Shown here: piece after piece, positions 1 to 64,000 of the stretch
How the letters are laid out: each line of letters begins with the position of its first letter
Position numbering within the stretch: position 1 is the stretch's first letter
Origin: Diploptera punctata
Lineage: Eukaryota > Arthropoda > Insecta > Blattodea > Blaberidae
Direction of reading: 5' to 3'
NCBI GenBank assembly: GCA_030220185.1
Contig: JASPKZ010001241.1
Location: 496,001 to 560,000 of the forward strand
DNA length: 64,000 nt
Program-made: the position numbers and the translations under genes
Notes under the pieces: generated by a model
What the model saw: the letters and a program-made list of their open reading frames with translations, nothing else
Databases searched by the model: none
Told to the model about the DNA's origin: nothing

Positions 1-390
1 GAAAAAAAGGAGGAAATTTGCAATTTGAAGTATTATAATCTTATTGGTCTCTCCATTCGTTTTGTTTATTGCAATATATTCAGCAGAGTCGTTTATTTCC
101 CCTGTATTGATTACTTTGCCATCTGGTGGTGTTTACGGATAACTTATGCCCATATTATCTTTGTTAGGTTCTTACTTGGAAGTCGTTTAACGGAATCAAG
201 TATGACCTCCTGTAGGCAGTTTTAAAATTCTTGAAGGTTCCGTAATTATAATTGTATTATTCAGTTTCGTAATGTGGTATGGAATATGTCTTAGTTTGTT
301 TTCTCAGCATTGAGTTTCCTTTTATTTGCCATGATTATTGATGAACCGGGTGAATATTACATTATAAATATACAGTGATAATTACATTGC
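1..390. other. AT-rich, nothing recognised
   Basis: No open frame of note, no repeat that recurs elsewhere in the window and no RNA-like fold were seen. The forward frame at 25-225 has no family features. Confidence 0.5.
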
Positions 391-716
391 CCACCGTTTT
401 GGTCTCGAGGTAGCGTGCTGCCTTGTTACGCAGCGAGCCCGGGTTCGATCCCCGGGACAGTTTTTCAGGGTGAGGTTTTTATCGGTTTTTTTCCTCACCT
501 GTAAGACAAATGTCAGGAAAACTTTAAGGCCCAATCGGCCCCGAAAGCATATGGTCATCATCATCATCCTTATCATTATTATCATCCTTCACCGATGTGG
601 AAAGTAACGGGAAGCTACAACACCTACAATTACCTAGTAAAGCTGCAAAGCATTGCATGAGAATGTTATGATTGCAGTGAAGGACCTGCCCTCGGGCAGA
701 ATTACTATGGATGGAT
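391..716 (+). mobile_element. SINE1 copy a (tRNA-derived SINE), full length
   Basis: Starts with a tRNA-like head: A-box-like TGGTCTCGAGGTAGCG near 400 and B-box GGGTTCGATCCCCGG near 440, the internal RNA polymerase III promoter of tRNA-derived SINEs. The body has the family landmarks: a CCTCACCTGTAAGACAAATG block, a CAT-trinucleotide stretch, a GTGGAAAG..GGGAAGCTAC block, a small stem around GCATGAGAATGTTATG and the terminal CAGAATTACTATGGATGGAT. Comparison with about ten other copies in the window defines both ends. Downstream sequence to about 860 is also shared with copy b. Confidence 0.9.
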
Positions 717-860
717 AATTGCATTATGACGAGAAATGTTACAAAGATTTTTTCATGTAAGGGTTGGTAATACAGCGCATAATTCAATAGTTATGTGTTT
801 GTTTACGAGGAGGGGAGAAAATTGATAAACAAGTGCTTAAGAATTTATATGTGAGTAAAC
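717..860 (+). repeat. 3' flank shared by SINE1 copies a and b
   Basis: These roughly 144 bases match 2391-2532 after SINE1 copy b (shared landmarks GACGAGAAATGTTACAAAGA, GGGTTGGTAATACAGCGCAT and TTTATATGTGAGTAAA). No other SINE1 copy has this sequence. It is either a segmental duplication or a 3' transduction carried along by the SINE. Confidence 0.8.
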
Positions 861-1652
861 AAACATTAAGAATCAGGAATTGAGACGTTTTTCAAATATC
901 AATAGAGATGAAAATTTTGTAGAGATTTACTTAATTTACATGCAGAATCGGCCAAATGTCACTACCAATTACTAATATGTAATGGACAGTGACTTTTGGT
1001 CCACTGTGTATTTCTAATGGAAATCCTTATATCTGTAATTGAAAAGGTCACAGTGAATACGCAAAGAATTAAAGTGGTTAAAAGAAAAGACTGCTATTTA
1101 CATATGTGACAGATATATTTAATTTAACAGAAAGTTTCTTATACGAAGCAACGTTGATATGGGTTCTGTGTCTTGTGTAGTTTCTACATTAAACTTTATA
1201 TGGATGAAAAGAATGTGGGAATGTAGCCAACACCACCCATCCACTGGCTCGAGTGGACTCACAATTTCTGCCATCCGTACTTTCACATCTCAAAAGTTTT
1301 GTTTCAAGCTTTTTCTATGTCTATATTAAATTCTAGTTCCTTATTTATTGTTATAGTTAATAAATATAGTGAGAAGTTACCTTATGAACATATAATAACA
1401 TTAAAATAAATTATTTTTACTGCATATTTTACAGGCAATCTATACTGAATACTATTTAGTCATATCCTTAGGTTTAGCAACAAACCTATTTTCAGACTTA
1501 TGGAACGTGAGATACCTGATTTTTATAAAGGAATCGAATCAATAACTCGTATTGTTGTGTTGCATGAACAAGAGATAATTTCATAGCGGTTCCCTAGCGG
1601 ATAGTTCTAGCGGGTCCATAAATTATCTGCTAACGTAAGAACGCTTGTTCCA
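861..1652. other. No feature recognised
   Basis: AT-rich sequence without a recognisable coding frame, RNA or recurring repeat. Confidence 0.5.
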
Positions 1653-1668
1653 ACTAGAATTAATGTTA

Positions 1669-2024
1669 ACTTACTAACTCATTGACTATATCGAACCCGT
1701 AGGTTCATGGCCGCACGGACATAAGCTCTCCATATATCCCTATTCAGAGCTAATGTTTTCCAATCATTCCCTGTATAATCTACTTCCCTCAATTCATAGT
1801 TAATGTTATTCTCCCATCTCATTCTTTGTCAACCAACTGGGCGTTTTCCGTCTGGTTTCCCTACAACAAGGTTCCATGCATGTCTTTCATTCCCCAATAC
1901 TGCCACATGTCCTGCCCATCGTAATATACGACACTTGACTCTTCTTATTATATCTGACTTCCCATAAATACCATGTAGTTCACTGTTATGTAGTTTTCTC
2001 CGTTCACCTGTCTGTTCATCTCTC
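1669..2024 (-). mobile_element. LINE-G copy 1, 5'-truncated, 16 bp target-site duplication
   Basis: The reverse strand encodes the C-terminal tail of a non-LTR retrotransposon ORF2, beyond the reverse-transcriptase core: MRDEQTGERRKLHNSELHG, then LRWAGHVA, KPDGKRPVG, RMRWENNINYELRE and WRAYVRAAMNLRVR. One stop breaks the frame after KPDGKRPVG. The 3' end runs into AGTAAGTTA, matching the GTAA-rich tail of the other copies. The insertion is framed by an identical 16-mer actagaattaatgtta (1653-1668 and 2025-2040), as expected of target-primed reverse transcription. Truncation at the 5' end is normal for LINEs. Family assignment beyond non-LTR is not made. Confidence 0.88.
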
Positions 2025-2056
2025 ACTAGAATTAATGTTAGTTGAGATTATTCTGT

Positions 2057-2390
2057 CTACCGTTGTGGTCTCGAGGTAGCGTTCTGCCTTGTCACGCAGC
2101 GGGCCCCGCGTTCGATTCTCGGTCGTGACAAGCTCCTGGGTGAGGTCTCTTTTCGGGATTTTTCCTCACCTGTAAAATAAATGTCATGAAGCTAAGGGCC
2201 CAACGTTCCCCGAAAATCATTCGGCCATCACCATCATCCTTATTATTACCATCATCATCCTTCACGCGTGTGAAAAGCAACGGGAAGCTACCTCACTTAT
2301 AATTCCCTAGTAAAGCTCCAAAGTATAGCATTAAGATGCTATGATTGCAATGAAGGGCCTGTCCTCGGGCAGAATTACTATGTTTGGATA
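2057..2390 (+). mobile_element. SINE1 copy b
   Basis: Same tRNA head, CCTCACCTGTAAAATAAATG block, CAT stretch and terminal CAGAATTACTATG as copy a. It lies 17 bases beyond LINE-G copy 1. Unlike copy a its terminal ATGGATGGAT is altered to TGTTTGGATA. Confidence 0.88.
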
Positions 2391-2575
2391 ATTACATTAA
2401 GACGAGAAATGTTACAAAGATTTTTGACATACAAGGGTTGGTAATACAGCGCATAATTAAATAGGTACTTTTATTTACGAGGAGGGTAGAAAATTGATAA
2501 ATAAGTACTTTGAATTTATATGTGAGTAAAGAAAAAAGACGTGCCCTCAGACAGAATCACTATGGATGGATGGAT
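2391..2575 (+). repeat. Shared SINE1 flank b, ending in an extra SINE1 terminus
   Basis: 2391-2532 matches 717-860. Straight after it, 2541-2575 reads GACGTGCCCTCAGACAGAATCACTATGGATGG, which is a diverged SINE1 3' terminus on its own. The order SINE1, unique flank, SINE1 terminus is what a read-through transcript ending in a second SINE tail would give. Confidence 0.7.
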
Positions 2576-2914
2576 ATTATTCTTAGAATATTTATTAAAC
2601 CAATGATGGTTAAACCCGCCATCTTCATGAACATTTTAACATTTAAGCTCAGATAAACTTATTGCTATATTTAAATATGTTCTTAATTCATCCAGTGTTG
2701 TTTACATCTTTCTCTATCTCAGTGTCTTCAGGCGTATACTAGAGTACCTTTTTTAGTAAATGATTTAAATTCATTATTGAGTCGATTTACATAATTATTT
2801 CGATATGTTTGAATATATTTTACAATAGTGGAATGCAGGCTTTCACGGCCGGTAATCATGGTAGTAAAAGGTTCCGGGCTATGTGGCCGTGGTCTATAAC
2901 TGGCTTTTCTTCCA

Positions 2915-2949
2915 GACGTTTCTCCCTCAACTGCGGAGGGCATCTTCAG
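2915..2949 (-). ncRNA. Hammerhead-like core, left arm of P1
   Basis: Reverse strand: CTGAAGA, one extra T, a stem II built on CCCTC/GAGGG, then GAAA, CG, T and C. It is the mirror of the core in the right arm. ACGT around the cleavage position is self-complementary, as in minimal dimeric hammerheads. Confidence 0.6.
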
Positions 2950-3016
2950 TGGCGAGCGCTAGAAGCTGTTGTTTCCCTGTCTACGACAGGCAAACAACAC
3001 CTTCTAGCGCTCGCCA

Positions 3017-3051
3017 CTGAAGATGCCCTCCGCAGTTGAGGGAGAAACGTC
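3017..3051 (+). ncRNA. Hammerhead-like core, right arm of P1
   Basis: C3-U4-G5-A6-A7-G8-A9 (3017-3023), an extra U, stem II CCCUC/GAGGG, G12-A13-A14-A15.1 (3044-3047), C-G, then U16.1-C17 (3050-3051). Stem I is short: CCA before the core pairs with UGG after it. The bases required in hammerhead cores are present. The extra nucleotide before stem II and the short stem I leave activity unproven. Confidence 0.62.
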
Positions 3052-3119
3052 TGGAAGAAAAAGCCAGTTATAGACCACGGCCACATAGCCCGGAATCTTT
3101 TACTACTATATTTTACAAT

Positions 3120-4633
3120 GTTTTGAACTTTTATCCATTCAGGAATATCAACAATTATCTTTTTAACCTGCCTACTTATACCTAAAAGAGGACGTAAAAA
3201 TCAATTTGTGCAACTTGTAATTTTATTTTACGTCTAGAGTTCCAAATCTATTTTCCCTGCTCTCTTACAGGGAGGATTTTGCAGTTACATTTTGTAGTCA
3301 TAATTTAGTTTTTATGGACGTTTTCCCCCCAAACTCTGTTTTGAATATTTCAGACATACTTTTATACTTTTGTACTTTCAACTTTCTAATATGTTTTATT
3401 TCAGAAATTAAGCGTCGAATGTAATTAAATTCGGATACTTTTAAAATATTATATCCGTCCAATTCTAAGGATGGTTCTACTCTTATTTCAATTGGATTAA
3501 AAATTAACCCTCATGATTAATGTTTAAACTTAGTTTAAGTTAAACCGTATTAAGTGTTAATCTTTAAAAATAAAAATAAGGCACTCTCACAATAGTAGTG
3601 CCATGCAAGAGTCAATTTATGTCGAAAAAGAGATGTGTGATAACACAAACATACCTATGCACTTTAGTGGAAGAATTGACAATTTTAAAGAAATTGAAAG
3701 AAAAATAATTCTTTAGCAGATATGCAATTTACAAAGAAATGGCAAACATAATTTCCCATCCGATAGGGATGACATCTGCATTATCTTCTTCGTTTGGAAT
3801 TATTAAATCCATAGAATAAGAATCACATTGTAAATTCAGAACTTCAATTACAGTAATTCACATGTTTTTTATTTTATATCAATATTATTTTTAATAATAT
3901 CTAAATTTGTTTTACCAAGGATTATTTATATGCCTTGGACTTTGATTTATTGGCAAATTTTATTTTTGTTCTTTTCTTGAAATTATCATATTTCACGTTC
4001 AGTCTGTAATGGTCTCATTCAAAGTATCCTACTTTATAACAATAATTATTTATATGTAATAGGGACTTGGTCTGTATTTATGCATCCATTTATATTTTCA
4101 AAAGTAAGATCAAAATATTTGTATGTTCCTTTTGTCTGTAATTTCTGTTTCTATTTATTTATTTTATTCTATTATAATTGAATCAACGATAAAAACATAA
4201 TTTTGTAAACAATGCATTTGTATACAAATACTGCGAAATTAATATTTACATGTGTCTATAAATAATCCGAAAGAATAGCCAACATTTGTGTTCTTTTTTT
4301 TTCCGAATTCGTGTACCGTCATTAAAGTTAAAACGTACTTGAAACAAAATAACGTTGGGAAAGTTAAACTCAGTGTACTGCAGATATCAGGTTTAAATTG
4401 GTTTAATTTAAACCAAGGTTAATCTATTTTAAAGGGCAGTGATTGTAGGTATATATTTTACAACAAGTGAGCGAATTTGTAAAAGGTCAAAGTTATCTCA
4501 CCAAAGGCCATATTAATGCCGTATGGATGATAGAAATTTAAGGCTCCCATCTTTCTAGACAATCGAGACTTGATGTCATCAGGGTTAACATTACTTCTTA
4601 ACGACAGCCATACCCATAAAATAGTCACTTATA
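3120..4633. other. AT-rich, nothing recognised
   Basis: No coding frame, RNA or recurring repeat was recognised in these 1.5 kb. Frequent short A/T runs only. Confidence 0.5.
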
Positions 4634-4914
4634 CTCCAGCCACTGGATCTCCAGTTCTGACGTTTTCACGACAGTGTTGCTGATATAGATATTCAGTGGG
4701 AGGCACCGCTTTATATATGCAGTTTGCAGAAATGCAAGTGACAAGATCTCAGCAATTACAAACCTTACTAGAGCGCTACAGCAGCGTCAAGAACAGTTGT
4801 TGGTTGTGGCAGATATCTACTCCCAATTCAACTATTTCCTTATTGGCAGTAGAGGGCGAGTTTCTCACCCCCGTACAACCTAAACGTCAGAGCCGGAGAT
4901 CCAGTGGTTGGACT
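4634..4914. mobile_element. Small TIR element (MITE-like)
   Basis: Left end CCACTGGATCTCCAG..CTGACGTT and right end AACGTCAG..CGGAGATCCAGTGG are inverted copies over nearly 30 bp with a few mismatches, enclosing about 220 bp without transposase. That is the layout of a non-autonomous DNA transposon. The superfamily is not assigned because a clear target-site duplication was not found. The forward frame 4696-4941 inside it has no family features. Confidence 0.6.
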
Positions 4915-5449
4915 TTAGCACTAATTTCCGTTACAGGTTGAATCGAACCCAGGGCCATGGTATCCTGAAAATATATGAATCAGTTTAAAACTCCGAACTC
5001 CACCGGGACTCGTACCTCCCGGCTTGTAGCGTATTGCCCCAGAAACGTATCTGGTACCGATATATTTAAATGTTACGTAATATTTTAATGACATTTTAAT
5101 AATCATTCATAAAGACGTTTCTCAACAACGACTGTCGTTGAGAATCTATACATTGACAAAATATTCAAAACATGGTTCAAATGTTATTAACATTTATGAA
5201 GAAGGGGTACAAATATCTCATTAGTTTAGTCTAAATAACATATTTCCTACTTTACAGTGTTTAAACCCAATTAATACTGTTGGCATGATCTCTGGACATC
5301 AATGAAGTATTAATATTTTTTAATCTGATAATTAAACTTGCAGCTTAATCAGTAAGAGTATGATCCCTGACAGCTTGATTAACGTAATGTTACTCCTAAT
5401 AAGAGGATTAGTCTTCATTCTCTATAGGAAAATATACATTTCTTCATAA
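4915..5449. other. No feature recognised
   Basis: AT-rich; includes a short inverted repeat CGTTTCTCAACAACGAC/GTCGTTGAGAA near 5115-5143, too short to classify. Confidence 0.45.
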
Positions 5450-5598
5450 TCAGTTGATTGGCGCTTACTTGATGAAAATCCACTTTTATAAATATAAACG
5501 AAACCTAAAATTTCATATGATTTTCATATTTATTACAATAGAAATTCGTAACAGCTGTTTCAGTACTTTGTACCTTCTTCAGACGAATTTATCATGAC
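5450..5598 (-). mobile_element. Solo PLE terminal repeat
   Basis: On the reverse strand this matches the terminal repeat that follows the PLE at 34 kb: CTGAAGAAGGTAC, GAAACAGCTGT, AAATATGAAAATCA, then GATTTTCATCAAGTAA and CAACTGATTA. No PLE coding sequence remains next to it, so it is a truncated or solo end. It shows what the 35 kb repeat looks like without hairpin P2, and so serves as the uninterrupted comparison copy. Its left neighbour is the family F palindrome. Confidence 0.75.
5542..5590 (-). ncRNA. Hammerhead ribozyme motif, best formed in the window
   Basis: Reverse strand: stem I AAATTCGT pairs with ACGAATTT over 8 bp; between them lie CTGAAGA, an extra A, stem II GGTAC/GTACT with an AAA loop (closing G-U), GAAA, the self-complementary CAGCTG and U-U at positions 16.1-17. 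All catalytic core bases of a type I hammerhead are present. Hammerheads are established in the terminal repeats of Penelope-like elements. The unusual points are the extra A after A9 and a stem III that can only form through pairing with a second molecule or as a loopless hairpin. Confidence 0.72.
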
Positions 5599-7045
5599 TA
5601 TTTAACTCATGCCCCAAATGGGACTCAATGACCAATTACATTTCAATGAATTTTAATTTTGATTTACAACCAATTACAGTCGTTTTTCACATCGAATTTT
5701 GCACTTTCATTCTATGAACTGGCTCCCAGATTGCATATACTGTGCACGAATGTAACCAGATACTGCTTGCGAGGTATAATAGAAAAACATTCTTAGCAAT
5801 TGATTATACCACAAAAAAAAAAGAAACCAGTGTTTGCACTTTCTTAAACTTATTATTTTCCAGGTATTACCGTTCCAGGAAAATATAATTAACATAAGCC
5901 TATTTACATCATAGAACATTAGAAATTAATTAATTAATAATTGGTTATAAACAGTTTCATGTGTTTCATTTTTTCCCCACTAGGGTGCATTCTTACAACA
6001 TTGCGATACTTTGGCATTAAATAATATGATCTGGTTGCAGCGACGAACAAATAAAGCATACCAAACGTTTCTCATTTGTTTACAAAAATCACTGTTTACA
6101 TTAAATATATAAAAATGTTAAAATAAATGTATTAAAATAATGATTTGTGAGTAAACAGCTTAATTTTATTCGTTAAATAGTCCTAACAAATGCCACTCTT
6201 GATTTCCGAATTATCATAAGTAATGCCACGAGTGATTTCCAAATTATCGTTAAATTCAGGACTCACTAAGTGAGGAGTGAATTTATGTAGAGAATTTGGA
6301 AATCAAGAGTGGCATTTGTTAGGAATATTTAACGACTAAAATTAAGCTGTTTACTCACAAATCATTATTTAACTATAGTCATTTAAATATTTATATATTT
6401 AATGTAAACGGCGATGTTTGAAAACAAATGAGAAACGATTGGTACGTTTTTTCTTCCTTTGTTCATCACTGCAACCAGATCATATTATTTATTGCCAAAG
6501 GATCGCAATATTGTAAGAATGTACCCTAGTGGAGGAATGTATAACCAACATTATAGGCATTAATTAATTTCTGATCTCGTATGATATAAATATATCAGTT
6601 ATATTTTCTGCAACGTCATTTCGTGCAAAATAATTCGTTTAGGAATGTGCAAACAGTGGCTTCTCCTTTGTGTGGTATAATTAATTGCTACAAATGTTTT
6701 TATATTATCTCCTACATGCGCTATGTGCTGACATTCATGCACTATAATATATACAATCTGGTAGCCGTATTTCTTAGAAAGTCAGTCACTGCAAAAAATG
6801 CTATGACCTATTCAGAATGTTAAAAAGGAGCAGCTTTCTTAATATGATAAACTTTACTTGATAAATTTGATGCGAAACACGGTTGTGATTGGTTGTAAAT
6901 AAAAAATCATTGATATGTGATTGGTCATTGACTCCCATTTGGGACATCAGTTAAATAGTCTAGATAAATTCACTCGTCACTTCATGAGTCGTGAATTTAT
7001 CGATAATTTCGAAATCACTCGTGGCATTACTTATGATTAATTAAA
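5599..7045. repeat. Repeat family F copy 1, large palindrome
   Basis: 5599-6212 and 6288-6985 are inverted copies of each other (for example CATGCCCCAAATGGGA against TCCCATTTGGGACAT, GATCTGGTTGCAG against CTGCAACCAGATC, CCACTCTTGATTTCC against GGAAATCAAGAGTGG). The junction 6213-6287 and the right end to 7045 both carry the family terminus CACTCGTGGCATTACTTATGAT. It reads as one whole unit on the reverse strand next to a truncated unit on the forward strand. No protein was recognised. The frames at 5707-5919 and 6623-6823 are mirror images from the two arms. Confidence 0.8.
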
Positions 7046-8184
7046 CTTCTAACTTAATCAGTAAGAGTATAATCCCTGTTAGCTGGATTAACAGAATGTT
7101 ACTCCTAAAGAGACGATTAGTCTGCATTGTCTTTAGGAAAAATATACATTTCTTCCTCAAAAAATCCTCTCGGGGAGGATACAGCTCAAAATATGTGAAC
7201 TATAAAGGGAGGTTCACTATATTTACTATTTAAACACGATATTAACTTAACCTTTGAGGCTCCGTATTCACGAGTAAAATGTATTCTGATGTGTTGCAAA
7301 TAAAGTGTAGAGAGTGAATATAAAAATATAGGTTATCATAATTGTGGAGAGCTGTGTTATCAAGCTCTAAGCGTCACATTTTAGGGCAGGTTATGTACCA
7401 TTTGCTACCAACATAACGCGAGCGCATTACGTTGCAAATGTGCACATTGCCATGTAATAACATGCCATGATACTGTTGAGGGGAGACGTATGTACTGAAT
7501 TTTAAACACGTGTTAAAGTTCATGTGTGATATGCAAAGATTATTTAAAATATGACACAAACTAAACATTTACCCAAGTTAGTATACAAGGATATGAGACA
7601 AATTATTTTGTTACGTGAGAATAGCTTGAAGATAAAGTATTTCATTATTAATATTTTATACAAATAGCTACATAGTTTTCTGTTTTAATTATATTTACAA
7701 TATTTAAACTCAGATTATTTTAAATGTCATTCTGAGAAGTCTCTTCTTAGCCCATGTTCATTTTCTTTATATATATATATATATATATATATATGAATAG
7801 GGAACCCCTCAGGGGTCCTCATCTAGGGGATATGTGAATGGCGACCACAAGGTGCCTAAGCTGTGCAAAACATTTCTTCCACTTACTTGTGTTTTGCACT
7901 CTTTTAACTTTACTATCTAACCTCTCTTGGTTAACTCTTGTTTTTTCGACCCCGACGCTATTAGGGCATCCGAGGGTCTAGGGAGTCCTTCCTTTTTTCC
8001 ATTTCTTCTTTCCTTTATTTTCTTTTCTTCTCCAGAAAAGCCTGACCAGAGGCTATAAGATGGCAGCCCCATCACTGGTCTTGCCTTCCTTTGGCCAGCA
8101 ACCAATCGAAGGGACTATTATTATGCTTTCAAGTCTTATACGAGAATTTCCATAAGGGAAAATTTTCTATAGGATCGTAACAGG
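7046..8184. other. No gene recognised; (TA)n at 7768-7794
   Basis: A run of TA dinucleotides lies at 7768-7794. The rest gives no coding frame with family features. A small palindrome GGGAACCCCTCAGGGGTCC follows the TA run. Confidence 0.45.
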
Positions 8185-8450
8185 TCTCGGCCTAATACTT
8201 GGAAGGAAGAAGAAGTTTTCTTGGGTTTCCGCGTCTTGTATTCAAGTTCGGTCTCTGGCCACTGATTCCGACGTTTCGGCATGTTCCCACATGCCATTAT
8301 CAAGGAATGATAAGTTCGAGTCACAGGTTTAGGTCTTATATAATTAAACATATAGAGTTTTCGCTGTGGTCCGTACACCCATTCAAGGTTTAGTTCTTAT
8401 GTAGTTAAACACCTTCAGTTTTCAGTTTCCGAAGCCGTACACCCTGTTCC
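8185..8450 (-). mobile_element. Decayed PLE terminal repeat with internal 60 bp duplication
   Basis: A hammerhead-like block at 8261-8308 (reverse strand) marks this as a PLE-type end. To its right two tandem units of about 60 bp follow each other (8325-8380 and 8386-8443; shared landmarks GGTTTAG.TCTTAT, AATTAAACA or AGTTAAACA, CCGTACACCC). No reverse-transcriptase or endonuclease frame is attached. Confidence 0.5.
8261..8308 (-). ncRNA. Decayed hammerhead-like motif
   Basis: Reverse strand: stem I ATTCC/GGAAT (5 bp), TTGATAA where CTGATGA is expected, an extra T, a perfect 7 bp stem II GGCATGT/ACATGCC, GAAA, then self-complementary ACGT and C. The two core changes (C3 to T, G8 to A) are transitions that should abolish cleavage, so this is probably a dead copy. 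Confidence 0.55.
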
Positions 8451-8934
8451 TGTTTTGCTGACAGCATTTTTTGCCGTCCAGTGTGCTGATTCCTGGAATA
8501 GTCTTACTCCCTCGACAGCAAAATATCAAGTGGCTATCATCTAGTGGCTTTCTTAAGTGTAACCCTTACCTAAACGTTGTTATTAGGACATTTGTGAGAT
8601 ATGGTTACGAAGATGTTTGGCATGCGCTGTGAGATTATTTAGCGTCATGTACTTACGTTTTCCACTTTTTAGCCCTTATGGAGATTATTCTTCCGAAAAT
8701 ATGTTTTTATGCACTGTACGCCATTGTGACAATTGTCCTTTCCTGCGTAATATTGGGTTGTCATGTTCCAAAATGTTGTGATGCATTTTGGGAACCTGTG
8801 CTTTAACAATAGCATCAAGATAGGGTAATTTTGCTGCATCATGTAGCTCTTTTATTCTTGTATACATAGGTGCCGAAAAAATAATTTTGAGACAACGGTT
8901 CTGAATGATTTGAGTTTTAAGTACATAGGCCTAA
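8451..8934. other. No feature recognised
   Basis: A 60-codon reverse-strand frame at 8685-8867 (KELHDAAKLPYLDAIVKAQ..) may be a retroelement scrap, as the next feature is one, but I do not recognise a domain. Confidence 0.4.
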
Positions 8935-9575
8935 TTCTAACAAAACAGCCATCAAATATAACATGATAATCAATAAAGACAAAACAAAAGTAATGGATGT
9001 TTAAGGAAAATACCCTGTACGTAGCAAAATTTATATAGATTCAAAAATACTAGATAGAATAAATTCATTTATCTAACATGGATACACATTAACATATTTG
9101 GATGAAGTAGACATAGGAAATAAAATTATTAATTTTAATAAAACCATGGGAATAATACATTCAGTAATGAAACCTTCATCAGTCCAAAGTGATACCAGAA
9201 TAAGATTATATAAAACCTTAGAAAGACCTGCACTTTGCTACCGTAGTGAGGCATGGACTTGGAGAAAAGGAGAAGGGAGCATAATAACGTCAAGTGAAAT
9301 GAGATTCATGAGATATACTCCATGATATACCACAAAAATGGGACCACAAATGCTATGATGATATCTTGAAGTAAGTACGTTTAGAACCGACAATTGAATA
9401 CATACATAAGATACCAGAAAAACTTGATGAATCATTTGCGACAAATGGGTTCAGATGGAGATTTTCCAAGGCGATGCTTCGTTATTGTCCAATAGGGAAG
9501 AGATATCTCGGCCATCCAAGGAAACGCTGGATACAAAATTCATCAGTGAGATCGTAACAGGCCTATAGGCCTAGT
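8935..9575 (+). mobile_element. Non-LTR retrotransposon ORF2 fragment (post-catalytic thumb and tail)
   Basis: Forward frames carry the region that follows the catalytic centre in many insect LINE reverse transcriptases: INKDKTKVMD (9 kb), YLDEVDIGNKIINFNK, RIRLYKTLERPALCYRSEAW, then SSEMRFMRYT and further on GKRYLGHPRKRW. Conserved family pattern: a TKVM strand, RLYKT..P.L.YGSE.W, EMRFLR and GRPRKRW. Several stops and shifts (9003, 9079, 9323 and beyond) break it. The YxDD catalytic motif is not within the fragment. This is a different LINE from LINE-G; 59.2-59.6 kb is related. Confidence 0.75.
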
Positions 9576-9754
9576 TGGATGAAGAATAAGAGATATATCG
9601 ATTATGATTTTGAAAAAGGTGCCAAGTTACGTTTGGTAATATTTGGTTATGGAAGAGTGTTGATAGAGATTTTTTCAACTGGATCAAACCTTTCTTTATG
9701 TGTGTTAGGCATATAATTGATTCGTGGGATTTCCATAGAAATCAGCGAAAAATA

Positions 9755-9822
9755 TAGTAGTAGTAGGGCTTTATTAGACTAAAAGTAAGATATTTACAAT
9801 ATTATTTACAAATATGTGTCGC
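9755..9822 (-). mobile_element. 3' end of the (CTA)n-tailed retroelement
   Basis: On the reverse strand this reads TTGTAAATAATATTGTAAAT..CTTACTTTTAGTCTAATAAAG followed by CCCTACTACTACTA, closely matching 56298-56358. Two copies at distant sites with the same AATAAA signal and CTA-repeat terminus show that the CTA tail is a property of the element. Confidence 0.72.
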
Positions 9823-10506
9823 AGGGGCAGTACGCCGTACGTGCTGTTGACAGTCCGTTACAATAAAGTAATAATTGGTAATAGTATAGAGAAAAAAACA
9901 AAAAAAAGAAAACAATTATATTACAATTACATAAGGAAAACAATAATATTACAATTACATAATGATACAGTAACATTATAAATTACTTAAGTTATATATA
10001 ATTATTAAGAATTAATGGTATTGCATTTTGATAACATGTATTTATTCATGAATGGGTGTTGTTCTTGTGTTCCGCGTTTTGTCCAGAAATTTACCCACGT
10101 TTATACAATTTTCTGGATTTACCATTAACTCGTAGCATGTAAAAAATGAGTGTACAGTTACTTATAACTCCTTAACCCTGATCCAACCAGCGATAACCCA
10201 AAACAGCGATAGAAAAATCATAGACTAAGTAATATACACTGTGGAGAAAATAGCAGTTAGCATAACAATATTGTCTAACAGTGTCATAATATTGTGATTA
10301 GCATATTTAAATAATTACATCAAAATTGTCTAATAATGTTATAAAAAATTGTTTGAAAAAGTTAACAGATTGAATAATGTAAGTAAATACAGAAGAAGAG
10401 CTATATTTTACAACAATATTACTGAAAAGTCAAGCGCTAGTAGAAGTGCAGTTGAGCCACATATTTTTTACTTATTTTAAAATGTACAAATGATGATTAA
10501 GTTAGT
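9823..10506. other. AT-rich, nothing recognised
   Basis: Contains two imperfect copies of an ACAATTATATTACAATTACATAA-like string near 9914-9962; otherwise no feature. Confidence 0.45.
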
Positions 10507-10515
10507 TAATAACTT

Positions 10516-10848
10516 TGGAGAAGATTACATAACAATGAACTACATGGTCTTTATAGGAAGCCAGATATAATAAGAACAGTTAAGTCTCGTAGACTGCGAT
10601 GGGCAGGACATGTTGCACGTATGGGGAATGAAAGACTTGCATGGAAACTTCTTGTAGGAAAGCCAGAGGGAAAACGCCCAGTTGGTAGACCAAGAATGAG
10701 GTGGGAGAATAACATTAACTATGATTTGAGGGAAGTAGGTTATTCAGGAAATGATTGGAAAACATTAGCTCAGGATAGCGATGTATGGAGAGCTTATGTC
10801 CGCGCGGCCATGAACCTACGGGTTCGATAGTGCCAATGAGTAAGTAAG
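10516..10848 (+). mobile_element. LINE-G copy 2, 5'-truncated
   Basis: Encodes the LINE-G tail: KPDIIRTVKS, LRWAGHVARMGNER, KPEGKRPVGRP, MRWENNINYDLRE, AQDSDVWRAYVRAAMNLRVR, stop at 10828-10830, then GAGTAAGTAAGTAA. Flanked by taataactt (10507-10515 and 10849-10857). This is one of the least decayed copies: the frame is open from 10621 to the natural stop. Confidence 0.88.
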
Positions 10849-10857
10849 TAATAACTT

Positions 10858-11186
10858 ACCAGCAAATTATCTACTTCCTTCACACAGCGCGCAACATGAT
10901 GCAATCATACGGTATGTTCTTTCGCAATTTTGCCAACAGGAAAACATAATAAAACTCTTTAACAGATGTCCTAACCCTTTCAGAATTTCGGACATAAATA
11001 AATCGTGGAATTAATGGATAAATATGTGGGTTATATACGCGCAATGATTTTACTGTTCTGTATGAAGATATAGTGTTCATACCAGGTGTGGTCATTATGA
11101 AATCCGAGAAAACTTTAAAATGAACTTAAAATTGTCAGTAGAATCTATAGTGACCTTTTTATACTAGCTGTCAGATACCAAATCAG
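10858..11186. other. No feature recognised
   Basis: AT-rich spacer between LINE-G copy 2 and the following MITE. The reverse frame at 10880-11095 has no family features. Confidence 0.4.
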
Positions 11187-11536
11187 CCCCTACACGAAAA
11201 ATATTTACGTCAATATATTGCACAATATTTTTTACAATAGTATTACTTGACTAACCCACACGCTGCAATATTATTGCTCAATAAATTAGTTTGCGGGTGA
11301 TACTTGTGCAGTCAACATGTTTATTCCAACACTGTTAACACAGAACTGAACTAGTATTGCGCAATATTGCCAACAGATGACGCAATATTTTACTAGATTG
11401 CAAAATAAAAATCAAACTGTTTTGGACTGACTAAATATATTGTGCAATCTTTCAATGTGATCTACAGACGCTCAATATTAATTTACAATGTCAATTATTG
11501 TGCAAAATATTGACGTAAATATTGATCGTGTAGGGG
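11187..11536. mobile_element. MITE with 30 bp terminal inverted repeats
   Basis: The left end CCCCTACACGAAAAATATTT..ACGTCAATAT is the inverse of the right end ATATTGACGTAAATATTGATCGTGTAGGGG with few mismatches, giving a 350 bp element. The interior is unusually rich in CAATATT/AATATTG words (for example TTGCACAATATT, GCTGCAATATTATTG, TTGCGCAATATTGCC), which could be repeated subterminal transposase sites. No coding sequence and no clear target-site duplication. Confidence 0.75.
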
Positions 11537-11574
11537 ACGCTTAAGAAATTTAGGTTTCATTGCAGCTCGAATGT

Positions 11575-11885
11575 AATCTCACCATACTGGACTAATGTTT
11601 TCAAATTATTCCCTTTATAATTTACTTCCCTCGAATCATGGTAAATGTTTTACTTTCACCTTATTCCTGGTCTATCTATTAGGCGCTCTTTCTTCTTTCC
11701 TACAAGAAGTTTCCATGCATCTCTTACATTGCCTATTCGTGCCGCCACATATCCTGCACACCGCACTCTGAGAGTTGACTATTCAAATTATTATGCCTGA
11801 TTCCCATAAAGATCATTTAGAGCACTGATGTATTTTTTATTTTTACTCACCTGCCTGCCTCTCTTTGATCCAAAGATTTTTCTAA
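11575..11885 (-). mobile_element. LINE-G copy 3, heavily decayed
   Basis: Nucleotide similarity to the other LINE-G copies survives on the reverse strand (AAGTAAATTATAAAGGGAAT, GCATGGAAACTTCTTGTAGG, GCGGTGTGCAGGATATGTGG, GGAAAAATCTTTGGATCAAAG), but shifts and stops remove a usable frame. It extends slightly further upstream than most copies, to the KIFGSK region. Confidence 0.78.
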
Positions 11886-11934
11886 GGAATTTAATCTTCA
11901 AATGGCCGGATCCCCCCCCCCCCTTTTAATATGT

Positions 11935-12290
11935 CCTACGCTGCGCTGTGGTCTCGAGGTAAGGTGCTGCCTTGTCATGCAGGCCGGGCCCGGGTTCGAT
12001 TCCCCGGTCGGGGCAGTTTTTCTGGGTGAGGTTTTTGTTGGGGTTTTCCTCACCTGTTAAGGGACAAATGTCAGGAGGAAAACTTTAAGCCCCCAAACGG
12101 TTCCCAAAGCATATGGGCCATCATCATCATCATCATCCTTATCATTATCATATCCTTCCACCGGTGTGGAAACAACACGGGAAGCTACCACACCTTTCAT
12201 TCACCCTGTAACGCTGCAAGCATAGCATGAAAATGCTTAAGATTGCAGTGAAGGACCTGCCTTCGGGCAGAATTACTATGGATGGATGGA
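11935..12290 (+). mobile_element. SINE1 copy c
   Basis: Full length from the tRNA head (GTGGTCTCGAGGTAAGG; GGTTCGATTCCCCGG) to CAGAATTACTATGGATGGAT. It has several one-base duplications (GGGGTTTTCC, AGGAGG, CCCCAAACGG) giving it a longer body than its relatives. A run of 12 C lies just upstream at 11912-11923. Confidence 0.9.
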
Positions 12291-13621
12291 CCCGTAATAT
12301 TTTCTCTCCTCTTAAAGTAACAGGACACATCTATGCAGTCGATTAGGTCGATGTACTTTGTCAGGGCTTGAATTCCTAGGTATGGCTCCGTTCGGACAGA
12401 GAATAAACAGCAGGCCTTTGGAGCCAAAATGATCAAGTTCTTTCACATGTTGCTTTGAATTGCGACACAACTGAATTGTTAAAGAGAGCAATTTAAGAAT
12501 AATAACTGCTACTTACTCTGTGGGTATTTTCTGTATTAACCTTTTAAAGGAGGCAGATATGGACTGACGATCTTAATCCTATAGGTATAGGAAAAATATA
12601 TTTAAATCTAACATAGAACCTAAAACTTATATACAAAATATTTCAAAATGGAGAGAAAAATTAGCAATGATTTTAGAAAATATTTTCATCGGGCTGTTTG
12701 TCTAGGGATGTCTTCGAAGGGTCTGAGAGTCGCGAAATTATTAAAATATGCGTTGTGTATCGAATTTTCGTCAGGGGCGAAGTTCTCCGAGAGCGGTTTT
12801 TAAGTCGTGGGTCCAATGTCTGATATGTTTTCGAGATTGTAGAAAAGAATCTCATATTTCAGCCTCTGAGAGAAGAAAATTGAATTTCGCCTTTCCCATC
12901 TAAGTAATACCGTAGCTAGTTATTTATTACGTGTCTGTTTGAGGTGCGATAGCAATAAACCACTTACTATTCGCTGGCAACTGTAGAAACATAAGCGTAA
13001 CTAAATTAGCATAGGATTAAGTAATTTGCCACAAGGCAGTTACCCTGTGCGCCCAATGTAGAGATGTAAGCCGCCTTCTTATATAGCGTAGACAATATAA
13101 TTATTCATATGTATTTGTAGGATTAATTATGTGAGTATAGCAAAAGGTGAGAGAAATAACTTTATCAGAATTTATTAATATATAATCTATTCTTAAAGAA
13201 ACAGTTAATCAACACACAATTTTGTATTTTGTATTACTGTCCAAGATAAAATTATTGGACAACTGCAAGATGAAATAATTCACGTCAAAGGAAAAATACT
13301 GCTAGTATAGTCATATCTAAATATCTCCAAACATGTATCTACCTTTTAAAATAATCGCAATATAAGCCCCCAAATTATAACATACATAATTTAAGTTATT
13401 TTAAGTGAATTTAACTTGCGACTCCCCCTGAGTTCATGTGTAAGGAAAATCTAGTGGCCAATCAATTAAGATTTTATTGTATTAATAATAAATCATTAAA
13501 TAAATACAATAGAAATATACAGTAAATAAGTTCAAGCGTGTTATTTTGATTTTTGTATTTTTTTCTGAGTATATAGTGCTGGGAGCGTTCGGAAGGGCAC
13601 TAACTCGCATGTTGTGTGTGG
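12291..13621. other. No feature recognised
   Basis: 1.3 kb with only short frames (12197-12436, 12673-12855 on the reverse strand) that show no family features. Confidence 0.5.
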
Positions 13622-13936
13622 CCACCACTGTGGTCTCGAGGTAGCGTGTATGCCCTATCACGCAGCGGGCCCGGGTTCGATTCCCGGTCGGGACAGGTTC
13701 CTGAGTGAGGTTTCTTGCGGTGTTTTTCCTCACCTGTAAGAAAATGTCAGGACGATTAAGGCCCAACGGTCCACGAAAATAAACCGGCCATCATCATCAT
13801 CCTCTTTCACCGGGGGGTGGCAACGGGAAGCTACCACACCTATAAATCCCTAGTAACGCATGCAAACATAGCATGAAAATGCTATGATTGCAAGTGAAAG
13901 CCCTGGCCCCTCGGGCAGAATTACTATGGATGGATT
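13622..13936 (+). mobile_element. SINE1 copy d
   Basis: tRNA head with TGGTCTCGAGGTAGCG and GGGTTCGATTCCCGG, then CCTCACCTGTAAGAAAATG, a short CAT stretch, and the terminal CAGAATTACTATGGATGGAT, followed by TA repeats. Body slightly deleted relative to copy f. Confidence 0.9.
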
Positions 13937-14168
13937 ATATATATATATATTTTTTTTTCAAAAGCCCCAGGTTGTCATTTCGACATTCCTGGTGTTATCA
14001 CGGCTTGGCGTACTTCTAACCCAATTATGCATGGTGGGGGCCCTGGAAGGAGGGGTGTACGCAAACCCGATGTTATGGGAGTTGATGGTCGGTTGTTGGT
14101 GGTGGTAATGATGTTCCAGGAGATTCCTTAAACTAAACTTAAAATAATTAGGAGAATATGATATTGAT

Positions 14169-14343
14169 AGCCACATGATGTTCTGGGACTGTTTGGGCCT
14201 TAAAGTTTCCTGACATTTATCTTACAGGTTAGGGAAATCCCCGAAAAAAAACCTCATCCAGAAAACGTGTCCCGACCGGGACCCGAACCCGAGCCAATTG
14301 CTTGACAAGGCAGCAGGACGCTACCTCGAGACCACAGCGGTGG
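14169..14343 (-). mobile_element. SINE1 copy e, head half only
   Basis: Reverse strand: CCACCGCTGTGGTCTCGAGG head, B-box, CCTAACCTGTAAGATAAATG, ending in the middle of the body. The 3' half is missing, which is unusual because retrotransposition normally truncates the 5' end; here a later deletion is more likely. Confidence 0.82.
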
Positions 14344-14522
14344 ATGTTGTACAATTATGGTACTTGACTTAAAAACAGTAAGTTGCTCGACTGCCAAAAT
14401 AAAATAAAAATCAAACAGGCCTTACTTACCTCCAAGAGTAAGATTCTGTTTAGAAAATAACTGAAGATCACAGCAAGTTATATTGCTAAGATACTAATAA
14501 TAATTATTAAGCCTATATAACC

Positions 14523-14526
<4 letters not shown>

Positions 14527-14556
<30 letters not shown>
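14527..14556. repeat. (TA)n microsatellite
   Basis: Fifteen uninterrupted TA units directly in front of SINE1 copy f. Confidence 0.95.
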
Positions 14557-14558
<2 letters not shown>

Positions 14559-14559
14559 T

Positions 14560-14898
14560 CCACCGCTGTGGTCTCGAGGTAGCGTTCTGCCTTGTCACGC
14601 AGCGGGCCCGGGTTCGATCCCCAGTCGGGACAGTTTTCTGGGTGAGGTTTTTTATCGGGGTTTTTCCTCACCTGTAAGACAAATGTCAGGAAAACTTTAA
14701 GGTCCAAACGGTCCCCGAAATCATATGGCCATCATCATCATCCTTATCATTATCATCATCATTATCATCCTTCACCGGTGTGGAAAGCAACGGGAAGCTA
14801 CCACACATTCAATTCCCTAGTAAAGCTGCAAGCATAGCATGAAAATGCTATGACTGCAGTGAATGACCTGCCTTCGGGCAAAATTACTATGGATGGAT
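14560..14898 (+). mobile_element. SINE1 copy f, near-consensus
   Basis: A complete copy: CCACCGCTGTGGTCTCGAGG, GCGGGCCCGGGTTCGATCCC, CCTCACCTGTAAGACAAATG, an interrupted CAT stretch, CACCGGTGTGGAAAGCAACG, the GCATAGCATGAAAATGCTAT stem, and the terminal ATTACTATGGATGGAT. Abuts copy g in opposite orientation after only six bases. Confidence 0.92.
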
Positions 14899-14904
14899 AT
14901 ATAT

Positions 14905-15220
14905 ATCCATTCATAGTAATTCTGCCCGAGGGCAGGTCTTTCACTGCATTAGTAGCATTTTCGCGCTATGCTTGCAGCTTTACTAGGGAATTGTAGGTGT
15001 GGTAGATTCCCGTTGCTTTCCACACCGGTGAAGGATGATGATATTGATGATGGCCATATGATTTCGGGAACCGTTTGGCCTTAAAGATTTCGTGACATTT
15101 ATCTTACAAGTGGGGAAAAACCCCGATAAAAAATCTCAACCACAAAACTGCCCCTACCGGGATGGAACCCGGGCTCGCTGCGTGACAAGGCAGCACGCTA
15201 CCTCGAGACCACAGCGGTGG
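14905..15220 (-). mobile_element. SINE1 copy g, inverted partner of copy f
   Basis: Complete on the reverse strand from CCACCGCTGTGGTCTCGAGG (ending at 15220) to the terminal TAATTCTGCCCG complement at 14918. Together with copy f it makes an inverted repeat with arms of about 320 bp and almost no spacer. Confidence 0.92.
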
Positions 15221-15224
15221 TCTC

Positions 15225-16156
15225 ACAGATAGCATATGTGTGTAAAAGACCTGCTTTATTGATGGCATGGCTAACATAAGTTACAAATAGATGTGCAATC
15301 AATGTTAGATAATATTGTGAAACTATTATCAGTACAGCTTTATCTGTTTGCTTGCGACATCATGCAGTATCTGAATCAATTTGAAAATACACTGAAAGCT
15401 CCTTATTCACGTTTTCATTATTAGCGGGTTAAAAATTTGCGACACAGTTCCTGTATTCACCACTAAAAATTGCTTTATTTGCGGATCCACTAAGTATGTT
15501 AGAACGATTTGTATATTTATTAACGCATCGGTAACTTTTTTTTTTGCTACAGGCCCGTGCCAAGACGGCTTTTACAAAGAGCGATTCAGAACTAATGGGC
15601 AAATAATTTATTAATTATTAATATGTAAGTTAAACAAACCTTATTGTCACTAAGCCTATAATTCGTTTTTGAAACCACCGCCGTCGTATTTCACGTACCG
15701 CTATATCCGTTGATAAATGCCACCCTCGCGACGACCGGTGTTTTATTGTTTCAACTTGTCATTCGTTGCAAAAAAAAATTATTGAGAAACACGTTTGTTG
15801 CCAATTTATAATGTCGAGAGTAAAAGAAACTAAACTTAGTTCTGAAGTGGAAAAATATAGTGTTGCCGCTTAAAGTAAAAATAGAAATGCTTTACCGTCT
15901 ACGCGTTGTGCGAGTCGTTTACGTCTGTATCACGCTGTTTCACAGTTAATGAATAAACTGTACAATTCATTAAGTAATCCGAAGACAAAATAAGGAATTA
16001 CATAGTAGAATTCACAGCTGAATATCAATCTGAATTGAAAGACCTTTTAAAAGCGGCAAAAATGGGGGTAAAATACTAAGTTCTTTAAGCCCTTGACTAT
16101 GCTCGACAGTATTAATTAAAGGAAAGTGTTAAAAAATTCTGTCACAATTGATTTTA
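15225..16156. other. No feature recognised
   Basis: AT-rich. A forward frame around 15400-15620 includes NCFICGS-like codons but shows no domain I can name. Confidence 0.45.
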
Positions 16157-17215
16157 TTTTGACTATTTAACTCATGCCCCAAATGGGAGTCAATGTCCAA
16201 TCACGTTTCGATAAATGTTTTATTTTCAACCAATCTCAGTTGCTTTTCACCTCGATTTTATCTGTTTAATTTTATTACTTTAAAATCAAACTCCACCTTT
16301 TTAACATTCTGAATAAGTCAGAACATTATTTTACAGTGACTACGTGCGACTACCTGATTGTATATATAATGCACGAATGTTAACACGTAGTGCTTGCGGC
16401 ATATAATATAAAAACATTTGTAGCATTAAATTATACCAAAAAAAACAAATGAAACCACTGTTTGCACTTTCTTAAATGAAATATCTTCCAGGAAATAACG
16501 TTGCAGAAAAATGTATAATTGACATATTTACATCATAGGAGATCAGAAATTAATTAATACCTATCCATCGATATTAATTCTGCCCGTGGGCAGGTCCTTC
16601 ACTGCAATCATAGCATTTCCATGCTATGCTTGCAGCTTTACTAGGGAATTATAGGTATGGTAGCTTCCCGTTGCTTTCCACACCGGTGAATGATGATGAT
16701 GATGATAATGATAAGGTTGATAATGGCGATGATGGCCTTATTAGTTTGGGGACCGTTTGGGCCTTAAAGTTTTTATGACATTTGTCTTACAGGTGAGGGA
16801 AAACCCCGATAAAAACTCACCCAGAAAAACTGCCACGACCAGGGATCGAACCCGGGCCCGCTGCGTGACAAGGCAGCATGTTACTCGAGACCACAGCAGT
16901 GGACATAATACCTATAATGTTGGTTATACATTTCTCCACTAGGGTACATTCTTATAATATTGCGATCCTTGGGCAATAAATATTATGATCTGGTTGCAGT
17001 GATGAACAAATGAAGTGTAACAATTTGTTCTCATTTTTTCAAACATCACCGTTTCCATTAAATATATATATATATATATATATTAGTTTAATTGTATTCG
17101 TTTAATAGTTATAACAAATTCTTAATTTCCAAATTCTCTAGATACATTCACTCCTCAGATCGTGAGTAGTGAATTTATCGATAATTTGGAGGTCACTCGT
17201 GGCATTACTTGTGAT
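16157..17215 (+). repeat. Repeat family F copy 2 (single unit, interrupted by SINE1 h)
   Basis: Aligns with the left arm of F copy 1 from GACTATTTAACTCATGCCCC through ACATTTGTAGCATTAAATTA, GATCTGGTTGCAGTGATGAAC to the terminus CACTCGTGGCATTACTTGTG. It is a single non-palindromic unit of about 0.72 kb once the SINE (16565-16905) and a (TA)n run at 17061-17083 are set aside. No recognised protein. Confidence 0.78.
16563..16902 (-). mobile_element. SINE1 copy h with target-site duplication
   Basis: Full length on the reverse strand and inserted in F copy 2. The 10-mer taatacctat occurs at 16555-16564 and again at 16906-16915, a clean target-site duplication, so F copy 2 pre-dates this SINE. Confidence 0.92.
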
Positions 17216-17970
17216 TATTTTTATTTTGTGGACACTTTTAAAATTCGTGTAATATCTCAGGTATTCTATTTTTATATTATAAATTCTTATTTTCTTTTGG
17301 AACCTATATACCCGTACAAATTACCATTCCATATTCTCGGTTTCTGTATTCGCGGCATATTTACGAATATCCTCTGCAAGTAAGGAGCTTTTACTTTATT
17401 ACCAGTTCCCTACATTACTGTTCTCTTTACGTAATACCGTACTGTGGCAACATACCTTACTGCACAACTAAAGGACATGCGCTAGTTCGTAAAAGTGAAG
17501 TAAAGTTATCCCACTACAAGTCTCCTCTTGCGGTAGTAGGAGATTCAAGGTTGTCACCCTTTTAGACAATCTTCACGAGATATCAGCTTGGTTTTCAGTC
17601 CTGCGTGACGGCCATTATTACCCCTATAATAAGCGCATAATACTTATATCTGTTAGAGGCTGCTAAGAGTCAGGGCCGTAGTACCACCAGAAGGTTTAGG
17701 CCAGGAGTAGGGGTTATGTACTTTGAGGGCGCCTGTGGCTCACAGAAACGTTGGCGCACTTACTACTGATGAGAAAGTTTAGTACTGTGACTTTCAAAAT
17801 GCTTATCCAATAGTAGAAATGTAGGCCAACTGGTGATGTAAAATGTATTGTACCCCATTTTTCAGGCTTCATGCCGTTTATGTATGCAACTAAAGGATCA
17901 AAACAATTTATAAAGAGAGGCGTACTTACATTGAGTCTGTTTTAGACCAATTTAAAAATCCTGAACATAT
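17216..17970. other. No gene recognised
   Basis: Contains a short inverted repeat CTACAAGTCTCC../..GGAGATTCAAGG near 17514-17553. No coding or repeat assignment. Confidence 0.4.
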
Positions 17971-18045
17971 AGGGACTTGAAGCCTCGACCTTCGGGGCTT
18001 CAAGTGTAGTGTACTACCTTAACCAATTACGCTACGGTTTTCCTA
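17971..18045 (-). repeat. tRNA-like sequence, probably a SINE head or tRNA relic
   Basis: Reverse strand has an A-box-like TAGCGTAATTGGTTAAGG and a B-box-like GGTCGAGGCTTCAAGTCCC at tRNA spacing. The anticodon arm and acceptor stem do not close, so a working tRNA is unlikely. Confidence 0.45.
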
Positions 18046-18258
18046 ATAGAATAAATTTATCTTGGAATATCACTAGGGACTGATATTAAAGCCTCACTAT
18101 GATGGTTGTCCAGCGGCTCGCTTTGTTTCCGCGCAGCTGTTATATATAATTAAGTACAAAAATACCGACTACCGCTACATGAACGTTAATCACTGTTAAG
18201 CATTGTCGCGGCACCCGCTTTTACATAAACTGAAAACCATGATAGTGATGCGATAATA

Positions 18259-19083
18259 CGAGGGCGGATGGGAAAGTAACGCACAATAATTTTTTTCTGC
18301 CTTGGTATTGCAGCTAGATTGTTGAAATTTCACAGAGATATAGTTTGAAGTTTTCACTACATATGGTATTTTTTTCTCAGGTGCACCTCTTGCGAGAGAA
18401 GCTTGAACTATGCAACAAAGATGGCGCGCATGCTACAGTCGTCCACCTGTGAGGAACAGAGAAGTGTTGTTCGATTTTTGTGGTCCAAAGGGCATAAACC
18501 CAGTGAAATTCACAGGGACATGCGTGGGGTGTATGGGGATGATTGTATGGACCGTAGCAATGTCTCCAGGTGGTGCACATTCTTCCAAGAGGGACGCGTG
18601 AACCTTAGTGATTCGCCACGTGATTCGCCTTAGTGATTCCTGGCCGGCAAACGCTTTGAGACAGATGTGGAAGTGAAATCAGCAGTGCGCAGATGGCTAC
18701 ACTCCAACCAAACGGACTTCTACGAACAGAGCATATTGAAACTGGTAACACGATGGGAAAAATGTGTTGACAAAGTTGGTGACTATGTCGAAAAGTAGGT
18801 AAAAGATGTAAGTTCATTTGTGATTTTTTTTCCTTTTTTTTACTATTAAACGTTTTAAAAAAAAATTATTGTGCGTCACTTTCCGATCCGCCCTGTGGAC
18901 GACTGTAGCATGCGCGCCATCTTTGTTGCATAGTTCATGCTCCTCTCGCAAGAGGTGCACCTGAGAAAAAAATACCATATGTAGTGAAAACTTCAAACTA
19001 TATCTCTGTAAAATTTCAACATTCTAGCTGCAATACCAAGGCAGAAAAAAAATTATTGTCCGTAACTTTCCGATCCGCCCTCG
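18259..19083. mobile_element. Fold-back mariner element with three ends
   Basis: Outer ends CGAGGGCGGATGGGAAAGT and its inverse ACTTTCCGATCCGCCCTCG are flanked by TA (18257-18258, 19084-19085), the mariner target. The left 191 bp (18259-18449) recurs inverted at 18893-19083, including the start of the transposase reading frame. A third, internal end (CACTTTCCGATCCGCCCT) lies at about 18874-18892. So a normal mariner right end is joined to an inverted copy of a left end, giving a stem-loop with a loop of about 440 bp. Confidence 0.85.
18403..18797 (+). pseudogene. mariner transposase, internally deleted
   Basis: The N-terminal helix-turn-helix half is readable: EQRSVVRFLWSKGHKPSEIH, MRGVYGDDCMDRSNVSRWC and FQEGRVNLSDSPRDSP (18403-18633), matching the DNA-binding domain of mariner transposases. 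After a stop and shift the C-terminal end follows directly: GKRFETDVEVKSAVRRWL, TDFYEQSILKLVTRWEKCV, ending in VGDYVEK and a stop at 18795. The whole catalytic core with its three aspartates is missing, so no active enzyme is made. The family's usual length is about 345 residues; only some 125 remain. Confidence 0.85.
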
Positions 19084-19212
19084 TATATATCAAGTATTGT
19101 GAAGAATGTGGGTAGCAGCGATAAGTAGTGTAACCAAATTGAGAAAACCAGCTACAAGGTTTGGAGATCCCATTTTCCTGACCACATTTCACTCCTTAGC
19201 CTGTACTGTCTA

Positions 19213-19300
19213 AATCAGCGGTTCCCAACCGTTTTTGACTCGCGAACCCCTTCCACAACGATCTGAGTCGGGTGAACCACTGACTTTTAAATATACATAC
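19213..19300 (+). mobile_element. hAT-type transposon end
   Basis: CAGCGGTTCCCAACCGTTTT followed by CTCGCGAACCCCTTCC resembles the CAGNGGTTCYCAAAC..GGACCCC terminal sequence common to many hAT-superfamily elements. The opposite end was not found, so this is a fragment. Confidence 0.5.
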
Positions 19301-19419
19301 AGTAGACGTGCATAAAATTTAATTCCAAGCAAAAGGCTTAATAACCTTAAATTAACTTAACCGTTAACGGTTGAAACCTAAAGTTACTGTAGTTACGGCT
19401 TAAAAGTTACACAACGTGT

Positions 19420-19925
19420 AGGCCAGTGAATGTGTGGTGCGGGATTGTATATAACTACATGATAGAGCCGTACGTCTTGGGTGGAATTGTAACAGGACGA
19501 AGCTATGCACTTTTTCTGCGACGCCATTTACCTCAACTACTGCAAGAAGTAGATTTACGTACCTGGCAGACGATGTGGTTTCAGCGAGATGATCATCCGG
19601 TCCATTCTAGAAATGTAACAGTTCGTTGCTTAACAGGACTTTCCCTAATAAATTGGAGGTCCTCGTGATTGACCACCAATATCACCCGATCTAACCCTAT
19701 TGGATTATTTCTTATGGGGATATGTGAAACAACGAGTCTATGCCACGGAACCAACCACTCCTGACGATATGTAACATCAAATCAGGGAAGAAGCATGCCA
19801 TTTTATTTCAGTTCACCATACAGTCTTCGTAAGAAGGTTCTTTTGGAAACGTATTCGAGAATGCATAAAAATAACGGCGGCACTTTTGAACACCTACTTG
19901 GTGATTAGACACCTGTTCAAGTAGT
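19420..19925 (+). pseudogene. Mariner-like (DDE_3-type) transposase, C-terminal half
   Basis: Translated pieces fit the widespread insect transposase family: NVWCGIVYNYMIEPYVLGG, LFLRRHLPQLLQEVDLRTW, MWFQRDDHPVHSRN (second catalytic aspartate region), then in a shifted frame SPDLTLLDYFLWGYVKQRVY (third catalytic region) and RIRECIKITAALLNTYL near the end. A frameshift lies near 19665 and a stop at 19771. The N-terminal half is absent. Different lineage from the mariner at 18.3 kb. Confidence 0.82.
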
Positions 19926-21109
19926 AATAGAGTAAGGTATTTTGAAACAGGAAATATCTACATTGGTACACAGCCCATGTGTAACTTCTAGGAACTGTTG
20001 TAATATGGCATAACTAATTATTCAAATTCTATTGTAAATTGAGCAATAAATATATATTTCATTCCATCTAAAATAAAACTGGTGATTGTATTTAGAATAA
20101 TTCTAAAAATATACAGAATATATTCGTAAGTATCTCCGCATACCCACAACATTCTGAGATTCATCTTTCAAGTATCAAACTCATGATAAAATATATGGTT
20201 TTCACATAACGATTGTAAACACAATTCGTGAAACACCCTGTATATTATTTTTATTTTATTCAATTCGAGTGTTAGAAAGCAAAACACATTTTCTTACAAG
20301 TTAAAATGTAAACAGTTATGACGCAATCCATACATCAGGTTTGTTTACATTACTCGTAGACCTACAACTGAAACTTTGCTCGAATTTATTCAGTCCTACT
20401 TTATTCTCTTTTGTTAGAGGAGTACAAATTTTATGACTCTGGAACATGGAGCTGACCCTTGATAAAATATCCAACTTGGGGGACCAGGTAATTTGTCATC
20501 GGTTTTGTCTTCTTCTAGCCTTTAGAGAATCAACACCCACCTATAAGGCAGCAGCTGTTAGTTTTGGTTCTCTTCGGGTAAAAACAGCAGTAAGAATAAA
20601 TAGTAAATATGAAATTGAATATAATAATTATTTATTTTCAGGTTTACAATAAATATACAAATGTTTGTAAATCTAACCAAAATTAGGCAGTATTTTTTTA
20701 TTCAGTATTCCCTATTTTTTTTATCAAAAATCAGTTTGATTTTAAAATTAATATTTTAATATTTTAGTTAATCTTTGATTTATTCGAGAAAACAAACAGA
20801 AAGTCACATTATCTGAGGTCTGTAAATATTAGTAGCAAAAATAGTTTATTCATATGCACTATAAGTTATAACTCTACGAATGCTCGTCAAGATTTGCTGG
20901 ATATTATGTTTCTAACAATGTTCTGTAAATATATTTAAGAGTAGGTTACAGTGATTTGTTCCATTTTGTAGTTAACATACAGAAAACTTTACATTATAAC
21001 AAAACAGAAATATTTTAACTATGTTCTTATGCATATTTTAATAAGAAATTGACTAATGAGTAAGAATTGGTAAATTAAAAAGAAGTAAGAATTAAAATAT
21101 AAGCTTTAC
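19926..21109. other. No gene recognised
   Basis: A 68-codon forward frame at 20446-20652 (MELTLDKISNLGDQV..) has no family features. The rest is AT-rich. Confidence 0.45.
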
Positions 21110-21358
21110 CTATACATGTGTTATTAACGGTTGTCCAGTTGCTGTCATCATTCTCGCCTACACATCCTCCTACCAAAGTCGAGAAATCTGCTTTCTCCAT
21201 GAGATCACTGTTATCGCACCCGACTGTACCTGTCCCTGAGCAATTCAATGAAAGTTTCATATCAAGGAATATTTTTAAATGTTACATGTAGTTATGTTGA
21301 CTGTAATTACTTTAAAGAGAGAATAGTATAACTAATAAATGTAGACTTTACATATATG

Positions 21359-21401
<43 letters not shown>

Positions 21402-21940
21402 CCAGTAGAATGGTAGCATATTATTTGCATTGTCTAGATAATGTCATGTTTTTGCGGAATAAGTTTATGTCCTAACATCTTCAATCTTATATTTTGTTGT
21501 TTTTAAATAATCATATTTAAACTACAAGTGTCCCCTTCGAACTGATATCTTTTAATTTGTTTGGATTTAACTATTAAATAACTGGAGAAAATAATATATA
21601 AATTGTAAACACTGTTTACAAAAATGTCAGATAATCACAGCCATATTAATAGTAAATATCTAATGTACAATTTCCTTCCGAGTTTTTTTCATTATCATCT
21701 TAATATCCTACAGATTTTAACTCAGATAATAAATTCAAATTCACAGCTCATACAAATTACATATTACATAGAAAGGGGTTACTCTAAATATTTATTGAAA
21801 TTATCAAATATATATACGTGGAATTTCTCACCTGTTGCCGATTTGGCTACTCTCGCATATTGTTCCACTGATGCAGCCGCCCAGTGCACAGTGATCCAAA
21901 ATATAAAAGGACCGGCAAAAATAAAAACTTTCACTTTTTG
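21110..21940 (-). CDS. Possible two exons of a small secreted protein (weak)
   Basis: Reverse strand. Candidate first exon (open frame 21940-21832) encodes a hydrophobic stretch KVFIFAGPFIFWITV followed by ASVEQYARVAKSATG, resembling a signal peptide and its cleavage region, and ends at a good donor CAACAG|GTGAGA. Candidate second exon 21235-21110 follows CTCAG| and ends ATAG|GTAAAG. Both junctions are phase 1, so the frame continues and gives a cysteine-containing acidic segment (VGCDNSDLMEKADF, LVGGCVGENDDSNW, VNNTCI). No initiator methionine and no further exons were found. The polypyrimidine tract before exon 2 is poor. I do not recognise the family. It may be chance. Confidence 0.25.
21365..21400. 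repeat. (TA)n microsatellite
   Basis: About eighteen TA units, inside the intron proposed between the two weak exons. Confidence 0.95.
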
Positions 21941-22308
21941 TTAGAAGGGGAAAATGTGAACAGTTTTCTAGAAAAGTAGATGATGTAAATTAAAACTCTG
22001 CCAAATAATTAACCTTGATTCTAATTATTAGACCTAATTATCTGGCCGTTAAATTAAGCATAATAAAAACTGAATTTTTTTAAATATTTTGGTCATATCA
22101 TTAACAATATATCTAATAATTATTTCAATACCTCTCACTTCGTATCTTTGTGTGAAACAGACTTATGCATTCATACTATTGAACGTAGCCCTAAGGACCG
22201 TGAACCCGACAGCCAGGAATCCCCCACACTTCCGTCAGACTTCCACCAGACTTCGGTCAGATATCATCCTCGCTTACGACATACTTCTGCCAGGCCTGCG
22301 CCATAACT
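21941..22308. other. No gene; degenerate minisatellite edge at 22215-22308
   Basis: AT-rich up to about 22190, then words such as TTCCGTCAGACTTCCACCAGACTTCGGTCAGA that look like decayed units of the 11 bp minisatellite that follows. Confidence 0.55.
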
Positions 22309-23602
22309 CGGCCAGACACTAGCCAGACACTAGCCAGACACTCGCCAGACACTCGCCAGACACTCGCCAGACACTCGCCAGACACTCGCCAGACACTCGC
22401 CAGACACTCGCCAGACACTCGCCAGACACTCGCCAGACACTCGCCAGACACTCGCCAGACACTCGCCAGACACTCGCCAGACACTCGCCAGACACTCGCC
22501 AGACACTCGCCAGACACTCGCCAGACACTCGCCAGACACTCGCCAGACACTCGCCAGACACTCGCCAGACACTCGCCAGACACTCGCCAGACACTCGCCA
22601 GACACTCGCCAGACACTCGCCAGACACTCGCCAGACACTCGCCAGACACTCGCCAGACACTCGCCAGACACTCGCCAGACACTCGCCAGACACTCGCCAG
22701 ACACTCGCCAGACACTCGCCGACACTCGCCTGACACTCGCCTGACACTCGCCTGACACTCGCCTGACACTCGCCTGACACTCGCCTGACACTCGCCTGAC
22801 ACTCGCCTGACACTCGCCTGACACTCGCCTGACACTCGCCAGACACTCGCCAGACACTCGCCAGACACTCGCCAGACACTCGCCAGACACTCGCCAGACA
22901 CTCGCCAGACACTCGCCAGACACTCGCCAGACACTCGCCAGACACTCGCCAGACACTCGCCAGACACTCGCCAGACACTCGCCAGACACTCGCCAGACAC
23001 TCGCCAGACACTCGCCAGACACTCGCCAGACACTCGCCAGACACTCGCCAGACACTCGCCAGACACTCGCCAGACACTCGCCAGACACTCGCCAGACACT
23101 CGCCAGTCACTCGCCAGACACTCGCCAGACACTCGCCAGACACTCGCCAGACACTCGCCAGACACTCGCCAGACACTCGCCAGACACTCGCCAGACACTC
23201 GCCAGACACTCGCCAGACACTCGCCAGACACTCGCCAGACACTCGCCAGACACTCGCCAGACACTCGCCAGACACTCGCCAGACACTCGCCAGACACTCG
23301 CCAGACACTCGCCTGACACTCGCCTGACACTCGCCTGACACTCGCCTGACACTCGCCTGACACTCGCCTGACACTCGCCTGACACTCGCCTGACACTCGC
23401 CTGACACTCGCCTGACACTCGCCTGACACTCGCCTGACTTTCGCCTGACTTTCGCCTGACTTTCGCCTGACTTTCGCCTGACTTTCGCCTGACTTTCGCC
23501 TGACTTTCGCCTGACTTTCGCCTGACTTTCGCCTGACTTTCGCCTAACTTTCGCCTAACTTTCGCCTAACTTTCGCCTGACATCCGCCTGACTTCCTCCA
23601 GA
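22309..23602. repeat. 11-bp minisatellite, about 117 units
   Basis: Unit GACACTCGCCA and its variants. Blocks in order: CCA-type units to 22720, CCT-type to about 22830, CCA-type to about 23310, CCT-type to 23435, then GACTTTCGCCT, three AACTTTCGCCT units, and decayed units to 23602. One 10-nt unit lies at 22711-22720 and one point variant (CCAGTCACTCG) near 23104. Each unit has a CpG, so this is a GC-rich island in AT-rich DNA. Because 11 is not a multiple of 3 and the reverse strand unit lacks stops, all three reverse frames stay open; these are not genes. Confidence 0.97.
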
Positions 23603-23610
23603 CTATTAAT

Positions 23611-24404
23611 TTTCGAGATTCTTCAAGGTAATGGAGACGAGTATAAATGGGACATATGGACTGAACGCCATGGGGTGGATGGATAATGACGAATGGAGAA
23701 GGAAAATATATCTTTAAGCACAGGAAGATGTGTAAACGTTAAAAAATATCTAAATAAATGAATAGTACTTTTTTCTAAATTAATACACCTATCTAAGATT
23801 ATAGAAGAGTATATTTTTCGAAGTTTCTCCTAAATACGTTTTTTGTTAAAATCAGTTATTAACTAATATATCGCGTTGTAACAACTAATTAAATGTCCTC
23901 GCATTAATTATGATGATCCAGATATCCGTATACACCCTATAATTTTTTATTTACGCATGTGGATGAATTTGGGAGCCAAATAGTGACTTTCAGACTTTCA
24001 GGCATTGAGAGAGTTCTAGATTCTTCAAGACAATGGAGACAAGTAATAATGAGAAAAAGATGACAGGACGTTATGGGGTGGAAGGATAAAGAAGAATGTA
24101 CAAGGAAATAAATCTCTAAACACAGGATGACGTGTGAATATTAAAAACCTGTGAATAAATATATTTTTATTATTATTATTTTCTTAATTAATACGCCTAT
24201 CTATGATCATAGATTAATATATTAACGAAGACTCTCGCAAATAAGTTGTTTGTTAAAATCAGTTATTTAGTAATATTTTGCACGTTACGACTAATTAAAA
24301 GTCCTCGCATCATTTATGATGAGTCAGATATATTTATACACTTATAATTTTTAATCTTACGCGTGTGGATGAATTAGGTAGCCAAATAGTGGTTTCCAGA
24401 TTTA
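23611..24404. repeat. Tandem pair of about 400 bp units
   Basis: Unit 1 (23611-24008) and unit 2 (24009-24404) share, in order, AGATTCTTCAAG, ATGGAGAC, CACAGGA.GA.GTGT, TAATACNCCTATCTA, TTGTTAAAATCAGTTATT, TCCTCGCAT.A.TTATGATGA, CGTGTGGATGAATT and AGCCAAATAGTG. They are clearly diverged, so the duplication is old. The junction at 23984-24002 holds two GACTTTCAG words. Confidence 0.85.
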
Positions 24405-25482
24405 TTTTTCGCATTGTGGATCACTGTGCAAATCTTGTATCTTCCTTTCTAACGCCATCCCTAGAATAAGAATAAATTCTTATTAGTTTTTTTTACCATA
24501 TCAAATATTCAAGAATAGCCTACATAACAACATAAAACCTTTCTCTTTTAATTATTACATTTGTTTTACTTTTGACTAAAAATTTGTGTTTAAAATAAGA
24601 ATACCTACGTAATATCCAAATATCCAGCAAATAAAGAAAAATATACACTTAGCAAAAAAAAAAAAAGAATGAATGGCTTCAAAACCCGACCCTGTTATGA
24701 CCCACTATGCATGCTCAAAGAGCTTGATCTATCTTTCAAGAGTAACGCATTGTTAAATGTTTTAAATATGATGTATTTGGTTTTATTGGTCATAAATAGT
24801 TAAATATAGATAAAGGAGACATATTTCCACATATTTACGAGTGTTCGACGTATACAATATTACTTAAATTACGGCATTTGTAATAAAGTTCAAATCTCGT
24901 GCTTAGTGTAAAACTAAACAAGACATCAAGGAATTAGATAAAAAGTACCCGATATGCTAGTAGCGCAGATCGTTAAACCAATTACGAAAAAATGAAATAT
25001 ATATACTGAGCTAGGCTTCAAATGCCTCAACAATGATTTTTTGTTATTTATATTTCCGCAAATTCATTCTATAACATTTCATTCCAACCACGTAATCTAC
25101 TTTACATTATATTAGGTAATAATCTTGCCTTCGTAAACTCTATAACAGTATTTAGCTACCAGTATAAATTCAAATATGTATGCAGTACTACTTTTTAATA
25201 ATAATAATGCTATAAATAAATTTAATTAATGTTAATATAGCTACATATATTTGTGCATTTATTTATTATGTATTAGTGAGGAAACGATTCACACTCCAAC
25301 TTATTAATTTAGTTCATATAGATCAAGTCCTGCCTAATAATAGCCCATATTTGATGATCAATAATAAAGATAATAAAAATATGAATAGTAATACATACTA
25401 ATGCTTCCAAGTAGTTAGTTTGTTTTTCTTTAAGAAGGGGCACATAGGATAAAATAGAAAGCACTGTAACAATTAAAAAATT
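24405..25482. other. AT-rich, nothing recognised
   Basis: No coding frame, RNA or recurring repeat assigned in this 1.1 kb. Confidence 0.5.
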
Positions 25483-25559
25483 AACCACATCGGGAATCGA
25501 ACCTGTGACCTCTTGCATACGGAGAAATCCATAAAGAACTGAGCTAAGCGTTCTTTGGC
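25483..25559 (-). repeat. tRNA-like relic
   Basis: Reverse strand has A-box-like CTTAGCTCAGTTCTTTATGG and B-box CAGGTTCGATTCCCG at tRNA spacing. The acceptor and anticodon stems do not close well. Likely a tRNA pseudogene or SINE head. Confidence 0.5.
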
Positions 25560-25956
25560 TTACTGTACATAAAACAATGCTCTTTATTTAAGGACACGGA
25601 ACGTGTTGTAACTGTGTAATTAGTTCACTTTGAATCGCTCGTTAAAACTTTAAATGTTCGAGGTCAAGAGACCGCTCAGTCTTTTTTTTTGCTAAGTGTA
25701 CATAGAGCTGATAATGTGCTTGTTTTGTAACCACTGACTTTTTATGTTGTATAATATTTACAGACAGTTGTGATAGAGGGAATAATGAATATACATTTTT
25801 CATTAATCTTATTTTGAGCATTCTTTCAAATTCCTAAAGTCCTACAGACCTTATCTTTAACTTCAAATCAATTTTTTTAATATCTGGGTTCTTTCAGCTC
25901 AGAGAGTAAATTCTTATATGCTGTGAACTATATATAACATTCATTATATCTTGATT

Positions 25957-26075
25957 TGTGGAAAGCAACGGGAAGCTACTACACCTACAATCCCCTAGTA
26001 AACCTGCAAGCATAGCATGAAAATGCTATGATATCAGTGAAGGACCTGACTTCGTGCAGAATTACTATGGATGGA
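25957..26075 (+). mobile_element. SINE1 copy i, 3' part
   Basis: Begins at GTGGAAAGCAACGGGAAGCT, contains the GCATAGCATGAAAATGCTAT stem and ends CAGAATTACTATGGATGGAT. The head is missing. Its last 78 bp are duplicated at 26250-26328. Confidence 0.88.
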
Positions 26076-26496
26076 TCTATTGATTGAAAATTAAAATGAA
26101 GAAATAAAAACATTTGTTAATTTTAACAATGTATTAATGTATAAGTATTAGATATTACAGAGTTTTTTTTTTTTTACTTGTTCACAGAGATTTTAACTGC
26201 TAGAAGTGCAGTCACTAATTTGAATCTATTTGAAACTTATATGTAAATTGTAAACCTGCAAGCATAGCATGAAAATGCTATGATATCAGTGAAGGACCTG
26301 ACTTCGTGCAGAATTACTATGGATGGATCTATTGATTGAAAATTAAAATGAAGAAATAAAAACATTGTTAATTTTAACAATGTATTAATGTATAAGTATT
26401 AGATATTACAGAGTTTTTTTTTACTTGTTCACAGAGATTTTAACTGCTAGAAGTGCAGTCACTAATTTGAATCTATTTGAAACTTATATGTAAATT
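25998..26496. repeat. Recent tandem duplication of about 250 bp
   Basis: 25998-26249 and 26250-26496 are almost identical from GTAAACCTGCAAGCATAGCA to CTTATATGTAAATT. The visible differences are a T-run length (14 against 9) and CATTTGTT against CATTGTT. GTAAA at both borders suggests a short-homology event. Unit 1 includes the SINE1 terminus. Confidence 0.95.
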
Positions 26497-26674
26497 AGTG
26501 TGTTTGTTGGGGTTTGAAAGGTCTCGGAAAGAAACAAAATACGTTGCTATGGACAAGACTAAATTCAACGCGCATTATTGCTTTTACAGGCTAATATTTG
26601 CAGAAGATACTAGGAAACTGCAACAACTGTATTGAGAATTCTTACCAGATTTTTCCTTAAGATGAATGGTTTTG

Positions 26675-26677
<3 letters not shown>

Positions 26678-26709
<32 letters not shown>
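26678..26709. repeat. (TA)n microsatellite
   Basis: About sixteen TA units. Confidence 0.95.
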
Positions 26710-26712
<3 letters not shown>

Positions 26713-26749
26713 GTTATGTCATGCTTCAATACAGTCCTATTAAATTAAA

Positions 26750-27110
26750 CTTCAATGGATTCCTTCTCGTTGTGTAATACAAGGTAACGAACTAACATAC
26801 ACATTAGCCAAGGAAGGCCCCAAATTAATTATGCAAATACATTGACATATTGAAGCTGCTTTCCATAAAAATGTAAACAAAAAATGTACCAACATTATAG
26901 AAACATCAGCTTGGAAATCATTGATACACACTTCTTGCAACACGCCACATTGCATTGTACCAAAATGTCAAGGAAAATGACACTTGCAGTATTTAAAATC
27001 TTAAATGGCCATGGCGTCCTTGCAGAACATCTACACCAACTTAACATCTTCCCATCATATGGTTGTTTTGTATTCTGATAGCGAAAATGTTATGAATTAG
27101 GGCCTTATGA
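26750..27110 (+). mobile_element. Possible non-LTR ORF2 C-terminal (RNase H tail) fragment
   Basis: The frame ending at 27078 contains HCTKMSRKMTLAVFKILNGH and GVLAEHLHQLNIFPSYGC. Many insect non-LTR elements have, after the RNase H domain, the pattern LSR..L..VVG.LTGHC.L..HLH.LG....C. The fit is suggestive but short; no active-site residues lie in the fragment. Confidence 0.4.
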
Positions 27111-27928
27111 ATCTAAGTACTGATTTGAGAACCACCAATGTCATCCGATGGCGAATTATAATGGGAAGTGTACCGTAAAGTGACTTAGCTCCTGATGTCA
27201 GGGCGTTAAATTATATACATTTTAAAGTTACTCTGACACTGAATACTGTATGTTGTGTGATAAAAGTTGTAACAATTATTATTACCAATATTCTCGATTA
27301 ATGTTAAAGATAAAATCTGTGACGTTAAGAAAGTCTCATTGCACTACCTTGTAAATATTGTTCTCCTATAATATACATACATTATTCTTAACTGGAGTAT
27401 AATTGTAATTAATCACATATATCAGTCATTATTTTAGAGATTTTACTATAAGCATTTTAAGATTTAGAGTTTTGAAATGTAGCAAATTCACGATGTTTCA
27501 GCAGATGAGAATGAAGCATTTCACCAAGTTTTCTTCCTGCACTTCGATTGGGATGCTCTCTAAATGCACGTATAATTATCTTCTACAATGATCCAATAAA
27601 CACTAGAACATAATAGTGCACAGTTGTAAACCAGTTTAAAAATTCAAAACGTGTATAAGTAATTTGCGCTATAATTCCTGAATTTACGTAACCAACAATT
27701 TGAAAGTAAATTAATGCATTTCGTAATCATTTGGTAATTACGTAGTAGGTACATCTTTTGAACTAATTCAATTCTGTAAATTACAACATCAAATTATTAA
27801 CGTTATTCTACTGACGATTCTTATGAACGTTTCTCGAGATGAAGTCATCTTAAAAACTAACAGATTAAAATTCAACCTAACTAATAGCGTAAAAAGACAA
27901 GTATGAAGCTAGTGTGGGTCATTTTTGT
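27111..27928. other. No feature recognised
   Basis: AT-rich without a recognised frame or repeat. Confidence 0.5.
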
Positions 27929-28345
27929 CCCGCGCCGTAGCCGAGTGGTTAAGGTGGGATGCCTTGGTGCAAAGCTACGGGACTTGCGCTGGTTCCATTT
28001 TTCGTGGGGGAAGACATTTTCTCATAGAATTTCGGCCAGTATGGGACCGGTGCCAACCCAGAATCGTGAGGCATTTGGGTAGCTACAATGAGTAGAGGCT
28101 CAAGGATGAAAAAAACCAGCTATAAAGGCTGATGGAGAGGATTTTTCTCGGTCTTCAATTTTTTTTTTTATAAAATTGAGGCTATAAAGGCTATAAAGGC
28201 TGTGGGAACTAGCACGCTGACCACATCTCGCCCTTATACTGGCTGGATGATCTTCTACCTCTGTGATGAACACATGTGAATGGTGAGCCTGCAGCTGGCT
28301 GGTAGGCCAAGGACCTTGTAAGCCTGTCGCGTTATGGAGTTGGAG
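27929..28345 (+). mobile_element. SINE2 copy 1 (Ser/Leu-tRNA-like head)
   Basis: Head CCCGCGCCGTAGCCGAGTGG TTAAGG resembles the A-box of class II tRNAs; the body has TTTCTCATAGAATTTCGGCC, AGTATGGGACCGGTGCC, ATCGTGAGGCATTTGGGTAG, CCAGCTATAAAGGCTG and TGACCACATCTCGCCC. It matches 38464-38822 on the other strand. The B-box is damaged (CTGGTTCCATTTTTCG) and a second AGGCTATAAAGGCT block is duplicated. Confidence 0.82.
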
Positions 28346-28678
28346 ATAGAATGGGTCATTTTTGTTAGTTTTTAAACTAAGTACCCATCTCTTTAAATGT
28401 GAAAGTATATTAAGCATATTATGTGTTAATAGTAAGAGGAACGAAGTTCGTAGAACGAGGTAATCATCTTGATATCCTTAAATAAATTAGCTTGGGGTTC
28501 TATGCGAGATGACTGGCACTGGCAGGGAAAAACGGTAGGAACCTACAAACATCTAATTACTAATGAAAGTAATTATATTAAAACATGGATATCCCAAATA
28601 ATTACATATCCTGGAGTTTATAAATAAAATAGACGGAAGAAAATAATCGACCTGGAAATTTTCATATAATTAATAATA

Positions 28679-30008
28679 CATCGTGTCCCATTGATATCCC
28701 CCACATTTTAATTAATCGTAACTCTCAAAATATGCGGAATTATGAAATGAGGTTGGTATTAAAAGGAAGAGAAACTCAAAGAATTTTTGTTTTCATTATT
28801 GCAGTTAATTCATACGTATCTCGCATGTTGGACAATAATGATTAAAGACATAAAACAAAATGGCAACTCTACATCAACGAACAGAAACTGTTTTCTGGTA
28901 TGCAAAGACGAAGTCAATAATTACAGAGCAAAGAAATTACCGGAGAGTATATGGAGGAAATGCACCTGATTTTAAGACCATTAAGGCATGGCTTGAGAAG
29001 TTTCTGGCGACTGGAAGCGTTTAAAAAATCAGGAGGTGCTTGTACACGTGTTTCAGAGGAAACGATTGAAGAAATTAGAGCTGGATTTTAGAGAAGTCCA
29101 CAAAAATCAATTCGCCAAGCTTCCTGGCAGTTCAAAGTGCCGAGAACAACTGTGGATCCAGTGCTTCATAAGCGGCGTCGTTTGTACCCCTACAAGGTGC
29201 AAATTGTTCAACAAATAAAGACAGATGACAGGCCACGACGACAAGAATTCGCTAGTGAAATGCTGGATCGTATTGACTAGGACCTTCAATTTCTTCGAAA
29301 CGTCTTGTTTTCTGACGAGGCAACGTTCAATGTATCAGGATATGTTAATCGGAACAATGTAAGGACGCAAAATCCACACGTCCACCGTGAACACTTCCGG
29401 GATAGCCCATTAGTAAACGTTTGGTGCGACCTGAAGAAGAACAGGATTAGGCCTATAGGTCCTTTATTCTTCCATGAGAAGTCAATAACTGGCCAGGTAT
29501 ACCAAGACATATCGGAACAGTTCTTGTACCCCCAAGTAGCTGATCTGCAACCCCAGTAATCTTTCAGCAAGAAGGAGCCCCACCACACTGGAGCCTGGAT
29601 TTTCGGAATTCATTCAAATAATCCTTCCTAGATAGGTCGATTGGACGCGGCGGACCAATTTGCTGGCCACCACGTTCGCAGACATCTCTCCACTGGACTT
29701 CTTCCTCTGGGGGTATGTAAAAGACTGTGTGTTTGCGACTCCAGTACAAGATCTTCATGATTTACGAATCCGTATCCTTGACAAAATTGCAACAGTACCA
29801 ATGGACATGTTGGATAGAACGTAGAACGAAATCGAATACAGACTTGATATGGTTCGTGCTACTAATAGTGCACATATAGAGGCGTTTTAGTGTGTGGCAC
29901 TGCAAATTATTTGACTTTGTTTCGTTTAATACCGGCCTCATTTCATAAATCCGCATATTTTTTCAGTTATGATTAATAAAATGTGGGAGGTTTGAATGGA
30001 AGACCCTG
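28679..30008 (+). mobile_element. Complete-ended DNA transposon, about 85 bp TIRs, TA target
   Basis: The left end (CCCACATTTTAATTAATCG, ATATGCGGAATTATGAAATG AGG, GGTATTAAA) is the inverse of the right end (TTTAATACCGGCCTCATTTC, ATAAATCCGCATATT, GATTAATAAAATGTGGGAGG) over about 85 bp. TA dinucleotides flank it (28677-28678 and 30009-30010). Length 1330 bp. It encodes a decayed transposase and is inserted in unit A. The layout is that of IS630/Tc1/mariner-group elements. Confidence 0.87.
28860..29890 (+). pseudogene. Transposase of the DUF4817/DDE_3 type, decayed
   Basis: Starts MATLHQRTETVFWYAKTKS, then DFKTIKAWLEKFLATGSV (DNA-binding part). The middle has a helix-turn-helix-like segment SIRQASWQFKVPRTTV. 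The catalytic domain shows VLFSDEATFNVSGYVNRNNV (first Asp), DSPLVNVWCDLKKN, then in other frames QQEGAPPH (second catalytic region, Asp replaced by Glu) and WPPRSQTS (start of third region), ending in a HIEAF and stop at 29888-29890. This order matches a very common insect transposase family. At least five stops or shifts make it inactive. Confidence 0.85.
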
Positions 30009-30845
30009 TATAATAAAATTAACAATGGACTGGGATGAAACACCATACATCGGTTCGGAGGTACGGAACATGTGTTAGTTTGATTTACTATGAGGAAAAG
30101 TGTTCTTATACCATTTTGCCCAGTATAGGACCGATGCCCAATTAGCACCGTGAGGAATTTTGGCAACTGTAAAATACAGCGCTTCCAGGATGAGCTAGCT
30201 ATACATAGTGTAGGATCGGCACACGTTACCCATATACTATCTATATTATGGACTTCCTCTCAAGAAAAAATATAATAGGCCTAAGTGGTTAGACAGTTGC
30301 AGGCCTCTCGCGGCAACAAGTTCTTTCTTTCTTTTTTTTTTTTTTAAAGGACTGAGGAATTTTATAAATACAGTATAATACAATATTATGTGAAATGATA
30401 TAAAATAGAATGTTTCTAATTTAAGAGTAAAAATTGTTATAATTTGAATTAAGATGCCTTATATACATCACGATATGTCATATTAACTAGTATTTAAACG
30501 ATGATAAATGACATATTTGAAAATGTATTTAATATTTACCTGATGAAGGAAGCGTTATGTTTAGGTTTATCTGTATATCTGAGCTATACATATTATACAG
30601 TTTTGAATCAAATCTGTAAAATATTAATGTTTGATTAATTTCATTTAATACCGTAATTTCCTATTTCATATTCAATGACGTTACTTTGTAACGTTACGGT
30701 TATTGTATGATTATTGTTCTCGCTATGCAACAAGACGCATTTTTGTCTAAATTATTATGAAACCAACCTTCTTTTATAAATGTATTAATTGTGCTTAGGG
30801 GAAAATCTCATTATACATTTAAATGGTTATTGTATATGGTTTTGA

Positions 30846-31150
30846 TGGGGTCGGGCTATTGGTTATGCTCCTTGCCTCTCGTTCCGAAGGTCGCGGGTTT
30901 TAAACCCGGTCGGGGTCGATGGATTTTTTGGGACGGAAAATTCCAAGGAGCAGGTCCTCCGGGAGGGACTTTAAGCGCTGTGGGTCCCGAGTCGGAAGAT
31001 TTTTCAAGTTCGTAAAAGATCCTTAAGCCTGAAAAAACAGGCCTCTAAGCAAACTTTACCGACCTCAACATCCCAGTAATACCTTAGTGGCCTGTTAGAT
31101 GTCTCATTGGGTCGGTGTGTTGACAGCATGTCACCCATGACATCTATGAG
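30846..31150 (+). mobile_element. SINE3 copy 1
   Basis: Head GGTCGGGCTATTGGTTATGC and B-box-like CGCGGGTTTTAAACCCGG, then TCGATGGATTTTTTGGGACG, GAAAATTCCAAGGAGCAGG, TCCTCCGGGAGGGACTTTAA, CTTAAGCCTGAAAAAACAGG. It matches 32645-32945 in inverse, so the two copies make an inverted pair 1.5 kb apart. The 74-codon frame across it is not a gene. Confidence 0.82.
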
Positions 31151-31405
31151 CAAATAAGGTAACTTACAAATTAACTTGGATTAGTAACTCCTTACAAAAG
31201 ATAGGCTATGGCCATTATAAGATAGATTTACATACTTTCCTCCGTTTAAATATTCATATTGGCAATTTAACTTTTAAAAAGTGGCATTGTTGAAATTTTG
31301 GATACTAATTTGACAAACAAACATGTAATACGCATACAAGTAGAGCACAATGTTTTCTTCTCTCTCTCCCCCCCTCCCATTTTAGGTGCTGTAATCGATA
31401 CTGGT

Positions 31406-32200
31406 GGAACAGTGGTTAGCATATTTGTTCCTAGATTTAAAAATGCATGGTTTAAACACGGCCATTTAGTGTGAATTTTCAGGTCATAAAAATCCTTAGT
31501 CTAGGTTCCTTCGGAAGCGAAAGTAAATAATTTGGTTCCCTATCTAGTTATACGGCACGTAAAAGAACCTCAAGCTTGAAAAACGAGACTTTTGACCATT
31601 TTTGGCATTCTATCGCTCGGATTTGAAATACAATGCTTAAGATCTGGCTTTTAAGAAGTACGTTTATCGTAAAGTAGGAATAATATCATAATACTGATTT
31701 AATGATTTGGTCTTCTCAACTATGTTTTTCCCGACTATACGTAATATTTCTCTTTCTTTTGTAGAAAATTTTACGGAGACTGGCCAAACAACCAACCCCC
31801 AACTTGGACGATCAGTAAGTACTTGTTTAATATCTTGTCCTGTAGAAATAACACCTTCTCTATGGCTAACATTTTTCTCCTACCAGGTTGATATTTTTTT
31901 CCCACCATTTCTGATATTGGGAATACAAACTTAACCTCGGCCATGATTAATTCTTGTTTCATTGTATGGTTCTCGTCCAATGTTTGTTTATCCAGCAAGG
32001 GGGAAGAGGGCTGTTAATAGCTATGCTACTTCTGGCCTTGAAAAACAGAAATCCCCACCTCTATCAAGGTCATTCATTCTCAAAGAGCCAAATACTTGGT
32101 AATTATGTACAAACGTTGCATGGACGACATACGAATCCGTTCATTTGAATCACCTAAGAAATGTTTAACATTCATTGTAACGAACCATTTGTCACTGTTT
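31406..32200 (+). repeat. SINE4-headed repeat, paralogue of 38826-39430
   Basis: Starts with an A-box-like TGGAACAGTGGTTAGCA; continues GGCACGTAAAAGAACCTCA, CCCGACTATAC, TTGGACGATCAGTA, TCTCTATGGCTAACATTTTT CTCCT and ATCAAGGTCATTCA. The same series occurs downstream of unit B, so this block is probably part of the A/B duplication rather than a separate event. Confidence 0.65.
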
Positions 32201-32644
32201 TTTGTAGTTTTCAGTATTTTTTAACATGGCGCGATGAGTTTTAGTATATTTCAGTTTACTTCTTGCGGTTTGCTCAGGAATTGGGAGTTAAGGCGGGCGA
32301 AGACCTCATTCATATAGGTTTTCAAAGTACAAAAAACTATCCTAATTTTGAACCATGTACGTCATAATAGACCTTTATCAGATATTAGTTAACACACATT
32401 GTCTCACTTCCTATGTACAAACAGTAATATTTAAGTTATATATCACATTTAAATATGTCTGTCTTGAATTTGAAAAGCTATCAAAGGTAAATTCTCATTA
32501 ACCTTAGTCCTTTTTTGTCTAGCGTTGGTCTATTAGTATTTTGTATTGTATTGTAAGCCTATGTTTCCCTTAACAGAGATTTAGGCGCTCTATCCCTACA
32601 GGGAAGAATTTAAACCATACTAATTTAGTTACACTTGTTTTCGT
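32201..32644. other. No feature recognised
   Basis: AT-rich spacer between two repeats; no frame or RNA seen. Confidence 0.4.
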
Positions 32645-32945
32645 TATAGATGTCATTTTGAGTGGTCCGTGGTCAGCGTTCCGTCTCATACTGACATCTA
32701 GGAAACCAAGGTAGTACTAGGACGGGAAAATTCGGTAAATTTTGCTTAGAGGCCTTTTCTTTCAGGCTTAAGGACTTTTTACGAGCCTGAAAATCTTCAG
32801 ACTCGGGATCCAGGGCTTAAAGTCCCTACCGGAGGACTTGCTCCTTGGATTCTTCCGTCCTAAAAAATCCATCGACTCCGGCCGGGTTTGAACCCGCAAA
32901 ACCTCGGGACCAGAGGCAAGGAGCATAACCACTAGTCCACCGCGG
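32645..32945 (-). mobile_element. SINE3 copy 2
   Basis: Reverse strand: GTGGACTAGTGGTTATGCTC (A-box), GCGGGTTCAAACCCGGCCGG (B-box), GTCGATGGATTTTTTAGGAC, CAAGTCCTCCGGTAGGGACT and CCTTAAGCCTGAAAGAAAAGG. The promoter boxes are better kept here than in copy 1. Confidence 0.85.
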
Positions 32946-33619
32946 TCTATTAGTAAGATACAAATTTCTGTTAGGTTTCTAATATCACACAAATTATTCA
33001 GATAGTATGAGGAATAAACTGTAATAACTCACACTAACATCACATTAATCCTTTCTGTTTTACATTGGTTATTAGGTCACATTTCAGTTAGATTTTATAT
33101 TGCTTCAATTAGAAAATAAACTTTAGAAATTTCCCCTTTATAAATCCGAAATATGAATGTCGAGGACAAAAAATGGGAATGACGTAATATCTACGTCACG
33201 AATGTATTTTCTATTTTATACTTAGTAATTTTTCAATAGGCCTACTAGGAATAATTTAAATGTCGTGAAAAAATGTTAAATATACTTTTCATTTTCAAAA
33301 AACGGAATCATAACATTTAAGGCTAATGAAACTATTAGTTTTCCAACGTGGTTAACTAGCCAAGACCTTAAAGGGATGATTCTATAGATCAGAAGTCCAA
33401 GATTTGAATCTCGCTGAAAACCGGGGTGACAGTTGTATTTAAAATACGTAGGAATACGATCGTGTTAATTGTATAGAATTTTATGGATAAGATGAATTGA
33501 GATAGAATTGAAATACAAAATAGATTAATGGGAGAAGATAATAATAAATAGATTAGCCAAAAGTGGATGTTTTATTCTAAATTGGCTTCAGTTCTAATGA
33601 ACGAGAAATATATAATAGT
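32946..33619. other. No gene recognised
   Basis: A weak tRNA-like string (AACTAGCCAAGACCTTAAAG..CAAGATTTGAATCTCGC) lies near 33354-33415. Nothing else is assigned. Confidence 0.4.
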
Positions 33620-33883
33620 CAATGTATTAATTAAATAAAAATAAAACGTAGTTTTATTTGATTTTCATATGTATTATATAATTCAGTGACAGCTGTTTCG
33701 GTACACTGTACCTTCTTCAGACATGTTAACAAATTATAATTGTGTTCCTACTAATCTAAGCAAAAATACAACAATATTTATTTATTTTTTTAATTTAACA
33801 AGGGGATTCAATCAAATCAAGTTGAGAATTTAACAGTTTGTTACTACTTTTCAATTTATTAATTTCTACAGCCTCCATCGTTA
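33620..33883 (-). mobile_element. Inverted 3' end of a PLE (terminal repeat plus coding tail)
   Basis: Reverse complement of 34815-35060: it contains the last codons after the GIY-YIG domain (VEINKLKSSNKLLNSQLDL), the 3' untranslated stretch, the hammerhead block and the AAAACTACGTTTTATTT end. It joins head-on to the forward reverse-transcriptase remnant at about 33884. Terminal repeats in inverse orientation are well known for Penelope-like elements. Confidence 0.85.
33683..33726 (-). ncRNA. Hammerhead-like motif in the left PLE1 repeat
   Basis: Reverse strand CTGAAGA, extra A, stem II GGTAC/GTACC (loop AGT), GAAA, self-complementary CAGCTG, then T-C. The core is identical to 34977-35009. 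Flanks ACATGT and ACTGAA pair over only two bases, so stem I is weak. Confidence 0.6.
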
Positions 33884-34487
33884 GCGATGGTTTGATTATG
33901 GGTGATCCGTTGAGCCTCTTTTGGCAGAGATTTTTATGGATGACTTAGAACAAACCATACATAAGAATGTATTAGCTATAAATGTTCTATTTTGGTATCG
34001 TTATGGTGATGATGTCATAGCAGGCTTCACAGGAACCAAAAGACAATTGAATTCCTTTTTAAATTTTATTAATAACATTCACAGAAGTATTAATTTCACA
34101 ATGGAATTAGAAACAAATAATAGTATAAATTTCTTGGATTTATCAATAAAACACATTGATAATAAGTTTGAGTTTGATATCTTTCACAAACAATCTCATA
34201 CTGATACCACTATCCATAGTTCTTCTCTTCACCCATATACTCATAAGATGGCAGCCTTTAATAGTTACATTCATAGACTTTTAAATCACCCTCTTTCACC
34301 CTTGGAATATAATAATGAATTGAATATTATTAAACAATTAGCTATTAATAATAACTACGACCCTAAAATTATAGAATATTTAATTAAGAAAGTTCATTAC
34401 AAAAAAGCAATTAACAAAGTTTTTCCTTTACCCAAAGAAAACAAAGAAATATATCGTAATGTCATACATAGGCCCACTTTCAAATAA
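33884..34487 (+). pseudogene. PLE1 reverse transcriptase, C-terminal part
   Basis: Begins in one frame with TMGDPLS-like codons (IMGDPLS near 33895) and shifts to AEIFMDDLEQTIHKN. The catalytic motif is YRYGDDVIAGF (about 33988-34020), followed by LNSFLNFINNIHRSINFTME, the conserved SINFLDLSIK, HPYTHKMAAFNSYIHRLLNH and KIIEYLIKK. This order is that of Penelope-like reverse transcriptases. The N-terminal fingers are missing and a frameshift at about 33920 leaves it inactive. The frame stops at 34485. A further piece (ISKYFQRLNINVAFKTNKT) reads in another frame up to 34560. Confidence 0.88.
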
Positions 34488-34614
34488 AATATCTAAATAC
34501 TTCCAAAGGTTGAACATCAATGTGGCATTTAAAACTAATAAAACGTTACAACATATAATAAAAACAATAAAACCAAAATAAAAAAAAATAAAAATTATCA
34601 GGTGAATATATATA

Positions 34615-34905
34615 ATGAAGTGTGGCACATGTGACAATGTCTATATAGGACAAACTGGTAGACCTTTTATCTCTCGGATAAAGGAACACATGAGAGCATA
34701 TAACAGAAATTTAGAATATTCAAAATATGCTAACCACCTATTCCAATCTAATCATTGTTTCGATCCAAATTTTGAAATTCTACATGTTTGTGATAAGGGT
34801 AAGAAGTTAGATCTTTTGGAGGCTGTAGAAATTAATAAATTTAAAAGTAGTAACAAACTGTTAAATTCTCAACTTGATTTGAATGAATCCCCTCTGTTAA
34901 ATTAA
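34615..34905 (+). pseudogene. PLE1 GIY-YIG endonuclease domain
   Basis: CGTCDNVYIGQTGRPFISRI contains the YIG half of the motif and the following catalytic arginine region; KEHMRAYNRN gives the conserved EH; LDLLEAVEINKFKSSNKLLN is the usual C-terminal helix. The GIY half is damaged by a stop just upstream (IYIM). The domain nicks DNA to prime insertion in this class. It is out of frame with the RT, so it is dead. The CX2C before YIG is a typical PLE feature. Confidence 0.87.
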
Positions 34906-35109
34906 AAAATTTAAATAAATATTGTTGTATTGTTGGTTAGATCAGTTTGAACACAATTCATAATTTTTTAACATGTCTGAAGAAGGTACAGTGTACCGAA
35001 ACAGCTGTCACTGAATTATATAATAAATATGAAAATCAAATAAAACTACGTTTTATTTTTTATATAATTAATGAATATGGATTTTCATCAAGTAAACACC
35101 AACTCAATT
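34906..35109 (+). mobile_element. PLE1 right terminal repeat (continues after 35361)
   Basis: Contains the hammerhead block, ATATGAAAATCAAATAAAAC, GATTTTCATCAAGTAAACAC and CCAACTCAATT. The solo copy at 5450-5598 continues directly to GATTA, which here is found only after hairpin P2, at 35362. So P2 split this repeat. Confidence 0.82.
34971..35016 (+). ncRNA. Hammerhead-like motif in the right PLE1 repeat
   Basis: CUGAAGA (34977-34983), extra A, stem II GGUAC/GUACC with loop AGU, GAAA (34998-35001), self-complementary CAGCUG, then U16.1-C17 (35008-35009). Identical to the left repeat. Stem I only two pairs. Confidence 0.62.
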
Positions 35110-35165
35110 ATATTATTTTTGGGTCTGGACATCTTTACCTCAATATTAATGTTGATTTGTTCTTG

Positions 35166-35199
35166 GACATGTTTCAAAACAATTCTGTTTTATCGTCAG
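35166..35199 (-). ncRNA. Hammerhead-like core, left arm of P2
   Basis: Reverse strand CTGACGA, one extra T, stem II AAAAC/GTTTT with loop AGAATT, GAAA, then self-complementary ACATGT overlapping the last A, and C. All core bases are kept. Confidence 0.6.
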
Positions 35200-35220
35200 C
35201 TTTCCCAGAGTCTGGGAAAG

Positions 35221-35255
35221 CTGACGATTAAAACAGAATTGTTTTGAAACATGTC
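35221..35255 (+). ncRNA. Hammerhead-like core, right arm of P2
   Basis: CUGACGA (35221-35227), two extra U, stem II AAAAC/GUUUU, GAAA (35246-35249), CAUG, U16.1-C17. Differs from the left arm by one inserted base. Stem I cannot form beyond one pair from local sequence. Confidence 0.55.
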
Positions 35256-35639
35256 CAAGAACAAATCAACATTAATATTGAGGTAAGATGTCCAGACCAA
35301 AAATAATATAATTAAAATAACCTCAAAATATAACTTCTTAAAATTAAATACCAACTCAATTGATTAGTTAGTTTATTGTTCCTTTACTATTTCATTATTT
35401 ATATGAGGTTTCTTCATATTGACGTAATATCTGCTTAATATATCTAAATTGCTTATTTTAATTGATAATGTCCTGTCTCTAACTTACATCCAGTTAGGCC
35501 GGTGTGTTTATCTTGTATTATCCCTGGTTGTCTTTACTGATGAAGATGGAATACTGACAACTAGAAACCAGCGAGGCCGGATACTATAATACTAAATTAA
35601 TATGTTTCACAGTTCTTGTGATCCGCCCAAGACATTCAT

Positions 35640-37270
35640 TTCGAAGTATCTTGTGGGGTTCATACAAAAAAATAGGTTAGTGCAAGAGCCTGCAAAGAAG
35701 AGGATACATATATGATTTAAATAAAAGTGTCAGCATCGGCCACAATGTGAAAATATATTACATTTATTCTGAAACAATTAGCCCGGGGACGTTGCGTAAT
35801 TGGTAAGGCAATATGCTACAACCCGGAAGATCGCGGATTCGATTCTCTAAGAGGTATTGTTATTTACGCAGGTTCTTCATCTTCTGAAGAAGTTATACAA
35901 CCATTACAAGGAATCGTAAATCCTAACGTTATAAAAATTGTTGGATTCAAAATATTCATAATAAATATATTTTAACTAACTTAAACATTCTCACGGCCCA
36001 TTACTCTAAGTTTGAATATGTGTCTCAACCAATTGAGTATCATACATACATTCTAAGTGAAAAGCCGTTGGGAAGGGCTGACAATCCGGCTGATATCTTG
36101 TACCAAATGTCTAGAAAGGTTTGAGGCTTAACTACTCAACATCCCAAGGGCTTCCTAAGTCCTGCAGAGGGATAAATTACACCACTTACTGCAACCAGCC
36201 GTGATATATATTGGGAGTACTTGTATTTTACCTAATATACCTCGCGAAAGACGTGTATGCTTTTTACATACTTCTTTTTTCTTTTTCGTGAGATTCCATT
36301 GTGTTTTTTATAAACTTAATTGTTCTCTTAACTTTTACATTAAATTAACTTAATGGATGATAATGATCAAGGGAAACAAATAACTTAGAAATGTACAATT
36401 TTGGAGCCAGAAACAAATAAACGCCCTGCAATAAATTAAAATAAAATAGAGGATTGTGAAAAATATTGATAAAATGGACATTTCAAACTACACATAACCT
36501 AGAGTTTATAAAAAAAAACAATGGATAGAAGAGAGTTGTTGGTGTAGAAATGTTCATATAATGATAATGTTGAGGTGAAAAATATAGCGTCTAAGACATT
36601 ACGCCTTGTCGCAGAGCTACCGAACATGCCTTGGTTCGAGTCCCTATGTAGAAGAAATTTACTCACTGAATGTCAGCTAGTGTGGAACGGTGTCCACCTA
36701 GAATTGTGAGGAATATATATATCATGTATAACATTTTGAGAATCCAACGCTTGACCACTTATCACACATAGCTATAATGTGTACCTCCCTAAAATGACAG
36801 TTATACAAAGTGCCTTTCACATTTATCGCTCTATGAGTTTAATTTAGTTTAAAGAAAAGAAGTGCTTAATTTTAAAGTATAATAACAAAATGTTACCTGA
36901 AATAAGGTAAAATAGAATATTTGTAAGTTTTGAGTTAAAATTGTTACGTTATAGAATGAGTCATTTAAACGATGATAAATATGTTATGTGAACATGTATT
37001 TATGTTTACCTGATAAAAACGCGTTAGTCATTGATCTACCTACAAATTATAGCAGTATAAACTCAGAGATAAAACAGTTTTCAATTAAATTTGTCAAATA
37101 TTAGTATTTTACTAATTTAAAATATTTTTCAATCGCACATTTAGTGGCGTTGCTTCGTAACGTACTCTTAAGTTATTGCATAATTATTTTTTATTCAACA
37201 GGCGCATTTTATGCAAATCTTTTATGAATGTTATTTTATTTCAAATTATTAGGGGTAAAAGTTTTCCGCG
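35640..37270. repeat. Diverged unit B (of A/B/C), with tRNA-like element
   Basis: Shares with unit C: a tRNA-like block GTTGCGTAATTGGTAAGGCA (35803) with GCGGATTCGATTC, CTTAACTTTTACATTAAA, a decayed SINE2 (about 36595-36800, TGGTTCGAGTCCCTATGTAG), GATGATAAATATG, TTTACCTGATAAAAACG, and GGCGTTGCTTCGTAACGTA. Order and orientation are the same as in C. No gene. Confidence 0.65.
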
Positions 37271-37715
37271 AACATCATCTGGCCATCATTATCATATCCG
37301 TCATGGTTAGGATGAATGGGTGTGTGAATGGTGTGTTTCGTCTTAATGTTGTGTTGTCTTGGAGGTGGCTCTGACTTTGAGCTAAGGCCCACCATGTCCT
37401 TGTGTGGTTAAAAAAGTATTATGTGATCGACGTTTAAAATCCCTCTCCGGACAAATGGTGCAACTGTAAGGTTCGGATTTGGTGTGGCACGTGAAAGTAC
37501 CTACACAGTGTTAGGTTAAACTACGGTAATGCAATGGAAATATATGTTAATATACGTAGCGGAAAGCCCCATATCGAATAAAACAAATTACATTCCCAAT
37601 AAATGTCTTCTTAACTAAGAAGCCGCCATTTGCAAAGATAGAAGCTATGGTTTCAAGCATTTGGCGCGAGGGAATTACAACGTACATAAGAGAAAAATTT
37701 GCGTCTAGATCGTAA
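37271..37715. other. No gene; weak SINE4-like end
   Basis: GGCACGTGAAAGTACCTAC near 37493 resembles the GGCACGTAAAAGAACCTC word of SINE4 copies. Otherwise nothing is assigned. Confidence 0.4.
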
Positions 37716-37792
37716 CTCGCCTCGGTAGCTCAGTTGGTAGAGCACTTGGCCCGGAAAGCCAAGGGTCCCGGGTTCGAGTCCCGGTCTAGGCG
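37716..37792 (+). tRNA. tRNA-like gene or pseudogene (reads as Ser-GGA without a long arm)
   Basis: CGCCTCG/CTAGGCG closes an acceptor stem with one mismatch; GGTAGCTCAGTTGGTAGAGC is a perfect A-box and D-arm; TTGGC/GCCAA makes an anticodon stem with loop CCGGAAA; CCCGGGTTCGAGTCCCGG is a perfect T-arm and B-box. The loop would place GGA (serine) as anticodon, but position 33 is C instead of U and the long variable arm of tRNA-Ser is missing. So it is more likely a tRNA-derived repeat than a working tRNA. Confidence 0.45.
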
Positions 37793-37924
37793 AAAATTTT
37801 TCTCTTCAAATATAAATTACATTTAGTTTTCTGATGGAATCCCTTGATTAAAAATTCCTAAATCACAGCTTTATCTTCCTAAAAATATGACCACCAAGTT
37901 ACAATGTTGTTAATTTCACATTGG

Positions 37925-38312
37925 GTGGAAGTTCTTAGGAAAGATTATGGATCAAAGAGAGATGAACATAAAGATGAATGGAGAAGACTACATAACAATG
38001 AACTGCATGGTCATTATAGGAAGCCTGATATAATAAGAACAGTTAAGTCTCATAAACTGCGATGGGCAGGACAGTTGTCAGGAATGGGGAATGAAAGACG
38101 TGCATTGAAGCTTCTTTATAGGAAAACCAGAAGGAATACGCCCAGTTGGTAGACCAAGAATGATATGGGAGAATAACATTAACCATGACTTGAGGGAAGT
38201 CGAATATACAGGCAATGATTAGAAAGCAATAGCTCAAGATAAGGATGTATGAAGTGCTTATGTACTTAAGGCCATAAAACTACGGGTTCGATAATGCTAC
38301 TGAGTTAGTTAG
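37925..38312 (+). mobile_element. LINE-G copy 4
   Basis: KRDEHKDEWRRLHNNELHG, KPDIIRTVKS, LRWAGQLSGMGNERRALKLL, then a frameshift at about 38115 and GIRPVGRPRMIWENN in another frame; ends near CTACGGGTTCGATAATGC and ACTGAGTTAGTTAGTTAA. The tail repeat is GTTA instead of GTAA. Confidence 0.88.
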
Positions 38313-38463
38313 TTAATATGTAATTTTCATGCATATAGAACAAATATGTCAAATATATTCTCTTTGTCCTATGTTTCCATTTTCTTCTTCTTGTTCTTCT
38401 TGAACGTCGTAGAAAATCTTGTTGGGATAATGGTTCCATGCGTCCATCTGGCTCTACAGAGAT

Positions 38464-38822
38464 CAGTGAATTTCCGATTGAGGGTCTTTCCACTTTTCAG
38501 CGGTTGCCCTTTTACCAGCTGGCTGCTGGCCCTTCACATCCATATGTGCCAATCACAGAGGTAGATGATCAACAGCCAGTGTAGGGGTGACATGTGGTTA
38601 GCATGTCGAGTCCCTCAGCCGTTATAGCTGGTTCCTCAACCTGGAGCCGCTACTTATTGTAGCTACCCAATTGCCTCACGATGCTGGGTGGGCACCGGTC
38701 CCATACTGGCCGAAATACCATGAGAAAATTTCTTCCCCCATGGAGACTCGAACCAGCGCAAGTCCCGTAGCTCTGCGCCAAGGCTTCCTACCCTAACCGC
38801 TCGGCTACGGCGCGGGACGATC
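38464..38822 (-). mobile_element. SINE2 copy 2, well preserved
   Basis: Reverse strand: CCCGCGCCGTAGCCGAGCGG TTAGGG (A-box), GCGCTGGTTCGAGTCTCCAT (B-box), TTTCTCATGGTATTTCGGCC, AGTATGGGACCGGTGCC, CACCCAGCATCGTGAGGCAA, GTAGCTACAATAAGTAGCGG, CATGTCACCCCTACACTGGC, ending near CCTCAATCGGAAATTCACTG. Intact promoter boxes make this the reference copy for SINE2. Confidence 0.87.
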
Positions 38823-38825
38823 AGT

Positions 38826-39430
38826 GAATTTACAGGGGATAAAAATACTGAGTATCGGTTCCGTCGGAAAGTCACTAAATACTTAGGTACCGTCAATACA
38901 TTTGTGGCACGTAAAAGAACCTCACATTTGAAGAAATGTAACTCGGAGCAAAATATCTTGATCCCTACTCGCCCTGATTTGAATTATGAAATAATGATCT
39001 TAGATGTTAAAGAGCATCGTTATATTGATATAACACCGAATGAATATTTTAGGTTTTTAAACGAAGTTTTACCCGACTATACATGTTGTAGCTTATTTTG
39101 TCGGAATATTTTTGGAGTAGATTCTAACTTCCAAACAGCAACTTGGATCACTAGGATTTATTTAAGGTTATATCCCGTAGAAGATTATCTTCTCTACGGC
39201 TAACATTTTCCTCCTGACCTTTGATCTCTCGTCTGCCATCTTTCGTTGGAAAGTCAAATTTTCTCTTCCGGCATTGATGCAGTTTGACAAGTTTTTCGAG
39301 ATTAATTAATTATTTTGTTTCTCGCCCAAGTTTTGTCAAGTATAGGTAGCCCTGCCAAGTTATTTCTGATTTAGTTCGAAACACTCCCACTATCATCAAG
39401 GTCATGGAATCCTTGATGGTCGTAGATACT
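38826..39430 (+). repeat. SINE4-headed repeat, paralogue of 31406-32200
   Basis: Common landmarks with 31.4-32.2 kb: GGCACGTAAAAGAACCTCA, CCCGACTATAC, ACTTGGATCA, TATCTTCTCTACGGCTAACA TTTTCCTCCT, and ATCAAGGTCAT. The 99-codon frame 38904-39203 within it has no family features and its partner copy is not open, so it is not called a gene. Confidence 0.62.
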
Positions 39431-39639
39431 TTTTTTTTAGGATTGTTATTAATTAAACATTTTCTCTTTCTAACTTAACTTTGGGTAAGATATGCGCGTA
39501 TGTTATATTGTGTTGTTCTTTGATATCTTCATGATGTACCGGAGTCATAACTAAACATTCAGCTGGTAAAGTCATCATGTATCTATTTAATGTTTATGTT
39601 TTTGTTCACATTTCTCTTCATCCGCCCAGCGCAAAAATT

Positions 39640-41880
39640 GTGACCCTATTGTGGCGCACAAAACAAAACAAAATAGGGTAAAATAAACAAAAATAGAGGA
39701 TGAAGTAGTGTTCTAAATAAGACCTTCAACAACAGCTAGAATAGAAAGAAAGTCATTGAAATATTCTGAAAAAAAATTGTCAGAAACACGTTGCATAATT
39801 TGCTAAGGCAATATACTACACGGCCGGAGGTTTGCGAGTTCGTTTCCAGATGAGCTCAACATTTTTACTACTTGACAAATCATTGTGGTAGGATCATGTC
39901 ACTGGGTTCTACTCAGCCGCTAAATCAATGAGTACCTGATATATTTACTCGACTAAAAATGTCCATCACGCCGAACTGAAAACTCGGGAAATAAATAGTC
40001 TTCAATTGTTTAAAGAGGCGTCAGCCATAATCACCTACACTTTCAATAGCTCTCTGAGACCTGTAATAGGATCGCTTTACGCATGTATAAATATATAACT
40101 TGGGGTAATGAGTGCTTTGCACCAGATAACTTGATGCCGTCACATACTTACTACTTTCAATATATTTTGTGATGTTCTATGGAATTTGTTTTTGTTAACT
40201 TTTACATTAAACTAGACCTAAAAGATTATGTTGATGTACCGAAATAACTAACTTATGTAGTCTGAGAACTAATGAGTGTCATGTATTAACTTACAAAAGA
40301 TAGAGAATTATTAAAGGAGAAAAATCAATTTGATCGATATTGTAAATATGCGGATAACAAGGAGTTATTGGACAAAGCAAGCAATAGGCGGGAGAAAATC
40401 ATTAATGCGGAAATTTCCATATAAAAATTAATACAGAAATGGAATATGACCCAATGTATCGTGTCTTGCCACAGGTGCGCGATACTTCAAATCCCTATGT
40501 AGAAGGAATTTTCTCATGGAATATTGGTCAGTAGGAGTTCGGTGTCCTTAAGGAAACGGCCAGTTGGTAGACCAAGAATGAGATGGGAGAATAACATCCA
40601 CGATTTGATGGAAGTAGATTATATAGTGGATGATTGGAAGACATTAGCTCAGGATAGGGACGTATATGGAGGGCTTATATCCGCGCGACCATAAACCAAC
40701 TGTTTCGATAGAGTCTGTGAGTAATTCAGTTAGGAGATCGGTGTACAACGAGGATCGCGATGAACTTTGGCAGCTCTAATATATAGCAACTATAAGAATT
40801 AGGAGATACCCTGACCACATACCTACCATATACTGTTTACATTATCGTTTATGTGCCTGTGGTGGGAACACTTTATACACCTTTACCTACCTCTATAAAA
40901 TGATAGAAGAGGTCAGTCAATTGTCTTGCAATTCTCTCGTGGCATGAAGATTTGTTTTATTTTAAAGAAGGGGAATGTTTACTTTTAAAACAGAATGAAT
41001 GAAAATGTTATCGATAAGAATGAAAAACTGAATATTTGCAATTTTAGTGATAAATTTGATTTTGATTTTCAATGAGTTGTGTTTGAAATGCATATATAAT
41101 GTGTCACGTAAAATATTAATACACATTTGAGAGACAGGAAATGTATCAGGTTGGTAACTTTATTGTCGAAATTGAATATTGGATTCTCAATGAAAAGTAC
41201 TATAGTTCAGGAGTAGGCCTATACGAAAGATTAAAACAATCTGTTTAATCATGAGTTTATTTGCCTTCCTAATTTGGCATATATATTTAAAAAAAACATA
41301 GTTACGTAGTACAATTGAGGAGGTAGAAGCAAAAGCGCAAGTTTGGCAGTTTTGAGAAAAAAGTTTTAAAGTTGAAGTTGTGTAAGAAAATCATAGGTAA
41401 TTCAAAATGATAACTTCCGGTGATGCGTGTTTTCCCACACATAACACGAAAAAGACATTTATGCATTTACACACTCACTTTTTCAAGAAAAAATCACTTA
41501 AACTAGTTTGTTTCTAATCGCCTCATTTAGAAGGCAATTGTTTAGTGACGGAGAAGTGACTTTCCTGACATTTTCCTTGTACCCTTCATTTAAAGATTAT
41601 AACTAAGGCATTGAATATTTACCTGATAGAGGAAGGTCTATATATACATTTCCACGGTATATGTTGATAGATGATGCTCTTCGGAATTCAGTCTGTGAAA
41701 TATTCATATATTTTAAAATTTAATTTGCAGAAATATTTCGCATTTTCACATTTAGAGACGTTGCTCCGTTACGATATAGTTATTACGTCAACATTAGCAA
41801 CAATGGACATTTTTACAATAATCTTTTGCACGATGTAAACATTATTTTATGCACGAGCGATTCGACTGGTACGTTATTAA
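39640..41880. repeat. Diverged unit C (of A/B/C)
   Basis: Counterpart of unit B: tRNA-like CGTTGCATAATTTGCTAAGG with GCGAGTTCGTTTCC (39790-39846), TTAACTTTTACATTAAACTA, a decayed SINE2 (ATCCCTATGTAGAAGGAATT, 40490) that carries a LINE-G insert, TTTACCTGATAGAGGAAGG and GACGTTGCTCCGTTACGATA (41757). No gene recognised. Confidence 0.65.
40546..40730 (+). mobile_element. LINE-G copy 5, short, inserted in a SINE2
   Basis: Begins within the KRPVGRP codons, reads MRWENN, a broken middle and ends near CTGTTTCGATAGAGTCTGTG AGTAATTCAGT. Flanks taggagttcggtgt (40532-40545) and taggagatcggtgt (40731-40744) are a 14 bp target-site duplication with one later mismatch. The host SINE2 resumes after it. Confidence 0.87.
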
Positions 41881-42242
41881 TTTATTCCGACTTATCTTGC
41901 TGAATTTGCACCTTCAAGAAAACAAATTCACAAAATTCTACTTAAATATGAAAAATCATGGCTTGATGGTAAATAGAAGAAATGTGCGCACACAAACTGT
42001 TTTAATAGAGGAAACGTTAGACGACATTGGTTAGAACTTTGAATATTTACCGAATAAATAACTCTCAAAGTTAGCACAACAAATTGATTTTAAATGCCAT
42101 CTGCACAAATTGCACAAATCTGTTAAGAGTCTAGGAACAGTTTGCGGATAGAGTTGTTATGGCTGGACTCTTTCCACCTCGCTCCACAGAACTAACGGTG
42201 TCTGATTTTTACTTGTGAAGTAACCTGAAACATAATATTTAT

Positions 42243-42960
42243 CAAAAGTAATGCCACGAGTAATTTCCAATTTATCTGTAGTATTTGTAAGTCAAGAATG
42301 GCATTTCTTACGACTATTTACTAATAAAATTAAGCTGTTTGCTCAAATATCAATATTTAAATATAGGTATTTTAAAATATTTATATATTTATTGTAAATG
42401 GCGATGTTTGAAAAACAAATGAGAAATGTTTGTTTATGTTTCATTTGTTCATCACTGCAACTTGACGATACTATTTATGGCCAAATAGGATAGCAATATT
42501 GTAAGAATGCACGCTAGTGGAGAAAAAACTAAACACATCATACTGTATATTATAACCAACATTATATGTTATTAATTCATTTTTTCGGAAACAACTAAGT
42601 AAAATCAGTATTTCATCATCATCAATGGCAGTCATGGATTAGGTCATTGGCCTGTTCCGCTTCAGGAAAGAAATTGATCCCTCCATCTCTTCTTAGGTCT
42701 TCCTGGGTCTCTTCGCCCTGTGGGTCTGTAGTTCAATACATACAGTATTTAAAAACACAATTATTGAACACAGAATTTTCAAATGTGTAGTTCGAAGGAA
42801 TCTGCTCATTATTTGCTATATTCAGCGAATTTGTTGGAGAGTCAGCCATTGCAAAATAATGCTAGGATCTGTTCGGAATATAAAGTATAAATAAATATAT
42901 GTTGCAATTTCCTTGGAAAACATAAGTATACTTTTCGTTAAAAGTAATTAGATTCACAGA
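42243..42960 (-). repeat. Repeat family F copy 3
   Basis: Starts with the inverse family terminus (AAAAGTAATGCCACGAGTAA), then AAATTAAGCTGTTTGCTC, AAATGAGAAATGTTTG, TTCATCACTGCAACTTGACG, AGCAATATTGTAAGAATGCA and, after an insertion at 42615-42735, GAGAGTCAGCCATTGCAAAA. It matches the right arm of F copy 1. Confidence 0.72.
42615..42735 (-). mobile_element. LINE 3'-end fragment inside F copy 3
   Basis: CATCATCATCAATGGCAGTC, CATTGGCCTGTTCCGCTTCA and CTTCTTAGGTCTTCCTGGGT on the forward strand. The reverse strand reads GRPRK-like codons and ends in a TGATGATGA tail. The block CATCATCATCGTCACGG.. at 59225 is similarly built, so both are ends of an ATG-repeat-tailed LINE. Confidence 0.6.
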
Positions 42961-43599
42961 CAATGATTCGTATAAAGAACAATTTTTATAAAAAGTGATT
43001 AGAACACAGGCAATAAACTTGTAAAGATTAGTCTTCGTAAAACTGATTAGATGTGAGAAAACTATTCTAATGAAAAAATAATAAAATTGATAAAATCCCA
43101 GTTAATGATCCTTGCCTGTCAATCCAGTTTATCAAATGTGTGTTTACTCGTAGTTTATTAAAATGTAACCTGTCAGAGAAAAAGCAACATTTGTTGGGTA
43201 AAATATGTTAGACATCAACATTTCAATGTGTGTTTAAAATTCACGACGGGTAATTTTGAAACCAGATAAGAGAAATGTAATATTTCAAATCAAAACGGAA
43301 GTGCAAACATAACATCTCCGGGAAACCAACTTGAAGCTCGTAGCAGTACATTCCCTGCAGCTATCTGCTCAGTGAGCTAAAAACCTGAGACTTGCATCGC
43401 CTACTGCAATATAACTAGCAATGTTTGGAGAGTTTTAGTATCATATTACCGTATAGCTTTCCCTACATTTCTCAGGTTGTCACGTTTCAAGGAAAGCTTT
43501 AGTTTATAAAATTTGCTTATCAAACTGCATCATATTCGAATCGGAATTTACCTTACTTAGATTAGATTTTTAGCTCAATTCTGGAAATGTGTGCTATTA
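42961..43599. other. No feature recognised
   Basis: AT-rich without recognised coding or repeat content. Confidence 0.45.
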
Positions 43600-44135
43600 T
43601 GCATTAGAGAGTCTTGAATTCCCAACTCCTTTCAAAAAACGTTAAACTTGAAATAGATAAAACTATTATTCTACCAGTTACATTATATGGGGTGCAGAAA
43701 CAGGGGACTCTTGGTGTAAGGGCGGAAAAGCGATTATGAGTATTTCGGAATAAAGTTCTTTGGAAATGTTTGAACCAAAGAGAGATGAACAGAGAGGTGA
43801 ATGGAGAAAACTGCATAACAGTGATTTATATGGTCTTTATAGGAAGCCAGATATAATGAGGACAGTTAAGTCTCGTAGACTGCGAGCGGCAGAACATGTG
43901 GCGGCGAATGGGGAATGAAAGACGGTCATGGAAGCTTCTTGTAGGAAAACCAGAGGGAAAACGCCCAGTTGGTAGACCAAGAATGAGGTGGGAGAATAAC
44001 ATTAACTATGATTTGATGGAAGTAGATAATACAGGGGATGATTGGAAAACATTGGCTCAGGATAGGGATGTATGGAGAGCTTATGTCCGCGCGGTCAAGA
44101 ACCTACGGGTACAATAGTGCCAGTGAGTTAATTAG
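43600..44135 (+). mobile_element. LINE-G copy 6, longest upstream extent
   Basis: Reaches further into ORF2 than the others: LEIDKTIILPVTLYG (about 43645), then the region matching RVFENKVLRKIFG, broken by stops and shifts. From 43896 the frame is open: MGNERRSWKLLVGKPEGKRP, MRWENNINYDLMEVDN and AQDRDVWRAYVRAVKNLRVQ, stop at 44115, with an AGTTAATTAGTTAGA tail (GTTA type). Confidence 0.88.
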
Positions 44136-44534
44136 TTAGATTAGATTTTAAGACCCTAAAACGGTAACCTTATTTTTAGTTCATTATATTACATATATTT
44201 TTTCATGGAATTAATGATAAAGTATCTAATCTACGGTGATATATGGTCTGTTGTAATGGTTATGTATCGGCGCATATCAAGCATTCACACACATGTCTCA
44301 TATAGCTATTTATTCGGGCTGGGCCCAAGATCCCTCGTGGTAGTGCTATTACCCTCCCTTTTGCTCTATTCTGTCCTAAGTTAATACATAAGCTCAGAAT
44401 CATGAGCAAGTATTTGTGTGTTACCCCATTATATCAACATAACCACATATTTTAAACACCCATTTTTCTAAATCAGACTATATCTTACCTAACATGATAT
44501 GAGGTGAAACGCGATGCGAAATTAGTTAGTGGAA
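44136..44534. other. No feature recognised
   Basis: AT-rich spacer. Confidence 0.4.
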
Positions 44535-44796
44535 ATCATCATCCTCCGGTATCATGGTAGCTGCCGCCGTCTTCCGAAACCAAACGTCATTCCTCTTTGT
44601 CCACCCATTGATCTTCCTCCAATCCTCTGACATTCATAGCTGCTAGTACCACTTCTATCCAAGTTTTCTTCGGTCTTCCTCTCTTCCTCCTTTCTATTGG
44701 CATCAATTCCATAACAATTTTAGGTAATCTTTGTTCCGGCATTCTTTTGACATGGCCATACCACTGTAATATTTTCTTTTCTATAATGGAAATCAA
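44535..44796 (-). mobile_element. Second LINE family, ORF2 C-terminus
   Basis: Reverse strand IIEKKILQWYGHVKRMPEQR, LPKIVMELMPIERRKRGRPK and KTWIEVVLAAMNVRGLEEDQ. This WYGHVKRM..GRPKKTW pattern belongs to a common insect non-LTR ORF2 tail. It continues untranslated to a short GATGATG run at 44537. Not the same family as LINE-G. Confidence 0.82.
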
Positions 44797-44990
44797 ATGG
44801 CATAATAGGGCAGGCTAGAGGATTGAAGAGTATTGGCGGGATGATGGAAACGGGAGAACCCATGAAAATCTTCAAGAATCTCGTTATAGCCCACCACATT
44901 TACCCCTCCGGAAACTCCAGGAATTGAACCTGAGATCCTTATCGGGGCAGGCGGGCGCACTAGCCACGTGTGCACCGAGAGGGTTCACAT
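44797..44990 (-). mobile_element. SINE5 (tRNA-headed), single copy
   Basis: Reverse strand: CTCTCGGTGCACACGTGGCT AGTGCGCCCGCCTG (A-box region), CTCAGGTTCAATTCCTGGAG (B-box), GGAGGGGTAAATGTGGTGGG and CATGGGTTCTCCCGTTTCC. Typical insect tRNA-derived layout. It directly joins the LINE tail at 44.8 kb, so one may have ended in the other. Confidence 0.6.
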
Positions 44991-45081
44991 TGTTTAAATA
45001 AGGTATGTTTCAAAATGTAAAATGTAAATAGAATTATAAAATGTAGTGATGATTCTTATTGGTTCACTATAGTTCCTAAGT

Positions 45082-45272
45082 CCACCGCTGTGGCCTCGAG
45101 GTAGCGTGCTGCCTTGTCACGCAGCGGGCCCTGGTTCAATCCCCGGTCGGGACATTTTTTCCGGGTGAGGTTTTTATCGGGGTTTTTCCTCACCTGAAAG
45201 ACAAATGTCAGGAAAACTTTAAGACCCAAACAGTCCCCGAAATCATATGGCCATCATCATCATCCTTACCAT
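45082..45272 (+). mobile_element. SINE1 copy j, head half
   Basis: CCACCGCTGTGGCCTCGAGG, GGGCCCTGGTTCAATCCCCG, CCTCACCTGAAAGACAAATG, then truncated in the CAT stretch. Like copy e, it lacks the 3' half. Confidence 0.88.
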
Positions 45273-45681
45273 TAGCCCACTACGCGGCTTTCCTTCTTGA
45301 ACTGTATAACACGTATTGCATACAGGGTGTAAATGAATTATACCGCACATACTTAACTGCTTACTGATAGGTATTATACAAGTAATGTGAGATACGGAAC
45401 TAATGACTTACGAGGGAAAATGGGCGAGTTATGGGGAATAAAGTAATCGAGAAATTGATATAGATAAATCAAAAGGAGAGCAAAGTAGGAGAGGAAATTA
45501 TACTAGAATAACTTCAGATCTTAGTGTTAATTCCGAGATCCTAATTGCGAACATTTCTTCATCAACGTTTATGAAATATTGGGTTATAAAATTCCTTAGA
45601 ATGTCGAACTTAGTAGATTATTGCACGCCACTGCACTGCTTACTGTAGAATCGGCGCTATGAGAGCCTCAGTTTAGAGTAA
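45273..45681. other. No feature recognised
   Basis: No coding or repeat content recognised. Confidence 0.4.
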
Positions 45682-46023
45682 ATAAATAATAGTTTTAAAA
45701 AACTAGAACAACACGCTTTATTAGAAAACCAAACTAAAAAAATGAAAAATAATTTTAATTTCCAACACGCTTGGGATAAATAACTTTACCATCAAAACGT
45801 AGGGTGCTCTTTATCAATTAATACATTTGATAATAAACACATATTGGTAAAAGTAAAGTCTCTAAGAAGAAAATGTAAAAATCATAAAAAGCACACCATG
45901 CTTTTGATGGTAAAATTATTTATCCCAAGCGTGTTGGAAATTAAAATTATTTTCCATTCTTTTAGTTTGGTTTTATACTAAAGCATGTTGTTTTAGTTTT
46001 TTAAAACTATTATTTATTTTTTA
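45682..46023. repeat. Long hairpin (arms about 120 nt), MITE-like
   Basis: Left arm words AATAATAGTTTTAAAAAACT, AATTTCCAACACGCTTGGGA, TAACTTTACCATCAAAA and right arm inverses TTTTGATGGTAAAATTA, TCCCAAGCGTGTTGGAAATT, AGTTTTTTAAAACTATTATT flank a loop of about 100 bp. No hammerhead core and no clear target-site duplication, so it is kept apart from P1-P3. Confidence 0.78.
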
Positions 46024-46124
46024 CTTTTTACTTCTAATATTTTACAGAATAAGATAAAAATGAAAATATCTTTAAATTCGATTCTATTGTAGTACGAGCT
46101 GAAAGTAATACTCTTCTAAAAAAA

Positions 46125-46200
46125 ACCTCCCAGCCGGATTTGAACCAGTGACCTATGGATTACTGAAATTATATACCACTAGAGTACGACTAGAGTCCGT
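46125..46200 (-). repeat. tRNA-like relic
   Basis: Reverse strand B-box CTGGTTCAAATCCGGCTGGG and an A-box-like TAGTCGTACTCTAGTGGTAT. The anticodon arm is not convincing. Confidence 0.45.
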
Positions 46201-46396
46201 GTAATACTCGTATGTACAGTAATATCATGCATTTCCAGATATGAGCCTATGTTTAAATTATTTGTGCATCTCATTCCTACTTGTAATTTAGGCTTCTACA
46301 TGAACTAATCTGTCACTCAGTAGTAATTTTTAAACACAAAGTGGCATTTTATAGCTATGTATTTATGTTAAAATTATATTTAAATGCCATATGCAT

Positions 46397-47017
46397 AATA
46401 TACTTTTTTGTATGATAGTGCGTTATGTCACACTAACAGCAATGGCGACCATGATTGAAAGTTTAACTTCCTACGTTTTGGGGTTGCCTACCTAAATAAC
46501 TGTACTGTAATAAAATAACTATACTGTAATGTTACATATTAGAAACCACGTGTGGGAAGTAAAACCACTGCCCTCTATGTAGGCCTATACCTATATACAA
46601 TGTATATACAAAAATATCCTAAATATAGTGTTAATGTAGACCTACATTATAAGAAACAAATCACTGCATTTTAAATTAACTGAGCTTTAATCGAAACAAT
46701 ATAAAAAATAAATGCGTTCTTTTCCGCCATTTTATCACTAATTGGCCTAACGCCTTCGTAGTTTCAACTAATAAACATTGCCCACACTGTTAACGTTAGT
46801 CAATTGTTTATAATGAACGCAAATATTTCCAAGAAAGATGCTATTATTTTACTCTTATTTATTATTTTGAAAGCAGCATCGCGTAAAAAAATAATGTACA
46901 ACACACGTTTGTGAAGTGTTTTACAGGATTTCGAAAATTAAAAACCGAGCGATAGTGAGGTTTTTAAACATTTTCCTTGCATCTGTAAAAACCACTTCCC
47001 AACATCTCATCATAATA
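46397..47017 (+). repeat. Dispersed repeat D copy 1
   Basis: Same order of words as 62530-63122: GTGCGTTATGTC, CTTCCTACGTTT.GGGTTGCC, AAAACCACTGCCCTCTATGT, ACAATGTATATACA, AAACAAATCACTGCA, CCGCCATTTTAT, AATAAACATTGCCC, GTTAACGTTA.TCAATTGTTT, AACGCAAATATTTCCA and GAAGTGTTTTACAG. About 600 bp, diverged, same orientation. No protein frame is shared, so it is likely a non-autonomous element. Its right end folds (TTTACAG..CTGTAAAA). Confidence 0.82.
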
Positions 47018-47810
47018 TAATATTTAGAAAATTCAGAGAAATAACTTACACACTTACGTCAGACTGAAGCGTCGTACAAGGTAGTCCTGATTGTGTATAA
47101 CTTTTAAAAAACCAGTAGGCCTATATAAAAAAGTATGGCATAGTTTTACGTTTCGCGTGATTATGAAGAAAGTTGTTCAGTAAATAGTTTAACATGAACA
47201 TTATTTGTTTGAAACATTAGGATTTCAGTAGGAAATATAAGATAATATGAGCTCTGAGGTCATTTATAAAATATTCAACTGTTTTTTAAAAGCCATCTGT
47301 ACGTTTTTATCAGCAGTTACAAAATGTTGGATTGAGCTAATTGGAACTGCAAGTAATGAAACTGCATAAACCATCATAATCCCCCTGGGTAGCAAAACAA
47401 ACCATGCATTCATTAAAACACAGAAAGTAATTAATACAAAAGCGTTGATCTGTTACTTTTTGTGCTAGATCAACGCTTCCGGCAGCTGACCACGTTTTTG
47501 TAACCGAATGGAGCAAACTCATGTAGAACTGGAAGTGTCTGCAATATGGAACATTTGAATATCATTCGTTGTCAACAGCGATAACTTTTGTTTCATCTTA
47601 ACGGTATGATAATAATTGAGGAAATAACTTATTTATTTTTAATATATCAATTTTATAACTATCTCATCTACTCAATAGGTACTAATATAAAATGTTTTAA
47701 CTCATTTATTAAAATTACCTACAGATTTAGAGATTTTAATGCAGTAAGTAAATATCAGTCTTGACGAAAATTGTATAAGCGTGCAAGTAAACACCATTTC
47801 ATAATTCATA
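47018..47810. other. No feature recognised
   Basis: Includes a short inverted repeat GTTGATCTGTTAC..GCTAGATCAACGCTTCC near 47443-47480. No gene. Confidence 0.4.
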
Positions 47811-47828
47811 TAAGTGATATATATTTGC

Positions 47829-48057
47829 TCGCTCCATGGTATCTTTTACATGGAAGCTTCTTGTAGGAAAGCCAGAGGGAAAACGCCCAGTTGGTAGACC
47901 AAGCATGAGGTGGGAGAACAACATTAACTATGATTTGAGGGAAGTTGATTATACAGGGAATGATTGAAAAGCATTAGCTCAGGATAGGGATTTATGGAGA
48001 GAATATGTCCGCGCGGCCATGAACCTACGGGTTCGATATAGCCAGTGAGTAAGTAAG
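47829..48057 (+). mobile_element. LINE-G copy 7 with 18 bp target-site duplication
   Basis: After about 20 nt of unrelated filler the copy starts at CATGGAAGCTTCTTGTAGG and reads KPEGKRPVGRP, MRWENNINYDLREVDYTGND, one stop, then the AYVRAAMNLRVR end and GAGTAAGTAAGTAAG. The 18-mer taagtgatatatatttgc occurs at 47811-47828 and 48058-48075. It lies just beside the mitochondrial insertion. Confidence 0.9.
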
Positions 48058-48115
48058 TAAGTGATATATATTTGCAGTTCTTAGAACCTTATATTCTAGA
48101 GAAGTTAATTAATAA

Positions 48116-48265
48116 ATGACAAGACACAGAAATCACCCCTTCTATCTAGTTGACAAAAGACCTTGACCTTTAACAGGTGCTTTTGGAGCCCTCATTATGA
48201 TAACAGGTCTTATTAAATGATTTCACCTCTATAATCAAGAATTAATATTTATAGGTATCGGTTAA
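48116..48265 (+). pseudogene. cox3: Mitochondrial cox3 fragment (numt piece 1)
   Basis: Read with the invertebrate mitochondrial code (TGA Trp, AGA Ser, ATA Met) it begins at the natural ATG (48116) and gives RNHPFYLVDK-like codons, then PWPLTGAFGALIMMTGLI and KWFHLYNQELMF, the N-terminal region of cytochrome c oxidase subunit III. In the nuclear code TGA would be stop, so this cannot be a nuclear gene. About 15-30 bp before the ATG may be the end of atp6. Confidence 0.85.
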
Positions 48266-48295
48266 AAGTGAATAAATAACAAAATAAACTAATCA

Positions 48296-48573
48296 CAGAT
48301 TTTCACCTAGACGCATGGCTGTAATTATTCATCCTAAATGATTAATCGATGAATAAGTTAGGATTTTACGAATTGAAATTTGGTTGTAACCTCGTACGGC
48401 TCCTACCATAATTGAGGTAAGAATGATTAAAACAATAAACCCATTAAAATTTATTGTATATGAAATTAATATTAATAGGGTGATTTTTTGAATAGTTATG
48501 ATAATAAAACTATTATTCCATCTTAATCCTTCTATAACTCTAGGAAATCATCAGTCCAATTCTAAATTCACAA
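48296..48573 (-). pseudogene. nad2: Mitochondrial nad2 fragment (numt piece 2, inverted)
   Basis: Reverse strand with the mitochondrial code: FPSVMEGLSWNNSFIMMTIQ, KITLLMLISYTINFNGF, GAVRGYNQISIRKILTYSSI and NHLGWMITAMRLGENLW. This is the conserved middle of NADH dehydrogenase subunit 2. It is opposite in strand to the cox3 piece, although both are on the same strand in insect mitochondria, so an inversion or separate capture took place. Confidence 0.8.
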
Positions 48574-48599
48574 TATTTCAACAATCCTTATTTATAAAA

Positions 48600-48946
48600 T
48601 ATAGACCAGCTTAGCCCTATCTATATTAAACTATCCAATATCAGAAGATAATGAAATGTTGGATCTTTACTAGGACTATGCCTAGTAATTCAACTTATTA
48701 TTGGAATTTTCCTTGCAATGCACTATTGTCCTAATATTGAATTAGCCTTCAATAGAGATAATCGTATTTGTCGAGATGTAAATTATGGCTGGCTTTTACG
48801 AACCCTACACGCCAACGGAGCCTCTATATTCTTTATTTGTATCTAGTTACACATTGGACGAGGAATATACTATGGATCCTTTAAATTGTTATACACTTGA
48901 TCAGTAGGTGTTTTAATCTTATTTTTAACTATAGCTGCAGCATGGA
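48600..48946 (+). pseudogene. cob: Mitochondrial cob fragment (numt piece 3)
   Basis: [72 protein letters not shown] and GVLILFLTM are diagnostic of cytochrome b, including the first haem-binding histidines. A TAG replaces the Tyr codon before LHIGRG, stop even in mitochondrial code. A small insertion near 48646 disturbs the start. Confidence 0.93.
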
Positions 48947-48949
48947 ATG

Positions 48950-49435
48950 TAAGTAAATATTTTTAGTTAATAGTTAATCGTTGAGCTAGAGGTTTAAGAG
49001 GTAGGTTTTTGGGTGAAATTTAAATTTTAATTTATTTCTAAGTATTTTTGATGAGGCTATGAAATCTAATTAATAGACTAGGATTAGATACCCTATTATG
49101 TATGAATTAAAAGCTTATACTGGAGTAGTAATAGTTATGGACTTGAAACTTAAAGAATTTGGCGGTATCTTAGTCCATTTAGAGGAATCTGTCCCGTAAT
49201 CGATAATCCACGTTAAACCTTACTTACCTTTATGGTTTGTATACCGCCGTATATGAAAATCCTTTTAGGGTTGATTTTCTAGAAATTTTATAAATAGTAT
49301 TTCAGGTCAAGGTGCAATTTATGTTTAAGTGGTGATGAATTAGTTTCGACCTAATCCTTTGGTATTAACTTACCTTAATTCTATTTTGGTTGAAACCAAA
49401 ATAGAGGCTAGAACTTAAGACTTAAAGAAGCTCCT
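48950..49435 (+). pseudogene. rrnS: Mitochondrial 12S rRNA fragment (numt piece 4)
   Basis: Contains the hallmark insect 12S words CTAGGATTAGATACCCTATT AT, CTTAAAGAATTTGGCGGTAT, TAGAGGAATCTGTCCCGTAA, TCGATAATCCACGTTAAACC and TTCAGGTCAAGGTGCA. It reads in the rRNA sense on the plus strand, opposite to the natural relation with cob. Confidence 0.95.
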
Positions 49436-49599
49436 CTATTTATAATATATATACATATATACATATATAATGTGCACATTAATAAAGTTTGCTGTCATGT
49501 TTTTTGCATAATAGTCATTGACTCGTTGTTTGGAAATAACGTACATAGACTCCAGTAGGAAAAATGTTTTGAGATCTAGAGATTAACAACTTTGTTTAA

Positions 49600-50342
49600 G
49601 GGAGGACGTACCCCTTTAGCCATTAAAAATGTGGCATATTTCAATTTTTTCTCAGCAACAATGCTGGTTACAGAAATGAATTTGATATGTGATATCTATA
49701 TTACAATGTAAGCATGTTTGTTTACTTAAGTACAATCTAACTTCAGTCGTTATGGTCAATTAAATATTCAAAATGTCAGCTGAAAATTTAGCATTCTTAC
49801 CGTATTCCTGATAATGTTTTCTATACTTCAATATATTTTAATAATTTTTGTTTTATTTTACTCAGTAATATTACTGCTACAAAATATGTTACAATTGCTT
49901 AATTATGTAGAGTACAAATATTTTATTTTTCATTTTAAATTCATACATACTCAGTTTCTTAAAATGTGCATTAAAAATATTTTTAAAAAATATAACTTAA
50001 TAGGTACATTACTAATTGTAGTATATTTCATTAATCTCTGTAAACTACACATACGTGCAAAATTCCATCTCAGTATCTTGAAAACTTTGGAAGTTATCAG
50101 GGAAACCGTATTGAAAAATTAAGTTACTGAAAACAAGTGACAAACTTACCGAAGATATAGGTGCGGTCTAGAATTAAAGGGCTCACTCGAGTGACAGCAT
50201 TGCAAATTTTTAAACATAACTCGAAAAGTAATAGATATATCAATTAAAATCTTTCACTAATTTAAAGATGAAGTTTCAGTCTATATGACAAAAAATAAAT
50301 TGACAAATTACTTTTTTTCACCCTCAAAGGTGTAGGTCCCCC
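49600..50342. mobile_element. TTAA-flanked non-autonomous DNA transposon
   Basis: GGGAGGACGTACCCCTTT at the left is the approximate inverse of AAAGGTGTAGGTCCCCC at the right. TTAA flanks both ends (49596-49599 and 50343-50346), the target of piggyBac-type transposases. The 743 bp interior holds only AT-rich, low-complexity frames, such as 49814-50122, which I do not call a gene. Confidence 0.6.
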
Positions 50343-50346
50343 TTAA

Positions 50347-51654
50347 ATTCCAGAAAAAAACATCAGCAGATTTCGCTTCGTTAGTTATTAAAACAAAATG
50401 AACTAAAATTATGTAAAACAAAAATTTAAAACCCTTTAACTAATAATAAGGTTTCTGCTCATGTTCTATTTTTCCAGCCACCGCTTCTATTCCGAATACA
50501 TAAAATAGAACACACCAGTATTGTTTTCGTCGCATTTGTGTGACGCAAGGTATTAGTTATTTACTCTACTGTATGTCTCGCTTCACTCCATGTGGAGTTC
50601 GCTGAGGACGAATTGGAGCCAAGACAGGTTTCCCCGGTGAATTATCCTGTTTTCCACCGAAAATTGTTTTCACTTCTGCATGCTTACATAATTCCTTTCG
50701 ACTAATTTATTTATATTTCATATCGTCCTGTCATGGAGCGAGAGGCCTGATCAGTCGGCAACTATGTAAATTATGGTCCTTAAAAATAGTGCTTCATTTT
50801 ATGTGATCCCTAGATCTTGAATTACGCCAGACAGTTTACGTATTTTGAATTTTCTTCAAGCTTTATTCAATTATGGGAGTCTGCCTATAACGGGTCTTGT
50901 ACTATTATAGTCTTTAACAGAACACATCATCTCCCGAAAACATTTCGAGAGAGACCAAAGCGTCCTAAATCAATTACAAAAAAATATTCATAATTATAAG
51001 TTTGTATTATATGCCGTTTTACAATATTTTTCTCCCTCTTAGGTAACGGTGAACATGCGTTCTTAACTCCTTGCTTCAATCCAGAGGCTGCCAAGCCATC
51101 AGTATTCCCAAGATCAAACCAAATATACAATGCTACATAACGCAAAATTAGCTTTTCTCTTTACCTTACACTAGAGTAAAGTAAAACTTGCCAACTGGAA
51201 ATTCTAGCAGCTGTATTCTTACATTCTGTGCAGAATTTTTATATTCTTATACAGAATGGTAAAACAACTCATTGGAACATTCAGAGGATGAATATGGGAG
51301 CCAAATTTACTAATATGTTTCTTGACCAAACTACATATATTTACATGGTTTACCCATTAGTACTTGTCATAGCGTTAACTGAACTTACTAAGTATATTGT
51401 CTTGTTTCACTTGCAGGTGTATAAATTGTTCTCAGTTAAATTCAGTAGAAATGTGACATCTGCTTAACAATAATTCTTTAGACAATTTACAGGAAATTGC
51501 GAAACGTTAGTTATAGCTTCAGCAAAACAATCAATTAATTTGTTGCGAAAATGATTATAAGTCTATTCACTTTTTTGTACAGAAAAACATCTGATAAACA
51601 CATGACGGCACCTTTGACCGACGTAACACGTAATTAATTCAACAACCTAATTCC
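50347..51654. other. No feature recognised
   Basis: 1.3 kb without a recognised frame, RNA or recurring repeat. Confidence 0.5.
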
Positions 51655-52062
51655 GCACTTACAAGTATTTGAGAATAAAGTACTTAGGACAATTTTTGGA
51701 CCAAAGAGAGATGAACAGACAGGTAAATGGAGAAGACTACATAATAATGAACTACATGGTCTTTACAGGAAGCCAGATATAATAAGAACAGTTAAGTCTC
51801 GTAGACTGCGATGGGCAGGACATGTTGCACGTATGAGGAATGAAAGACTTCCATGGAAGCTTCTTGTAGGAAAGCCAGAGGGAAAACGCCCAGTTGGTAA
51901 ACCAAGAATGTGGTGGGAGAATAACATTAACTATGATTTGAGGGAAGCAGATTATACAGGGAATGATTGGAAAGCATTAGCTCAGGATAGGGATGTATGG
52001 AGAGCTTATGTCCGTGCGGCCATGAACCTACGGGTTCGATAGTACCAGTGAGTAAGTAAGTA
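51655..52062 (+). mobile_element. LINE-G copy 8, most complete tail
   Basis: Open frame from KVLRTIFGPKRDEQTGKWRR through LHNNELHGLYRKPDIIRTVK, LRWAGHVARMRNERLPWKLL, KPEGKRPVGKP, WENNINYDLREADYTGNDWK to AQDRDVWRAYVRAAMNLRVR and a stop at 52040. The tail is GAGTAAGTAAGTAA. About 125 codons without interruption, so it is a young copy and the best reference for the family in this window. Confidence 0.92.
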
Positions 52063-52211
52063 ATTAAATTCCACACATAACCGGTTTACATTAATACGTC
52101 ACTATTGCCAAAAGTAAGTACACATGAATTACTATATATAAAACATTAATTTAGGCCTGTTTATTTGCCCCTTAAACGTTGTAAATGACCTTCTGCATCA
52201 TCCGATCATAT

Positions 52212-52231
52212 ACACACACACACACACACAC
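52212..52231. repeat. (CA)n microsatellite
   Basis: About ten CA units. Confidence 0.95.
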
Positions 52232-52429
52232 GAGTATATATTAACTTGCTTTGCTCAATGTCAAAATAATTTATTATAACACCGAAAAAGCGTCACTGCT
52301 ATAAGGTAAAAATATTCTCTTTAATTTGCTTACTTGGTATAGGAGCAACTAGATGGCAGTGGAGAGCGAGTTCCCGCTACTTCTCGTAATAATAGAAAAT
52401 ATAAGAAAAATAATAAATGTTTTGCTAGA

Positions 52430-52502
52430 TTTATCTGGTAGCATAATTGGTAGCGCACTTGAATATCAATCTAGAGGTCCGGGTTCAAATCCCGTCCAAG
52501 CA
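52430..52502 (+). repeat. tRNA-like relic
   Basis: A-box-like ATCTGGTAGCATAATTGGTA GCGC and B-box GTCCGGGTTCAAATCCCG at tRNA spacing. Acceptor stem not convincing; the anticodon loop is uncertain. Confidence 0.5.
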
Positions 52503-53244
52503 TTTATATTTCTTATCATGGCATATACATATATACCCCTAAAGTTATAGGAGTCTGCCTATTTAACTCAAGATTATCCATGCCATAAATCGTCGTGGTT
52601 CTCACATTTCTTCTTAATTGAGTAATTTAACTAATTGTTAGAGTTTACAGTACTGGACATTTGACAACGTTGCTGGATGGAGTGCAGGGTGTTTACTCTG
52701 TACAATTGAGTACAAGCAGACATATCATACCGGTACAAAAGAAATCCTAAGTCCCAATGCAGGGCCGGACGTTGACACATCAACTACTTTACAAAGCAAA
52801 ATTTAAACCATTCTTATTTACGCTACGCAATATAAGTTTTTTTAAAGAATCATGCAATTTTCAGTTTGTTATATTTTACGACATAAGGACTGGACGGAAA
52901 CTTGCTCCTTATATTAACGATTTTGAAGCGTTATTCAAAGTTCAGTATTACACATTCAATATGATTATCTTGCATTAAAAACTCTACATCCGATTTATAT
53001 CAGATTTTCTAATTGCCCGCCATCATTCTGGAAATAGACATCGCATCTTCTAGTCCAATTTTGCCAACACGTTAAAAAATAGAACAAGTTTTTTTTATTG
53101 CGTTTGCAGGTGCAAAATATGTTATTGAAGAAACACTGTCAATCACACGCGCTCTGTAAACCAAGCCCTACATACGACCCCAGCAGAATAATATTCAAGG
53201 AGTTAACATTAAAGTTTTAATAATTACAAAACAGTACCTGATAT
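52503..53244. other. No feature recognised
   Basis: No coding or repeat content recognised. Confidence 0.45.
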
Positions 53245-53610
53245 CTCAGCGTCCTCAATAATGTGTAGTGTTGTTTTATTAGGAGGCCTTTCGATAAATT
53301 AATTTTCATCTTCTGCTTTCATTTTGGTACTGACTGTTGTTGGTAATTATTTGGTACAGCGGGTTTATATTGCTGGGTACGTTCTCATTGAGCAGTTGTT
53401 TATTTGTGGTTTCTGGTAATTAATAACTCTTCGAGAACGTTGATTTTTTTATGTATTGTTTTCTCTATGCAGGATCGATAATACATTGTCTATTGTGTTG
53501 AATTAATATCCTGCTTCTACTACGAGTATATATTTTAAAAAAATTGGATTTACCCTTAATCTTCAGGAAATCTCTGAAATTTTCATTAAATCTTGTCGTG
53601 AAGTTTCTAG

Positions 53611-53853
53611 TATACTTTTATAAGATTCATGATACGTTCCGTTGAGATATTGTTAAAATTATAATATAAAATTATGGAATATTCACCTGAAAGGTCCGTC
53701 TCCTCAACTTTGTTAGTTATTCAACTGTGGAGCTTTCGGGACCAGTTTTGAATCCTGTTGATGATGGGACTAGTCCCGAAAGCGCTAAGTTAAATAACTA
53801 ATAAAGTTGAGAAGACGAACCTTTCAGGTGAATATTCCATAATGTTATATTTT
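53611..53853 (+). mobile_element. Hairpin element P3 with 10 bp target-site duplication
   Basis: Arms 53659-53742 and 53770-53853 are inverted copies (TATTCACCTGAAAGGTCCGT against ACGAACCTTTCAGGTGAATA; CTTTCGGGAC against GTCCCGAAAG) around a 27 nt loop. About 48 nt at the left (53611-53658) is one-sided. aagtttctag flanks the insert (53601-53610 and 53854-53863). The right arm and loop are nearly the same as the PLE2 terminal repeat at 58182-58290, so the hairpin is a folded-back PLE end. Confidence 0.87.
53758..53787 (+). ncRNA. Hammerhead-like motif in P3
   Basis: UUGAUGA (C3 changed to U), extra U, stem II GGGAC/GUCCC closed by UA, GAAA (53778-53781), the self-complementary AGCGCU including A15.1 and U16.1, then A17. 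Only one arm has the full core because the CUGA side lies in the loop. Confidence 0.5.
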
Positions 53854-54205
53854 AAGTTTCTAGCAGTTCTTCCAATATAACATTTGTCACAGTTATTGCA
53901 ATTCAATTTATAAACTCCTTTATTTTAATATATGTTCGTTTCTTCTATTTTATTTGAAATTATATTATTTAGTTTGTTATTTGCTCTGTAGGCAATGAAT
54001 TTTAAAAACCTTGATTAAGATTAGGTGATCTAGCTGGTCAGTACATGAGCACATTTTGATCTCTCCAACGAGCACGAAATTCAGAACCTAAAAAAAAAAT
54101 CGTACTTTATGGAAGATATGAGCCGGAGCCCGTCATGAATAAACCACATATTAAGTCTCCTTTCATTTGAGAATTTGTAACAATTTTGTTGGTATTTGCA
54201 GTACA

Positions 54206-54515
54206 TGGTCTTTATAGGAAGCCAGATATAATAAGAACAGTTAAGTCTCGTAGACTGCGATGGGCAGGATATGTTGCACGTATGGGAAATGAAAGACGTG
54301 CATGGAAGCTTCTTGTAGGAAAGCCAGAGGGAAAACGCCCAGTTGGTAGACTAAAAATGAGGTGGGAGAATAACATTAACTGTGATTTGAGGGAAGTAGA
54401 TTATACAGGGAATGATTGGAAAGCATTAGCTAAGGATAGGGATGTATGGAGAGCTTTTGTCCGCACGGCCATGAGCCTACGGGTTCGATAGTGCCTGTGA
54501 GTAAATAAGTAAGTA
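54206..54515 (+). mobile_element. LINE-G copy 9
   Basis: Open frame from GLYRKPDIIRTVKSRRLRWA through MGNERRAWKLLVGKPEGKRP, MRWENNINCDLREVDY and AKDRDVWRAFVRTAMSLRVR, stop at 54489, tail GAGTAAATAAGTAAGT. Flanks atttgcagtaca at 54194-54205 and 54516-54527. Confidence 0.9.
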
Positions 54516-54823
54516 ATTTGCAGTACACATTTTCTGTATTTGGTACCCGTCAAGTTCAACGTTAAAATATAGGGTCAATTTAAATACATTTTTACAAAAC
54601 CAGAACAAAATGTAAGTCTCAATCAATGTTGGGAGTCTTTTTATGTAACTGCAAGTGGATTTTCATCCGCCCATATGTGTGAATTATGATAATTAAAAAC
54701 TATCACTGGGGAATGAAGCTTTATCAGTTCCAAGAATATGTGATATGCAGTCTCTTAATTTAACATTTTCCAATACTGTTATTATAACACAGTTCCAATA
54801 ATGGATCATATTATAATATTATA

Positions 54824-54918
54824 ATGATATTGTGAAAAAGACAAATTAATGTCTGAACCAGGAATCGAACCGTGGACCTCTGGTTCAGACAATAATTTTT
54901 CTTTTTCACAATATCACT
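54824..54918. repeat. Hairpin with a tRNA 3'-half in the loop
   Basis: GATATTGTGAAAAAG..GTCTGAACCA pairs with TGGTTCAGAC..CTTTTTCACAATATC (arms about 35-38 nt). The reverse strand across the loop reads GGTCCACGGTTCGATTCCTG GTTC, a B-box and T-arm-like sequence. No A-box. Unclear origin. Confidence 0.6.
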
Positions 54919-55310
54919 ACAATAGTTTAATAGTCTCTTAAGATAAAAAAGTAATTTAAAATGAACCTGTTGGCAGGTACCGTCGTCCTAAACTTTGTTA
55001 AAATAATGTAAGTAAAATATTATTAATTGGAAACATTTTCATCATCAGCAGGATCAGTATGCGCTATTAGTTATTTTTAACCCTTAAATTCGTAATGTAT
55101 CCTTTTGGATACATCAGTTGGTTTAATTAATCTTATATTCTAAATAAATCAGAGGAAAACGAACAAAAAGAAACCGCTTAAATGTGTGTCGAATTACACA
55201 ATATACCTAATAATAACTTATACAAGATCCAGTTTTCACTGCGGTCCGCCACATTCAAATAACTAACAGAAGAAATTTGTGAAATTTGTGTTTTGCCAGA
55301 GTAACTAACT

Positions 55311-56361
55311 AACTGCCGTGCATTCAGACTCGCAGATTCTGATTCTGGGATTGGCAGAGAGAGGACTAGAAGAAAAGAAGAAGAAGAACATCTTCATAAA
55401 CCAGTAGCCGAAGCCTTCGCTTAGGTCTACTGATAAAAGTACTGGTAAAATAAAGCCAGTATACACAAGTACTCTGTGATTGGTCAGCAGCCAGCAAGCG
55501 TATATACCGAGTATAAAAGCTAACAACACCAGCCAGCTTCTGATTGGCCAGAAACGGTCACACCAAGTTATATAAGCCAATAAATCGACAACACCGGATT
55601 GGACAGCACTAATCAAGACATCAAGATGCCCAAATACGGCACATATAAAAGAAGATCGTCTGAAATACAACTAAACTAGAAGACACTACACCACTGACCA
55701 GTTCATGGTTCAACGACTTAGTAAAGGAAGCATCTGCTACCTTACGTGAAGCTCTACTGCCAACAACACCTACAGATTCTACTGTAGACAAGACGGAGCG
55801 ACCGAAGAGCAACATTCCAGCAAGAACCAAGCTTAGATACCACCGAAAGCAAAGGGAAGAAACTGCTCTGCAAGGAAAGTCAGCAGCCTCGACTACTGAT
55901 AAAGTCGAGTCCCATCTGGTCGTCTCCCAGCCTGCAGAGACCTCATCATGTGATAATGGAGGGGACTGTGGAGGCTCGAAGTCGACGGACTCGCTCCCAA
56001 AGAAGATATGGACCTCTTCCCTGCTGGTACTTCGGATTTATACCTATTTACTGGCAGCAGTGAACGAGGAATTCTTCAAATCCGAGCCTGGCACATTCAT
56101 TTGCGAGAACACCAGGCTCGGTAAAAGGGTAAGGCTAAATTCAATTATAGCCTACAAAAGGTACCAGCAACTGCTTACGAAGAACAGGATCCCCTACAAG
56201 GAAGAAAAGAAGCAACAAGCGACAGCTACAAGAAGAGTGGTTGTAAAAGGAATGGACCACACCATTGAGCCATCTTACATTCAGTGCGATCCATATTTGT
56301 AAATAAGATTGTAAATACCTTACTTTTGTCTAATAAAGTCCTACTACTACTACTACTACAT
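55311..56361 (+). mobile_element. (CTA)n-tailed retroelement
   Basis: Runs from a leader with two TATAAAA-like sites (55512 and 55644) to TCTAATAAAGTCC and a CTACTACTACTACTAC tail at 56340-56361. The frame 55664-56302 inside is described separately. A second 3' end of the same type lies at 9755-9822. It separates the left TIR from the ORF1 fragment that follows, so it is probably nested. Confidence 0.65.
55664..56302 (+). CDS. Unrecognised 212-codon open frame of the (CTA)n element
   Basis: Open from after a TGA at 55661 to the TAA after 56302. It reads LEDTTPLTSSWFNDLVKEAS, a Thr/Ser-rich stretch, TKLRYHRKQREET (basic), a cysteine pair CDNGGDCGG, KKIWTSSLLVLRIYTYLLAA, then NEEFFKSEPGTFICENTRLG, NSIIAYKRYQQLLTKNR and HTIEPSYIQCDPYL. 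No in-frame ATG at the start; an ATG at 55626 (MPKYGTYKRRSSEIQ) is in another frame and could be the real start if one base was lost. No domain is recognised. Its position before the AATAAA signal and CTA tail suggests the element's own protein. Confidence 0.45.
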   Translation, partial: NTTKLEDTTPLTSSWFNDLVKEASATLREALLPTTPTDSTVDKTERPKSNIPARTKLRYHRKQREETALQGKSAASTTDKVESHLVVSQPAETSSCDNGGDCGGSKSTDSLPKKIWTSSLLVLRIYTYLLAAVNEEFFKSEPGTFICENTRLGKRVRLNSIIAYKRYQQLLTKNRIPYKEEKKQQATATRRVVVKGMDHTIEPSYIQCDPYL

Positions 56362-57045
56362 TCAGAGTGGCTTGAAGGCCAATGGATTCCGGGCCTTAAA
56401 GGTTGTCAATATGACATACGGAAAGACCAGGAACCCATTGCCCATGTTTGTGGTCACTCTGAAAGATGGCCCAGAGGTGGAGGATCTATTCAAACTACGC
56501 AGGCTCATTCACTTCAAGATGAAGATCGAGCCCTATCGGCGTATGAAGAAAACGGTAGCACAGGTCATCCCGGCTACCCCAAAGAAGACAGTAATGGTGG
56601 AGCTTGCTTCAGCTGTCTTACCCCCAAATCTCAGACCGATTAGAGCCAGCAGTTCTTTGGCCTGAGACCTTCAAGAACTCAAACCGTAGCGTTGTCACTA
56701 ACGCTAAAAGAAGAAAACGTATCGGGACCAACAAGTCCCGGGAACAAAAGGCCTTGCCATTCAAGGTCTTAGGTGGGCCAAAAATCCCACCTGAAACCAA
56801 AAAAAGTGACCATAGGCACTCAAAATGCCATGGCTCCTTTAACCAAAAGTACGCCGGTTCAAACTAGCCTCACAAAAAGAGATGGTCTAATCACTAATGA
56901 AGTATTAGACAAACTAGTTAAGGAACTAGTAAATGATCCAGATTCGATAGTATTATCTATCGAATTGGATCATAAATTACACACTTTTCTAATAGAGTGT
57001 ATGTGCACCCATGATGAAAATAGGACGTGCCCTGTTACATCTTAA
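56362..57045 (+). pseudogene. Non-LTR retrotransposon ORF1 with PRE_C2HC domain, decayed
   Basis: GLKANGFRALKVVNMTYGKT, PLPMFVVTLKDGPEVEDLFK and LRRLIHFKMKIEPYRRMKKT match the domain that precedes the zinc knuckles in many arthropod LINE ORF1 proteins (RNA-binding, gag-like). The knuckles that should follow AQ are destroyed by shifts (a GACFSCLTPK scrap remains in the next frame). The C-terminal part continues in the frame 56773-57045 (KRDGLITNEVLDKLVKELVN, DHKLHTFLIECMC). The 5' end is cut by the (CTA)n element. Confidence 0.7.
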
Positions 57046-57184
57046 ATTGTCTCCAATTGGAGCAAAAAGCTGTTCAATTTGGATCTGATTTTATTAAATT
57101 CAAGTCACTCTATTAAGGTTTTAGTGATTTCCCTTGATGTTAAGCAAATGCCGGAGTGGTCCCCTAGCATCCACAGTAAAGTCA

Positions 57185-58172
57185 TCAAAGTCCAATAAAT
57201 ATTCTAAATTCAAAATTATGAAATAAGAACACGATATGTCGATGATGTACTAGTAATATATGAAAATGAAAACAGAAAAGAGAAAGAAATACTACAAGAC
57301 TTAAACAACATGCATGAAAAAAATCACTTTCACCGAAGAAATAGAAGTTAACAACAGCATAAACTACTTAGATTTGTCTATAACCAAAATCTACACAACA
57401 ATAAACTAGAAATCGGTATCTACCGGAAACCCACAAACAATGCTCTGGCCATAAACAAAAATTCTACACACCCTTTTCAACAGAAAATTAGTACATTTAA
57501 TAGCTTAGTCAGTAGAATGTTGAAACTCCCATTAAGCAAAGACAATTATATCCAAGAACTCAACTACATGAAGTATATGGCAGAAACCAATGGCTATAAT
57601 GAAGAATTCATAGATAAGCTCGTAAAAAAACAAAAAAGGAAGAACAACATAACCAACATAACTAAACTAGAAAAAGAATCTGACAACAACAAGAAAACAT
57701 GGATAACACTTACATACACAGGAAAAGAAACAACAAAATTAGCCAATGCACTAAAGAAAGCCGATAAAAACGTAAAAATAGCATACAGAACCAATAACAA
57801 ATTAAACAACATAATAAACAATAACATTGAAGAAAATAACATTTTCAACAGCAAAGGAGTTTATAAACTGACATGTAAGGACTGCAACAAATTTTATATA
57901 GGAAGGACAAACAGGAGTTTTAACATCAGATTCAAAGAACATTTTCGAGACTTCATTCACGCAGAAGGTAAATCAAGCATGCAAAACACGTTATCCATGA
58001 AGGACATCGCATGTTAAATATTGAAAACACCCTAACAGTAATGCACAGAGAAAATAATCCAGCGAAGATAAACGTACTCGAGAGATGGAAATCATGAAAG
58101 CAGCTCACAACGACAGCCTGATAAACGAAAACGAACCAAATACATGCAAACCCCCTCTACCAGATCTTCAGT
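57185..58172 (+). pseudogene. PLE2: reverse transcriptase C-terminus and GIY-YIG endonuclease
   Basis: RYVDDVLVIYEN (catalytic aspartates, about 57232), LQDLNNMHE, a one-base shift, KITFTEEIEVNNSINYLDLS, IGIYRKPTNN, HPFQQKISTFNSLVSRMLKL, then the open frame 57517-58017: DNYIQELNYMKYMAETNGYN, VKIAYRTNNKLNNIINNNIE, GVYKLTCKDCNKFYIGRTNR (GIY and YIG, CX2C, catalytic Arg) and RFKEHFRDF. After a shift HRMLNIENTLTVMHRENN and INVLE remain. The RT N-terminus is missing. Penelope-like by domain order; several shifts make it inactive. Confidence 0.9.
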
Positions 58173-58290
58173 GAAACACCAGTTTTGAATCCTGCCGATG
58201 ATGGGACAAGTCCCGAAAGCGCTACAGTTAAATGATAATTAAGTTGAGGAGACGGACCTTTCAGGTGAATATTCTATAATTTTATATTAA
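58173..58290 (+). mobile_element. PLE2 terminal repeat
   Basis: CCAGTTTTGAATCCTGCCGA, TGGGACAAGTCCCGAAAGCG, AAGTTGAGGAGACGGACCTT and TCAGGTGAATATTCTATAAT. Nearly the same as the right half of hairpin P3, which identifies P3's parent family. Confidence 0.85.
58195..58224 (+). ncRNA. Hammerhead-like motif in PLE2 repeat
   Basis: CCGAUGA (U4 changed to C), extra U, stem II GGGAC/GUCCC, GAAA (58215-58218), AGCGCU, A17; stem I CUG/CAG of 3 bp. The U4 change probably weakens or abolishes cleavage. Confidence 0.52.
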
Positions 58291-58859
58291 TTTTAAATAA
58301 GAACAGCTAAAATCCGAAAAGAGCCGTTTCTGATTGGAATGCCGATTTGACTTCCCGCTCTTGCCCTTTTTAGGGCTGGCGGCTTCTGTGGTGGTGGCAG
58401 TCTTCCTGTTGGCAGCTCAGTAAATCAACTAGAACATCAATGAAATTCAACTAGAAACTGAATGCAGGATTGGTGTGTCCAACCACTGGACCTTTGGTAC
58501 CAGAATACGGCTAGTCATCGTCGGCAGAGGATATACTATTAAACATCAACGACGAGATAATTAATGAAGGAGATACAATATCAATAACTACGACGAAATA
58601 CTTAATTCACAAGGGCTAAAGAGGATTCGAAATCCCTAGAGATAGACGGAAATTGCTGTTCACCATCGAGCAGTTCCCATACAGTCGCCGGGGACGCTTC
58701 CATAATAATGGATGTTTCCCTGGCGGACATAGAGGGGATATGAATGTTCGAGAAGTGACACAATTTCCATTACAAAGTGGTGTGGTGGTGTTTTGCCAAT
58801 TTAAGGGTTAAGACGCTTTAGATGTCGATGGTCTTGATGCGTCTCAAGTAGGAGTTGAC
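58291..58859. other. No feature recognised
   Basis: GC content is somewhat higher than around it. No frame or repeat was recognised. Confidence 0.4.
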
Positions 58860-59130
58860 TGGTTTTTAACTATGTGGTATAAGGGATTTATGTTTGGGGT
58901 GTGTTCACATTTAGTAGCAAGTTGTTGTCAATTTTCTTCATGATTTCAAGGTCTTCCAGTAAATTAATTTAAGCTGGAATTCTTTCTCTGCGAACTATCG
59001 AAAGAGTGTGTTCTATTGTGTTCATTCGGTGACTAGCGCTAATTGTGTGTTGTTCATTGTTTGACTTTCCATCCGCGTACATAATATCTCTGAGGTGTTC
59101 CTTGTATAATATGCTCACCATTAACAACAA
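58860..59130 (-). pseudogene. PLE4 fragment: end of GIY-YIG domain and C-terminus
   Basis: Reverse strand: YKEHLRDIMYADGKSNNEQH, ISASHRMNTIEHTLSIVRRE, then in another frame INLLEDLEIMKKIDNN and LLLNVNTPQT. It corresponds to the last third of PLE2 (EHFRDF, HRMLNIENTLTVMHRE, INVLE). It lies inverted to PLE2 inside the same 5 kb interval. Confidence 0.78.
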
Positions 59131-59219
59131 AGTTGTAGACTTGCGGAAAATGCTTATTTCAAGATTTGTCTTGCTTATGTTTTTGTTATCTTAAGGTGAA
59201 GATAGCTGAATGATTTTGT

Positions 59220-59560
59220 AAATTCATCATCATCGTCACGGTTTAGACCATTTCTGATCTGTTCCGCTCGCTCTGTCTTTTAAATGGTAGTCCACGACTT
59301 CAGTGTCCTTGTGGATTGTAATTTAACATCCTTTCGTCACTCATTCTAGTAACATGTTCAAACCTTTGATTTCTATATTCTTCTATTTTTGTCATCACAC
59401 TAGTTATTTGTAATTCCTCACGAATATCTTCATTCCTCCGTTTGTCCAAAAGAGTACATCCTGTCACATATCGTAGGAATTTCATCTCGGCTTCTACCAG
59501 TCTTTTTATTAAACTTTTGGTGAGAGTCCAACATTCCGAGCCATACAACAGAACAGGAAC
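59220..59560 (-). mobile_element. Non-LTR ORF2 tail, ATG-repeat-tailed LINE
   Basis: Reverse strand YGSECWTLTKSLIKRLVEAE, MKFLRYVTGCTLLDKRRNED, IREELQITSVMTKIEEYRNQ and FEHVTRMSDERML, the post-catalytic region of a common insect LINE. It ends in GATGATGATG near 59227. Related to the fragment at 8.9-9.6 kb by the YGSE.W and EM.FLRY patterns. Confidence 0.83.
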
Positions 59561-60106
59561 AGCTAAACTTTGTAAAACTTTAGGAGTGTTTCTTTACGAA
59601 CTTACTTTAATTAGATTAAAAATCACACTGGTGTCTACGCAATAACTGTACTAGTAATGTGCCATCAGCTAGGGAGGATACGTATAGACACTCAGCTGAT
59701 TCATACGTAATGTTGCATGTTGCCACATATTTTATTCCAGATTATTAGAAAATGTAAGCATACATTTTTATTTAAGAAAACTGTTTAATAACACGATTTA
59801 TTTTCAGATCTAATATTAACTCCTTGTAGACACACCTACAGATGCTATTGTTTTTCTTATTTCTACTAACAATATAAGTATAGCCCTTGAATTGGCAAAA
59901 CACAAATTTCTTCTGTTATTTGAATGTTGCCGACCGCAGTGAACACAGAATCTTGTATAATTGTTATTTGTTATTATTAGGTACATTGTATAATTAGACA
60001 CATATTTAAGTGGTTTCTTCTTGTTCGTTTTCTTGTGATTTATTTAAAATATTAAATTAATTAAACCAACTGATGTATCCAAAAGGATACATTACGAATT
60101 TAAGGG

Positions 60107-61880
60107 ATAACAACGGAAATACAGCACAAATAATCAGTTTTGTCTACAAATATCAAGTCTTGATCGTATGTTATATGTACTTTTTTTATTCTCTAGACCG
60201 TCCCCAACGATTGCGTATAGGCGACACATGTAAAACGTTTTTCCTTTACATTTTACCTCTATATATATTAACCAATGTTTAACTAGAGCTTCTGTAGAAA
60301 GAGGATCAGTTTAGAGGACGACACTGTTCCAAAATTATCAACATTTATTTTAGTTGTTTAGTAGGTAATCTTTTAAACAAGATGAAAGTGTAATTTGCAA
60401 TTTAGTTGATTCTTATGTTTCAGATAAACTTTAAGATTCGCTTTCATAACGGAAAAAAATAACAATTTCTCAGCTTTGAGATAACGGCAGATAAAATTTT
60501 AACACAGAAATTAAAATTATACAGTATTTTAAGAGTAGACAAGAGCGTTGGCATTACAGGAAGCCGGTAATAAGAACAGCCTCTTAAAAAAAACTCTCTA
60601 AGTCTGAGATTAAATGAATGTCTCTTAAATAGAAACAATTTCCTCTGATTTTAATCACAAAGTTTTTTTTTAATAGGAGGGCAGATAATTTCTTTCTTTG
60701 GTTTTGTTATACTTTCTGCATTCCTCACTCTTTATTCAGCGACTGTACATACAGTATTTCCTAATAAATTGGTTCCATTATTTGTGATTATAGTCACTGC
60801 CTCTTGGATTTTTATTTCTTCTGTTAAAATACTCTCTCATAAATATTGTCTTTTTTTAAATAGAATTTTATTTAAATGTTTCTGAAAAGAAATTAAACTA
60901 CTTCTCAAATAGAGACCATAGGATTCTATGGTGCAGAACCATTTTTCAGCTAATTATACAGTGACGGTACCAGTCCCAGGTGTTTGATGCGAAGAATTCC
61001 ACACCGTTATTTTGGAATGTTTACACGAAATTGTACGCAAGAAATATGTCATAAATCAGAATAAATGAAGACGCAAGTCAGGCTATATGCTGGTTTGGTA
61101 GCATTTAGATTCCTCCAGGTTCCTGCATTTTGTTAGGGTTCTTCATGAGGTGTGGGTTGCAGTCGGATTTACATCCATAGCTCTTAATATTGCATGGACT
61201 CGTTCCAGTTGTTGAATATAAACATCCACATAGAGTGCACGCCCGTTTGAGGTAATCTCCCAGTGAATCACACCTTCGAAATTCCACCACATGCACAACA
61301 TCACATTAAAAATCGACATTACAGAGAGACAACCTAATAATATTAAACATGTTCACATCCCACAACACAGAACATCCCATTATTCCATTTTCTATACTGT
61401 ACCTAGTGCTAGACTCTAGAAATCCTTATCAGAGGAAAACAGGGATAGCCGTACATTAGCTTGCTTTAAAATAAATATATATATTTTTCTTCTGTAATTG
61501 GATTTTCGGTCGATTAATCATTGGCTTCTAATTTATTTTTTCTTCTTCACTTACACTTTAGTCCTATTGACACATCAAACACCTTAATATGAGTTCGCCG
61601 CTCTCATCTAGAATCCTCCTAACATAATGTCATTACTAGATCGCATGTCAATATCATATTAAAAATACAATATCATCGAGTATTACATTATTCTTCTTCA
61701 ATTTTCACTCTCCAGTAATTGGAAGTCACATTTTAGAGTATAATTTGGGAGGAGCCGTGAATAGTTAGTATTTCATGAATAAATTAAAAAAATGTTTCTA
61801 AAACTTTTCCACACATTGGCGTTCATCATAAAATTTATTATTACTTCTTAATGTCACCAATATTTCTTTATTGATATGAG
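60107..61880. other. No feature recognised
   Basis: 1.8 kb of AT-rich sequence. Short frames (for example 60073-60282 and 61105-61296) show no family features. Confidence 0.5.
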
Positions 61881-61884
61881 GAGG

Positions 61885-62310
61885 AATTTATGCTTCTCCT
61901 CCTCCTACTCCCTCATCCACCGTAGTCCTCTAACTCCGACCGCATGATCCCATCTTGATTTTCCTCAACTTTTTCTTCTTCCACCTTACCTTCCTCCTCT
62001 TCATCCTACAAACTCTCCTCATCACAAATACATTATCAATTGAAGTACTAAATGAAGAGAGTTATCAGAAGATTGAAAGCGAGTAATGGGCTCTTAAACC
62101 TCTCCGCTCCTCTCACCCTCCGCCTCTTCACTTTCATCTTCCCCTCTTCACTTTCCTCTTCTTCATCCTCCTCTTCACTTTCCTCTTTCTCCTCATCCTC
62201 TTCCACTTTGATCATTCCTCCTCCTGTTCTCTTTTCTATTTCTCCGCTTCTTCAATTTGCTATTCATCCCATCATTTCTCTTCATTTTCCTCTTCATCCT
62301 CCAGCGCAAA
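61885..62310. repeat. Polypyrimidine (CTT/TCC-rich) low-complexity tract
   Basis: The plus strand is mostly C and T with TCC, CTT and TCATCC words, densest at 62130-62310. The Ser-rich forward frame 62052-62318 is an artefact of this composition. Confidence 0.9.
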
Positions 62311-62529
62311 TCTCGTAGATCTGTAACAAGGTTATCTTGCCATAACCACGTGGCCATAAGGCGCGGGAAATAATATAACGTAAACGTATTAATTAATATT
62401 GTAATAAGATAAGGATGATCCTGATTCTGATTCAAAGGAATTTTAGCCTCGCGTCTCGTCCAAAAGGTAGAAAAAAAGAAGGAAACTCTATCAATATATT
62501 TTTATTTGTAACTTTGATTCTTGTAAGAA

Positions 62530-63122
62530 TATACCTTTTTCTGCGTAAGTGCGTTATGTCGTATTTACAGCTATGGGTCCATTATAGAAATTTCAACTTC
62601 CTACGTTTCGTGGTTGCCAACCTAAATAACTATACTGTAATGATACATTTTCACCCACGTGCGGAAATTAAAACCACTGCCCTCTATGTACACTACGTAC
62701 AATGTATATACAGAAAATATCCAAAAGGTAGTGTTAATATACATTATACGAAACAAATCACTGCACTTTAAATGAACTGAACTTTATTTGAAACAATTTA
62801 AAACAATAAATACGTACTTGCCGCCATTTTATAATTAAATGGTCTCACGACCACCTGTTGTTTCAGCTAATAAACATTGCCCTTATTGTTAACGTTAATC
62901 AATTGTTTATAATAAACGCAAATATTTCCAGCAAATATGTTATTATTTTACTAGTATTTATTATTTTGCAAACACCATCGCGCAAAAAATATTGAACAAC
63001 GCACGTTTTTGAAGTGTTTTACAGAATCTCGGAAATTAAATACCTCAATTATCGCTCGGTTTTTAAACATTTTTCTTCGATTCTGTAAAATCCACTTCTC
63101 AATCTCGCAACGTAATATACTA
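62530..63122 (+). repeat. Dispersed repeat D copy 2
   Basis: Collinear with 46397-47017 (see landmarks there). It has lost the ACTGTAATAAAATA duplication that copy 1 shows. Ends near TTCTGTAAAATCCACTTCTC. Confidence 0.82.
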
Positions 63123-64000
63123 TTGTATGCTAGTCCTTGAGATTGTACATGGTGTCGTGCTATATTGAAGGTAATGTCCTGTTCGTCTTTTCATCTTAGT
63201 ACTTTGATGATGACAATATTTATCTGAAAACATTCCCAAGGTTATATGTGATCAAGCCTATGCGCGAGTCTAGGAAGCGAATTTTCCGCTTCCATAACTT
63301 TAAAAAAATATAATAGCAAAGAAAACTTAATACATAGAAATATGATTTCAAATAGCGACTGGGAACAATAAATGGCATTATACTTTGTTTAAACATTTTG
63401 TGTTTAATATATGATTCTGTATAAACTCTACTTGAATCAGTAATCGGTTCATGTGATATATTATTGACCGCCATGTTTGGCTATTAATGTTGAAAACAGA
63501 CACTTGTCACAAGCGCACAATCATTATTATATTTTTAGAAATAAACACAAATGTGAAGCTATAAATGCATAGGGCTTGGTACGTGAGATATATGCATTTT
63601 TAAATATAATTATATAGAACCATGGATGAGTAAGAATTAAATTAATTTGATCCATAATTTTGCATTTCCGGACATGCAAATGATTGAAGTTGATTACATA
63701 CTGAAAGTGTATTGAAACTCTTTAAGTGCTTACGAGTCCATCTTCTAGTTCTTTATAACATTCTGTAATATTAAAGTTTCATAAAAAGCAAGCCTTATAT
63801 GAAACTTAACATTTTCGTATTAAAATTCAAAGGGTAAGTAATTGCTCAGACGTTGACTGCATGAGGTTCTGATAAAGGCAGAGCAAAGAGGCTACATAAT
63901 CTAGATGCAAAACAGTTCACGTTTCTGATGGGACTGTGTTTACCGATCTGCACGCTTTTTCATTTTTTAAACTTTGTAAACATTTTCCTTGTAGATCAAA
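63123..64000. other. No feature recognised
   Basis: AT-rich to the end of the window with no recognised coding, RNA or repeat content. Confidence 0.5.

Follow-up and report, generated by a model that had tools for sequence, protein, structure and literature searches.

Short palindromic insertions in Diploptera punctata as likely minimal products of PLE insertion

Three short palindromic insertions, P1, P2 and P3, are present in the window, a stretch of 64,000 nucleotides of Diploptera punctata DNA (contig JASPKZ010001241.1, positions 496,001 to 560,000). They are most likely minimal insertion products of Penelope-like elements (PLEs), in which two-strand priming on the mRNA leader would have given two like cDNAs that were joined head to head. 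P1, P2 and P3 are probably one-off products of PLE insertion and not a class of tiny elements, P2 being the least certain case, as its centre is mostly shared among copies.

Structure of the insertions

A sequence-only reading of the window had attributed to three sites a common architecture (281, 240 and 243 bp, one long palindrome, a one-sided tail and a target-site duplication (TSD) of 10-12 bp), and this is borne out by the coordinates, by self-alignment and by folding. P1 (2827-3107, 281 bp) lies between the copies of a 12-bp TSD (2815..2826 and 3108..3119). Its tail (2827..2860, minus strand) corresponds to the start of a PLE reading frame, approximately nt 85-117, and is carried by the left arm only. 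This arm (2861..2981, sense minus) is pseudo-LTR/5' leader with a hammerhead-like core from 2949 on the minus strand; the right arm (2979..3107, sense plus) has its core from 3017 and extends to ORF nt 85, the inner start site. P2 (35110-35349, 240 bp) is flanked by a 12-bp TSD (35098..35109 and 35350..35361) and consists of a palindrome (35110..35313) centred within 35201-35220 and a plus-strand tail (35314..35349). P3 (53611-53853, 243 bp) has a 10-bp TSD (53601..53610 and 53854..53863), a minus-strand tail (53611..53654, inner limit within a few nt) and a palindrome (53655..53853). The tails thus measure about 34 nt in P1, about 36 nt in P2 and 42-50 nt in P3. Self-alignment gives identities of 95%, 97% and 82%, respectively, and single-strand RNA folding gives z values of -32.8 for P1 alone and of -26.5 and -16.5 for P2 and P3 with short flanks, none of 200 shuffles being as good in any case.

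Two PLEs of the window are relevant. PLE_A (33617..35060, plus strand) is arranged head to head: inverted pseudo-LTRs, whose cores are at 33720 (minus) and 34977 (plus), enclose a truncated RT/EN reading frame, and the candidate TSD, TATATAAT, is of only 8 bp. PLE_B comprises the 3' part of a reading frame with a GIY-YIG endonuclease (57352..58017, plus strand; Pfam PF01541, 21.5 bits, cut-off 22.6) and a downstream pseudo-LTR (58178..58296, plus strand) that represents the source family of the P3 arms. The RT and GIY-YIG matches of both PLEs are below Pfam's own cut-offs. P3 itself interrupts a minus-strand PLE GIY-YIG reading frame (53864..53996, the remaining part at about 53540-53610), its left TSD copy lying within the endonuclease reading frame. 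When the P3 flanks are joined with a single TSD copy, an unbroken stretch is recovered that resembles the PLE at 57352-58017, so that the window provides its own empty-site test.

Cores of the type CUGANGA..GAAA had been proposed for all three insertions. The core is clear in P1 and P2, but it is degenerate in the window copy of P3 (UUGAUGA). By motif, the P1 and P2 cores can be called hammerhead-like: in P1, C3 and G8 precede the ATG and GUC ends 29 nt from the A, while stem I of P2 is poor as judged by eye. Rfam detected no hammerhead at gathering level in the whole window, the level at which the P3 region was scanned. The P1 region, the PLE_A/P2 region and a solo P1-type arm were also scanned with E relaxed to 10, again with no hammerhead match. 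At the latter level, the P1 and PLE_A/P2 regions gave below-cut-off matches that are mostly microRNA-hairpin look-alikes, and the solo arm gave two weak unrelated matches.

Copies in the genome

The genome (3.12 Gb, one assembly) was searched with each insertion and the best 40 candidates were scored out of 390 first-look candidates for P1, 2964 for P3 and 1586 for P2, a procedure biased towards palindromes. Among the best 40 of 390, each P1 place contains a full-length or near-full-length forward match together with a reverse match. Distinct copies read in the same genome amount to 36 of P1 type, 29 of P3 type and 21 of P2 type; L013, L018, L034, L037 and L043 (insertion already represented) and L021 and L027 (reverse duplicates) are left out of the P1 counts, and L050 out of those of P3. 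A search of a plasmid collection with P1 gave no match.

Most copies have a one-sided tail and a TSD specific to their site, and their outer ends are near-constant. TSD scores of at least 9 were obtained in 35 of 36 P1 copies and 25 of 29 P3 copies, compared with 0/36 and 0/29 after swapping flanks, a control that covered these two types; the same score is reached in 19 of the 21 P2 copies. TSD length is variable (12-16 in 32/36 P1 copies, 9-14 in 25/29 P3 copies), and the A+T content of the duplications is 80% for P1 and 78% for P3. In copy L030, the TSD is weak and the right end odd. The P2 tail is one-sided in 19/21 copies read. The other two, L101 and L119, look compound: the palindrome has tail sequence at either end, with an extra leader arm beyond, an organization that led to rejection of the idea that they are nested copies.

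The P1 core has 4234 exact matches genome-wide, the first 100 of which include 23 close head-to-head pairs and no close tail-to-tail pair. Similarly, the first 100 of 449 in the read-through set contain 23 head-to-head pairs, with spacings of 30-8700 nt, and no tail-to-tail pair within 10 kb. Metazoan retrozymes are also small and hammerhead-bearing, and mobilisation by PLEs has been proposed for them, but they are described as direct tandem repeats from which circular RNA arises (PMC7229834, as excerpted), while P1-P3 are inverted pairs. A retrozyme was rejected in view of the lack of direct tandem monomers and of the head-to-head order of all 23 close inverted pairs; L096, the single tandem cluster in this set of 100 core matches, is a different object.

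PLE parentage and start sites

The three insertions had been attributed to PLE ends. The parent of P1 is represented by L094, a 2.2-kb palindrome of its parent PLE that is 94.5% self-complementary, contains pieces of PLE reading frame and has a tail on one arm. P1 arms match L094 and P3 arms match PLE_B 58178-58296, sequence matches from which derivation of the arms from PLE pseudo-LTR/leader follows for both, P2 being a presumed PLE derivative. The view that different PLE families gave rise to P1, P2 and P3 as products of one kind has held up, and insertion by PLE machinery is most likely. One of the L094 reading-frame pieces has 33 homologues, three of them insect proteins named as GIY-YIG domain-containing, and a 168-aa piece gives 50% over 32 residues against PLE_B, while two L094 pieces gave no Pfam match at E 0.001.

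In L094, a TATA box and an initiator are located just upstream of the point at which short arms stop: TATAAATA is found about 30 nt upstream of TCATTC, the stop point itself. The position of these elements at the limit of the short arms indicates that the template was probably an mRNA starting in the pseudo-LTR. The arm limit of P3 is broader than that of P1, and an initiator is not evident. At the other extreme, the P1 ATG lies within CTGAAGATG; the tail extends to ORF nt 117 and the untailed arm to nt 85. For P1, these outer ends match in position the internal reverse-transcription start sites published for an Anolis PLE, whose main start site is 111-118 into the ORF and whose tail spans the interval from one start site to the other (PMC11167929, in the excerpts used). 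Separate initiation at each of these published start sites would fit the one-sided tail.

A two-strand priming model

According to the model favoured here, the PLE protein would make a staggered cut of about 10-16 bp in the target, and reverse transcription would be primed by both target 3' ends within the first part of the PLE reading frame. Since priming would occur there, only the mRNA 5' leader, that is, the pseudo-LTR with its hammerhead-like core, would be copied. One target end would prime at the outer start site and give the tailed arm, and the other would prime about 34 nt further in. In P1, one cDNA would usually reach or approach the mRNA 5' end and the second would stop 15-47 nt short. 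Head-to-head joining of the two like cDNAs, either by a template jump from the mRNA 5' end to the 3' end of the other cDNA or by end joining with microhomology, would yield a palindrome with a single tail and a TSD. Read-through transcripts would give the same product with long arms, as in L094. The TSDs, the near-constant outer ends, the one-sided tail, the variable centres, the mirrored variants and the P1 arms ending at the TATA/initiator start can be read in the copies themselves; we infer both-strand priming in vivo, the mRNA template and the joining step.

The one-sided tail also bears on the earlier suggestion of fold-back. Self-priming has been proposed for PLE palindromic junctions (PMC3846280, as excerpted): a single cDNA would fold at its 3' end and serve as primer for its complementary strand. 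Tight loops, seen in P1 and P2, the mirrored variants, the unequal length of the arms, the junction overlaps and the tail sequence on both sides in 2/21 P2 copies are all in line with such snap-back. However, a copy made from the tailed arm would include the tail, and the tail is outside the reverse match in 40/40 P1 and 40/40 P3 scored places (best 40 each), whichever arm is longer; it is still one-sided in the 13/33 usable P1 copies whose left (tailed) arm exceeds the right one in length, and the non-tailed end keeps the inner start site. Snap-back is therefore unlikely.

Centres, junctions and arm variants

The sequence-only reading proposed tiny non-autonomous elements. If the palindromes were self-propagating elements, a master hairpin would be transcribed and re-inserted whole, and conversion would keep its arms alike. 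P1 centre junctions are of 33 different kinds in 33 usable copies (L016, L024 and L042, aligned through the loop, were dropped from the 36), L094's own upstream sequence being taken as reference upstream of the start point. P3 has 22 kinds of junction in 29 copies, three of which are aligned through the loop, although a single junction recurs in 6/29.

The arms of a P1 copy differ by 2.5% on average, versus 3.7% between copies (33/36 copies), and those of P3 by 5.6% versus 8.3% (25/29 copies), values reached in 0/5000 permutations in either case; the three P1 and four P3 copies left out lack an anchor. The strictly nearest arm is the own partner in 9/66 P1 arms (21 more tied) and 8/50 P3 arms (12 more tied), so the pairing is visible in the mean and not in most single copies. 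The class of inner variant is the same in both arms in 35/36 P1 copies. Side-specific columns number 0/102 in P1 (33/36 copies) and at most one, narrowly, in P3. Given the differing junctions, the likeness of arms within a copy and the near absence of inherited side-specific differences, P1 and P3 copies look like independent events, and a master palindrome was rejected for both.

The case is less clear for P2. The centre is common to 17/21 copies and a column-139 variant, present in one arm only, is shared by two insertions (L105 and L109), so copying of an existing palindrome may have occurred; on the other hand, the remaining four copies each have their own centre and three shared variants are mirrored in both arms. 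Overall, a self-propagating palindromic element is improbable.

An ordinary DNA-transposon foldback or MITE would explain the small size, the inverted repeats and the TSD, but it is very improbable: its symmetric terminal repeats and fixed TSD length are contradicted in P1 and P3, where TSD length varies and the tail is asymmetric, the arms of both consist of PLE leader, and a reading frame begins in the P1 arm where that of a PLE is expected. Inverted chimeras are a known artefact and a single assembly was used, but site-specific TSDs, near-fixed outer ends, one-sided tails, mean arm differences of 2.5-5.6% and the precise insertion of P3 within a PLE reading frame make an assembly or amplification origin scarcely credible.

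Comparison with known systems and significance

In L1 twin priming, both target strands prime on RNA and an inversion results. This is similar to the two-strand priming on RNA proposed here, but the L1 cDNAs cover different parts of the RNA while both cDNAs of P1-P3 would cover the same leader. Much of the trait set thought to be new is already in print, including inverted pseudo-LTRs, an optional 31-bp tail, a 9-10 bp TSD, palindromic junctions and PLE-leader hammerheads (PMC3846280, PMC11167929); a palindrome made of PLE leader only was not noticed in the open-access literature, as far as its excerpts go. Adineta vaga Pen2a resembles P1-P3 in its inverted pseudo-LTRs, one with the 31-bp tail, its 9-10 bp TSD, its junction palindrome and the head-to-head order, the commonest there. 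However, the copies described, in the excerpted account, have a PLE reading frame or captured sequence between the pseudo-LTRs, where P1-P3 have nothing, and are explained by self-priming, whereas the data on P1-P3 point to two initiations (PMC3846280). Anolis PAc has two adjacent internal start sites with the tail between them, a hammerhead core around the start codon whose cleavage is unnecessary for insertion, and both strands cut and extended; that system is in vitro, and the excerpts of that source describe no double products joined head to head (PMC11167929).

PLE insertion is poorly understood, with one in vitro study among the open-access literature searched. The palindromes are a record of this process and the leader copies a natural experiment: their outer ends mark start sites, their inner ends the mRNA 5' end and their centre the joining step, and a shared template is suggested by their mirrored variants. 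The copies favour two initiations over the published self-priming and lead to predictions on start sites, template and junctions that can be tested. With modest confidence, it can be proposed that two-strand priming on the mRNA leader is the usual PLE insertion in vivo, that most insertions are dead-end palindromes of the leader and that full copies need a read-through (tandem) transcript. If so, tails, inverted pseudo-LTRs and PLE palindromes would be the result of one mechanism, and the leftover palindromes would be candidate hairpin sources of small RNA against PLEs.

Palindromic insertions in the window

Three short palindromic insertions are present in the window, namely P1 (2827-3107; palindrome 95%), P2 (35110-35349; 97%) and P3 (53611-53853; 82%). 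Each has a one-sided tail (a terminal stretch present on one arm only) and a target-site duplication (TSD), of 12, 12 and 10 bp, respectively, as the sequence-only reading had described. Each folds better than all 200 shuffles. P3 interrupts a minus-strand endonuclease frame of a Penelope-like element (PLE); joining its flanks with one TSD copy restores an open read-through, like the PLE at 57352-58017 (+). The P3 arms correspond to the pseudo-LTR of that PLE, located at 58178-58296. A truncated PLE (PLE_A, 33617-35060, +) shows a head-to-head layout like P1-P3.

The window contains other palindromes. The one at 5489-7042 (1070 bp, 75%, with additional outer arms) adjoins a PLE_A-type core (the CUGANGA..GAAA hammerhead-like motif) at 5582, minus strand, and is possibly an old long PLE palindrome. 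The 683-bp palindrome at 14549-15231 (84%) consists of two inverted copies of a dispersed repeat that recurs at 16557 and 25957. In a CTGANGA scan the core was absent from the palindromes at 45680-46019 (340 bp, 84%) and 54809-54932 (124 bp, 81%), and no clear TSD was found for the former. A long short-repeat array at 22204-23565 has several open frames on both strands, with no function implied.

Copies in the genome

One assembly of 3.12 Gb, in which the window is G000:C1238:496001-560000, was searched. The P1, P2 and P3 queries gave 390, 1586 and 2964 first-look candidates, respectively, and the best 40 of each were scored; in all 40 for P1 and all 40 for P3 the reverse match omits the tail, these lists being biased towards palindromes. 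A less biased view came from the exact 35-base P1 core, with 4234 matches (2164 + 2070; reversed control, 0). Among the first 100 of these places, 23 close head-to-head pairs (cores 32-197 nt apart) account for 46, and no close tail-to-tail pair occurs. The remainder comprises 47 lone cores, four cores in a tandem array, an extra core on C32 and both arms of L094, a 2.2-kb palindrome of P1's parent PLE that has a tail on one arm and a 12-bp TSD as judged by eye. An inverted second arm was clear in 11 of the first 20 lone cores, partial in three and absent from six. From this small sample, taken in contig order, roughly two thirds of about 73 P1-core loci are estimated to be palindromic.

A 23-mer joining P1 to its upstream sequence matched 449 places (control, 0), a count not directly comparable with the 4234 of the 35-mer. 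In the first 100, 23 pairs stand head to head at distances of 30-8700 nt, and none within 10 kb is tail-to-tail. The pairs form a continuum of arm lengths in a single orientation.

A tandem array (L096, G000:C9:407300-408200) has about nine units of 88-bp period that match, at 85-97% identity, the part of the P1 leader surrounding the hammerhead-like core, and is satellite- or retrozyme-like.

Probable independent insertion events

The P1 and P3 copies look like independent events rather than descendants of a copied palindrome. For P1, 36 distinct insertions with near-constant outer ends were read, and the TSDs are site-specific in 35 of them. All 33 usable centre junctions are different, and the inner-variant class is the same in both arms of 35/36 copies. 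Arm divergence is 2.5% within and 3.7% between copies (33 copies), a likeness reached in none of 5000 permutations, and none of 102 columns has a different common letter in left and right arms. For P3 the pattern is the same, at 5.6% and 8.3% (25 copies; again reached in none of 5000 permutations), with one column narrowly different between arms and 22 kinds of junction among 29 copies. Private variants are mostly confined to one arm (52 vs 10 mirrored in P1; 58 vs 5 in P3), as expected if mutations arose after insertion. However, its own partner is strictly nearest to only 9/66 P1 arms (21 ties) and 8/50 P3 arms (12 ties).

The 21 P2 copies read are 95-98% identical to P2. Three of the changes common to at least two copies are mirrored and one is not; 17 copies share one centre and the other four each have their own. 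The unmirrored change, at alignment column 139 near the hairpin tip, is shared by two insertions (L105 and L109) in one arm only; it is either the strongest sign of palindrome copying or a recurrent tip change.

Arm ends and template

Of the two P1 arms, the one with the tail extends to ORF nt 117 and the other to nt 85; the ATG lies within CTGAAGATG. In work on an Anolis PLE (Frangieh et al. 2024, PMC11167929), both strands are cut and extended in vitro, the start region lies 111-118 into the ORF and the tail is the stretch separating two start sites. In that element the start codon is preceded by the conserved hammerhead residues C3 and G8 and lies 26 bp upstream of the cut; hammerhead cleavage is not needed for insertion. 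The layout of P1 agrees with these positions, the Anolis data being in vitro.

In 33 copies (three aligned through the loop being omitted), the inner end of the P1 arms, counted from the A in TCATTC, falls at -2 to +19 for the longer arm (left in 13 copies, right in 20) and at +15 to +47 for the shorter. The L094 sequence continues upstream of this point and includes a TATA box about 30 nt from it. One of the 20 lone copies, L091, continues upstream as well. Initiators have the consensus TCAKTY, and TATA boxes keep a typical spacing from the start point. The short P1 arms thus stop at, or slightly inside, a promoter start point, so the template was most likely an mRNA starting in the pseudo-LTR; for L094 it was most likely a read-through transcript. 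The P3 longer-arm limit is broader (-22 to +14 of the chosen point, 7/29 at +1), and no initiator is claimed.

Proposed mechanism

In the favoured reading, a PLE would begin reverse transcription close to the start of its mRNA, and a single-unit mRNA would therefore yield a copy of the leader only; if both target strands were primed, a short palindrome with one tail would result. The sequence-only reading, in which a PLE end folds back and is inserted by PLE machinery, was half right. Such self-priming, proposed for PLE palindromic junctions in a 2013 rotifer study (PMC3846280), is disfavoured for P1 and P3, since it would duplicate the tail, which their reverse match omits. Two compound P2 copies (L101 on C7785 and L119 on C833) also depart from this pattern: the palindrome is flanked on both sides by tail sequence, with a further leader arm beyond. 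On its outer right, L119 ends at the inner start site, and visual inspection shows a 12-bp repeat flanking the whole compound. Both perhaps came from longer or tandem templates.

With regard to the joining step under priming of both strands, 14 of 33 P1 junctions contain 1-10 extra nucleotides, 16 show an overlap and 3 are blunt. In the latter two groups together (19 junctions), overlap is at least 1 nt in 84% and at least 2 nt in 58%, against 44% and 17% in simulated blunt joins. The 29 P3 junctions include 21 with an overlap of 1-6 nt, 4 blunt ones, 1 with extra nucleotides and 3 that align through the loop; the same junction recurs in 6. Both sets fit end joining as well as template jumping with nucleotide addition, a reaction described for the R2 enzyme (PMC8857657), and do not discriminate between the two.

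In this reading the hammerhead-like cores are simply part of the PLE leader. The presumed cleavage site lies within the arms, which implies a template uncleaved there. Rfam recognised no hammerhead in the window at gathering level, nor at E up to 10 in the P1 region, the PLE_A/P2 region or a solo P1-type arm. The ingredients of leader palindromes are already known; leader-only PLE palindromes in large numbers were not noticed in the open-access literature searched, nor was a mechanism readable from their junctions.
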